From: Ulota crispa
Taxonomy: Eukaryota; Streptophyta; Bryopsida; Orthotrichales; Orthotrichaceae
Length of the DNA: 64,000 nucleotides
NCBI GenBank assembly: GCA_963920765.1
Contig: OY987248.1
Span: 5,614,539-5,678,538 of the forward strand
Direction of reading: 5' to 3'
The first letter of the stretch is position 1. Every line of letters starts with the position of its first letter. Of this stretch, positions 1 to 64,000 are shown piece after piece. The notes under the pieces were generated by a model. It was not told the DNA's origin. It worked only from the letters and a program-made list of their open reading frames with translations, and ran no database searches. Made by a program: the position numbers and the translations under genes.

Positions 1-327
1 TTATCTTCATCGAGAGACGCATTGTAACGAGCCATTTTGTCCTCTCATCTTGTATTTTTTGATACAATTGTGACAGCCTGAATCAGAAAAATGATTAGCA
101 CAAACAGGTGCAGCTGAAATTTCCACTTGTTTTAATTCTCGCTGCTAATTCACGAAGTCTCAAGTCGCATGGACAGATTTTCTGTTAGTTAATAAGTGCA
201 GTGTACTTTTGCAGAAATTTGACTGTTGCAGCACAAATTCGACGTGATTTAGGCAGTTGTTGTTAGGATCAAGAGGACGTATGGAAAGTTAGTTGAAGAG
301 ATAATTTCAAGGTGAGGAGTGAAGACG
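1..327 (+). promoter_or_regulatory. upstream region and 5' UTR of F2KP
   Basis: This stretch precedes the F2KP start codon at 328. It is AT-rich and has no long reading frame. No TATA box or transcription start could be fixed with confidence. It presumably holds the 5' UTR and part of the promoter; this is inferred from position only. Confidence 0.35.
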
Positions 328-7837
<7,510 letters not shown>

Positions 7838-8683
7838 CAGTGCATCGTTTCTCGCATGATTTTCCAAAATTTCGGTTTTCTTGTTCCTAATTTTCCCGTT
7901 GTATAAAAATGGTAAAATTACCTCTAGGAAGTACGCTGCAAAATTGCCTGAAAGCTGTAAGATTCATGCTTTGGATTACGGTGGCTATCTAGGCATCTCT
8001 TGACTCGTGTTTCTGATTGTGATCGCAGGCACCAAGTATGGTGAGTTCCCATGAGAATCCCGGCGTTGCTGAATCAATTTAATTCTTTACCGGAGGCTCC
8101 CTCGACTCACTTTTGGACGAGTCATAAGATCACTGAACATGCCATCATACGGTATTCCATTGATGAATTGACTATTTAATGCTTTCAAATTGTGCCAGTG
8201 GACGTTTTGAGTATTTTTTTTCTGTATGCACTTCAATAGTTTACGAGTAGATTTAGCTATGGTTTGTACTGGGAACCACAAGTTTGCTACTCTTACAAGT
8301 CTGGATTTTCTATCAGTATGACGAATTTTATATTTTTGATGAACGTAACATGCCGCTGTGTTTTTCGATGAGCTATTAACCGCAAATCAGTCTCACTAAA
8401 TGTCGTCGACTCCTTAACTTCCTTCACATGTTAAGTTTCGGATTTGGTGGAATGGTATTTTAGAGGATGTTTGGTTTCTTGACTTCCTTTAACAATCAGT
8501 CTGTTGTTATAAGTCACAGCGTAACCCAACAAGAGTTTCCTGTTGTTGCCAGGTTGGATAACAAAAATATCTTTGGGAACGTCAACCGTAACTTCACTAA
8601 TTGTAAGTGGTATTTGGTTGTTAGAAACAAATTCTTTTTGAATTTGCATGATATGATACTTGGCCAATAATTGCTGAATGCTA
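7838..8683. other. F2KP 3' UTR and spacer
   Basis: This stretch follows the F2KP stop and leads to the Stowaway-like MITE. It is AT-rich. Open frames near 8090-8280 and 8430-8800 overlap on both strands, resemble nothing known and run into the MITE, so they are taken as chance. The polyadenylation site was not placed. Confidence 0.4.
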
Positions 8684-9253
8684 CTCCCTCTGTCCAAATA
8701 TAATGCTTCAAATTAGGCATATTTCTTGTCCCAATAAAAAGCTCCCTTTTGCTAATTTCAATTGTTGAGAAAGCGTTTGTCATGTCCAATGGTCTCATGG
8801 GGGCAAGTTAAGCAATTAGGGAGCATTCCTCTCCTAACAAGCTAGGCCTTGCCCATATGAGGTACCATTGTTGCTACTAATCTTTAAGTCATTAATAAAG
8901 AGGAGCTAGCAACATGCACAAATATGGTACTTCTTGCATGAAATTTGGGTGCCCAAACGACAACATCAAAGCTCAAGATTTTGCATACATTTGGTAGATG
9001 GTATATTGATTGTAGAATGCATATGTCATTAGACTAAAATAGTGAGGAGTTGGTAGCATTCACAAACTATGAACAAATATGGTACTTTTTGCATAGAATT
9101 TGGGTGTTTAAATGGTAACACAAAAACTGGAGATTTTGCAAACATTTGGTAGGTGTATCTTGATTCTAGAATTCATTTGTCACTAGCATGATGACTAAAA
9201 ATAAGAATAATCCCTCATGGAGAAGTTTTTTGGAGCTTCAAAATTGGAGGGAG
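8684..9253 (+). mobile_element. Stowaway-like (Tc1/mariner) MITE, copy 1
   Basis: A 570-bp element with TA at both ends (8682-8683 and 9254-9255). It starts CTCCCTCTGTCC and ends GGAGGGAG, the terminal signature of plant Stowaway MITEs. There is no transposase frame. A second, inverted copy lies at 60438-61016 inside a HUB intron, and the two match along most of their length when one is reverse-complemented. Confidence 0.8.
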
Positions 9254-9255
9254 TA

Positions 9256-11966
9256 TTAGTCAATCAACCGCAGTAGGAGTCGAAACCTTTTTGAACACAA
9301 GGTTTAATATTTTCCATCTTGGTATTTAATGTTTAAATTTAAAAGCCTGGAACTTAAAGTGGTATCTAAGCTCCAGAAATAGATTAAAATGCCATTATTC
9401 TAAGTTATAAAATCTTTGTCATCCTGCAAAATTATTCAAAGTTTTAACCAATCTATGATCCTTACAAGTTGCATGAGAGGATTCCCGAATAGGAGTGAGA
9501 CTATATTTGGAGAGTTCTCACTATATTTGGAGAGGTGAGTTCTAAGTGCTCAACGTTTATACCTCCCAATCATTGCAATTCAATGCAAATTTGCGTTTTT
9601 GTAATCCTAAATTAGTTTGCGTTCTAGAAACTCTTCAAATAAATTACAAATGACAATACTACCAAAGTTTCTTACAAACCTTTATATGATTGCTATGAAA
9701 ATATAAAGCCCTCTTTATGGATTAGAAATCATTTTATTTAATATTCAAAATTTTCCAAAATCCCCAAATGATTTAATTTTACCCCTAACCATTTTATGAC
9801 CAGATTATTTTGAATGAAGAATTTTTAAACTCAAGTACCTTTTCATTGTACAGAACACTACAACTAAAGATGACTATTTTATTCCAATAGTTCTACAAAA
9901 GACAGGGATTTTGCACAAGGATTATGCATGTTAATCCCTCAATGATGATTTATTTCTTTTTGATATGAAGTTTTATGAAGATACAATCTAAACAATGCTA
10001 AGCTAAAATGTTTCATGAACAGAATCTGTAGATTTAAAATTTTGATTTTGAATTATACTTGCAAGATTTATAGTTGCTATCACCAGCACTTTAAAAATAA
10101 AATTTGAAGCTTTGAACTCAAAACTTCTTATACCGTGATTTATATATTGAAGTTGACAATTTCATGTCAAAATTCATTTTAGCTGAAGTATAATCATGTA
10201 ATTCCAAAGACGACCTTTATAAATTATTTTAAAAAATTATCAAAATAAATAAAACCGTCTTTTGAGGGAATGTTTAAACTACAAAAGATATGCTTTTGGA
10301 TTAGACAAACTTCCATTCTTTCTTTTATAGAAAAATAATTTTAAATCCGCAATATTCAAGAATTGCTCAATAAGGTTCAATTCATGATAGCAACCAGATA
10401 AAATTATCTCAAACGTCATTATTTGAAACATCATTTTTTGTTCATTAAAGGTTCACATTTAGGGTTTGTACAGTACTTCAACTTGCCAAGTCACCAACTA
10501 ACATAACCACCTTAGTAGACACAATAGGGAGGGTTTGGGGTTTGTGGTTAGGGTGGCTCCAAACTTGTTCAGCAAATGAACACTCTTGCCTTGGCTTGGT
10601 CTAGTTAATTGGACGGTACACCCAATGACTCAATGACGTGGAAGTGCTCTTGGAGGACAAAAGATTAGACAAAGTGCCACTTTTTTTGTTTTGTCAGGAC
10701 GCTAGTTTGAACCAAGCATAAGCACAAGAGTCAAGACAAAATTGGATGAAATCACCAAATTCGTCTCCAAACCAATAGTAGGTTTGCCAAATTTTGGATG
10801 AAAGATACTAATATTATGGTAGTAGTTTTTGTGGATGAATGTTCACATTTCATTGATTCTATCACAATTCATTGATTCTATCCATTTCTATCCAAATTTT
10901 TTTTACTTGCTTACATTCATGGGTGCCTGTTGCATGACCAACAAAAAACTGATTTTTACCCCGAAATGCGTGAGGCACCAAATTTTGGTGTCAGCAATAC
11001 TATGAAGTTCAATAAACCTAACAAAATTTCTATTTTTAGTAGTTTGTATTTTTGAATTACTCTTTGTGGAGTCTAGTTGTAGCATCAAAAATTTGATTTT
11101 GAAAAAGCCTAATTTTGATTTTACTATTCAAGATTTTGTGTAAGGGTCTTGACTTTCTATAGAGTTGAGAGCTCTTGGAAACAAGTCTCAAATACAGTAA
11201 ATCTTAGAGAAAATTTCACATTAGAAATTCTTTTGAAAAAATTGTAGAAGGGATTTTAGAAAGTCATAAATGATTGAGTTATTAATATTATTTCCTTTAA
11301 CTTTTTTTTTGGTGACCATCTTTTTAGATCCAACATGTGAAAAGAGGATGGGAAGATTTCAAATCATTTTTGCAATTTTAACACCCTCATGATCAAACAT
11401 TATAATCTTTCAATCCATAAGTGATATTGATATTGTTGTATTTTCTTTTCCTATATGATCTCTAACATATCTAGTTTGAATTTACATGAGTACAATTATA
11501 AAAAAAATGATTGGGATTTTCATTTCATTTTGATAATTTAAATTCTTTACAATTTAGTGATTTGACTCATTCTCTACTTCATTTTACTTACTGTATTCCC
11601 CCATGTGTTGTATAGTTCCAATTGATTTGAAAATTCTCTTACACATATCTAACTTGGTTTGCTACATGGAAAAAATAAACCTCAACTTTGTGTAGAGTAA
11701 TTTTTTAATGTAAGTGTGGACATAAGCTTCTGAAATGTTTTGGACAGCACAAAAAAAACCATTTTTTTCACTTTAGATGTAAATATCTCCCTCCTCTCAA
11801 TTTAGAATGACTTGATTTTTTTCCCACAAGTACCTCTTCTAATCTAAGGCAAGATCCTGTGGTTGGATTTGCAAAACAAACTTTATTTCCTACTTTTCTA
11901 CTCATTCCCCCCAAAGTGGCAGTTAACAGTGACTTTCACTGGAGAAAATGCTTGGGCCTTTAGAGG
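9256..11966. other. gene-free AT-rich spacer, right part an inverted TTAA-element copy
   Basis: No convincing coding sequence. About 11505-11966 is the reverse complement of the left ~460 bp of the element at 13332-14259, ending in GGGCCTTTAGAGG followed by TTAA (11967-11970). The far end of this copy could not be found, so it is either cut short or strongly diverged. The rest, 9256-11500, shows only AT-rich sequence without recognised structure. Confidence 0.5.
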
Positions 11967-11987
11967 TTAAAGATTCTATATTGCAGA

Positions 11988-12375
11988 AATTACAAATAGG
12001 GGCATGAAAATGTAAAATATTACAAATAGGGCCGTAGTTTCAAAATAATTACAAATAGAGTTGCAATTTTCAAAAAAATTGAATTTTTATGCAATTTTTT
12101 TTGGTTTGGACATTAGTTGATTTAGACACATCACATTAAATGTTAACCAACTTCCAAACAACTTAAAAGACTCTCCAAATCAAGCCTAATTAAAGAAATT
12201 TTAGTAAAGGGGATGACAATTTATAGAGACTTTTAAGTTTTTTGGAAGTTAACTTACATTTAATGTGATGTGTCTAAATCAACCAATGTTCAAACAAAAA
12301 TTGCAAAAAAATATAGTTTTTTTTGAAATTGCGCCCCTTTTGTAATATTTTACGTTTTCATGCCCCTATATTTGT
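11988..12375. mobile_element. palindromic MITE (~390 bp)
   Basis: The left end (ACAAATAGGGGCATGAAAA) recurs inverted at the right end (about 12335-12375). An inner pair around 12110-12145 and 12240-12290 is also inverted (GACACATCACATTAAATG against CATTTAATGTGATGTGTC). There is no coding potential. The superfamily is not assigned because no clear target duplication was seen. Confidence 0.65.
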
Positions 12376-13327
12376 TGAATTAGGTGGAATGTGGATACCA
12401 AATACAATTTAGAGAATTCCGCTCATTTTTTTTATAACTTGGGTCTTTTGTATACCATCAACAAAAACAAAAATTAACTCTGTTAAAAAGAGTCATTGGT
12501 TTTCTAGTCTATTAGAAGTAGATACGTATCATCAGCAAAATCATAAGCCCTCAAGTGTCCCTTGATTTGTGACTTTCTTAAAATGTATTGAGCCTAGGTT
12601 AGGTACAGCATGTGCATGAAGTGTTTCTATTTTGTATGACTTTTTTTATTGTACAAGTATTAAATGCTATAAAAGTATGAAATTAATATGGTATCCAAAC
12701 TTGAGATGATCAAATCAACTAATCAAGTAGTCAATCATAATTTTTTTAATGATTTTTTGGTGTTGTGCACCATCATGATTGAATGATTGCTCTGTTTCCA
12801 TTGGAACCCAAGGCTTTTAGTCATCATTGCACTCAAAGCTTTGGAATGGGAAAAGTTGGTTGTAACTTGTAAGAATGCATTATTCATATTAAATTGGGAA
12901 AAAGCTTACATACTTGGACTTTGGATTTTTCATTTTTAAGAGTTTCTATGTGATTTAGAGCAAACATTATGATGATTTCTTCAAGACCTTACATCAAAGA
13001 TGGAATACCTTGCAAGAATTATCAAAAAACTCACTTCAAATCACCAAAATATTCTCAAAAATGCAAAATTTAGTATCCTCAAAATATGTTTTGGGAACGT
13101 GCTTTTTCTCACTTTAATGAAAAATATCTTAAAGGTGTTTTTCATATCTCAAAGTACAAATTAAAACCTTTATAAGGGTTCTTTAAAAGGAGTATGGACT
13201 CTGAAAGGGGCATCTAAAGGGTTCATAATTTTGCTATTTTAGAAATAGGAGTCAATGAGAGCATTTCTTCAAGAAGAAGATGTAACCCGCCTTTTATGAA
13301 CAATGGAGATTAAAGAATAGTTTTACT
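12376..13327. repeat. AT-rich dispersed repeat
   Basis: No gene seen. The stretch at about 12860-13110 is a diverged copy of 18555-18960: both contain TTCTTCAAGACCTT, a spacer, then CACTTCAAATCACC, and both run between MITE-like TAAATTGGG ends. The flank at 13240-13320 recurs at about 14540-14620 and 14730-14850. Confidence 0.5.
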
Positions 13328-13331
13328 TTAA

Positions 13332-14259
13332 CCCCTAAAGGCCCAAGTAGTTTTCTTCAATGAAAGTCACTATTAACTGCCACTTTGGGGGGAATGAGTA
13401 GGAAATAAAGTTTGTTTTGCAAATCCAACTATAGGATCTTGCCTTAGACTAGAAGAGGTACTTGTGGGAAAAAAATCAAGTCATTCTAGATGGAGAGGAG
13501 GGAGATATTTACATCTAAAGTGAAAAAAAAGGTCTTTTTTTGTGCTGTCCAAAACATTTCAGAAGCTTATGCCCACACTTACATGAAAAAAATTACTCTA
13601 CACAAAGTTGAGGTTTATTTTTTCCATGTAGCAGACCAAGTTAGATATGTGTAAGAGAATTTTCAAATCAATTGGAACTATACAACACATGGGGGAAAAC
13701 AATATGTAAAATGAAGTAGAGAATGAGTCAAATCACTAAATTGTAAAGAATTTAAATTATTAAAATGAAAAATGAAAATCCAAATGGTTATAATGTTTTG
13801 ATAAACAATCTACTTCCTTGGGTTTAGTTTAGGGTTTCAAAAAATTAAAAATTGTGGAAAAGAAAGAACTTCAAAGTTTATTTTAGAGTAGAGAATTCAT
13901 AACTTCCCACGAACTAAAACATCTCATAACTTTCATGTCATTGATTGAAGTTGAATGATTCAAAGCTTCCCACATATGAAAAAATCTAAAGAACCAATTT
14001 CAGATTTCTATTTTTAGAAAGTATAAAATTTTAAGAAGTTTTTGGGTTGCCTGGATTGCCCTCCTTCCCCCGGGTAGCAGAAATTCTTGCATATCTTCTT
14101 TGTCAAATGTAAGAATGACAAAAAAATTAGATTCCCGCGTAGGTCTTAGAATTTCCCACCTTCAATAAAAGTTTTAAAAAATCACAAAAACTAGATTAGC
14201 TATAAGTACATGCCCGAAATTTCAACTGTCCCCTTGGGGGATAGTTGGGCCTTAAGGGG
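13332..14259 (+). mobile_element. TTAA-flanked element, 928 bp (piggyBac-like MITE, long family)
   Basis: TTAA stands at 13328-13331 and again at 14260-14263. Left terminus CCCCTAAAGGCCCAAG; the right terminus reverse-complemented is CCCCTTAAGGCCCAAC. The closest relative is 47821-48746, nearly the same length. There is no transposase frame, so it is non-autonomous. TTAA targets with CCC-starting termini are the hallmark of piggyBac; assignment rests on that alone. Confidence 0.7.
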
Positions 14260-14263
14260 TTAA

Positions 14264-15280
14264 AATAAAGGTAGTGTAGTAAGAGAGCAAGTTACATTCA
14301 ATTCAAAACATGAACAAGGAAGGTGAAACCGTGAAAGCAAGAAGAGCACAAGAGAAAAAGTATTGGTTAAAACTTCACATGCAATAGGCCAAAAACTTAT
14401 GCATACACATTCTTCTCTTTTGAAAATGAGAAAGAAAACTTTTCAATCTTCAAGGAATGTGGCTTTTACAAATAGCAGGAGAGAGTGTCAACTACCAAGT
14501 TCCAAAGGTGAATAACAAGTTGTAAAGTGGAAATAGAAGTCAATGGGAGCACTTCTTCATGAAAAAGATGTATGAGTATCCCTTTTTATGAGTGAGGGGA
14601 ATAAAGAATGATATTACTTAGAAAAAGGGTAAAGCGGCAAGAAAGCAAGCTATATTCACTAGGGGTAGTCATAGTTGCTTTGAGATTGAGATTTCCGTGA
14701 AGATTGAGAAATGGTTGAGTGAATGTAGGAGCCAATGGAACTGGAACTATGGAAGCACTTCTTCATGGAAGGAGGTGTGACACCCCTTTTGTGGGTGATG
14801 GAGAATGAAGAATGAAGAATGGACAATGTTTTACTTAGAGGAAGGCATAGCGGCCACCAATTGGAGGAGTAGAAAAAGCAAAGGTGAAAAGCAATTCACG
14901 AGCAAGGAAATTGTGGACCATGATAAGAATTCTCACACAAATAATATTCTCATGCCATTTTCTCCACGCTTGGGGGACAAGAATTATTTTTTTCAATCTT
15001 CACGGAACTAGCCTCATGCCACTCGTGGACATTGCAGCACATCAAATTTCTATGAAGATTGAGAACCGCAAAAACGAACTTTGACTACCCCTACTATAGA
15101 ACATGAACAAGGAGAGTGAAATTGTGAAAGCAAAAAAACCATAAGGTAAACTTGTAAAAAGAAAAAAAAAAAATGTAATGGTAAAAACTTCACATGCAAA
15201 AAGGTAGAAACTTCTTCAAGTAAGAAAGAAAACTTTTCAATTTGATACCTTTGAATTGGGTACAAGGTAACATTTTGTGT
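14264..15280. repeat. cluster of diverged dispersed repeats
   Basis: Segments at about 14330-14510 and 15120-15250 share a motif set (AAAACTTCACATGCAA, GAAAGAAAACTTTTCAA) with 15585-15730 and 18960-19120. The pieces are short, diverged and overlapping. Reading frames at 14805-15084 overlap one another and look accidental. Confidence 0.45.
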
Positions 15281-15284
15281 TTAA

Positions 15285-15526
15285 CCCTTGAACGCCCAGC
15301 TCAAAATCCGGTTTTGGCAAACCTCCTTGAAGTCAAAGTGCCCCTATAAATTGAAAAATACAATTTATAAGATTGAAACCATACAAATTGTTAGTAGGAA
15401 GCATTTCCATTGTGATGGGCTTGATTGGAGGTGGTTTCACCAAAGGAGCAATGAGGTTACCTCAGTCAAACTTGCGTTGACCCAGCTTTTGGAGAGACAT
15501 TATAATGTCTCTTGGGTGCTCAAAGG
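15285..15526 (+). mobile_element. short TTAA/CCC element, one end decayed
   Basis: TTAA at 15281-15284 followed by CCCTTGAACGCCCAGC. The right end reads GGGTGCTCAAAGGG, the complement of that terminus, but the expected TTAA has become GTAA. About 242 bp, no gene. It belongs with the TTAA/CCC elements of this window. Confidence 0.55.
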
Positions 15527-16057
15527 GTAAGGTGGAGTACAAAATGGTACCTCTATTTTTCCCAATTTAACGAATAACATGTTATTGATAAGAACTTCAC
15601 ATACAAAAAGGCAGAAGCTTCTTCACAAGCATTCTTCTCCTTTGAAAGTGAGAACGAGAACTATTCAATCTTCAAAGAATGTGACTCTTGCTAAATCAAG
15701 GAGAGAGTGCCACGTCCCAAAGGTGTGACTTCTCTCGATGCAGCAGCAGTTACACCTGAAGGCTGAAGCCCAATAGAAGCTTCAAAAGAGGAGTAAGGTA
15801 GCGTGATGAGGTGAACTCTGAAAGACCGTAACTTACGGTCAATCCAGGCAGAACTGCAGTCCAGTCCACTGAGAGTCAGACCCATCTCTCTGGCTCAGAG
15901 ACGACATCGACGACCCTGCTATCTCCACTCTGACCCTGCCCTTCTGGACGAGAAGAAAAAGAGCAAAGACACTCTCAGTGCTTTCCAAGTTTCCATGCAC
16001 CCGGTCAGAAATTTCTAGAAACCATATAAACTTGAGTAACACATCGAGTTGCACTAA

Positions 16058-16326
16058 ACACCATATTATTTAGGTAAATTGGGAAAGAACAGTACATTCC
16101 GGGACTTTCAACTATTTCTGTCATTGTGTACAATTTAACATATTACAAAAAAACAAGTGTGTATTTTCTTGTACAATATATAGTGAAGTTTCAGTGATTG
16201 TCTCCAAGAATCTCAAACGATTACAACTTTAAGTTATAGTTATTAATGCCAATATTTATTGTATGTAAGATTAAGGTGGAGTATAAAATGATCCCTCTGT
16301 TTTTCCCAATTAACCTAATATGGTGT
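16058..16326 (+). mobile_element. palindrome-ended MITE, family CACCATATTAGG, copy A
   Basis: Ends are inverted: CACCATATTA..GTAAATTGGGAAA at the left and TTTCCCAATTAACCTAATATGGTG at the right. A sister copy sits at the same place in duplicate B (19478-19724), so it was present before the duplication. A third, 160-bp version with the same ends lies at 18577-18736. Confidence 0.6.
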
Positions 16327-17183
16327 TACTAGAATACTAGGTAAAAGATTGAGTTGTACCAAATTATGTGAAGATAAGGCTAAACTTCCACAGTTCCGCC
16401 CCTACTCAACAACACCCTCATATATACTACCCAACTAATAGGGTGCGTAACGTCCAATCCCGATAGGAAGTAGGTGCATTCTTCTGTCCTTTTCCAAGGT
16501 TGGGACTTGAGATCACTTAAGTCATGCCACGTGTCCCAACATGAAGGAGGAAGTAAAATGAGCCTAAAGTAGTTTCAATTGGGTGTTATTGAAAATTACA
16601 TTGAGTCTAGAGGTTGGGCAATGGGTTTCAAATTTCAAAGCACTTTTGACTCCCAAAATTCACAGTCATAATTTCAGCTTTGCAAATAGATATTATGAAA
16701 AATTTGCAATCCCCATATTTCTTTACCTCCTACATGGTAAAGGAATTTAAAATATTTGTTGCCTCAAACTTTCTTTTGTTCAAACTCTCTTTTGTAGTTG
16801 GTTGTTGCAGAATCGCTTTAATAAGTTATCAGGGAATGGGGTGCTTCCCAGTTCCCACCTTTATCACTTGTCCGACAGTTCTAGACTCTCCCCACAGTTA
16901 AAAGGTAATGTACGTCGTACGAGAGTTCCAGCTTTTTTTCCCCACAGTCAAGCTTGTTTGCTGATCTCACACACCCCCGTCCAGCAATGTACTGTACATA
17001 AATAATTATCCTGCAAAAATCCAGATCGAGTCTGAGTGTTCGTCATTCGAAACATACCTGATCTTCGATCGAGTTTTGTGTCGAGGTGAGTCTCGTTTGT
17101 ACGGCAATAATACATTCCGTGCCTCGAACTCCACGCCTGACGTCGACGTTGAAGGTTTGCTGGCGGCTGTGACTTGAGAGCAG

Positions 17184-17550
17184 CATGCTACGATAATTCT
17201 AGAAGGAAGGAAGACAGATTTTCAGGTGATAAAGCTTCGTGATTAGTGCATGACAGTTCTAGAAGGAAGTGTAGAGACATTTCAGGTGATAAAACTTGGT
17301 GATTGGCGCATTACAGTTCCAGAAGGAGGTCTAGAGAGACATTCAGGTGATAAGACTTCGAGATTAGCGCATGACAGTTCTAGAGGCAAAGAGAGAGATT
17401 TCAGGTGATAAAGCTGAAGTCGTGATTAGCGCATGACAGTTCTAGTCTAGAAGGAGGAGAGAGATCTCAGGTGATAAAGCTTCGTGATTAGCCTATGACA
17501 GTTCTAGAAGGAGGAGAGAGATCTCAGGTGATAAAACTTCGTGATTGGAG
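17184..17550 (+). repeat. minisatellite, about 6 units of ~60 bp
   Basis: Each unit contains CATGACAGTTCTAGAAGGA, a purine-rich stretch, then CAGGTGATAAAGCTTCGTGA. Six units can be counted here; the matching place in duplicate B (20270-20401) has only two. The difference points to expansion or contraction after the segmental duplication. Confidence 0.8.
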
Positions 17551-17589
17551 GTCTAGTGGCATTAGTAAGCAAGCAGAGGCAGGCGATGA

Positions 17590-17765
17590 GCATCGCTCAA
17601 TTTAAACTGGCTAAGTTTTGCAGGGTTGCTACCAGAAAAGAGTATGCAGCTAAATTTTTGTTGAACTTTATAGTGTTAAATTTGAAAACTTGAGCTTTTT
17701 GGCATTGATTTTAGCCACTTGAGCTACAAGTAAAAATCCTATTTGGGAGGGATCACTAGTGAGCA
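17590..17765 (+). repeat. ~180-bp repeat unit, copy 1 of 4
   Basis: Contains AAACTGGCTAAGTTTTGCAG near the start, AGTATGCAGCTAA in the middle and TTTTAGCCACTTGAGCTAC near the end, followed by GATCACTAGTGA just before an ATG. Other copies: 20435-20600, 20993-21163 and 21174-21353, plus a diverged trace at about 55975-56035 in a HUB intron. Confidence 0.7.
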
Positions 17766-17838
17766 ATGGATCTACCAGGGGGGCACGGCTTCTACAGACA
17801 GTCGATGACAGGCTCGGATTCCACCGAATGCACTGAGA
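17766..17838 (+). pseudogene. 5' fragment of the unknown 109-aa reading frame
   Basis: The first ~24 codons match the frame starting at 20601 (MDLPGGHGFYRQS) with few changes, including loss of three bases near the end. After GAGAAG the sequence switches to the inside of a long TTAA-family element. This copy is therefore a truncated duplicate, not a working gene. Confidence 0.7.
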
Positions 17839-18552
17839 AGCCTTTGACGGTTCCTATATCAAAAAAATTGCTCAGCGCAAAGTTGAGGTTTATTTTTTCC
17901 ATGTAGAGGACCAAGTTAGGTATGTGTGGGAGAATTTTCAAAAATTTGGAAGTGTGGATCATACTTTGTAAAGTCTTGCAATACCGTAAGGCCATGAAAT
18001 TTTCATATACGCTAGGCAAAATTGGAGAATTTATGTAAAATTCATAAATCTGAATTACTTTGATCCAAATGCTGAAAACCAAGGAATCTTAGTTTACTAC
18101 AACTTGGAAAAAGAAAAAGTCAAAAAAATAAAATACACAAAGAGCTCAAAAAAGGAAAGCAATAAACTTTACAAAAGGCAAAAAGAATGGAGGTTTGGGA
18201 GTCCCATACCTACCTGCTAACTAAAACTTCTCATAACTTTCATCTCATCAATCAAACCTGAATGATTTAAAGATTCCCAAATTTGCATAATTCTAGAGAA
18301 CCAATTTCCGATTTTCTTTTAAAAATTGCAATTTTGATTTTTTATTTGGGCTGCCCGCCCTTGCCTTTTTTCAGAAATTCATGCATAACTTCTTCAATAA
18401 TTGTCAAAATGAAGAAAAATTTAGATGCCCAAGTAGATCTTTGAATTCCCCACCTTCAATAAAAGTTTCAAAAAATCACAAAAAGTAGATTAGTTGTAGG
18501 TACATGCCCAAAATCCATTTGTCCCCCGAGGGGACAGTTGGTCCTTTAGGGG
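17836..18552 (+). mobile_element. 5'-truncated long TTAA-family element
   Basis: Aligns with about 48020-48746, and less closely with 13550-14259. The right end is intact: GTCCTTTAGGGG then TTAA at 18553-18556. The left ~200 bp are missing. The break coincides with a short shared stretch (GAGAAGCC against AGAAGCC), suggesting an end-joining event. Confidence 0.65.
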
Positions 18553-18576
18553 TTAATATTCATTAAATTTGGAAAA

Positions 18577-18736
18577 AGCTTACAACATCATATTAAGTAA
18601 ATTGGGTTAAAATGCAATTTTGGGACTTTTAGATTTTGTATTTTTTGAAGAAAATTTATTAAATGCACTTTAAAAAATACAAAATCCAAAAGTCCCAAGA
18701 TTGCATTTTTTTCCCAATTTACTTAGTATGGTGTTT
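18577..18736. mobile_element. short palindromic MITE, family CACCATATTAGG
   Basis: Almost fully palindromic over 160 bp: CATATTAAGTAAATTGGG at the left, CCCAATTTACTTAGTATG at the right. The arms are joined near TTATTAAATGCAC. Same ends as 16058-16326 and 19478-19724 but without their inner sequence. Confidence 0.65.
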
Positions 18737-19477
18737 TACATATTGGGACTTTTAATTCTTTTGTTTTTTAAGAATTTTTAAGTGATTTGGAATGAATATT
18801 ATGATTACTTCTTCAAGACCTTGCATCAATGATGTAATGTCTTACAAGAATTATCTAAAAAAAACCTCACTTCAAATCACCAAATATTCTCACAAATGCA
18901 AAATCTAGTATTCCTAAAATACATTTTGGAACATTATTTTTTCCCAATTTAATGAGTAACGCGTTACAAGGAAAAAAGAGAAATTTACTGGTAAAGATTT
19001 CACGTGCAAAACCCAAAAACTTCTTCACAGGTCCTTTGGAAGTGAGAAAGAAAACTTTCCAATCTTCAAAGAATGTGGCTTTCTTAAATCGAAGGGACAG
19101 TGTCACGTACCAAAGGTGTCAATGACTCATCTCGATGCAGCAGCAGTTAAATTTGAGTTACACTGAAAGGCTGAATGCCCAATAGAAGCTTCAAAAGAGG
19201 GGGTAAGGTGGTGTGATGAGCTGAACTCTGAGAGAGCGTAACTGGCGGCTCAGTCCAGTCCAGAACTGCAGTCCAGTCCAGTGAGAGTCAGCCCCATCTC
19301 TCTGGCTCAGAGACGACATCGATGACCCTATCTCCACTCTGACCCTGCCCTTCTGGACCAGAATTAAAAAAAAAGAGAAAAAGAGAAAAGACACTCTCAG
19401 TGCTTTCCAAGTTTCCATGCACCCGGCCAGAAATTTCTAGGATCCATATAGGTAAAAGATCGAGTTGCACTAAACAC

Positions 19478-19724
19478 CATGTTAGGTAAATTGGGAAAAA
19501 CAGTACATTGTGGGACTTTCACTATTTCTGTCATGGTGTACAATTTAGCATATTACAAAAAAAAGGCATGCATTTTCTTGTACAATAGTGAAGTCTTAGT
19601 GATTGCCTCCAAGAATCTCAAACAATTACAACTTTGAGCTATAGCTATGTCTACATTTATTGTATGTAAGATTAAGGTGGAGTACAAAATGATCCCTTTG
19701 TTTTTCCCAATTTACTAATATGGT
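19478..19724 (+). mobile_element. palindrome-ended MITE, family CACCATATTAGG, copy B
   Basis: Counterpart of 16058-16326 inside duplicate B. Left end CACCATGTTAGGTAAATTGG, right end CCAATTTACTAATATGGTG. Inner sequence matches copy A closely (TACAATTTAGCATATTAC and neighbouring stretches). No coding potential. Confidence 0.6.
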
Positions 19725-20269
19725 GTTAGTGTGTTACTAGGTAAAAGATTGAGTTGCACCAAAATATGTGAAGATAAGGCTAAATTTCCACCCATAGTCA
19801 ACAATGCCTCCATACTACCCAACTAATAGGGTGCGGAATTTCCAATCACAGTAGGAATATAGGTGCTTTGGAATGCATTCTTCTGTCCTTTTCCAAGGTA
19901 TTGGGACTACTTAAGTCATACCACATGTCCCAAAGTGTAGGAAGTGAATGAGTGGAAAATAGTTTGACTGTTATCACAATTACATGAGTATAGATGTTGG
20001 ACAATAGATTCTAAAGTACCTTTTGACTCCCAAAATTCAATTTTGCAAATAATAATCATGAAAATTTCCCCATCCCAATACTTTTTATCTTCCTACACGG
20101 GAAAGGAAGAATATTCGTTGCACCTCAAACTCTCTTTTGTACTTTGTTATTGCAGAATCGCTTTAATAAGTTATCGAGTATGGGAGTGCTTCCCACCTTT
20201 ATCACGATATTCATTTAAAAGAGAAAAAGTGACATTTTGGGACTTTTGGATTTTATAAATTTTAAAGAG

Positions 20270-20401
20270 CATGCTACGACAGTTCTAGAAGGATCCAGAG
20301 AGATTTCAGGTGGTAAAGCTTCGTGATAAGCGCATGACAGTTCTAGAAGGAAGTTAGAGAGATTTCAGGTGATAAAACTTGGTCACTGGAGGACGAGGGT
20401 T
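20270..20401 (+). repeat. minisatellite, 2 units of ~60 bp
   Basis: Two units of the same repeat as 17184-17550, starting CATGCTACGACAGTTCTAG. It lies about 200 bp upstream of the unknown reading frame and could be part of its 5' region; that is inferred from position. Confidence 0.75.
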
Positions 20402-20600
20402 AAGTTATTAGCTAGCTAGCAAGCAGAGGCAGGCGGTGAGCATTGCTCTCTCTAAACTGGCTAAGTTTTGCAGGACAGAGTATGCAGCTAAAATTTTTTT
20501 GAACTTTGTAGTGTTAAATTTGAAAACTTGAGCTTTTTAGCATTGTTTTTCAGCCACTTGAGGTACAAGTAACAATCATATTTGAGATCACTAGTGAGCA

Positions 20601-20930
20601 ATGGATCTGCCAGGGGGGCACGGCTTCTACAGACAGTCGACGACTGGCTCGGATTCCACCACGGAATGCATTGAGAAGGTGGAGGCCATGATCAGCACGG
20701 CCATTCTGCACCAGGAGGACGTGTGGAACATGCTCTTGAGCTTGTTTCCGGAGAATCCAGAAAAGCTTGGTGGCTATGGAGACGGGGCGCTGGTTAGGGT
20801 TGCGGTGCAGGCCCACATACCGGAGGCGGTGAAGGACACGCTGGAGAAGGCCATGGATTGGTCTCGCTTGGCTCAGTGCCGGTTGAAGGGACTCATCACC
20901 GACAACCACCCCCCACACGGACGGAGTTAA
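20601..20930 (+). CDS. unrecognised 109-aa protein, uncertain gene
   Basis: A GC-rich frame in an AT-rich neighbourhood, begins MDLPGGHGFYRQS and ends HPPHGRS. It is mostly hydrophilic with an amphipathic, probably helical middle (VEAMISTAILHQEDVWNMLL, later IPEAVKDTLEKAMDWS). No signal peptide, membrane segment or known motif was seen. The start codon is shared with the truncated copy at 17766, and the sequence on both sides is duplicated too, so similarity alone does not prove selection. The stop is followed directly by AT-rich repeat sequence. The antisense strand also has a long frame here (20550-20969), so coding on this strand is likely but not certain. It may be one exon of a longer gene. 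No function is proposed. Confidence 0.45.
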   Translation: MDLPGGHGFYRQSTTGSDSTTECIEKVEAMISTAILHQEDVWNMLLSLFPENPEKLGGYGDGALVRVAVQAHIPEAVKDTLEKAMDWSRLAQCRLKGLITDNHPPHGRS

Positions 20931-20992
20931 TTCATAAAACTCTCTAGACTCTCTCTCGTTTGCCTGCAACTCAACATGCCAGTAGATCTACA

Positions 20993-21353
20993 CCAGCGAT
21001 CTTTGAACTGGCTAAATTTTGCTGGATTGCTACCCAAATATGTATGCAGCTACATTTTTATTGCATTGAACTTTATATTGTTAAATTTGAACATTTTAGT
21101 TATTTAGCAGTGTTTTTAGCCACTTGAGTTAGAAGCAAAAGTCATAGTTGGGATCACTGGTAGACAAACTCAGCGATCTTTAAACTGGCTAAGTTTCGCA
21201 GGATTGTTACCCAAAACAGAGTATGCAGCTAATTTACATATTGAATTTTACAGTGTTGAATTTGAACATTTGAGCTTGTTAGCACTTCAGTGTTTTTAGC
21301 CACTTGCGCTGTAATAGAATTTTCATTATGAGAGATCACTGGTAGACACTCGA
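20993..21353 (+). repeat. two tandem ~180-bp units (copies 3 and 4)
   Basis: Units 20993-21163 and 21174-21353 follow the unknown frame. Both hold GCGATCTTTRAACTGGCTAA, TATGCAGCTA and TTTTTAGCCACTTG, and both end near GATCACTGGTAGAC. Thus the unknown frame is bracketed by the same repeat: one unit before it, two after. Confidence 0.7.
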
Positions 21354-21980
21354 TACTGCTAGAAAATAGCATAGAGAGAGAGGAGAAGACCTGAGCTTTC
21401 AAATATGAAGCAGCTTAGTCAACTTAAAATCTTTCAGGAGACTGAGGGAGAGTGATAGAATTTAATGTATAGCAATTCAGGGGATCCACTTATTGATTCA
21501 ATGGGTTGCTGGTTTTTTGAATACAATGAGTGTAGTTAAACGGACACTTTCAAGCTTCAGGGCACCAATCTCTCCTCATCTCAAAACCAGGTTCGTAATT
21601 GCAAGCACACATACTCTTCTTACATGTTAGTCAAAATACTTTAAATTGGCAAAAAGAGTGTCCTTGCCTTCTTCGGACATTACAAGAATCTTATATATAT
21701 AAAAGAACACATCCACATTACGATTGGTTAAGAGAGTGTTGTGGTGCAACTGTCAGTGATTTATTGTTAACATCTCAATCTAATTGATAAAAAGAGAGTG
21801 TTGTGGTGTAACTTCCAATGATCTATCATACTTTATTGCTAACCACCACATAAGAGAGGGGTACATGCATAAAGTGGTTTACATTGAGACTTTACTTTGA
21901 ATCAAGTTGTTACCTCACAGTAGGTACCTAAACTCGTATCCGTATAGAAATGGATGGAATGGAAAGGAGATGGAGTAGGT
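21354..21980. other. spacer without recognised gene
   Basis: AT-rich. A short near-repeat built on AGAGAGTGTTGTGGTG appears at about 21730 and 21790. The open frame at 21599-21787 has no recognisable features. Nothing else was seen. Confidence 0.4.
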
Positions 21981-22131
21981 ACTACAAGGAAATAGTGTCC
22001 AAATTGACTAAACTTGTCTGAATTGACAAAGAAGAAATGTCCAAACTGACAAAAAAAAAAAAAAAAGTCCAAATTGACACTTCCAAATCCACAAAAAGAA
22101 AAAGTCCAAATTGACAGCGTTCCCTTGTAGT
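21981..22131. mobile_element. short CACTA-like MITE next to gluconokinase
   Basis: Ends are inverted: ACTACAAGGAAATAGTGTCC at the left and GACAGCGTTCCCTTGTAGT at the right. The inside repeats GTCCAAATTGAC several times. A relative lies at 37662-37898. It ends only 17 bp from the gluconokinase stop codon and so probably forms part of its 3' UTR. Confidence 0.6.
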
Positions 22132-22148
22132 CAAGACTTGGATGCACG

Positions 22149-24581
22149 TCACACAACAAGTTGCTTTCGAATTTGTTCCACTATGAGAGGGGGAGGCAAG
22201 CTAGCATCAGTGGCAAGGAGATCGCCCTCGTCCCAGGAAAGCTTGAGACCGTCGATCTGAGACTGAAGCAGAGAGGCAGGCATGTAGTGTTTTCCTGCCA
22301 TCTCCCTTGCTTTCACTCGTGTGGCCAGAATACCAGCGCTGCATTTCAGATACACAAACACCACTCGGGAGTTGAGGTCTCTCTCTTGTCGTGCACGGCT
22401 GATGGTGGTGGCAAAGTTCTCGTCCCTCTGGCAGGCCTCTTCGGATGGGAAGTCGTAGTCGGCAGTGCGGAGCAGGTCTCGGTACTTGGGGAGCAGAGCT
22501 GAGCATGCAAACACCACCGTTTGGCCTCTTAAGATGTACTCTATCATCAAGTCTCGCAGTGTCTCCAACCAGGGCATGCGGTCCTCATCCGTGAGGGCCA
22601 CGCCGTGTCTCATCTTCTCTGCAATTCAGGAACCAGGATATGTTCATGACATTCTTTACAAGCACCTCCACTGACTGATCAATCCAAGCATTCATCAACC
22701 ATTGAGATTATATCAACTTTTAACATGCTTTCTGACCAATCGTAGCATAGTAAAGAGACAACAGGAAATGTTCTTTACAAGCACCCCCTCTGACTGATCA
22801 ATCCAAGCATTCCTCAACCATTGAGAATTGTGTCGACTTTTAACATGCTTTCTAACCATTCGTGGAAATGGTCATGACATTCTTTACAAGCACCCCACTG
22901 ACTGATTAATCCAAGCATTCATCCACCAGTGAGATTGTATCAACTTTTAACATGCTTTCTAACCATTCGTAGCATAGAGAAGAGACAACAGGAAATGTAT
23001 GGAAGAAAATGTTGGCATGCTTTCTTGCCCTTCGTAACATAGAAAAGAGGCAACAGGAAATGTTCATGACGTTCTTTACAAGCACCCTCACTGACTGATT
23101 AATCCGAGCATTCCTCAACCATTGAGAATTGTGTCAACTTTAACATGCTTTCTAACCATTCGTAGCATAACAAAAGAGACAACAGGAAATGTATGGAAGT
23201 AAAAGTTGACATGCTTTCTTGCCATTCGCAGCATAGAAAAGAAACAACAGGAAGTGTATGGAAGTAGAAGAACAAAGATTATCACATTCAAGAGGACTAT
23301 GGTAAGTCATGTTAATTCTTTATGTACTTGGTGGAATCAACATTGTAGTATTGACATAACATTATTTAAAGCCCAATACCACTAGAATCCAAATCCATCA
23401 TTATGGTTTTATCAAAGGTTGATATACAGATTGTGTGCTTGCATTTTTGCCATTACTAAATTGACTTGTCTACCCAACAATTCCTACTTTGAAAACCCTT
23501 GAAAATAAAAAACCCTCGTCCTACCTTGTCCTCTTTAAAGATTCTAGTTAATCACGAATGCTTATATAAAACATGTATTGAGTAGAACTCGTACAAAGTA
23601 AAGCAGATAGGGTTTAGAATAAGGCCAAAATGGGTGCTAATCCATGCAAGCCATCTTGTGTAAGGTTTGGTAAAACTTTCTAATGAAAAGACCTATTAAA
23701 GGTTGATCTCATTAACCTAACAATTTCTGTAAACATACTAGTATCTTTCGTATTTGAAACAGGACTTCATCAACTTCAATTCTTTATAGAATTTAATTCC
23801 TTGAAACTTGATTCCAATAGAATTCAATTGCATATAAAATTCAATTCCCAGTAAGATTCGATTCACTATAGGATTCAAGTCCTTGAGATATAGTCACACA
23901 AGTCAATTCCTTATAGAATGTGATTCCCTTCAAAAACGTTAGGTCTATCCAGCAAGTCCTTTATACTAGTCTACTTTCAAAAGACACAACAACATATGCC
24001 AATTCAAAGTCTATGAGAGCAAACTAATACTTAAGCAAACTCCAATTTCAAAAATCTAACTAATCTTGGGCCAAATCTTAGGCCAAGTCATGATGCATTT
24101 CAATTCTCAAAGTAAAAGGTGCGCATTTATAAAGACTATAAGGAGAATGAACCAAAATACTAGAAAGAAAGAAAAGGAGGATTGACCAAATACTAAAAAG
24201 AAGAAAAATGAAACGACTTTCATAAATCTTTGCACAACTTGGTACTGACAAAACTGGAATGAGAGCAAACTAGTGCACCTTTGTTCTCAGCTGAATGAAA
24301 GTTGTCTCCATCAAAAAACTCGCTACTCAGCTTCGCAGCAAGAAGCTCCCCCACCGTCCTATCCACGAGAAACAACAATCCACATGCCATTTCCAAAAAA
24401 CAAACAAACCAAAAAACAAGTTCAAATCCTAACCCTAACTTCTCCAAGAACTCCCGCATTCAAAAAAATTGCAAGGAAACGTGAAATTGAAAAATCTCGC
24501 AAACGAATTCACTCGACAATCAGCTTACGATTTCCCGGCACCAGAGACTCCCATTACGACAATCGCTCGCCCGGTTTCCAT
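22149..24581 (-). CDS. gluconokinase, 3 exons
   Basis: Phosphorylates D-gluconate to 6-phosphogluconate, which enters the oxidative pentose phosphate pathway. Exons on the minus strand: 24581-24529, 24358-24279, 22618-22149; GT-AG junctions keep the frame and give 200 aa, close to plant and bacterial GntK proteins. The P-loop GVSGAGKST (residues 11-19) is split by intron 1, which lies inside the Ser codon. It is followed by DGDNFHSAENKEKMRHG and DEDRMPWL, the family's substrate-binding stretch. A GHYMP-like segment (KHYMPASLLQSQ) matches the conserved lid/second-half motif. Residues ~95-115 form a longer loop than in Arabidopsis. The start ATG at 24581 was chosen because it directly precedes the P-loop strand; no organelle-targeting extension is seen. 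Intron 2 (~1.66 kb) contains a tandem array. Confidence 0.9.
22640..23265 (-). repeat. tandem array in gluconokinase intron 2
   Basis: Four main units starting TTCTTTACAAGCACC at about 22651, 22770, 22878 and 23071. Each goes on through ACTGACTGATYAATCC and AACATGCTTTCTAACCATTC. The last two carry an extra sub-repeat built on AGAGACAACAGGAAATGTATGG. Unit spacing runs from ~100 to ~190 bp. No coding potential. Confidence 0.8.
23266..24278 (-). other. rest of gluconokinase intron 2
   Basis: AT-rich intron sequence. Around 23770-23930 a short motif with AATTCAATTSC recurs loosely several times (GAATTTAATTCCTTG, GAATTCAATTGC, AAATTCAATTCCC), suggesting a decayed short tandem repeat. No gene was seen. 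Confidence 0.45.
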
Positions 24582-24860
24582 CTCGAACTCTCCAATCAAT
24601 TTGCGCTCAAGGCACAACGCATTTCGATTTTTTCGATCAGCATCACTAACTTTACAACCAGTTTCGAATACTCAACACCCTGCGCCCCTCCATTGTGAAC
24701 TAATTCCGAGGGCGACAATCACAAATGTTTCTGAAAGCGTGATTAGGAACTAATTCCGGGAGCGATCACAAATGTTTCTGAAAGTGTGATTGAGTTGTAC
24801 ACCATCTAATCTACTTCAATGGACAGACATGGAAGCAGGTTTCTAATAGGTTCAAATCAT
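24582..24860 (-). promoter_or_regulatory. upstream region of gluconokinase
   Basis: Lies just 5' of the gluconokinase start on the minus strand. A ~55-bp direct duplication (AACTAATTCCGRGRGCGA ... CACAAATGTTTCTGAAAG) is found at 24695-24795. Promoter elements were not identified; overlapping frames on the plus strand (24273-24753) are the antisense of the gene and are not treated as coding. Confidence 0.35.
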
Positions 24861-24879
24861 GTCAGCTAAGTTAGTTGCT

Positions 24880-25190
24880 TGAGTTGATTGTTGCCGGGTT
24901 TGATTCGTCTGCAAGCGCTTGCATTGAACGTGCACAGTTGTCTTCTGAGAACCGCACGTTAGAGAAATCTACGAGAAACGCTTGCTGCAAGCTGCTGCTG
25001 CTGATGCAAACCCTGAACGCCGGGGATGCGCAGGCTTGAAGGGGCTGGCGAGGAGCTGGAGCGGGGGTGGAGCGGGAGCGGCAGAGTGTTTTTGCATGAG
25101 GGAAAGCTTTTGGAGGATGACAACTCCTTTGAAAGTTCAAAAGTTTCCACTTGGATAGGCTATGTTGCCATAGGTTACTACCAGCCCTAT
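24880..25190 (+). pseudogene. exon-like fragment, copy 1 (unknown parent)
   Basis: A GC-rich island. One plus-strand frame reads ERAQLSSENRTLEKSTRN, then a Leu-rich stretch and LNAGDAQA before a stop; another frame continues with EELERG and HEGKLLEDDNSFESSKVS. The style is that of a coiled-coil protein, but the two parts are in different frames. The part from CAGGCTTGAAGGGGCT onward recurs at 25873-26000. It is best read as a decayed copy of an exon of some gene not identified here. Confidence 0.4.
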
Positions 25191-25865
25191 TAATTTCGTT
25201 TTTGCTTTTATCTTTACCGGCCAAAGACGTGGGTTGCAGGTTGAATTTGTTGTAACACACATTGAATTTTAGCAGTGGGAAGGTTGCAAGACTTTCTCAT
25301 TGTTTTGTATACAAGTTTTTTCTTGCCTAAGAACTTTTAGTTACATGCACGGCAACTATTTAGGCTATAAATGGCAACTTTTAAGTTTAGTTCATATTTT
25401 TTCAATTATGTGCATAGGCAATGTCTAACATCAATCTTCAATAGTTGTTTTATTTTGTTAGTTATAATGCTAAACTTGGACATTTGCAAAATGTACACTA
25501 ACAATTTTGTCAAGAAGCTGCTAAAAGATTATTTAGTATATTTGTACAAGCGCCAAACCTTGCCACAACACAATAAGTACAAGCAATCGTTTGAGGGAGG
25601 GCAAGTGTATAAAAAGCATATTTACACTTTGCATTATAGCTAGGTGGGGGGAATCAAATATGCTTGATGGCTACTCAAGTTGTCGTAATTTGATATCCCA
25701 TTAGCAACAAGGCAATACATAAAATCACACCTCACCTCAAAGGCAGTTTTGCATCTTGAGACTTTGGCTACTTTTCAAAAATTCCTCTTTGTTTTTACAA
25801 TACAGTTTTAATGCAACCAAATTTGAGATAGAAATATTGCAAAATTTAGCTAGATTTATTATCGC
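25191..25865. other. AT-rich spacer between duplicated fragments
   Basis: No recognised gene. An open frame at 25371-25643 is AT-rich, has no motif and looks accidental. Confidence 0.35.
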
Positions 25866-26003
25866 ATTGTGCAGGCTTGAAGGGGCTAGAGCAAGAGCAG
25901 CAGAGTGTTTTTGCATGAGGGAAAGCTTTTGGAGGATGACAACTCCTTTGAAAGATCAAAAGTCTCCTCTTGGATGGACTATGTTGCCATGGCTGAGGTA
26001 AGA
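25866..26003 (+). pseudogene. exon-like fragment, copy 2
   Basis: Starts after TTGTGCAG, a plausible acceptor, and ends GCTGAG followed by GTAAGA, a good donor. One frame reads HEGKLLEDDNSFERSKVS and then SWMDYVAMAE, matching copy 1 at 25105-25180. The spared splice-like edges suggest that the parent was a spliced gene and that genomic DNA, not cDNA, was copied. No function can be assigned. Confidence 0.4.
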
Positions 26004-26353
26004 TGGCATGCTGTTATGTAGGGCCAGGGTAGAAAATTCTATCTTTTTTACCTACCAAAAAATATGAGTGTTTAGATATATACCATTTGGAGATTGAATT
26101 TGCAAATTATGAATTCAAATTTGGATTCACAAACACTGGATTAGGGAATATCAAAGGAGGATACCATTGAACAATATCAAAATAGGGGGCAAATTATTAC
26201 TCTTACTCTACTTATATTACTTTGGTTTGTCAGAACAATGGGATTTTGCCTTTTTGGTCCCACCATACAGCATGTCATCTAACCCTAACCATGTTGCCAT
26301 AGGCTACAAAGTTATTTCAATTATTGCACCCCACACTAGGATGAATATAAAAT
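26004..26353. other. spacer without recognised gene
   Basis: AT-rich, no coding sequence, RNA gene or repeat recognised before the palindromic MITE. Confidence 0.35.
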
Positions 26354-26665
26354 GGGAAAATTTTATGGATACCCTAAATATTTGCATAAATATCTTTGAT
26401 TTTCAGAAATTGCACAAATACCCTTGGATCATAATTTTCAAAAGTTAGTTTTCTTGTGCATGCCACTTCCCTTCTTCCTTTGTGCGCACATTACTTCTTT
26501 TTTGTTTCATTACATTCCCATCTTCAACATTGGTCATGAAGGAGGTATTAGCACAACAGTTAAATGTCTAAAAATTATGGTCCAAGGGTATTTGTGTAAT
26601 TTCTGAAAAAGCAAGGGTATCTATGTAAATATTGCAAACTTCTTAGGTATCCATGAAATATTCCC
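26354..26665. mobile_element. palindromic MITE, family GGATACCC, copy A
   Basis: Long inverted ends of ~110 bp: GGGAAAATTTTATGGATACC at the left, GGTATCCATGAAATATTCCC at the right; inside the arms, AGAAATTGCACAAATACCC faces GGGTATTTGTGTAATTTCT. No coding capacity. Other copies: 26676-26999, 59464-59756 and 63561-63850. Confidence 0.75.
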
Positions 26666-26675
26666 AAGTATAAAA

Positions 26676-26999
26676 TGCAAATTTTTTATGAATACCCTTG
26701 AAGTTTGCTATAGTTGTAAAAATATACCTAGTTTTTCAAAAATTGCACATATACAAGTGAACCATAATTTTCAAACGTTTGTTTTGTTGTGCACACTACT
26801 TCCTTATTGACCAATGTCCAACCAAGGAGTGCAATAGAACAAAAAAAAAAAGGAACTTGCACACAAAGGGAAAAAAAGTGACATGTACAATAGAACAAAC
26901 CTCTAAAAATTATGGTCCAAGGATATGTGTGCATTTCTAAAAATCCAAGGATATATATGTAAATATTGCAAACTTCAAGGATATCCATAAAATCTTCCC
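26676..26999. mobile_element. palindromic MITE, family GGATACCC, copy B
   Basis: Directly follows copy A. The left arm has TTTTTTATGAATACCCTTG and the right arm AAGGATATCCATAAAATCTT. The middle carries a run of A and pieces shared with copy A (TTGTGCACAC, ACTTCCTT). The string TATAAAA stands before copy A, between the copies and after copy B. Confidence 0.7.
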
Positions 27000-27840
27000 A
27001 TATAAAAAATGGCTCTCCATTATTTCAAAATATCAAATATACCCTTGATTTTGTGTAAGAATATCAACCCTACACTTGCTACTTTTGAAAATATTATAAA
27101 TAGTCCTCGTTTCTAGTGCTTCTTTCTTGCATTTTTTTATTACTGTTGTTGTTTAGATGTTCTCATTATTTTAAAAAATCCAAATACATCTTTGTGTTGT
27201 TTGAAATATCAAAATTGTTCCTTGTTCCCTGTGACTAGTAGGCTAGTTGCTCATAAGCTTAGAGCTAAACAACTGAATGTTGTTTGAAGCACCCTTCAGC
27301 CATGTTACCATTCACATGCCACTTCTATAAAATCTTGTGTAAGTTAGTGCTCACATTCCAAAACACAACACAATGCTCAATATTGGTTCCACTTCCCTAG
27401 ATAGCTATATCTTAGAAGTCATTGCACAAGAAGCTATTGTGGCGAATTATGAATTTCCAATTATCAAATCAAACAAAGTTTGCTACACACTGGCTTGCAA
27501 ACAAGAGGAATGCGCTTGGCCATTGCACGCATTGTGAGCCAAGCATAGCTTGGGGTTTGCTGTCATAATTTTTATAAGTGAGCATATTTGCTTCAGGACT
27601 TAGGAAATCAATAGCAAACACACATCGACATAGTTGATTGCAGCAAAAGCACAAGAGCATTTGGCAGAGCTTCCAATTTTTGATGCTACCAAAGTCAAAA
27701 CTAATCTTTGTAGAAGCAATGGGGTGACTTTGCTTTACTTGAAGGCATGGCGCAATAAGGAACAAACTACCATTCAAATGCTTGGCCCCTACAACGCATT
27801 ACGCTCACCTTCCTTTTTCTACATGTTTTTTGGCTCTACT
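27000..27840. other. spacer without recognised gene
   Basis: Frames on both strands at 27469-27846 overlap each other and show no known motif. Nothing supported as a gene. Confidence 0.35.
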
Positions 27841-27970
27841 CACTAGTAAAAAACAGGTCCACAATGACTAAGTGAGTCATGTACAATTATTTTATAGTCA
27901 TTTTGTAGTTGTTGTATAGTCATTGCAGTCATTGTCACTTAGTCATTGTGGACCTATTTTTTTAATAGTG
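27841..27970 (+). mobile_element. 130-bp CACTA-type MITE with ACT target duplication
   Basis: Starts CACTAGTAAAAAACAGGTCC and ends ATTTTTTTAATAGTG; the reverse complement of the right end is CACTATTAAAAAAATAGGTC. Inner arms CACAATGACTAAGTGA and TCACTTAGTCATTGTG are perfect complements. ACT occurs on both sides (27838-27840 and 27971-27973), the 3-bp duplication expected for CACTA elements. Confidence 0.8.
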
Positions 27971-27974
27971 ACTA

Positions 27975-28345
27975 TCTCATGATATAATGACTCATCATGA
28001 GTTGTCCATCTCATCATATAATTCTCTATTAACACCACAAGTTCTATTAAAGAGGCAAAAGGGAGAGGAAAAGGCATCCAAAGGGAGGGTGAAAACCCAT
28101 TGAATTTATTTCTAAATTCTCTTCTATAAGTTTGAAATTCTCTATTATAAAATATTGGGCATTGGATGTCTCTTGGTCACCCAAAATTTGAAATTCAAGA
28201 AACGGGAAGGGAGAGAAAAAGCACAAAAATAAAATTGAGGAAGGAAGGAAAAGGGAAAGATAGGAAAAAGGAGGGTGAAAAGTCACAAGAAAAGAGAGAC
28301 ACACTAAAGCTCATAGCTCATGCAAGGCATATTTGTATTTCATGG
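27975..28345 (+). repeat. left arm of a ~370-bp inverted repeat pair
   Basis: Reverse-complement match to about 33560-33900: CTCATGATATAATGACTC, TATAATTCTCTATTAAC, a GA-rich stretch and CATGCAAGGCAT follow in the same order. The pair brackets the aldo-keto reductase and RING genes. No matching flanking duplication was found. Confidence 0.65.
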
Positions 28346-28462
28346 AGACTGAAGGCAAAAACAATAACAAATCATTGTTGAGAAAACCTTCCAAAACCAT
28401 TGCAAAAGGTCATGCGGCTAAAGCATTGCAAACCAACTTCAAAACAGAGTGCAATACTTTAA

Positions 28463-28824
28463 CCCATTAAGGACCAGTCGACCAGTTCCTGGTCGATTTT
28501 GACACTTTTCAGTTTGTAGAGAGAGCATGTCAAGGAATTTGATGACGTGACAAAGGGGACGAGTTTACGGAATTGAAAAGTGAAGAGTTTAGAACAATAA
28601 TTAGGCCAATTTGAGGTGGCATGTGGCTAGAGGGTTGAAAAAACTAAAAGAGTACCGGTTGAAAATACACCAATAAATGCAAAAAAATGATCATAACAAC
28701 AACTAAAGAGTGAGTGAGATACTTCCATCTATACAGTCAGATCTGTGGTAAACATCTGTATTCAATAACCCTAGAATTTCCCCCAAATGAAAATACAAAG
28801 GAATGCCCAACGGTCGATAAAGGG
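28463..28824 (+). mobile_element. TTAA-flanked element, 362 bp
   Basis: TTAA at 28459-28462 and at 28825-28828. Left end CCCATTAAGGACCAGTCGAC; right end reverse-complemented CCCTTTATCGACCGTTGGGC. No reading frame. Same terminal style as the other TTAA/CCC elements. It sits ~240 bp upstream of the aldo-keto reductase start. Confidence 0.65.
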
Positions 28825-29255
28825 TTAATACTACTTTACTACTACGCTACTTATACTTTTTACTACTTCTTCACTACTTTACTATCACAAACCATTTCAA
28901 AACTGTGGCAAGCTCTCTTGTGCCGGTCGTTGCGAGAACTGTCGCAAACCTTACTTTCCAGCAATTGTGCCGTCGTCTTTCAAGAAGCCGGAACCACAAG
29001 AGCACCTTAAGCTTCATTGCGCCAGTTTTGCTCCGCCTTAGAACTGCTGAACTTGCAGACTCATCACTATGTTAACTTTGTCAGAAGAGGAAACATTGTC
29101 AGAAGAGGAAGGAATTAGCAGAATGACACACTTGACGCAGCAGGGGGAGTGGCTATGTACTGCCGAAGGAAGTCGCGTCCCCGCCTTAGCGTTCGGCACT
29201 TCCGGCATCGCCCCCGACCTCACGCAACGCAGTGTCTTCTCCGCAATCCAGGTCT

Positions 29256-29640
29256 CCTTTGTCCCCTCACCTTTCCTTTCCATTCGCGACGAGCTTTCTG
29301 CTAATTCCTCAACATCTCATTAGTTTGTGAATGTCAGTTCCATCGGAGCAAGAGTCTTTCTCGTCTGTTTCATCATCTTTATAAAACCTGCTTAATTCAA
29401 GGACTTAGCTGCATCTATCAATGGCGCTTATAATCCACATTGTACCTCGTCCACTCGCTTTTCCCTTTCCATTCGCGACGAGCTTTATGCTAATTCCACA
29501 ATATCTCATTAGTTTGTGAATGTCAGTTCCAACGGGACAAGAGTCTTTCTCGTCTGTTTCATCGTCTTTACAAAACCTGCGTAATTCGAGGATTTAGCGC
29601 ATCTGTCAATGGCGCTTATCATTTATATTGTAGTACTTGT
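29256..29640 (+). repeat. tandem duplication in AKR intron 1
   Basis: Two ~190-bp copies, at about 29262-29440 and 29455-29640, share TTTCCATTCGCGACGAGCTT, CATCTCATTAGTTTGTGAA, AAGAGTCTTTCTCGTCTGT and CAATGGCGCTTAT. Copy 1 begins at the exon 1 donor. Confidence 0.75.
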
Positions 29641-29739
29641 CATACTGTATGTTACCGCGTTTTTAAATTTGGAGCCTGCTTGTAGGAAATGCTGAGTCAG
29701 GTGAAAGGATTTTCTTTGTTCTACAAGCAGGTTTTGGAT

Positions 29740-30060
29740 TTGAATTACTTACACTAAATATTGCATTTACGTTCCCTTAATAATTAGGTTGTATTACCTT
29801 GGACAGTCACCTTGTGACCCTTGGCCATTTGGAGACTATGCAACTCTCTAGACACTAGGATTTCACATGATTTCACATGATTTATGACCTGGACGTTGCT
29901 AGCTGCTTGTGTGGAGCTTTGTTGTTGTTGACAAGCACTTTAAAATTTGTTTATTGCAGTATTATTGCTGAGAATTATTGAAGTATCGGTGAGTACTTAT
30001 GTAGTGTAAAGTGTCAAGAAATTAGTGTGACGCAACCTAAATGCAATTTTTAGTGTAGCT
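29740..30060 (+). repeat. ~320-bp repeat shared with a HUB intron
   Basis: Matches 61195-61505: ACTAAATATTG, GCCATTTGGAG, ACTAGGATTTCACA, GGAGCTTTGTTGTTGTT, CTTTAAAATTTG and GTGTCAAGAAATTAGTGTG occur in the same order and orientation. No terminal inverted repeat was recognised, so the class is open. Confidence 0.65.
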
Positions 30061-32266
30061 TAATTTCACTACGATGATCCGATGATGAAGTAAGTAGATG
30101 CTATTAATTTAAATGATTTTTTTGAATGATCGCTCCACACCTGCAGATTATTTGTCACGTTGAGATTATGAATTTGGAATCTATGAAAGGCCTGGAATGG
30201 TTGTGTGACTAGTTCATAATGTGCGAATATTGTCTAACAGGCAGGATACCGGCACATTGACTGCGCTCCTCTTTACGGGAATGAAACGGAGGTTGGGAAG
30301 GCAATCTCGCAAGCGCTTTCGCAAGGGTTACTAAGACGGGATGAGCTTTTTGTGACGACGAAGCTCTTGTGCACGCATCAAGACTCACAGGATGTGCTTC
30401 CTTGCTTGCAGCAAAGTCTCAGGTATTAAGGTATCTCATCATAATCGCGACACTGCTGCAGTGTTAGCAAATGGAAGCGAATTACAATAGAAGTCGTTAC
30501 CTATTGCTATAACACTTCAATAATAATCTGTGGATATTCTAAGTTGAAATCAGAGGGAACGTAACTGTTGATATCCGTTGCTCACTAAATGCTTCAATTC
30601 CTGTTGGTTGCTTCAGAGAACTATTTTTATTTCCATCGGTTCCTTTGGAAAGTTTGTGATGATTTCAGAGATTTTTTGCTACCTCTTGTTTTTTTGCTCA
30701 TTCTTGCTGTTGTCAATCGTTTTTAAGGCCACGACCTCAACAACCTGCAATTAAGTTTGTACTTGTTTCATCTCAGTTGTTGGTGAACCCGATTTTCGTT
30801 GATGTGGATTATGTTAGTTCTAATGCTGCGTGTTTTGTGTCAGGGATTTGCAGTTGGAATATGTGGACTTGTTCCTCATACACTGGCCATTGAACTTCCG
30901 AAAAGAAACAGGGTTTCGTCCCAAAGCTGAGGACTTCTTACCCTTGGATATTAAAAGTACCTGGCAGGCGATGGAGCTGAAGGTTCAAGGAGGATTTGCC
31001 TAAGCTATTGGCGTGTCAAACTTTTCTAGTACGAAGTTGGAAAGCCTGCTTGAGTATGCAGTGATCAAGCCAGCCTTTGACCAAGTACTATACAAGCTCT
31101 CCCACCTTCTAGTACCTGGTCGCTGTTTCTCTTTTAGGAAACGGTGATGCTTCTTCTGGTTGTAATAGTGAGTTTTCTAGTAGTTGTGAGGCAAAATTGT
31201 CAATGTGAATTGTTTCCAAAATTGGAATGAGAGGAGGCTACTCTGAAACTCACTAGTACTATCAGGAGGTTACAAGTTTAGGTTTAAGGCTTGCCCTTTT
31301 TTGGGTGTACTCTTCATGTGTTGATCAAAAGTGCCTGTTTTTAATACCACAGGTGGAGATGCATCCGGGTTGGCAACAACAAACACTACGAGCTTTTTGC
31401 AAGCATCGAGGAATTCAAGTGGCTGCATTCTCAGCCCTTGGGGCTCCTGGAACCTTTTACGGGAGAAACGACATTCTGTCTCTTCCAGTTGTCTTGGAGT
31501 TGGCTTCGAAATACAAGAAAACTCCTGCTCAGGTACATCCATTTCGTTATTGCACTATTGGTATTCTCAGTTAGTTCCCATTCCCGGCTGTGCTGCATGG
31601 TAGAACAAGGTAGACGATACTAAAATGTTTAGGGATATGATAGTGTCTTCCATACTGATTTTTCTTACTAATAGTATTTACTTTATTCATACACTTCGTA
31701 GGGCGTATCAGCAAGTGGTGTAAGCACGAATTGGCTAAATGTCTGTGGCCACTTATCTTTGACTGGCATTGAGTTGTCTGTTCTACAACCTCCCATTAAA
31801 CTTGCACAAGAAATCACACGTAGTAAGATACAATTTGATCTCAACAGATTTGGCTCTTGTGCCTTCGATCTCTTCACAACTCTATACATTTTTATAAATC
31901 TCTCAACACTCACACTCACGTTCTATACTTAAAGTGCTGCAAATATTATCTTCTACCGTAGTACTTCAGCAGTTGCAATCAACAGAAAGGTCGTAAGAAG
32001 AGGCTTTTTAGCTGATTCTTTTTGTTGTCTGCACGCAGATTGTTATAAAATGGGGTTTGCAGCAAGGAGTATGTGTGATTGTGAAAAGCAGCAATATCGA
32101 TAGAATAGCAGAGAATAACAGAGTGTGGGATTGGAAGCTCTCCGAAGAAGTTCTGGAGAGATTCTTCAAAATTCAACCCCAAACTAGATTACCTGCAACA
32201 CAGTGGTGCAACGATACCACCAGCCCGTACAGATCAGTAGAGGAGCTTTGGGACGGCGAGTGTTAG

Positions 32267-32733
32267 CTCTATGGTATGTTGCAACCAACACTTTTCACTC
32301 CATTTCTTCACAAATTATTGTAATGCTCTCTTTCTCTGTGACTCACATAACACCCTTTAGCAGTTTTGAGAACCCTCTTCTCTTCTGTAGATGGAAACCC
32401 TAAAAATTTCAAAAGTTTGACTTACACTGAAGTGAGCTTGCATTGTGCTTAGTGAGTGGTCAATGTCATATAAGATGAGCTCAAGATTGCGTACAAAAAG
32501 AAGCTAGAGTCTGTTTGCAAGGGCATTGAGGATGCTCTTCAGGAATAATACATTGTTTGTTTTACTATAATTTGAATTTTAAAGTCACTGTTTTGTGTAG
32601 ACGGTGTAAAATTTGGACAGTGAGGATTTTGTGCTTTTGAATTCAAAGAACATCTTTGCATATCTGGTAGTTTTAAGTCTACAAAATGAAAAGTATTGAT
32701 TACACACCACTGGTCTACTATTTTTTGCATCCC
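32267..32733. other. AKR 3' region and spacer to the RING gene
   Basis: The AKR and RING genes converge here, with ~470 bp between their stops. The sequence is AT-rich and presumably holds both 3' UTRs. No other feature was seen. Confidence 0.4.
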
Positions 32734-33474
32734 TTACATGGTAGAGTGTTGAATATCAAAAATGTCTTCTAAGTTTTCTGAGGTGGTCTCATCCTGTTCA
32801 TGATAATGTTGTAATGAACTTACTCCATCAAGTTGGCGTTGATCAAGATGGGCTAATATGTTACCGTCAAGATTCTCGCTGCCACTATCAACAACACTCT
32901 CAAAATGAACCTCCACGTTTGGATCTTCCAACGTTTGTTCATGAGGTCCCATTGTAACAAGATCTTCTAAACTTGATTGATCTGGTAAAGGGATACTAGA
33001 TGCAAGCTCTAGAGCGCTTTGTTCAAATTGGTGTGGGAGTTGTTGAGCAGCTTGTCCGTTCATTACAATATTTCCTTCTCCAGTTTCTTCATGCGCACAC
33101 ACCAATCGTCCACCACCTTGTATCCTTTGGGCTTGTGGTCGAGGTGGAATCTTTCTATCACCTTCTTGGTTTGTTGTCTCTCTATCTACCCATAATGCTT
33201 TTCCCGATGTAGAATTTGTTGGTCCGTAAATGGGAGTGATGTTGCCCTCTTCAATCTTACCTTTACAAACAGGACAACTTCGTTGCGACGAATGCACATA
33301 CAACCACATGTACAAACATGGCCAACAATAAAGATGCCCACAACATGTTACCACTGCCTCACTTGCTTCATGGAAGCAAATGTTGCACTCGAAGAATTCT
33401 CCCAATATTGCAGCGTTTGTTGCAGTTGTGATGCTCAACGCCTCTTTTGACATTTTATGCCAATCTTGAATCAA
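32734..33474 (-). CDS. RMA-type RING finger protein, intronless, no C-terminal anchor
   Basis: Probable E3 ubiquitin ligase. 246 aa in one exon, as is usual for plant RMA genes. The C3HC4 RING occupies residues 30-70: Cys30/Cys33 (CNIC), Cys45/His47 (CGHLYC), Cys50/Cys53 (CWPC), Cys67/Cys70 (CPVC). It is followed by EEGNITPIYGPTNS and PPRPQAQR, both conserved after the RING in RMA/RNF5 relatives. Those relatives end in a hydrophobic ER anchor; here the last ~90 residues are acidic and polar (Glu, Asp, Gln, His) and no membrane helix is present, so the protein may be soluble. Either the anchor was lost or this is a separate subfamily. The first Met is used; a second is at residue 8. Upstream lies an inverted repeat arm. 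Substrate unknown. Confidence 0.85.
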   Translation of the reverse strand: MIQDWHKMSKEALSITTATNAAILGEFFECNICFHEASEAVVTCCGHLYCWPCLYMWLYVHSSQRSCPVCKGKIEEGNITPIYGPTNSTSGKALWVDRETTNQEGDRKIPPRPQAQRIQGGGRLVCAHEETGEGNIVMNGQAAQQLPHQFEQSALELASSIPLPDQSSLEDLVTMGPHEQTLEDPNVEVHFESVVDSGSENLDGNILAHLDQRQLDGVSSLQHYHEQDETTSENLEDIFDIQHSTM

Positions 33475-33559
33475 GTTTGAACATAGTGTATCACACTTGA
33501 CTTAAGAATCTAGGTCGTACTTGCAAGTAACATCCATGTTTACAAAAAGCATACACTTA

Positions 33560-33900
33560 GTTCTCTTCAACAAGAGTTCCATAGCTACAAGCATGCCTTG
33601 CATGCGCTTTTCTTTGCGTTTCTCTTCTCATGTGACTTTTCACCCTCCCTTTCACTACCTTTTCCTCTCTCTCCCCTCCTCAAATATCCTTCCGTGCCTT
33701 TTCCTCTCCCTCCATGTCCCTTAAATTTCAAAATTTGGGTGATTGGGAGACACCCAATGCTTCACACCAAATACTTTATGATAGAGAATTTTGAACTTAT
33801 TGAAGAAATGTGTTAAAAAAATTCCAATAACTTTTCATCCACTTTGGATGTTAATAGAGAATTATATCATGAAATAGACAACCCCTGTGTTGAGTCATTA
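33560..33900 (-). repeat. right arm of a ~370-bp inverted repeat pair
   Basis: Reverse complement of 27975-28345. It begins ~85 bp upstream of the RING start codon and may include its promoter. The outer end reads GAGTCATTATATCATGAG. Arms ~5.2 kb apart enclose two genes. Confidence 0.65.
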
Positions 33901-34990
33901 TATCATGAGGTAAACGGACAACCTACTCTTTTCGATATGGATAATCAGCAGTAAGGCCAAAATAAAAGTTTTACAAATAAGAAACTTATGTCAATTTGAG
34001 AGAAAAGTGGGTTTCAATCTACGACTATAGATTTTTTTTAAGTTAAAGAAAATTGCGTAGTGGCCGATATTGTGAAGCTTTCAACCTGCAATAGAGGGTG
34101 AGCAGGTGCCTTACGAAATATCATTGAATGAAAAGGCAGCATGTATCAAATGCCACAGCCCTCTCTCACGGTGTACTCTGTATTTGTGTATTTCCTATGT
34201 ACTCTAAGAATGTACCATGGATTCTACTTTTGTTGTTATACTAATTTCACGTGCCTAAATATGCAAAGAATGCATCCTTCGAAGACATTTTGTCAAGGTT
34301 TTAATGCTATATAACTTGATATTTTAATTAGAGTGAAAGCACTATTTACGTATATGAATACTAACTATGAAAACCACAAGGTGCAACAAAACTTATTGAT
34401 TTCAAATACATATAAATTTATCCGAAACTTGGTAAATTTTGTTCTCGTTCATAGATTTTTATAGTAATTTGAAATAACTTAATCCCCTTATAAATGAAGA
34501 ATGTTTTGCAAAACATTTCATTTAAATGTTTATAGTTGCATTATGACAAAAACAAAAACACACTAAAAAAACAAAATACACAATTTACTTCAGTTAGTGC
34601 AAAATGTTGAACAGTATAAGACTTTTTACACTAATATGGGTGAACTTTGCCTACTTGGTATGAAAATGTGATATGTGTTATACTCTTATTCTCTAAGTAG
34701 GGTTTTGTTCATAGCCTTTAGCTACTCCCTCAAGTAGCAACTCAATGGAGGAGTCTCTCTAATGTGACATCCTTTACACACTCTCTACATGATTTAAGTG
34801 TTAACCAAATCTCATTGGAGTTTTAGTGCTTAGAATGACACTATAATATTTGAAACAATATTTAACTACTATATATATATAGCTCATAGTATATTGAACT
34901 AAAGAAATATTACTCAAAACTGCTTTATTATTGAGCATTGCAAAACTAACTTATCTCTTGCATTGGTATGAGCTAGTGTTATTATGGCAA
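33901..34990. other. gene-free AT-rich spacer
   Basis: No open frame of interest, no RNA gene and no clear repeat boundary were recognised in this stretch. Confidence 0.35.
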
Positions 34991-34992
34991 GG

Positions 34993-35325
34993 TGCAATAA
35001 GGTAAGAGGTTTTAAAAGAGTGCAGGCTCTAAAATGGTGCACCTCCTCAAATGCATTTTGTTAGTACATGTTATTTTTCATAGCCCTTCAACAATGTACA
35101 GGTAATGTACATTTGAGAAGGTGCACCATTTTAGAGCCATATGGTTTTTTCATTTCAAAATTTCATAATTAACTCCACAAAGCTCCAAAAAATATGAAGA
35201 AACTTGGATTAGATGCCAATTCCTCTTGTCTATCAATGAAAATTTACTCAAAAATGTTTCAAAGAGTTTCACCTCCCCAAAATTCAGTTTCAGCCCTTAG
35301 ATGCTCCATTAATGAGCCTCCTACC
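34993..35325. mobile_element. MITE, family TAAGGTAG, copy 1
   Basis: Left end ATAAGGTAAGAGG, right end CCTCCTACCTTAC. Inside, GGTGCACCTYCTCAAATG faces CATTTGAGAAGGTGCACC as a palindrome around 35040-35130. Aligns along most of its length with 36180-36507 in QCR7 intron 1 (both have TTTCATTTCAAAATTTCATA and GTTTCAGCCCTTAGATG). Confidence 0.6.
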
Positions 35326-35348
35326 TTACTTGAAAAAACCTACATTCT

Positions 35349-35651
35349 GTAAGGTAGGAGCACCCATAAGCAACGCTATCCTCATAATCGTCAACTCTGA
35401 GATCTTGGAAAATCTTTGGAAGTAAATAGATGTAATGACAAGGATGTACAACATTGTGAACATGAAATCTTGATAGTGGTTATGGGTACAATGGCAATTT
35501 GCTCTTTAAAAATTCACAACTTATTCTCACAGTATCCAAATAATAAATTCAAAATTACAAACTTATTAGGATCCTATTATTGCTAACTATTTATTAATAC
35601 TCATCATGTTCAAAACCCTTAGATTGACGCTTATGGGTGCTCCTACCTTAC
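35349..35651. mobile_element. MITE, family TAAGGTAG, copy 2, with 23-bp perfect ends
   Basis: GTAAGGTAGGAGCACCCATA at the left is exactly complemented at the right (35629-35651). The ~260-bp inside is AT-rich and unrelated to copy 1. It follows copy 1 by only ~25 bp. Confidence 0.7.
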
Positions 35652-35980
35652 AACAAATATGAGAGCTGCCACTTGTCCAGCAAGGCAGTGTCATTAGAAA
35701 GGATTCAATATAATATCATCCAGTGTCACGTATTCCTCGAACGAAGAACTCAACGCCCCTCCGCACAAGGTAGAGAGATGAGAAATGGAAAGAGATCTCA
35801 ATTCGGGCACCTGAATTTACACACCTCATTCACGCATCTCGATTTTGACATGTCGATATGGGCACCTCGATTGGACAAGAAGACTGAGCATTCTCCTCCG
35901 GAGACCTTCCGTTTGTTTGGGATTGTTTGCACCGGTTTTGCAATTCTGCCTTCGCCCAAGCTTAGTTCCGGGGGGTCGCC

Positions 35981-38900
35981 ATGGCTGCCAAGCAGGCGTT
36001 GCAGAAGGCGCTGGACCCTCTCTGGAACTGGGCGTCTCGCCGTTACCAGGCTGCCGTCGCCAAGGAGCTCAAGAAATACGGTAACCCACCAAACCCCAAG
36101 CCCTAATTCGTTCTTCAGCTGCACTTCCGTGTTTTCTTTTTCCATTTACTGGTTCTGAGCAGTGAAATTATTTTGTGCTAAGGTAGTCTGCTCATAAACC
36201 GTCCAGGCATTAAAATCGCCCACCTTCTCAAATGTACCTTTACTGTACATGCTTCTTTTCATAGGTTTTCAAAATGTAGAATTATTGTACACTTGAGGAG
36301 GTGGGCGGTTTTAGAGACTTATGGCCTTTCCATTTCAAAATTTCATAACTAATTTCATAAAGTTCTAGAAAATATGAAATAACTTGGGTTAGATGTCGGT
36401 TCTTCTTGTCTTTCAAGGAAAATTTACTGAAAAATAGTTCAAGAAGTTTCACCTTCCCTAAATTTAGTTTCAGCCCTTAGATGGATGGTTTATGAGCACA
36501 CTACCTTAATTATTGCCTTTATGCTACACCAAAATTGGTGTGGCTAATTGTTCTATAGTATTTTTTGAAAATGTATAAAATATTTAGCCAACTTTTATAC
36601 ACGGGTTTGGAAGTAAGAGCACAGTTTTTAGGGTTCCACTTGATGATGTTGCCTCATCCTACTGGTGCAATATATTAATTTCTCACAAAACTATCATCAA
36701 ATTTAGCTTTGATGAAAGGTTGTAAGCATCCAACTTTACATTTGTAAAAAAAAATGTAGCCATCCTTGATACTCAACCATTTTTTGGTTAGAAAACCACT
36801 TAACCCTTGAACGCCCTTTGCGGCCAGCACAATACGGAGTATTTTTCTTGTATTTGGAGTGCATCCACACCTTTATTACATTTGAGATCAACAAAGAAGT
36901 TAAAATATAGATCAATGCTATTCTAGTGAGGTAGTTAAGATCCCAAATTAAAACTTTTTGTTGGTAGCAAATGCTAGTTATACAGCTGCGTACATAGTAT
37001 GTATTATAGTAGCTTGGTCCTATAAGGGTTAATGCTGTCTCACTCTATTGGTGATTTATTTTAACTTCTCACAAACCCATCATCAGATGTAGTTTTGATG
37101 AAAGGTTGAAAGCATTCAGCTTTACATTTGTAACAAAAAATGTAGCCATCCTTGCTACTCAACCATTTTTTGGTTAGAGAAAAAGGTAAGGCCACTTCAT
37201 TCTAAAATATTTTCTGTGGTTCTGAGTGGTGGTAAGTTTAACTGTGGTGGTGAAGGTCTGCGGTACGACGACTTGTTAGACGATCTGTACGACATGGACG
37301 TGAAGGAGGCGTTGAACCGGGTGCCACAGCAAGAGGTGGACTACCGCAATCAGCGTCTGAAGCGCGCTATGGACTACTCCATGAAGCATCAGTACTTGCC
37401 TAAGAACTTGCAGGTTTGTTTTCCTTGCATTGTTTGTTTGTGGAGTTCTAAGAAAATTGGACCAGGTGAAAATACTGTTTGAGCTATTAAAATGACCTTA
37501 TGATTGTGGTAAATCCGTGGATTTATTTTCAATGGGTATTTAGTGCGTGCATGTCCTTGATTACCTCAACATCTGAATGCACTGCACGTTGATTTCGTGA
37601 AGCCGAGTTCAAATAGCAAGTGGAAAACCTAGTCAGCTGACAGAATAGAGTGTGAGGTTATACTACAAGGAAACAGTGTCTGAATTGACAAAAATGTCCG
37701 AATTGACATGTTCAAATTTTTAAAAACTGACCAAATTGACAGCGTTCCCTTGTAGCAAGATAATTTTGTCCAAATTGACACGTCTGAAATGATTAAATGT
37801 GTTCCAAATGACAATAAAACGCAGTGACAAGAATGTCCAAATCAACACGTCTAAATGACAAAAAAAGATGTCCAAATTGACACTCCTCCTTTGTAGTGAC
37901 CTCATTTAGGTTTTATTTTGCGCATTATTATTCTTTCGCGAGGTCAAATAGTAGTTCCAAGAGATATTGTGGCAGTATAACATTTTTTAGCAGTTTGGAG
38001 AACTCAACCTTTTTTACAAAGATGAATATCGATAAAAAAAACAGAGATCCATAATTCTGACATTTTTTTGTATAGAGCATGTATAGGTTCAAGTGAGTGG
38101 CTAGCACTCTGTTTTCTTCCTCTAGGGTTTGGTGTCTCACTTGTGATGATTTGAATAATGTTCATGAGAGGGTTTTTGGATTTCTTTCCAAAGGGGGTCA
38201 AGGCAGTTACTCAACAACGTTATGGACAGCTCCTGTTGTCTTGGAACTTTTTTCTGATATTGTTCCTTATAGTGCACCAAATGGCTGTGAATATCCTTTA
38301 CATTTATCACGACGTACTATGTGATGGTGCAACATGGCATTAAAATTAAAATTGATACAGTGGTGCTTGGTTAACGTCAACCTTTGTAACAGAAACAATT
38401 GGATAAGATCACGGTCCACTCCCCTTTTGTCCAAGATGTGTATTATGAGCTTGGTTAAAGTCAAGTGCTTGCATACAATCAATGCTCACTTTTTGTCAAT
38501 GCTCATTTTGACTCATCAACTAGAAAGGCGTATGGTTAATGCACCAAAAACATGATTGGAAAAGCACCTTCAAAGTTGCGACCACCAACCACCAGAACTA
38601 AGGGAAGTAATGCAAACGAAATGCTTGGTTATGATCAATGTTTGGATACATTTAACATGGATATAGTTAACACTTTTTCCTAGCCCAAAGTGTTAACCTT
38701 ATCCAAGCACCACTATATTGGACTTTGGAGGGGCTTAATTTTGTGCTCCGAATCTTCGATCTTCCTCTGTATTTTAGCTCATATGGTCTCCATGACATTT
38801 CGCAGGCAAAACAGACTCCATACGAGCCCTACTTGCAAGATGCTTTGCAGCTGGTGAGTATCTTTGAACGACCGCTGTACTGCCGAAGTAACTATGTTTG

Positions 38901-39251
38901 ACTCATATCAATAGATAGATTGATGAAGTTTGGATAATACGGTGCATGACACTTATAACAGACAACTCCTAATTCAAGTGAGCCTTGTCAAGAAAAAAGT
39001 TTAAAAAAATTTGAGACCATCCAGATGAAGCTTAGGATTTGTCCCACTTGGTGGTGGAATTATGTTTGAGCTAATGAGTATATGTGTTGTGCTTTAGTAA
39101 TTTTTATTGGGACAGTAGTTGTTGGTTATAAGTGTTATGTACTTTAGTTATCTTTTTTCTTCTTTTAACGTTATTGTTGCAGGTAAAGGAAGAACGGAGG
39201 GAACACGCAGAATTGGGGTCCGATCTACCCTACACACGTTCTTTACCCTAA
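35981..39251 (+). CDS. QCR7: mitochondrial complex III subunit 7 (QCR7, 14-kDa ubiquinol-cytochrome c reductase subunit), 4 exons
   Basis: Matrix-side structural subunit of the cytochrome bc1 complex. Exons 35981-36080, 37256-37413, 38806-38853, 39183-39251; junctions keep phase (375 nt, 124 aa; plant homologues ~122 aa). Diagnostic stretches are YGLRYDDLLDDLYDMDVKEA, QRLKRAMDYSMKHQYLPKN and, in exon 3, QTPYEPYLQDAL. The N-terminus is basic and amphipathic (MAAKQALQKALDPLWNWASR), as usual for this subunit, which is imported without a long cleaved presequence. The final codons read LPYTRSLP. All three introns hold MITEs (36180-36507 and 36804-37028; 37662-37898 and 38358-38715; 38941-39141). 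The last of these ends 41 bp before the exon 4 acceptor. Confidence 0.94.
36180..36507. mobile_element. MITE, family TAAGGTAG, copy 3 (QCR7 intron 1)
   Basis: Left end AAGGTAGTCTGCTCATAAAC, right end GTTTATGAGCACACTACCTT. An inner palindrome CCCACCTTCTCAAATGTAC / GTACACTTGAGGAGGTGGG occupies 36219-36306. Relative of 34993-35325. Confidence 0.7.
36636..37190 (+). repeat. ~155-bp direct repeat pair flanking a TTAA element
   Basis: 36640-36795 and 37033-37188 match: CTCACAAAACTATCATCAAA against CTCACAAACCCATCATCAGA, GATGAAAGGTTG, CTTTACATTTGTAA, and ATGTAGCCATCCTTG through CAACCATTTTTTGGTTAGA. The TTAA element 36804-37028 lies exactly between the two copies. Confidence 0.7.
36804..37028 (+). 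mobile_element. TTAA-flanked element, 225 bp (QCR7 intron 1)
   Basis: TTAA at 36800-36803 and 37029-37032. Left end CCCTTGAACGCCCTTTGCGG; right end reverse-complemented CCCTTATAGGACCAAGC. Exactly the length of 42597-42821, which is its inverted relative (CTCTTTGCGGCCGTATG near its end). Confidence 0.7.
37662..37898. mobile_element. CACTA-like MITE, possibly compound (QCR7 intron 2)
   Basis: Left end ACTACAAGGAAACAGTGTC; an inverted match GACAGCGTTCCCTTGTAG ends at 37755 and a second, CCTCCTTTGTAGTG, at 37898. GTCCAAATTGACA recurs inside. Related to 21981-22131. Two right ends suggest one element next to, or inside, another. Confidence 0.55.
38358..38715 (+). mobile_element. Tc1/mariner-type MITE, family CAGTGGTGCTTGG (QCR7 intron 2)
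   Basis: TA at 38356-38357 and 38716-38717. Left end CAGTGGTGCTTGGTTAACGT, right end AACCTTATCCAAGCACCACT. No transposase remains. A diverged copy lies at 63274-63449. Confidence 0.65.
38941..39141 (+). mobile_element. MITE, family GGTGCATGAC, copy 1 (QCR7 intron 3)
   Basis: Left end GGTGCATGACACTTATAAC, right end GTTATAAGTGTTATGTAC (imperfect complement). The second copy is 62965-63171, matching along the full length (CACTTGGTGGTGGAATTA, TGAGCTAATG). Confidence 0.65.
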
Positions 39252-39500
39252 AGTGCACTTCCGTGGTGTTTAGCAGTGTTATTTTCATGTTTCATGTAGC
39301 TTTGGAGTTTCCATTTACAACCTTAGTTGTAGTAAACTGGTAGGATAAAAGCGGTGGTTTTCTTATAGGACATCCTCTTGAGGCACATAATTAGGACTGT
39401 CTCCATTCAATAAGTAAAAGATCAGGTTTGGATCTAATTGCTTGTACTTTAACAGAAGCTTGTTTTATTGATTTTTTATGTCATTGTCGGTTTTGTTTAA

Positions 39501-39856
39501 CCCTTAAAGGATGGATGGATCATCGTGGCTTGCCTTGCCTGTAGCAATCTACAATGTTTTGCACATGGACACCAGTAGTATTGCTTCAAAAAGTTGGAAA
39601 AGTCAACAGTGCATGATGCCCTCATGAAAATTGCAAGAAGGGCATTTTGGGAGCTAACACCATGTTTTTGAATCTTATCACAATTTGGGTTACAAAAAAA
39701 AATGAATACATCTCAAGAGGTATTTTTTTATCTTCCATGATGGACCATGTGTTTATGGTCACTTCTAAAAAAAATCAAATGAAAAATGACTTTTTTTTGG
39801 ATCAGAGGATCATTTTTCAAAGGTGAAGGATGTTTTTTGTCCTTGACATTTAGGGG
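39501..39856 (-). mobile_element. TTAA-flanked element, 356 bp
   Basis: TTAA at 39497-39500 and 39857-39860. Ends CCCTTAAAGGATGGATGG and, from the other side, CCCCTAAATGTCAAGGAC. Inverted relative of 48751-49108, of almost equal length (both hold CATGGTGCACCATG-like and AGGGCA..TTTGGGAGCTAACACCAT-like stretches). It begins ~245 bp after the QCR7 stop. No coding capacity. Confidence 0.7.
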
Positions 39857-39860
39857 TTAA

Positions 39861-40708
39861 TAACCAATGGAAGCTAAATTGTTTAGGAGTTAGGACTACA
39901 ATAGTTATTAATGTTGTTCACACATTTGGCATCTGGTGCCAAGATCAAGTTGCCCTTCTTCTAATTTCTATTTTGTAATTTTGTCATTCTTGACCATCTA
40001 AGATCTGCTGCAGAAGGCTGTGAATATCATTTTTCACATCTAGTGCCAAATGAGGTGAGATGCTCAGGATACTAAATAGCAAATTTGAATGCTAATTGCT
40101 TTTGTTGATTGATATGCATTAGCCTACTAGAGCACTGAAATAAAAAAATGAGTTGAAGCTGTGGAGCTCATAGGTAGATGATACTCAATGGTTAGGGATG
40201 GATTCTTACCCGCTCCCGCTGCCATTCAACCCCTTGTACAATTAGCAACTCCCTTGTCTCATCTGTTCATGATTCATAGATTTGATTGGAGTTGAATAGA
40301 TTTAGTATACTTTTTAATCCAATAACTTCAACTCATCTACTCATTTGGTCTATTTATACACTTCATTGGGATTGGGTAGACTTGATTAAATTTTTTAACC
40401 CTTGTTATTGAGTTCTATGTATAGATGTGATTAGATTTATCAACCAAATGTATAAGTGATTAAAATTTCAACCCGTCTAAATGTCTCATAGTCCCCTTTT
40501 TGGATGGTGGACAAAGTGCTTGCTTGAATATTCAAATGTGACTTGTCTTACTGACCCACATGATGAAATTGTAGTAAATGATAAATTTGTTCATATACCT
40601 TAGAGAAAGTATGTAAGAATATTCCCCCCAAAAAAATGCTAGAATTTAGAAATAGAATATGACATAACCAGGTTAAGAGAGTTTATTCTTATTTGTAAAG
40701 ATCTTTTG
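39861..40708. other. gene-free AT-rich spacer
   Basis: No gene, RNA or clear repeat recognised. Around 40255-40450 the motif TTGATTGGRRTTGAATAGA recurs loosely, which may be a decayed tandem repeat. Confidence 0.35.
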
Positions 40709-40710
40709 TA

Positions 40711-41340
40711 CAGTTGGGTATAGTAAACTTATGAATTTTTTCGCAGGAAACTACAGCTAAAAATTCAGGAACTTCCGGAGGCCATAACTTCCTCAAAAAT
40801 TGTCCGTTTTTGAAACCAAAAATTGTCTTGGAATCCTACTGAAGGGTACTACATGATTTGATAAAAAAAAAATCTGAAATTTTACAAATGATAAAAAAAG
40901 GTTTGGCCTCTTCCTATATAGTGTTTACCATCTAGTACTTCCACCTCTTCCCAAAATCATCGCTTGAATTGATTGGGCATACTACCAATAAGATTTTGTA
41001 AATGCTCCATGCATACCTCATCCCATACTCTTTGCATGATGTGTAACATTCTTGCTTGTTCTTTGGCCATTGGTGGTGGCGTAGCACAATCAAATTTGAG
41101 CGGTGATTTTGGCAAGAGGTGGAAGTACACTATATAGGAAGTAGCCCAATTCTTTTTATCAATAATAAAATTTCAGATTTTTTTTTTTATCAAATTGTGT
41201 AATACCCTTCAAAATGAATTCCAATGCAATTTTTGGTTTCAAAAATGGATAATTTTTTAGGAAGTTATGGCCTCCGAAAGATCCTAAATTGTTAGATAGT
41301 TTTCTTGCAAAAAAATTTGTAAGTTTACTATACCCAATTG
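40711..41340 (-). mobile_element. Tc1-like element with ~220-bp inverted ends and a transposase tail
   Basis: TA at 40709-40710 and 41341-41342. Left CAGTTGGGTATAGTAAACTT, right AAGTTTACTATACCCAATTG, with inversion continuing about 220 bp inward (GGAGGCCATAACTTCCT against AGGAAGTTATGGCCTCC). In the middle, minus strand ~40965-41150, a frame reads MAKEQARMLHIMQRVWDEV, then a short stretch and LQNLIGSMPNQFKR before a stop. This W-D-x(n)-SMP pattern is the C-terminal end of Tc1/IS630 transposases. The catalytic part is gone, so it is non-autonomous. Confidence 0.75.
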
Positions 41341-41793
41341 TACAACAAACTCAAACATTGAGGGTCCAAGATTTTAGTATAAAAATGTTCTAATTCTATC
41401 TTGCAAGCTAGACTTGGAGCGTGCAAGGTTAAACATCTTGAGCACACTAGTTCCATAATTTTGACCATTTTTTTGTAAAAAAAGTAAATATTCTAATTCA
41501 AGTGGAAGGGGCCACTTTGTCTAACTCTTATACTCAAAAATACAATGACCAACATTTTTGTACAACAAGCTTGTTGAAGAAAAAGTTGAATTTTTTTTTG
41601 AAATTTGTTATTTACGTACATTAATGCATAAATTAAAAGTTGGGTATGATCTCAGTTTAAAAATACTTGCAAGAGTTTCATCTTTCATGAAAGTTTCTGA
41701 TACAAAGAGTGGGATAGTGCCGTGAAATTCACAACAATTTAGCACCAATTTGCCATGTTTGGACTATTTCAAATATTTTTTAGTTTTTATTAA

Positions 41794-42223
41794 CCCTTAA
41801 ATTAGTGCTTTCTTTTTACCACATAACATGTAAAAAGAGTTTCCTTAGGAAACCAAAAAGCCGGCAATAAGAGTGCTCACGACAACCTATTAATATACAC
41901 AACTCAATCAACACAATCAGAGTCTTGTATCTCATTCTATGGTATTTCCTCTTATTGATATTGGCACTTTTGGTGTACTTGGTGATTCACTCAAATGACG
42001 TTCTAGCTAGCTGTACGGATTAAAATCCAACTTGGTACTACCAAAACTTAAAGAAATTCAACATTACCAATTACATGGTAATCCATAATCAACAATACAA
42101 AATGGTTCTCAACTACATACACATTAATTAGTCATCAAGAATAAAATTAGAGATTTGCGATGTAAATTGTACTAGTAAGATAAAACAAAGATCCTCCTCC
42201 ATTTCAAAAGTGGCCTTTTATAG
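41794..42223 (+). mobile_element. possible decayed TTAA element, 430 bp
   Basis: TTAA at 41790-41793 followed by CCCTTAAATTAGTGC. The next candidate right end is GTGGCCTTTTATAG before TTAA at 42224-42227, which would be shared with the following element. Terminal similarity is weak, so this call is tentative. Confidence 0.35.
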
Positions 42224-42227
42224 TTAA

Positions 42228-43781
42228 TCCCTCTAGCCCTAGGTCTTTATTTTGTCAAAAGACACTCAAAACTGTCATTTCTATTGCAAAGAGTAAAAAA
42301 GTTTGAAAATTGGTCTTTTTGCATATCTAAGCATAGGATCTTGTACTAAACTAGTATAAGAATGTGGAAAAAATATACCAAAAACTTTGACAGCACAAAT
42401 TGCAAGATATTTGAGTTTAAAGTGTAAAAACAAACTTTTTTGCACCTATCACGATTAGATTATTTAACTTTGAACATTTTTAACTTAAAATTTTTGAACC
42501 ACACAATTTTGAGGTTTATTTTTTTATGGTGAAAAGTTGAGTTAAGAATCTTTGGAAAAAATCTATAAAAAAAAATATTTAATTTTCATTCTTTAATCCC
42601 TAAAGGGCCCTTGGGCCCTAGAGCTACAGTACCAAATACGGTTGCAACCAATATTCAGAAGTTTGACTCAGCTAGAAATTAAGTGTTACAACCATACATA
42701 TCAAAGGGTAGTACAATGGTGGCTGCAAAATTTATTTTGAAGAGCCCTCAAAGCAGCTCAAAATATGTCTGTGCAGACGGTCATACATACGGCCGCAAAG
42801 AGCGTTTGGACCCTTCAGGGGTTAAGAAAAATATTAGCTAGGTAGAAGAAGGTACAAGATTGAACAAAAACTTAAATTGTAAATAATCCTGCAATGGAAT
42901 TAAAAACGCAATAATCCCAATGGTGAGATTGTTCTAGAAAGCAAACTTTGCCCTTTTCAACAATTTGTTTTGAAAAAATGTTAAACTTGCATTCAAAAAT
43001 GAAGTTTATATGCTGTTTTTCAAGATGATGCTTGAATTGCTTGAAAATTAGACTGTCCATTACTTTATCATAACTACTGTAGGTTGGGAGCAAATTCAAC
43101 AGGTCTTTGCCGAATCAATTATTTTTGAGAAAAACCCCATTAGGCATCTGATTTCATGATTAAACAAGATTAGGCACTTTCAAAAAAAGTTGTTATTATT
43201 TGGCATTCAACCAATTTTTTTAGTAGAGTTAAGCCTTTTTCTAAGCATCTTCCACTTTCTAAAATTAGCCCTTGGTATAAAATTTGCAGTAGATTGAGCC
43301 CTCTTGGAATCAACCTTGACCTTCCATTGTTAGTAAGCTTAATGACTTTTATAATATTTGACATTTCAATTTTTTGATTGGTTTGACATTGGGCACTATT
43401 GGAGAATAATTTATAGAATAATTAGGCAAAATTTTGGGGAATTATTTTATGCCAAATCTGCTATCAACCTATAGTAGTCCAAATGGAATGAATCAAAGCT
43501 TCAAATGTACATAAAACTATAACCAAAAGAGAGAGATAATAATTTTAAAAAATATCAAAGTTTTTGTAAAAACAATTGCAACCCAATCTCTCCAAATTTG
43601 TGCTTATCTAGGCATGACTTTTGATCATGAGCATATACTAGAATAAAAATTATATTCCCCTACAGCTACTATACTTTTCTATCTTCAAAAAAAGTTTCAA
43701 AAAATCAAAACAAAAATTGAGGCCATAGGCACATGCCCAAAATCCCATTTGTCCTTTGAGGGGACATCAGGGCTGTAGGGA
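42228..43781 (+). mobile_element. long TTAA-family element interrupted by a shorter one
   Basis: TTAA at 42224-42227 and 43782-43785. The left part aligns loosely with 13332-13480 (TTAATCCCTCTAGCCC, AAAACTGTCATT, AGGATCTTG); the right part has the family's ATGCCCAAAATCCCATTTGT and ends GGGCTGTAGGGA. The 225-bp element 42597-42821 with its own TTAA pair is nested inside. Diverged, probably the oldest member of the family here. Confidence 0.5.
42597..42821 (-). mobile_element. TTAA-flanked element, 225 bp, nested
   Basis: TTAA at 42593-42596 and 42822-42825. Ends TCCCTAAAGGGCCCTTGG and, from the other side, CCCCTGAAGGGTCCAAAC. Same length as 36804-37028 and inverted relative to it. GC-richer than its surroundings. 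Confidence 0.7.
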
Positions 43782-44069
43782 TTAAGAAGATTGGGATTTA
43801 GCTTGGCTATTTAGCTCTCGACCTAAATTTTTATTGGTAATTTTAGAAATGATAGTTTTTAACTAAAATTGTGACCTACTAACTGGTAGAACCACATTTA
43901 TACTTAGGTAAAACACTAGTAGAAAACTCCTTCCAAAACAACAGAAAACCAACAGTTTCTTGTTGATTTGGGCACTTGCCCACGCTAATTGACTAATTTA
44001 ACAGAATTCTGTAAAAAACTAAATACGTTCTGTTGATTTGGACACCATTATCTAAATCAACAGAAATTT

Positions 44070-45350
44070 TGGAATCTTTTGAAGATCTTTTGGGAATTTT
44101 TTGTGAATCTTTAAGAATCTTCAAGAATCTTTTGGAAATCATTGAGAATCTTTTTAGGATTTTTAAGAATATTTAAGAATCTTTTTGAGATTTTAGAATC
44201 TTTGAGAATCTTTTAGGAATCTTCATGAATCTTTGGAAATCTTTTGGAATCTTTTCAAGTTTTTTTCGAATTTTTGAGAATCTTTGAGAATCTTTGAGAA
44301 TCTTTGAGAATCTTTGAGAATCTTTGAGAATCCTTTAGGAATCTTTGAGAATCTTTGAGAATCTTTTGGAATCTTTGGGAATCTTTTCAATATATTTGGA
44401 ATCTTTGAGAATGTTTGAAAACAATTGAGAATGTTTGAGAATGTTTGAGAATGTTTGAGAATGTTTGAGAATGTTTGAGAATCTTTGAGAATCTTTTTGG
44501 AATCTTTGAGAATCTTTTGGAATCTTTGGGAATCTTTTCAAGTTTTTTTGGAATCTTTGAGAATGTTTGAGAACAATTGAGAATCTTTGAGAATCTTTGA
44601 GAATCTTTTGGAATCTTTGGAAATCTTTTCAAGTTTTTTTGGAATCTTCGAGAATGTTTGAGAACAATTGAGAATCTTTGAGAATCTCTTTGGAATCTTC
44701 AAGAATCTTTGGAAATCTTTGAGAATCTTTGAAAATCTTTTAGGAATCTTTGAGAATCATTTGGAATCTTTGGAAATCTTTTCAATATATTTGGAATCTT
44801 TGAGAATGTTTGAAAACAATTGAGAATGTTTGAGAATGTTTGAGAATGTTTGAGAATGTTTGAGAATGTTTGAGAATCTTTGAGAATCTTTTTGGAATCT
44901 TTGAGAATCTTTTGGAATCTTTGGGAATCTTTTCAAGTTTTTTTGGAATCTTTGAGAATGTTTGAGAACAATTGAGAATCTTTGAGAATCTTTGAGAATC
45001 TTTTGGAATCTTTGGAAATCTTTTCAAGTTTTTTTGGAATCTTCGAGAATGTTTGAGAACAATTGAGAATCTTTGAGAATCTCTTTGGAATCTTCAAGAA
45101 TCTTTGGAAATCTTTGAGAATCTTTGAAAATCTTTTAGGAATCTTTGAGAATCATTTGGAATCTTTGGAAATCTTTTCAAGTATTTTGGAATCTTTGAGA
45201 ATGTTTGAGAACAATTGTGAATCTTTGAGAATCTTTGGGAATCTTTTGAGAATCTTTTTTGAAATTCAAAAAATCTTTGAAAATCTCTAAGAATTTTCAA
45301 GAACCTTTTTGGAATCTTTGAGAATCTTTTTAAAATCTTTATGGAATTTG
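44070..45350. repeat. 10-nt satellite GAATCTTTGA inside the CACTA element
   Basis: A run of the decamer GAATCTTTGA and close variants (GAATGTTTGA, GAATCTTTTG). Because 10 is not a multiple of 3, the minus strand reads a 10-residue periodic peptide (KILKDSQRFS) with few stops in any frame. The resulting open frames are a product of the repeat, not genes. A 395-bp block, 44391-44785, recurs almost unchanged at 44786-45180. Confidence 0.85.
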
Positions 45351-46197
45351 TTAAAGTACTTCAAAATACTTGTAGAAATAGAATCTCTTTGACTGAATTA
45401 GAGTCCTTTAGGAATCTTTTTGTAAATCATCAAAATACTTTCAAAAAAACTATCACAATAGTTTAGGTTTGTTTTTGAAATCTTTCTAAAACCTTTTTGG
45501 ACCTCATTAAATTTTTTTGAAGTTTTAAAAAATAAAAGAAGTTTTCAAGAAAAAAAGAATCTTTTAGAAGTTTGAGTGTACATTGACTGGTTTTATTTTC
45601 TTTACTTTTCACAATTTGATAAGATTTAAAATTAGCAGCCTTTAAAGTCAAGTAAACACATGACCATAATAACAAAAAACTCAATAGTTTTTTGTTGATC
45701 TAAATATTTTTGGACACAACTTCACTTATTCAACAAAATTTTATATAAAACGTACAACATTTTGTTGTTTTAAATACCAAAATTTCTTTACAAACAAATA
45801 TAAATGATGCTCCTCAATTCTTTGAAGAAATCATAAATGTCCCTTAAGGATTTAAAGTACCAAAAATATCTTATTGTTACATGATAACCAAGTATATAGT
45901 TTAATGCAAATTCTTACAAGAAACCAAAGGTGATTTTTACATTTCAAATAACACAAGGATATATTTAACATTTCAAAATAGAAGAGTTTTTTATTAATTT
46001 TCCAAAATAATAAGAGTATAATTGATATTCTTACAAAAAATAAGGAATATTTTTTATGTTTCACATATTTTTGGCGTAAACTTGATATTTTGAAAGACTT
46101 AAAGGGTATTTTTAGTATATTTCCTTCTATTACTAACCATATGAATTAAAAAAAAAAATCTTATAAAATATTTTTATAAGCTTTAAAAGATGGGAAT

Positions 46198-46597
46198 TGA
46201 TATGTGTACCACACTCTTCCAAATACTACACCACACCATGAGGTAAATTTTAAATTTCTACCATCAAAAAGCTAAATTTGAAAATTTTGAATTCAGATTT
46301 GGACTTAGAGACCATGGTATTGTCTAGAACCATAAAAAAAGTTGCAATTCAACAACACCCAATGAAAAAGTTTAGTTAGGGAGAAAATTGTGAATTTTAC
46401 TTTTGTTTGTAAAAAAAATAAGCTTTTTCATTGGGTGTTGTTGAATTGCAACCCTTTTTATGATCCTAGACAATATCATGGTCTATAAGTCCAAATTTGA
46501 ATTTAAAATTCTCAAACTCAAATTTTTGATGGTAGAAATCTAAAATTTACCTCAAAGGTGTGGTACAGTAGTTCAAAGGATGTGGTTCACATATTAA
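46198..46597. mobile_element. foldback element (~400 bp) nested in the CACTA element
   Basis: Arms of ~170 bp. GTTGCAATTCAACAACACCC at 46341-46360 faces GGGTGTTGTTGAATTGCAAC at 46432-46451. Outer parts, ATATGTGTACCACAC and GTGGTTCACATAT, also pair. Only ~70 bp lie between the best-matched arms. Confidence 0.7.
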
Positions 46598-47119
46598 TGT
46601 CCTTACAAAATATCCAAAACTATTCAAAAGTCAATAGAATTTTGATTTTATAATTGCAAGGATTTAATTTCGTAACTTTTCACGACTTCATGTTATTTGA
46701 AGCTATCAAACTATGGAGGCTATTTTAACAAAATAAGGTTCTTTTTACAAAAAAACTAACACTAAATAATATTTATTAATGAATCCAACTTTTGCCTGCA
46801 ACAATTCTTATGAGATTTGTGAATTCCAAAAAAAATTTATAAACAAAATCAAAAGGATGGAAATAAACAATTTATTTAAAATTTCTAAACACCTTCTCTG
46901 ATTTTAGCTCATAACTTTTGATAAAAAGACTGAAATCCAAAAAAAATTGTTGGAGGTGAAAGTAAAATACATTTACCAACTTTTTTTAGTTTTAAGTTTT
47001 TTGAAAAATAGTCCTTTAATGGGCGGAAATAGCCTCCAAAGTCTACTGGATTACTAAAGACATGAATATTTAATGTACAAATAGAATCAAGATACTATTG
47101 TATGCATGTGCATTTGCAC

Positions 47120-47300
47120 ATTCTCTAGTGGTTTAGAAAATGTGCTAAAGTTGTGGAGTGTAAGAGGAGAGGTGGAGGGTTCAAACCCCGCTACCGGCAG
47201 CTGCCCGGGAGTTTGGGCAGCTGCATGGGAGTTCGGGCAGCTGCCCAAAAGTTTGGGCAGGTGCCCATCCCCCTAAAAAGTTTACATTTTCATAAAATAA
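47120..47300 (+). mobile_element. possible tRNA-derived SINE head with short tandem repeat
   Basis: TCTAGTGGTTTAGAA resembles a Pol III A box and GGAGGGTTCAAACCCC a B box about 50 bp downstream. An 18-21-bp repeat with GGGCAGCTGC follows, then AT-rich sequence. No full tRNA fold was found, so it is not called a tRNA gene. Confidence 0.4.
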
Positions 47301-47820
47301 AAACAAATTCTATGAAAAACAAATTTAAAAATGAAAAGAAATAGAATTGAACAACATAAAATACATAATAGAAATCAACAACAAATTAACAGAAAACTGT
47401 AAATAATCAACAAAAAATCAATAGAAAAGTACCCAAATCAACTTGACCAAATTCACAAAAAAAATCAACAGTTTTTGGTTGAAATTCTGTTGATTTTGTG
47501 CTGAATTTTCTACTAGTGAAAATTCAATGAATTTTGCATTTGAAAAGATCCTTTTTGGAGAGAATTGGATCAGTTGTAGTTCAAGGACTAGCATCACAAA
47601 TGTAGGCTACATAAATTCAAAATTGGGTTTTGCAAAAGGATTCAGTTTTCAAATTACAATCATAGTGATTGACTTTAATCCCATAATATCATTTATAAAA
47701 ACCATCAAATGCATTTTGTCTTTTCTCTAGGAATGTACTTATTAGCCCTTGAGTTTATAATCTAGCAAGTATTTAATAAGTGCAAGCAAAAGAAATAGAT
47801 GCAATTGAACACACTTTTAA

Positions 47821-48746
47821 CCCCTAAAGGCCCAAGTCCTTTTTTTATGAGTCATTGAAAACTACCACTTTTGGAGGAATAAGTAGAATGGTAGGAAAAA
47901 AAGTTTTTAGAAATCTAAATATGAGAGGTATTTGTAAGAAAAAATCAACTCATTCTAGATGTAGAGGAGTGAGATGTTGACATTTGAAGTGAAAAAAAAA
48001 GTTTTTTCTTGGCTGCCCAAAAAAATTAGAAGCCTTTGACCACTCCTATATCAAAAAAATTACTCTATGCAAAACTGAAATTTCTTTTTCCTATGTAGAA
48101 GACCAGGTTAGGTATGTGTGGGAGAATTTTCAAAAGAATTAGAGGTGTGAATTATACTTTGTAAAATCTTGCAATGTTGTAAGGCCATGAAACTTGCATG
48201 TACACTAGGCAAAACTAGAGGATATATGTAAAATTCAAAAACTTGAATTATTTTGATCCAAATGGTGAAAATGAAAACCAAGGAATCTTAGTCTACTACA
48301 ACTTGGGAAAAAAAAAGTCAAAAAACAAATACACAAAAAGCTCAAAAAAGTAAAGCACCAAAGTTTACAAGGGGCAAAAGGAATGGAGGTATGGGAGTCC
48401 CATACCTATCCTCAAACTAAAACTTCTCATAACTTTCACCTCATCAATCGAAATTGAATGATTCAAAGCTTCCTACATATATAAAAATCTAAAGGACCAA
48501 TTCAATTTTTAATTTAAAAAAAATGCAATTTTTGGTTAGTGCTACCCGATTCTCCCCTGTTTTTCCATTATTCATGCATAACTTCTTCAATAAATGTTGG
48601 AATGAAGAAAAACTTAGATGCCCATGTAGATTTTTGAGTTCACTATCTTCCATAAAAGTTTCGGAAAATCACATAAAGTAGTTTAGCTGTAGGTACATGC
48701 CCAAAACCCCACTTGGCCCTCGCGGGACCACTTGGGCCTTTAGCGA
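47821..48746 (+). mobile_element. TTAA-flanked element, 926 bp (long family)
   Basis: TTAA at 47817-47820 and 48747-48750. Left end CCCCTAAAGGCCCAAGTC; right end reverse-complemented TCGCTAAAGGCCCAAGTG. Aligns along its length with 13332-14259 and, from ~48020, with 17836-18552. No transposase frame. Shares its right TTAA with the next element. Confidence 0.7.
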
Positions 48747-48750
48747 TTAA

Positions 48751-49108
48751 CCCTTAAACGCCAACAAGGACAAAAATCATCCTTTGGCCTCCGAAAAACA
48801 CTATGTATAGCAGAGAACCTGATTTTAGCGTAAAAGTGACCATAGATACATGGTGCACCATGGAAAGCAAAATACAATCTCAGCTAAGGCATTCATATTT
48901 ATTGATAACCCAAATTGTGTGAAGATTTAGAGCCATGGTGTTAGGTCCCATGCTACCCTTTTTGCAATTTTCATAAGGGCACCAATTGCAACATGCACTA
49001 TTGACTTTTGTAATTTTAAGAAACAGTATTTTAGTGGTGGGCACCTGCCACAATATTGTAAATGCCATTGTAAAGGACAAGCACGACCACCCAACTGATA
49101 TTCAAGGG
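48751..49108 (+). mobile_element. TTAA-flanked element, 358 bp
   Basis: TTAA at 48747-48750 (shared) and 49109-49112. Ends CCCTTAAACGCCAACAAGG and, from the other side, CCCTTGAATATCAGTTGGG. Inverted relative of 39501-39856. Confidence 0.7.
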
Positions 49109-49112
49109 TTAA

Positions 49113-49466
49113 ACTACATTCATAATGCTAATACCCCTCCTAACACAAAGTGTGAATATACCTAACGCAGATTGCAAGTGGACCTTAAGTGATGCATTCA
49201 CACTGAAAAGTGTCCATGCCTGATGCGTTTTTGTTTTGGGAAACGTGTAATGAATGGCTGACGCATCTGCCACGTCGGACAGAACCGTCACCGTCAGTGA
49301 CGTCACGGCTCTCGTATGCCACGTGCGCGCGGTACTATTGGCGGGAGACCACAAGCCAAGAGTAGCAAGAGCCAAGCTCAGAGTCTCCAGCAAGAGCGTT
49401 GCAAAGCTTTTTGAACGGCGACACTGAGCTTCAACGGCGCAATATCAACGCTTGATTTTTCGCTCC
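49113..49466. other. GC-richer spacer
   Basis: From ~49250 the sequence becomes GC-rich (GACGTCACGG, CCACGTGCGCGCGG) and may be promoter DNA for a transcript reading into the array to the right. The minus-strand frame at 49109-49393 shows no known motif. Confidence 0.35.
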
Positions 49467-50350
49467 GGGATCCACAAGCTCTTGCTCTGCAACAAGCTCC
49501 GCATCGGACGCATCGAATAAGCGCTCAGACGAATTGTTAAAGAAGAAGAAGAAGCGAGTTGCGAACACAGAGCTTCCGGCTACTGAGAGAGAGGACTCGT
49601 CCAACGTCTCATTCTAAAATTCTAATAGAAAGAAGCGAGCTGATGGATGTCAATTGTGCTTTTCGTTTTGCACCGGGATCCACAAGCTCTTGCACAGCAA
49701 CGAGCTCCGCATCGGACGCATCGAACAAGTGCTCGCACAAACTGTTAAAGAAGAAGAAGCGAGTTGCGAACACAGAGCTTCCGGTTACTGAGAGAGAGAG
49801 AGTTCTGCTAAGGACTCGTCCAACATCTCATTCTAAACAATCTATTAGAAAGAAGCGAATTGATGGATGTCGATTGTGCTTTGCGTTTTGCTCCGGGATC
49901 TACAAGCTCTTGCTCAGCAATAAGTTCCGCTTCAGACACATCGAACAAGCGCTCGCACGAATTGTTGCAGTAGGAGAAGAATCGAATTGCGAACACAGAG
50001 CTTCCGGCTACTAAGAGAGAGAGAGGGAGAGAGAGAGAGAGAGAGTTCTGCAAAGGACTCGTCAAACGTCTCATTCTAAAAATCTATTAGAAAGAAGCGA
50101 GCTGAAGGATGTCGATTGTGCTTTTCGTTTTGCTCCGGGACCCACAAGCTCTTGCTCATCAACAAGCTCCGCGCGCGTCCGGCGCATCGAACAAGTGCTC
50201 GCACGAATTGTTGCAGAAATAGATGAAGCGAGTTGCAAACACAGAGCTTCCGGCTACTGAGAGAGAGAGTTCTGCAAAGGACTCGTCAAACGTCTCATTC
50301 TAAAAAATCTATTAGAAGGAGCAAGTTAAAGCACGTCGATTGTGCTTTTC
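49467..50350 (+). repeat. tandem array of ~205-240-bp units
   Basis: Units start CGGGATCCACAAGCTCTTGC at about 49467, 49674, 49896 and 50138, followed by a partial one. Each unit runs through CGCATCGAACAAG, AAGAAGAAGCGAGTTGCGAA, CACAGAGCTTCCGG, GAGAGAGAG, AGGACTCGTCC and GAAAGAAGCGAGCTGATGGA. The GA run varies in length (longest near 50015-50045). Open frames cross single units but change frame between them, so coding is unlikely. Confidence 0.8.
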
Positions 50351-50632
50351 GTTTTATTCTAGCACGAGGATTGAGTCGCTCAGTCTGCCATGGAGACGGG
50401 AAAGAACTGTCCATGATCTCCACTCAAACCCTATCGAAGCAAAAACAGAGCACAAACCTCAGTGCTCTCAATTTCTTACGAGATTTGTGTCACCGAACTT
50501 GTGTCCGAACGTATGAGTCTCGCTGTTTCATAGCATCTTGACTACCTGAAACTAAATCATTGTGAAATTTTTTACAGAACGCACAGAGGCGGAGCTCTAG
50601 GGTTACACTGAGAGTGACGGAGACATTGCACG

Positions 50633-50974
50633 ATGGCTGCCTTCCGGAGTTCGTTAGCATCGCAATGGCGCAAACGAATTCTAAACTTCTACCAATCCGC
50701 GTGTAATCCCGACCTCTGGCGTCCTCAGAACCGATTCTTGCGAAACATTTCCATGGCGAAAGCTGGAAAACTGGCTGAACGTGATCGCGAGCTCATTTGC
50801 AACACCGATTGATTCTACACCGTCAGTTCCTCGACAACGATTCCAGAGAATCTTGAACGCTCCGATGATTTTGGTAAAGTCAAGCTTGGCTGTTCATTAG
50901 AATCTTCGTATAATGTTAGCTACAGTAACATCGGCGAAGATTATGGAGTCTGTCGGAGTCTTGACCTTTTCTAA
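50633..50974 (+). pseudogene. small open frame with one internal TGA, unknown
   Basis: A GC-rich frame reads MAAFRSSLASQWRKRILNF and on to ELICNTD (59 codons), then TGA at 50810-50812, then 53 more codons in the same frame (FYTVSSSTTIPENLERSDD ...) before TAA. The start is basic, with Ser, Arg and Leu and few acids, like a mitochondrial presequence. No family recognised. It could be a decayed gene copy, the 5' part of a spliced transcript, or chance. Weakly supported. Confidence 0.25.
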
Positions 50975-51334
50975 GAGGTAGTCAGTCTTCCTATCAACTT
51001 TCTCGTCCCTGCTGCTGCATCGAAGTACACTTTCTACTGCGGATTGTCTTGAACTTTGATTGTCTTGAACTTTGAAGGAGCTTCACTTCACTTGTTGTGG
51101 AACCTTGATTTGCACAATCCGTGACTGGTGGTGGAGGCGATTACTATATCTGGACAGCGGCGGCGTTCTCTACCGACAGAGCTTCCTCAGGGTTTCATAG
51201 TGTGCCGTTTCAGTTCTGCAGTGTTCGATGTGCGTGGAGCGGCGTTGGAGGATTCTTGAGGTTCGTTGCGAAGAGTTTTGTGCGCGTTTTCTGCAGGTTT
51301 TTCGCTTTTATTTTCTTGTTTTTTGCTTCTAGCC

Positions 51335-51770
51335 TTGTAGCGAATTGAATTGTCGGTATCTGGGAGTATGAAGGTTTGAGTATTGTTTCTTGTCTTCGAG
51401 GTACTGTTGTGAATTTAATGTGCTTTGAAAAATACGTCTGAGCTCTCCCTTGGCTAGGATCCATCGGTGAGCTTGTTGCTCCGAGCGTAGCGATTTGAAT
51501 TGGATTATGAAGATTGGAGTATTGTTTCTGGTCTTTCAGGTACTGTTGTGAATTTTATGTTGCTTTGAAAAAATAAGTCTGAGCTTTCCCTTGGCTTGGA
51601 TCCGTAGGTGCGCTTGTTGCTAAAAGTCTTGTAGCGATTTGAATTGTCGGTATCTGGGAGTATGAAGGTTGAAGTATTGTTTCTGGTCTTCGAGGTACTG
51701 GTGTGAATTTAATGCGCTTTGATAAATACGTCTGAGCTGTTCCTTGGATCCGTCGGTGAGCTTGTTTTGT
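51335..51770 (+). repeat. tandem array, 3 units of ~145 bp
   Basis: Units begin near 51335, 51485 and 51630. They share GTAGCGATTTGAATTG, TATTGTTTCTGGTCTT, GAGGTACTGTTGTGAATTT, ATACGTCTGAGCT and CCTTGGATCCGTCGGTG. It lies 0.7-1.2 kb upstream of the HUB start codon, possibly within its 5' UTR or a 5' intron. Confidence 0.75.
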
Positions 51771-52511
51771 CGGTGAATGGGAGTGCTGGAAGTTTAATCA
51801 CTCGCTTGTCTAGACTTTCAGCATCACCATCTCTTAATACACTCTCTATATAGTTTGTTTTCGAAGTCTCTTTTTCCTCTTTTTTCTCTTCTTTGAGGAT
51901 TGATTTTCACAGTTTTAGGGTTTAAGGACCTGATGTGACTGGTGATTCATAGTTCTTTCTACCCGTTTGTACAATTTGAGGTGTAGGTAACTGGGAGTAC
52001 AAGTTTGGGCTTTTGGTATGAAAATTAGGAACAGTACTAGATCTACGCTGTTCTCTGATGAGCTTGTATGTTGTGAAGTTTGAAGGAAAGGTCTAGATTT
52101 CAAGTGTTTCTGCCCGTTCTGGTTCCAGAGGTTTAGGATTTTGGAATCAACAAACATTACATCAGTGAAATAATCATCGATCCTGCGAATGGTCATGATA
52201 AGTTACGTGGGAGGGGAATCACTATAGCAAAAGCAAGGCCTCCTTCTAAATCATGGTGAAGATTTCCCTTTTCGATGCTGTGTAAAGCGTCTTTTAAAAC
52301 ACACATGACTTTGTCAGAATCTCAATTTTACTGAAACCCTTTTTATGAAGTAACTCTGTTGTGAGTTGTGTGTGGACCTACCAACCCTTTTAGACTTGGA
52401 GATATGGAAGCATGAAGTATGGCTCTGATGGTGTTATTGTTGTTGTTACCACCAGATTGTTTGGAAAATGCGTGAGTAGCTCCTGAGAATGCGTGGCCAA
52501 GTTCACCCAGC
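51771..52511 (+). promoter_or_regulatory. upstream region of HUB
   Basis: Sequence just 5' of the HUB start. Several GGTTTAGG and pyrimidine-rich tracts suggest a transcribed leader with introns, but no exon border could be fixed. No other gene was seen. Confidence 0.35.
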
Positions 52512-55500
52512 ATGGGAAGCTCGGAGGAGCCTGACCGCAAACGGCGTCATCTTAACAACCACAGCAACAGCAACAACAACAACCATTCTGTGTCTTCACC
52601 AGGAAAGAAACAGCCTCTCACACCTTCAGTTGAAGAGAAGAAGGTGCGCTTTTCATTTCTCTGTTTCCACTTTTTCTCCATTTTTAAACCCATTTTAGGC
52701 ATTTCTCTGTTTCTACTTTTATTCTCTATGTTTTAACCCGTTTTAGGCTGAATTGAGCAGCATGTGCAACTGGGGTGAGATTACAAGCTTAAACTCCTCC
52801 AGTTACATTTATGACACGTTTGAGATAACAAGTATCTAATCCACCTCAAAGCAAACCTTGCTATTCTCAAGAAATTTTTAACATATCACGTAGAAGCCAT
52901 GGAAGCATCGCCTCTTCATACTTCACACTCTTTCTTTGTAACTTTGATGAGTATAAAGTTGACCATTGAACTAAACAAGGTAAAATGGGGAACTACACAA
53001 GTTATTTCAATTAGTGTAACACTTTAAAGACTTTAAGGGAACTAAGTATGGTTTAAGATGGTGATGCGGTGAAATTGCAGGTGGACTCACAAACGTTGCA
53101 GTTTCAAAATCAGCAGCTGGAAATCAAGCTTGACGTCCAACGTAATGAAATAATTGCTTTGGAGAGCAAATTAAACAAACTTCGTAGCAAGCAAACTTCA
53201 TTTGATGACAACCTCTCCATTGTCAATCGTGTGTGGAATCAGGTAAGACTCCAGGACTCTTTACTTCCGAGGATATGCTTGGTTAGAAACATTCTAAAGT
53301 TCTTAACCAAATTAGTATCAAGTTTGTACTAATCAAGGAATCCAAACCCTCCACTGTAGGTTGTGGGTAATTTGGAGTCTTTTACAGTAAAAGCCAGTCC
53401 TTCAACCAACGGAGTGCATGTTTCAAGTTCTGCTTCCAAGGGTAAGTCCTTAATTCCCTTTCTTTTCGTTCTCATTCCTTCGAGATCATGAGAATTTCCA
53501 TTTTATGTGGAATCTTTGAGTTACCTGCATTTTGTCGGTATTCAAGTTTTGTTTTACGTGATCTGAAGATTTTTTGTTTGGAACAATGCCTTCAGATCCC
53601 TCAAAGGACACTTTCTTACAACGGTTGCTTGATAATGGAGCCACGGAAAGCTCCACAACCCCCAGTGGAAACAATGGCTCAGCAGAAAATGAACTCTGCA
53701 GCCGAAGGTCGTCCACGGCCATGGCCATAACCAGACTTGTGCAAAGTATCGATTCTGAGCGATCTCGACATCAGGAGTTCCTGAGCACTTTACGAATGGA
53801 TCTCAATTTTGATGGTAAGGAAATGTAAATTTAACCCCCTGCTTCATGTCTTTTCAAGCATTTTTTGACTAGGTCCTCTATCGATTTCACTTTTGTCTGT
53901 CTTTTTCTTTCTTTTTGACTAACACATACGATGTTTTCCATTGATTCTGACAATATAAACTTGACCCTATCTGAATTGTACTTTCCGTTACATGGTCAGT
54001 CAAACTGGCTATATTGAAACCATAAACCCTTGATCCATTAGGGCTTGATCGTTGAGGATGTGAAGTTACGTCCTGCTTTGTTTATGTTTTCTAGACTAAT
54101 TGGGAAGTGTAATTTCTTGATGGTATTCGAGTTGTAGGGAGGTGCTTAGACCCATTGTTCTTGGTTCAGTGCTCAGTTTTACATAAAATGTGTGTTGTAG
54201 AGTTATGTGTTCTTTTGGAGTTTGAAAACTAGGAGATTTACAGTTCTTTGGAATTTGTAGGCTACTTGTTGAACTTGAAAGTTGTAGCACTGAGTCATTT
54301 GGTTGCTGGTGAGCGTAGAAGAGGAACTTTATGGAGAGGCAAAGAAATTGCGAAATCTTGTCGATGAACTTCATTTAAAGCACAGGAAGCTTGCAGCTGA
54401 GATGGGAGCTTGTAAGGATATGCAGGCAAAGAACCGAGCTGAGGTGCAAAGAGTAACTGGTACATATTTGCATTTTTACTCTCCCTATCGTAGAAATTGC
54501 ACTAGAAACTCACACATCGTGTTGAATAATTTCACTTCAATACATGTTTGGCTTCTGTGCCGAAAACTTCTTTTACAGAACTTTTATACCAAAAATTACA
54601 CTTCTACGCATGTTAAAATGCTTAACCTTAGATCTCTGTATCAGCTGTGGATTTTTCCTTTTGTTTGCCTTTGTCTCTGGCTAGATTCAGGAACTGCTTT
54701 TTATGATGGTTTCTGTTGTGTGCTGGGTTCCTGACCCACTATAGGCGAACTGGAGGAAGCTCATGCGGATCTGGAGGTTTGTAAGCACGAGTTGTCGGCT
54801 CTCCGCTCTCAGGAGGTTATGCCTACACTTAGTGATACTCCCGCTGGAAACAGCTTTGAAACCGGAAACGGAGGTGCCGCTAGGAAAAACTTTGCTGAGG
54901 CAACTTGCCAACTAGAAGCTGGATTCGAAGAGGCCAAGGTACTATCTTCTGTTAGAGTTTTAGGGTAAGGTTTAGGGTTTAGCAAGATGGCGCAACACAG
55001 TTTTTTGTGAATTATTGAATATTTCTTTCGCTACTTCCAGGTGGTGCATCTTTTTATGAACTAGCAACTACTATGGAACATTTTGATTTGTCATTGAGGT
55101 TTTGGTTAACCTATGTACTGCTTTGGTTGGGTTTTGTTAAATGTTTGAAACTTGTCCACACAAGCTTCCCTACGAAGTCTGACATGTAAGAAGTTTTGTT
55201 TCTTTCTCCGTGCTCTCTTAAAGTTGTATTGAGTAAAAGAAATTCACAGTTTTTTGTTGTTACACTGTTGGAGCTTGCAGACTTTGGCAGCTCGAAGGTT
55301 GACAGAGCTCCACGAGGCTCTGCAGAATCATTTGGATGCTATTCGAAGGATTCAGCAGATGCAGGTTGGTTTTGCCACACAATTCAGATTACGGAGGGTT
55401 TTTTTTCTTTTGTAATTTTTTTTTATTTTACTTTTATATGCGTATTGAAAGTCTAGTCATAGACGAGTATTTGTTGATTATTGTGACTGTCATTGATGTG

Positions 55501-58500
55501 TAGGACGAACTAGACCATGAAGAACACATCCTATCTTCTTGGCAATATTTGTTACTAAACGAACAGGTTCAAGATCTAAGAAGTGAAGTTGAGAAATGTC
55601 GAGCTTTGGTGGACCAATTACAGGTATGTGTGCTTGCCACTAGGCCTTCTCAAATATTTTTAACTCCTTAAAAGACCGGTTTCATGGATTCTACCAGCTT
55701 TGAATAGGTCATTTGAGAACTTTCTTTTGCTCAATTTAGTTTGATTCTGATAGTATAAAACTCAACTTCATCAGAATTATGTTTTTACATAACATCAGAC
55801 TGATCCTTTGTAACCATGCTTTCCAGTTATTAAAGCAAGGTAGAGTTAGTTCAAAAGAAATGCTCCACCTATTCCAATCTTGAATGCTTATGGTTTAGTC
55901 ACATGCAGTGCTCACAAATGTGGCTTAATGTTTAGCGAAATTTCTACTAGTTTGAAGTTTTAGCATATTTAGCAGTCTTTTTAGTCACTTGACGCTAATT
56001 GTGATATCCACATTTGGTATCACTGGACAATTGTTTGAAATATCTAGCGAGGTAAATGGTTGAATGAGCTTGGTGACTGGGTTTTCAGTTAACTTTTACA
56101 TAGGGAGATTTAGACATTCTTGTCAGGTTTGTAGCTCATAGTTGGGGATTCTTCTTCTTTTTCCTAATTTTTGCAGAGTGAGCGTGTCTCTCTTCTACGC
56201 CGTGATAAAGATTTAACATTGAAAGCTGAGGCTGGTGATACAGCTCGAAAGGCAAACACCATCTCAGACACTCGAGCGGCAGATTTGGAATTACGGTTGC
56301 AGCAGTGCATGTCTGATTGTGATTATTTGCAATTGAGAGTTGAAGACGCTACTCAAGCTTCAGGTGTTTTTTTCTGGTGCTTTTTTCCTTAATGATTGTG
56401 CTTACTACTTAGTCTGTCAGCACGGTCTGCCACCACACACCTTAGAAGGCTTGGAAACAGGGAGCTTTCTCTAAGTAAAGACTAAGGGAGGCTGACTAAG
56501 GTGGGAGTTGTGCCTTGGAGTGCATTCAAGACTTGTGAAAGTTTGAGTTATAATTTTATATTAGTGGGTGTTAGGAATAGAACATTTGTTGGTAAATAGA
56601 ACTCTTAGGTAAACACATGTCACACTTGGAAAGAAAACCAGAAAAAAATTTGGCGTCCCCATTATAGCTTTTTAGTAATAAGGGGAGAGGCTCAATAAAA
56701 GGGATTTCAAAAACCAAGAAAGTTCTCAAAATCTAGCAAACCCCCTTGGGTCTTTTGAAATAAGTAGAAGAGAAAATCTTTGAGGACTTGGTTGGTTATT
56801 CAAAATGTTAAGCCTACTATTTGAAAATCTGGTTTTTCCACCTTTCGGCAGAGGTTTAGTCTCTGATGCCCACAATTGACACTTAAGGTGGCATGTGCGG
56901 GTAATAAAAAGAGCTCAAAGTTTTGTAGTTTTTAAATTTTTTAAATTTTGTACGTATATGTATTTTGAGTGATTTTTCTTGCTGTCTTTATTTTGATTGT
57001 TTTTAGGAAGAAAGGAGTTGACAGCAGACCTTAGGAAGGAGATAATCATTCTTCATAAAGAAATGAGTATCATGCACACGGAGTTGAACGACTCGAAAGA
57101 AGAAGGCTCGCATGTGTATTCCCTGCGAGCAAAGCTTCACTCTCTGTATGCAATCATGGAAAGAAAAGTGAGAAAACACGTCTGTGGGAGTTGCACTTTT
57201 ATATGCTTTTTTTTGTGATCTATTGTACCGTTGGGGCTAATTGGGTATCCTTTCCCCCTGACGTATTCTAGAAAATCTAGCCATTGTGAAACCCTACCAA
57301 TTGTAACGCAATTTCATGCACTTTCTAACGTACACCCTACCAATTTGTTAAGTTTTTTAGAATGTCTCTGGAGATGAGGCTTCTGCTAGAAAATTTAATT
57401 TTGGTTGCTTTCATTAATTGATTTATTTGATCTTTCTTGTCTGACGTGGATTTCTGAATGTATAAACAGACAGGGGAGTGTCAACATCTCTCCGATCAAT
57501 GTGCTGATAAAGCCGAGGAGCTTAATTTACTTCAAGATGAGGTATTTTTTGTCACCTTGATGCTCGGTAATGTTGCAAACCTGTCCTACGGAGTCTTAAA
57601 CTAAACAGGGTTTTCAAGAAAATTACAAACTTTTAGAAAGCCTTTAAAGAAGAAAAAATCCCGTGATTCATGAGGAGATATCTATGTGTCAGAGTGATGA
57701 TATGAAGGCCTCAGCATGTTCCACAGGGAAGCCTTTATACGGAAATTATGCCCTTCAAGCAGACTATTTTTTTCTGAAGTTCCTTTTAGTACACCATTCG
57801 TGTTGATTTGACAGAAGTTAGATCATATTCTCGAAGTTCTGAATCTCCAAGTTTGCTGTTTTCCCAGTATCTGCAATAATGATGGAAAAAATGTCAACTT
57901 GCAGGTGAAGGATTTGCTTGATAATCAGAAAGAACTGAAGCTCGTCTTAAGTATGTTTGACAGGGAGTCAAATGATCCGAGGTACATTTCTCAATCTTCT
58001 GCAAAAATTCGGTGTCACAGCTTAATCAGTACTTTGATAGTCTCTGCCCCAGCTTTGATTCAGTTATGCCCTGGCCTTCAAAGTTGGACTCTTCGGAAAT
58101 CGTGATGTCGATGTCCGTTAAAGTGAGCTCTCCAGAAACTGGGGCACTGCGTTTGGGAGTCCCACAGGGTCTAACTGGACTGTTGGTACTGACTATGAGC
58201 TTTATCAGAATTTTTAGATGAGATGTTAAAACATAGTGCAGAGATTTAGAGTCTTGAGACGGAGAGAACATCTAAGTAGAGTACTGTTTTTGAACAATTC
58301 CTTACTAAGTGTTAACCTTCGAGATGTTTTACAGGTAGAGTATCAAAGTTACTAGTGTGTGCTTCTATGCTGGGAAGCTACATTAATCAATTGGTGTGGC
58401 TCTAACAGGGAAGTGAGAGGGTTACAGCAGGCAGAGTGGAGAGCTTGGGTAGAATTGGATCGACTGCAGTTAGTTCTCGATGAACACAGTCTAGAACTTC

Positions 58501-61500
58501 GTGTGAAAGCCGCAAACGAAGCAGAAGCTGCGTGCCAGCAGAAACTGACTGCAGCTGAAGCCGAGATTGCTGACATTCGGCAGAGTTTAGAGGCTTCTGA
58601 CCGGTAAAGTTTCATCAGATCTTTCTGTAATTTACAGAATGTTAATCAGCGAAAACTCATGTGTCAAAAGCATGAAGATATTTACTCTTTACCTTACAGC
58701 TTTTTCTTGTCGTGTTCCGAGTCGAGAGTTCTCCCGAAACCTGCACGGGTTTACTCTTTATTAATCATAGTTTTCTCGGTTGCAGGGTTTCTTCAGATTT
58801 ACGAGAGTCCCTGCAGGCCAGAAAAGAGGAAGGGGATGCATTTTTTAATGAAATCGAAGTACGTTTCACCAACTCCTGCATCGTGATTATTGAAGTACTT
58901 GATTCTGTGATGGTTTTTAGGGTTTAGGGGTGCTGTCGGTGCAACTCCTTTGACTCGTTCGGATCTCTTTGTTTCCAGCTTGGGGCTGTGTTGTTCACTT
59001 TCGCCACTGCTTTTGTTTCAGACCATTGGACAAGCTTATGAAGCCGTGCAGACTCAAAATCATAGGTTACTTCGAGGAATCGTAGAGCGTGATGAACACA
59101 ACGCTCAGGTGAGATGAGTCGTTTATGAATAATGATCTTTATTCCCTGTGTAAGATATATGTGGTTTAGGGTTTCTGGTAAAACTTACTTGTTTCTGTAC
59201 TCACGTGGCTGTTTTTTTGTGTGGATTCAGTTGATATTAGATCGCCTTGAAGCAAAACAGCTGCAGACTTCGTTACAAGCTGAGAAACAAGTGTTGAATG
59301 CCCGTATGCAACATGTAAACGCTGCCTCTGAACTGCATAAACAGCGGGTATCTCGTCTTGAAGAACAAGTATGCATTTCTTACATCATCTACTAGATCAG
59401 CGCTGAGTGTAAACGTTGAAATGTTGAACTACCTGTTGTGCAGCCGAAGTGTTTTTTTTATGTGGAAAACTTCATGGATACCCCTGAAGTTTGCAATATT
59501 TACATAGATACCCCTGCTTTTTCAGAAATTGCATAAAGATCCTTGGACCATAATTTTTGGCATTTATTTGTTGTGCTCGTACTTTCTTCATGACCAATGT
59601 TGAAGAAGGGAAAGTAATGAAACAAAAAGGAAGCAAAGTGCGCACAAAGGAAGAAGGGAAGTGGCATGCATAACTAAACAAACGCCTGGAAATTTTGGTC
59701 TAAGGGTATTTGTGTAATTTCTAGAAAAGCTTCAGGGGTATCCATGAAACTTTCCCTTGATTTTCAGGTTTTTGAATCTCGTTGTTCTGGGATCTGGCAA
59801 TTCTGGTTCTGCACTCGAAAGTAACCTCGTCATTTCCGTTTGTCTACTTGCGTGTACGCCCAATGCCATTAGTTAGCCACGACTAGACCAAAAGTGAAGT
59901 GAATGACCATTAAGTATCTAGATTTTAATGATAAAAGCCACACAAATTCATGAAAAATGGAAACAAAAGCTTACTCAGCGCCTGAGCCAGACTTTGAAAA
60001 TTCATAACTTATTCATACAAATATTCAATTAATGTGTACTTTAGCGTGTTGGAATCCTCTTGCGAACGTGGACAAAGTCTCCCAAAGAAAAAAAATCTCC
60101 CTCTAGAAAAATAACATAAAACAACTGAAAGTTACAGGAATGAGTTTCTTACCTTGTGATTGAAGTTCGATGAAATTGCTTGCTGCAGGCGAGAGCGTTT
60201 ATTGATCAGCTTGGGAAAGCGACAGACGAGAGTCGGCAGCAATCCTCGGCAACGGAAAGTGCGAAACGGAGAGCTGTGGCGGTGGAGAAAGAGTTGATTT
60301 CCGCCAAGTCAGCTCTTGATTCTGCTCACAAAATCTTGGAAGCCCGAGGTCGGACATTGCTGGACGTAAACCTGCAATTAGAACAGGAAAGGTTTGTAAT
60401 CGCCTTTCCCTAAACTCTAAAATTCTAGAAAAACCTACTCCCTCTGTCCCATTGTAAAGCTTGAAAAAACTTCTCCATGAGGGATTAACTGTATTTTTAG
60501 TCATTATGCTAGTGACAAATGCATTCTAGAATCAAGATACCACCTACCAAATGTCTGCAAAATCTCCAGTTTTTATGTTGCCGTTTAGACACCCAAATTC
60601 CATGCAAAATGTACCATATCTATGCATAGTTTGTGAATGCTGCCAGCTCTTCATTATTTTAGTCTTTGTACTAATGACACATGCGTTCTAGAATCAATAT
60701 ACCATCTACCAAACATGTGCAAAATCTCCAACTTTGATGCCGTTTGGGCACCCAAATTTCATGCAAAAAGTACCATATTTGTACATGATGCTAGCTCCTC
60801 TTTATTGATGATTTAAAGATTAGTAGCAACAATGGTACCTCATATGGGCAAGGCCAAGCTTGTTAGGAGAGGAATGCTCTCTAATTGCTTAACTTGCCCC
60901 CATGAGATCATTGGAAATGACAAATGCTTTCTCAACAATTGAAATTAGCAAAAGGGAGCTTTTTAGTGGGACAAGAACTATGCCTAATTTGGAGCATTAT
61001 ATTGGGATAGAGGGAGTAATTTTGTTGCAATTGCTAGAGTCACACTAAAATGCTAATAGCTATAAATGATGGTACAAGTTTAGGGTTTGGCGTGGCTAGG
61101 GTTTTGGTAGGGTTTCTAGAATGATCTTGTGAAAAAGACAAAGCTTCTATATTTATCAAATAGTTAGTTTGGGATTTTTGGAATTTGATACTTTTTATCT
61201 TCACTAAATATTGTATTTAGGTTGCCTTAACAAATAGGTTGCCTTACATTTGAAAGGTACCTCATAACTCATTGCTTAGCCATTTGGAGGCGCATGCAAC
61301 TCTAGAAATACTAGGATTTCACAGGATTTACTATATAGACGTTGCTAGTTTGTATTTCTGCAGCTTTGTTGTTGTTTGTCAAGCTCTTTAAAATTTGTAT
61401 ATTGCAACCATTACTGGTGAAAATTACTGTAGTATCAGTTAATATTTATGTACTGTGAAATGTCAAGAAATTAGTGTGTGGCAACATAAATGCAATATTT

Positions 61501-62825
61501 AGTGTTGTTTTTTGGTTTAGTTATCAACATCAGCTTGTTTGGACTTTCTCAAAAAAGCTAAAAGCTTTCATATGGACTGTGCCTTTGTGGTTGCCATAGA
61601 TTTGAGAAGAGACGAGCTGTAGATGAGTTGGAGATTCTTAATGGGACGACAGCACGGCTGCATTCCCAGCACAATTGGGGGCCCATGGTGGAACGATTGC
61701 AAGAGGAAATCAAGGATTACAAAGACATTCTCAGATGCACTGTTTGTCATGAGCGACCCAAGGAGGTACTTTGTTCTTATTGAGCCTTTGTTCGTGTTTC
61801 CTTGTTTGAATTATTTTGCATGTCTCTTTAATTAAACCATGTATTGGCCGCCCTCGTAGGCATCTTAGGCATGCTGCCTATCTTGTCTAATTCCATTTGG
61901 ATTTTGAACCTAATTCGTGGGGGCCAAATATGATGAATCAAGTGAGATACTGTTCTTTAAGGTGTCATGGCAGTCTTCGGCCATAAGCATGCCTATTTCT
62001 ATTAGATCTTTGTGCTTGTAATAAGAAAAATTAGGCATATTTGTCATTGCCTAATTTTACGATGGTTCTGTATTGGTCTGTAAGGCAAACCTTGCAAAAA
62101 GTACAAATCATGTGAAAATACCTATGAAACAAGGCTTTTAGTAAAAAATTGGTTTGTTTGTCTTACACTTTTAGACACCAAACCAAAGAATCTTTCTCTA
62201 CAATTCATGGTCTCTGTAGAGTCATGTGGAAGCCTTTGTATGTATTATGGAGACGGGAGAGGCTTCTAAGTGATCCCCATGACTTCTCTACTAAATCATA
62301 ATGAAGAATTTGTGTTGTGTTTGCCTTTTTTTTTTCCCAAATATTTAAAAAAAGTGTTGTAGTTTTACTGAAGATCATGTTATTAAGCAATAATGTGATA
62401 CGGTGCAAAACAACATAAACCAACAAAGACCCAGCCATATGAGTTGTTCATAGCACCCCTCAATAAGTTGAAACTCTTTGTAACTATAAGTAGAAAGATC
62501 TTATGATAAAAGTAACAAAAACAGATTGGAACTGTTGTTTTGTCAAAAAAAAAAGTTATTAGCGTTCAAAGTCGACAACGCTTTGACATTTTTGACCAAT
62601 AATTTGTTGATTTATGGTGTCTTTGCATAATACAATTGTAGATGGACATTCTGTAAAAAAATTATTGAAAATGAGTCTGTTTTGTGGAGACAGGTGGTTA
62701 TTACCAAGTGCTACCACCTATTTTGCAGGCCTTGCATACAACGGAACTTGGAACTTAGAAACCGTAAATGTCCTGGTTGTGGGACTCAATTTGGACAGAA
62801 CGACGTACGAACTGTTTACATTTAA
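52512..62825 (+). CDS. HUB: E3 ubiquitin ligase BRE1/HUB (histone H2B monoubiquitination), 19 exons
   Basis: Nuclear RING ligase that monoubiquitinates histone H2B at transcribed genes, working with a RAD6-type E2. Exons: 52512-52643, 53081-53242, 53360-53441, 53596-53814, 54319-54459, 54745-54938, 55281-55364, 55504-55623, 56177-56363, 57007-57167, 57470-57541, 57905-57981, 58409-58603, 58786-58858, 59022-59108, 59231-59368, 60189-60391, 61600-61765, 62694-62825. All junctions are GT-AG and keep phase: 2625 nt, 874 aa (Arabidopsis HUB1 ~878). The start MGSSEEPDRKRRHL leads into an Asn-rich stretch, followed by ~750 residues of heptad-like coiled coil. The C-terminal C3HC4 RING is split by the last intron: Cys822/Cys825 (CTVCHERPKE), Cys837/His839 (KCYHLFC), Cys842/Cys845, Cys857/Cys860 (CPGC), then QFGQNDVRTVYI, as in plant HUBs. 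Introns 16 and 17 carry MITEs. Whether this is HUB1 or HUB2 cannot be said. Confidence 0.96.
59464..59756. mobile_element. palindromic MITE, family GGATACCC, copy C (HUB intron 16)
   Basis: Left end GGAAAACTTCATGGATACCC, right end GGGTATCCATGAAACTTTCC. Inner arms GAAATTGCATAAAGATCC and GGGTATTTGTGTAATTTC pair imperfectly. Best-preserved copy of the family. Confidence 0.75.
60438..61016 (-). mobile_element. Stowaway-like MITE, copy 2 (HUB intron 17)
   Basis: TA at 60436-60437 and 61017-61018. Ends CTCCCTCTGTCCCA and TGGGATAGAGGGAG. Inverted relative to 8684-9253. The ends pair better here than in copy 1. Confidence 0.8.
61195..61505 (+). repeat. ~310-bp repeat shared with AKR intron 1
   Basis: Same orientation and order of blocks as 29740-30060. 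It begins ~180 bp after the Stowaway copy and ends ~95 bp before HUB exon 18. In both genes it ends not far upstream of an exon. Confidence 0.65.
61766..62693 (+). other. last HUB intron
   Basis: About 930 bp, AT-rich, no recognised element. Frames on both strands (61623-61835, 62205-62438) overlap the exon border or are AT-rich chance frames. Confidence 0.5.
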
Positions 62826-62964
62826 ATTTTTATATCTTTCTTTTTGGAGATTGTATGTTAATATAGGTTCTCCCAACATTTGGGTTTGCATCATATTTTG
62901 GGGTGACTTGGCAAGCTCAGGTGTTTTTATGGCTGTGCACTCCGGAGTATTCTTTGGCATATAC

Positions 62965-63171
62965 GGTGCATGACGCTTATAACCAACAACTCCCAATTCA
63001 AGTGGCTAGCCTAAGGCTTTGTCAAAAAAGAATATTAAAAATTCGAGTCCACCAAGATGAAGTTAGGGTTTGTTCCGCTTGGTGGTGGAATTACTTTTGA
63101 GCTAATGGGTATGTATTGTGCTTTAGTATTTCTTGTTGGGCCAGTAGTTGTTGGTTATAAGTGTCTTGCAC
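62965..63171 (+). mobile_element. MITE, family GGTGCATGAC, copy 2
   Basis: Lies ~140 bp after the HUB stop. Left end GGTGCATGACGCTTATAACC, right end GGTTATAAGTGTCTTGCAC. Full-length match to 38941-39141. Confidence 0.65.
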
Positions 63172-63273
63172 TATACAGCTTTGTAACTTCTACTTTTCTT
63201 GTCAAGGGGTGGGCTTTTATCTGAATGTGCTAGTGGCAACATGTTGAGTCGTGGAGATTGAAAAAACTTGGTC

Positions 63274-63449
63274 CAGTGATGCTTAGATAAGGTCAATACC
63301 TTGGGCAAGAAAAAAACATTGACCATATCCAAGCATTGATAGTAAACAAGCACTGCATTCAATTGGGCTTAGAACACAAAAAAGGAGTGGGACCTTGACA
63401 GTATCTAAATGTTTCTTTTACAAAGATTGTCCTTATCCAAGCATCATTG
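63274..63449 (+). mobile_element. Tc1/mariner-type MITE, diverged copy of 38358-38715
   Basis: Left CAGTGATGCTTAGATAAGGT, right TTATCCAAGCATCATTG followed by TA. About half the length of the other copy and diverged; the left TA is lost. Confidence 0.5.
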
Positions 63450-63560
63450 TATGAATTTGCACAAATTCCCACAATAGATTCTCAAACAAAGGTTGTGTAA
63501 TTTCTTTATTTATGATTCATTTACTACTTGATTTGTAAATGGCATTTTTCCTAATATTTA

Positions 63561-63850
63561 GAAAAACATTTTGTGGATACCTTGAAGTTTGCCATATTTG
63601 TAGAGATACCCCTAGTTTTTTAGAAATTGTACAAATACCCTTGGACCATAATTTTCAGACATTTGATTTAATGTGCATGCCACTTCTTTCTCCCTTGTGT
63701 GCACGCGACTTCTTTTCTATTTTATTGCACTCCTTGCTTTAACATTGATCATGAAGAAAGTAGCGTGCATAACAAAATGAAGGGTATTTATGAAATTTTT
63801 GAAAAATTAGGGATATCTGTACAAACTTCAAGGATATCCGTATAATATTC
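63561..63850. mobile_element. palindromic MITE, family GGATACCC, copy D
   Basis: Left TTTTGTGGATACCTTGAAG, right CTTCAAGGATATCCGTATAA. Inner stretches TAGAAATTGTACAAATACCC and GGGTATTTATGAAATTT pair. The open frame 63539-63742 crosses it and is not a gene. Confidence 0.7.
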
Positions 63851-64000
63851 TCTATTCATAAAGTCTTGGACAAATGAATGTCATATTTAACTAGTTTTGG
63901 AATATTGAAGAAAAATGTCATTTTTTTTACAGGATTCTAATGTCATGTGCATCCTCTGAAACTATACCCTTCAAGCATGGATTGACTCCTGTTGTAAGAT

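Follow-up and report, generated by a model that had tools for sequence, protein, structure and literature searches.

The piggyBac superfamily is best known from animals, where it is a standard transposon tool. Its members, such as piggyBac of T. ni and piggyBat of Myotis, duplicate a TTAA target, carry short inverted ends starting with CCC and encode homologous DDE transposases. Kolobok / T2-MITE elements also duplicate TTAA, with end sequences that are not of the CCC type, and PIF/Harbinger elements duplicate a 3-bp TWA target. To our knowledge, piggyBac is rare or unreported in land plants. Among the papers listed in our literature search, none described piggyBac elements in a moss; in the available passages of the one moss genome paper containing the word, both places read "piggybacking" (PMC10619864), and the available passages on the Pleurozium draft genome name no transposon classes (PMC6723128). 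Short non-coding, TTAA-bounded elements related to piggyBac are described as MITEs in animals, e.g., in coral, in the available part of PMC2872659. The elements reported here share TTAA duplication, CCC-starting inverted ends and a homologous DDE transposase with the superfamily, while they differ from its described members in their moss host, in end sequences that vary widely among transposase loci, and in that most of the sampled transposase stretches contain stops. The transposase-bearing moss elements measure about 5-7 kb, compared to the 2.4 kb given for T. ni piggyBac in the available part of PMC2874221.

The window, i.e., the whole stretch of 64,000 nucleotides from Ulota crispa that was analysed, had been described from its sequence as containing at least eight elements with TTAA on both sides and imperfect CCC-type inverted ends. 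TTAA was indeed found directly outside the ends of all eight listed, and inverted ends are present in each, with 14, 11, 9, 8, 11, 11, 14 and 9 identical bases over 16; exceptions to the CCC start are 2 elements beginning with TCCC and one 3' end reading TCGC. TTAA also stands beside the proposed one-ended members at 11966, 15285 and 18552. TTAA elements cover 5,477 bp, or 8.6%, of this one chosen window, a figure that is not a genome estimate. The elements are as follows:

13332-14259, + strand: non-autonomous element of the ~927 class, full length at 928 bp, TTAA flanks, ends CCCCTAAAGGCCCAAG / CCCCTTAAGGCCCAAC
47821-48746, + strand: full-length ~927-class element of a diverged subfamily, 926 bp, TTAA flanks, sharing 661 of 861 aligned bases with 13332
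42228-43781, + strand: ~927-class element, strongly diverged, 922 bp after subtraction of 2 inserts, TTAA flanks, ends TCCCT, 583 of 859 (z 17.8) against 13332
42597-42821, + strand: 225-bp TTAA element nested inside 42228-43781, absent from 2 further host-repeat copies, which have a single TTAA instead
43077-43474, no strand assigned: 398-bp short element nested inside 42228-43781, flanked by TA (43075-43076 and 43475-43476), not piggyBac-type
36804-37028, + strand: 225-bp member of a ~234-bp family, about 9 bp missing beside the 5' end, TTAA flanks
39501-39856, - strand relative to 48751: ~357-class element, 356 bp, TTAA flanks
48751-49108, + strand: ~357-class element, 358 bp, a single TTAA between it and 47821-48746
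28463-28824, + strand: 362-bp element with a 5' end like that of the transposase-encoding L072 family, TTAA flanks
11510-11966, - strand: ~927-class fragment with a single end, which TTAA borders, 93% to 13332
17836-18552, + strand: one-ended ~927-class fragment, 81% to 47821, TTAA after 18552
15285-15314, + strand: one-ended candidate, first 30 bases only, TTAA-CCCTTGAACGCCC
41794, strand not given: one-ended candidate, TTAA-CCCTTAAAT

The sequence-only reading had grouped the elements into size classes of ~927, ~357 and 225 bp with aligning members. This grouping was retained for the ~927 class, in which 13332, 47821, 42228 without its inserts and the partial copies 11510-11966 and 17836-18552 align, and for 39501 with 48751, which lie on opposite strands (z 21.8). 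The two 225-bp elements, 36804 and 42597, align weakly (z 4.1), and 28463 was rejected as a member of the ~357 class, with which it does not align. The proposed genome search for copies returned at least 40 scored places each for the 928-, 225- and 358-bp elements. Counted by eye among 40 scored places each, 32 matches to the 928-bp element cover nearly its whole length and 25 to the 358-bp element are nearly full length, while 39 matches to the 225-bp query begin at position 10-22, which is explained by the loss of about 9 bp next to the 5' end in the window copy. The examined copies diverge from their majority sequence by 5-6%.

A separate 1.5-kb class for 42228-43781 was dropped, as this element consists of 922 bp of ~927-type sequence and two nested inserts, 42597-42821 and 43077-43474; the latter scored at 36 more places in the genome, with 92-95% identity. 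The nested insertion also provided the empty site that the earlier reading had proposed to look for in related strains, here within the same genome: both of the other host-repeat copies that were fetched and read lack the insert of 42597-42821 and carry one TTAA. This element thus duplicated its TTAA target site. The TTAA flanks of all 8 elements and the single TTAA of the empty site do not correspond to the 3-bp TWA duplication of PIF/Harbinger.

A search for a transposase gene of the family DDE_Tnp_1_7 (PF13843) with the same ends had been proposed, and both such genes and ends of this kind were found. At least 120 stretches of the assembly match PF13843 (116 of 528 first-look candidates scored), with a best E-value of 1.3e-73, compared to none in 14 control genomes. 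In a Pfam search, all 6 transposase pieces submitted matched DDE_Tnp_1_7 only, above its cut-off. The piece from locus L072 matched solved structures with E-values of 4.1e-20 (6x67, listed as "Transposase", which we take to be T. ni piggyBac) and 5.8e-17 (piggyBat, 9c0f). Its first two Asp residues align with 6x67, and it reads GVN by eye, with Asn where others have the third catalytic Asp, while the pieces from L006, L003, L008 and L073 read GVD/GID..DQ by eye; the catalytic positions are those we presume for the family. Stops are present in 110 of 120 matched stretches, out of at least 120 in the assembly.

Two transposase loci reveal how these genes are bounded. The element at L001 reads TTAA-CCCCTCATCGCCAA ... 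TTGGCAATGAAGGG-TTAA, with 12 of 14 inverted end bases by eye, and spans 5,013 bp with the transposase inside. In the L072 family, four copies share a 3' stop at TTAA, and three siblings of 5,724-6,753 bp, from which the 5' ends were taken since L072 itself has lost its 5' terminus, agree in their 5' ends; an exact TTAA adjoins only 1 of these 3, the others having TTAG and GTAA. The 5' end of 28463-28824 resembles these sibling ends with z-scores of 9.2, 12.4 and 9.1 (0 of 1,000 shuffles for each of the three copies), which, at the level of sequence similarity, matches this element to one transposase family. A second copy of this 5' end lies beside TTAA in L035 (z 8.0). For the other 15 window ends, i.e., both ends of 7 elements and the 28463 3' end, similarity to those L072-family ends that were sampled does not exceed chance once the first bases are passed (best z 2.7 in 75 comparisons), and the link of the ~927, ~357 and 225-bp families to the transposase elements is the terminal motif only.

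Downstream of the transposases, results were mixed. Among L001-L008, 6 of 8 have no 3'-type end within 1.5 kb, and 6 of 10 further downstream stretches contain one, compared to 42 of 240 control stretches (p 0.004). The end downstream of L091 was rejected as a transposase end, as it belongs to a ~927-class insert, leaving 5 of 10 (p 0.02); without L091 and L090, 4 of 10 remain (p 0.09). Over 32 bp, the 3' end of L090 is 84% identical to a ~927 end. Its last 550-700 bp have at least 40 copies, and the 40 that were scored all stop at the same TTAA. L090 may itself be a short element, and its 3'-type end may belong to a ~927-class insert. One of the 40 copies lies downstream of the L004 transposase, at a distance of 2.5 kb; with so many copies, this could be a chance neighbourhood. 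A 5' end of L090 was looked for and not found; a ~927 copy sits there. The L090 3' end may represent a relative of the parent of the ~927 family.

The absence of similarity to the sampled transposase ends beyond the first bases would fit a history in which the ~927, ~357 and 225-bp families were moved by another TTAA-targeting superfamily, e.g., Kolobok, and only the 28463 family by piggyBac. We consider this unlikely, as the ends of these families (CCCYT, four bases, G, one base, CC, beside TTAA) agree in form with three ends that adjoin transposases, CCCTTTAGCGACC, CCCTTGCATGACC and CCCCTGAGCGCCC, and almost with a further one, CCCTTCATTGCCA. The L090 3' end points in the same direction, with the reservation that L090 may be a short element.

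That the TTAA borders reflect base composition or satellite units rather than target-site duplications was suggested by the A+T-richness of the window (37% GC), and is now vanishingly improbable. In the window, 10 of the 11 CCCYTNAANG motifs directly follow TTAA, whereas 60 second-order simulations of the window yielded a mean of 3.3 motifs, none of them TTAA-preceded, after which the composition artefact was dropped; the empty site with one TTAA argues against it as well. In 234 kb of other loci, the motif follows TTAA in 34 of 49 cases; this DNA flanks element copies and transposase loci and is therefore no random sample, and up to about 6 kb of it overlaps the window via L012 and L042. A lack of TTAA excess at the borders genome-wide had been named as what would speak against piggyBac, and the excess is there: CCCYTWAAGGNCC occurs 15,470 times and directly follows TTAA in 13,071 (84%), while reversed-pattern controls gave 0 and 33, the latter for reversed CCCYTWAAGGNCC. 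In these 13,071 exact 17-base ends, as well as in being a land plant, the moss differs from the host of the coral MITEs as described in the available part of that paper (PMC2872659). Contamination of the assembly by a fungus, animal or oomycete, which would agree with piggyBac being best known outside plants, can be dismissed with near certainty, as the PF13843 matches listed lie on contigs C1-C11, including the window's own contig C7, and transposase loci and short elements are intermingled, e.g., at L089, where a ~927 copy lies at the TTAA that follows the 3' end.

Of the two options originally offered, a plant lineage hosting a piggyBac transposase or another superfamily converging on TTAA, the first is supported by PF13843, by homology to solved structures and by TTAA-flanked CCC termini. 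The window elements are thus, very probably, non-autonomous piggyBac-superfamily transposons (MITEs and internally deleted elements) of a moss nuclear genome. PsaB indicates a moss as the host. This genome contains TTAA-bounded ends by the thousand, a TTAA duplication together with its empty site, and transposase genes within like-ended elements. In the mechanism that we propose, short inverted ends beginning with CCCYT would be recognised by a DDE transposase of the piggyBac type, the product of separate ~5-7 kb elements, and the DNA between such ends would be excised and joined into TTAA with duplication of the tetranucleotide. Such transposases would have moved the window elements, each short family presumably being served by one divergent transposase lineage, and most of this activity probably lies in the past.

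Given short elements inserted into TTAA and many transposase copies with matching ends, piggyBac appears to have invaded a land plant on a large scale. The superfamily is a known one in a little-documented host. Moreover, we lean towards piggyBac being a long-resident, major group of DNA transposons in this moss, with several very divergent lineages, each with TTAA MITEs, and many thousands of insertions, a radiation without counterpart in the land-plant branch in the literature searched. There, the natural distribution of piggyBac in land plants is poorly documented, and it is extended by a moss that has recognisable transposases along with TTAA-bounded ends in the thousands. Repeat libraries for mosses that have no piggyBac class would misassign a considerable part of the genome. 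Furthermore, this moss is a possible source of a plant-adapted transposase and its ends, and it offers a natural setting in which to study how a piggyBac enzyme reached plants and stayed in them.

The short TTAA-bounded elements of the window are best explained as non-autonomous piggyBac transposons of a moss nuclear genome, very probably moved by a piggyBac-type transposase from separate elements. Direct reading placed TTAA immediately outside both ends of all 8 elements listed by the sequence-only reading, whose inverted ends are, as described there, imperfect throughout (8 to 14 of 16 bases identical). Counting both strands, the window contains 11 copies of the motif CCCYTNAANG, of which 10 stand directly after TTAA; in 60 second-order simulations of the window, the motif turned up 3.3 times on average, and 0 times after TTAA. 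TTAA precedes 34 of 49 motif copies in a further 234 kb of fetched loci, a non-random sample of the surroundings of other element copies and transposases, into which two loci holding window copies (L012 and L042) bring at most ~6 kb of the window. Whether TTAA is in excess at such borders genome-wide, the point on which the sequence-only reading said its proposal could be refuted, is settled by two whole-genome counts: CCCYTWAAGGNCC has 15,470 occurrences, against 33 for its reversed-pattern control, and TTAACCCYTWAAGGNCC has 13,071, against 0, and therefore 84% of CCCYTWAAGGNCC-type ends come after TTAA.

The interpretation of 42228-43781 as one simple element was rejected, as it consists of a diverged ~927-type element (583/859 aligned bases identical to 13332, z 17.8) plus two later insertions:

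42597-42821, TTAA element nested in 42228-43781
43077-43474, 398-bp TA-flanked element nested in 42228-43781

An empty site, which the sequence-only reading had proposed to look for in related strains, was sought in other copies of this host repeat within the same genome. Copies on contigs C5 and C7 align on both flanks of the insertion point, lack the insert 42597-42821, and read a single TTAA where the window reads TTAA-element-TTAA. Furthermore, the neighbors 47821-48746 and 48751-49108 have a single TTAA in common and nothing else between them. The second insertion, 43077-43474, has inverted ends CTGTAGGTTG / CTATAGGTTG with TA on both sides and 36 further scored places in the genome (92-95% identity), and alignment coordinates of another host copy indicate an empty TA at C2:19399853-19399854; it looks like a mariner-type MITE.

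The assembly was searched with 13332-14259, 36804-37028, and 48751-49108, yielding at least 40 scored places for each, of which the best 40 were inspected by eye. Matches to the 928-bp query span nearly its full length in 32 of these places and matches to the 358-bp query in 25, while those to the 225-bp query begin at position 10-22 in 39, because the window copy lost ~9 bp there. Among 30 fetched ~927 copies (including that of the window), 24 have TTAA-C on the 5' side, 20 G-TTAA on the 3' side, and 17 both; the corresponding counts among 30 fetched copies of the 225 type are 19, 19, and 11. Copies with both ends measure 916-944 bp and 225-234 bp, respectively, with a mean identity to the majority sequence of 94.7% and 94.3% and closest pairs at 93.7% and 94.4%. 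No sign of very recent movement was seen among these fetched copies, which were picked by similarity to the window copies and say little about the youngest copies of the genome.

The proposal that members of each size class align held for 39501 and 48751 (opposite strands, 250/340, z 21.8) as well as for 42228 and 13332. It failed for 28463, which was rejected as a member of the ~357 class (best comparison 200/313, z 3.4; no BLAST match within the window at 1e-4), and the two 225-bp elements, 36804 and 42597, appear weakly related at most (132/197, z 4.1). Direct repeats of 150 bp (36646-36795 and 37032-37181, 86% identical) lie on either side of 36804-37028, which therefore has one unit of a local duplication on each flank. 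A 1.3-kb direct duplication (15582-16867 and 18985-20205, 77.6% identity) flanks a one-ended ~927 fragment (17836-18552), and self-comparison of the window revealed local tandem repeat arrays at 44062-45500, 49458-50355, 22628-23270, and 17182-17548.

A search for the piggyBac-type domain DDE_Tnp_1_7 (PF13843), likewise suggested beforehand, located the transposase in the same assembly: with 116 of 528 first-look candidates scored, at least 120 stretches matched on contigs C1-C11 (best E 1.3e-73), and no match was found in 14 control genomes. By eye, 10 of 120 matches are stop-free; the search reads through introns, and some internal stops may be harmless. Six transposase pieces, analyzed as read with nothing mended, matched PF13843 as their sole Pfam family, all above its cut-off, and a 476-aa piece from locus L072 matched 6x67 (E 4.1e-20), which we take to be the T. 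ni piggyBac transposase, and piggyBat 9c0f (E 5.8e-17). At L073 (C1:1180709-1181995), the domain is split over two stretches, neither with stops, possibly representing an intron-bearing or retained gene. At C2:36765124-36780554, two oppositely oriented stop-free stretches, separated by ~14 kb and with 3' regions 99% identical, form a recent inverted duplication.

Transposase loci with the same kind of ends were also found. At L001, TTAA-CCCCTCATCGCCAA upstream and TTGGCAATGAAGGG-TTAA downstream can be read as the ends of one 5,013-bp element (12/14 inverted bases), and an almost identical 3' end, likewise at 1.36 kb, is found at L083, an independent locus. Three relatives of L072, on contigs C9, C8, and C7 (5,724, 6,753, and 5,726 bp), have its structure and all stop at the same 3' TTAA. 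Their 5' ends are (TTAA)CCCTTTAACGCTTGG, (TTAG)CCCTTTAAGGCTTGG, and (GTAA)CCTTTTAAGGCTTGG, and the inverted 3' ends, all adjoining TTAA, start CCCTTTAGC or one base off (TCC and CCT, two copies). The 5' terminus of L072 itself is missing; GGG-TTAA of another element stands at the TTAA inside CCCTTTAAGG (L072 126-140), as would result from insertion of a second TTAA element into the inverted repeat of L072. The 3' ends of L006 (CCCTTCACCGCC) and L073 (CCCTTGCATGACC) adjoin TTAA as well.

No 3'-type end was found within 1.5 kb downstream in 6 of the 8 loci L001-L008. In ten further downstream windows, a fixed pattern detected one in 6, compared to 42 of 240 controls (p 0.004), and reading added a seventh (L086, CCCCTTGAGGGC). 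The end at L091 was rejected as it belongs to a ~927 insert, and that at L090 may belong to another short element; p rises to 0.02 when one is omitted and to 0.09 when both are. By itself, this test is therefore modest, which slightly lowers our confidence in the piggyBac explanation.

Three 5' ends and two 3' ends from the L072 family served as references for the first 45 bases of 28463-28824 and for 15 other window ends; in this comparison, the L076 end was set one base too far left. The 28463 5' end alone stood out, against the three 5' references (z 9.2, 12.4, and 9.1; 0 of 1,000 mononucleotide shuffles each), the other 15 reaching at best z 2.7 against these sampled ends. The 3' end of 28463 gave z 0.8 and 0.6 against the two 3' references, and by eye differs from that of L072 at one position in the first 13 bases. 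An independent copy at L035 starts TTAA-CCCATTAAGG and matched the same transposase 5' end (35/50, z 8.0). Given these 5'-end matches, 28463 most likely derives, in shortened form, from a piggyBac family that encodes a transposase. What would tie the other short families to piggyBac is the common end form, CCCYT followed by four bases, G, one base, and CC beside TTAA.

Elsewhere in the assembly, contig C157, taken as plastid, carries intact genes for PsaA and PsaB; the best solved matches of its PsaB are 8htu (8 differences in 734 positions), 6l35, and 7ksq, presumably Physcomitrium patens complexes. Fragments of psaA/psaB (48 matches, 2 being the intact C157 genes) and of 5.8S rDNA (14 matches) are scattered over the large contigs.

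The DDE transposase of T. ni piggyBac cuts at CCC-type ends and joins DNA into TTAA. In the moss, a piggyBac DDE transposase would cut at such ends and then join the element into TTAA, with the short elements retaining the ends and borrowing the enzyme from elsewhere. Of these steps, the analysis showed the duplication of TTAA, the form of the ends, the presence of transposase genes, and a match at one end; the acting enzyme of each short family, and the timing, we infer. Among the papers listed in the literature searches, drawn from a library covering part of the journals, no description of piggyBac elements in a moss was found. Thus, rather than a new kind of system, the elements represent a well-supported new member of the known piggyBac superfamily in a little-documented host.
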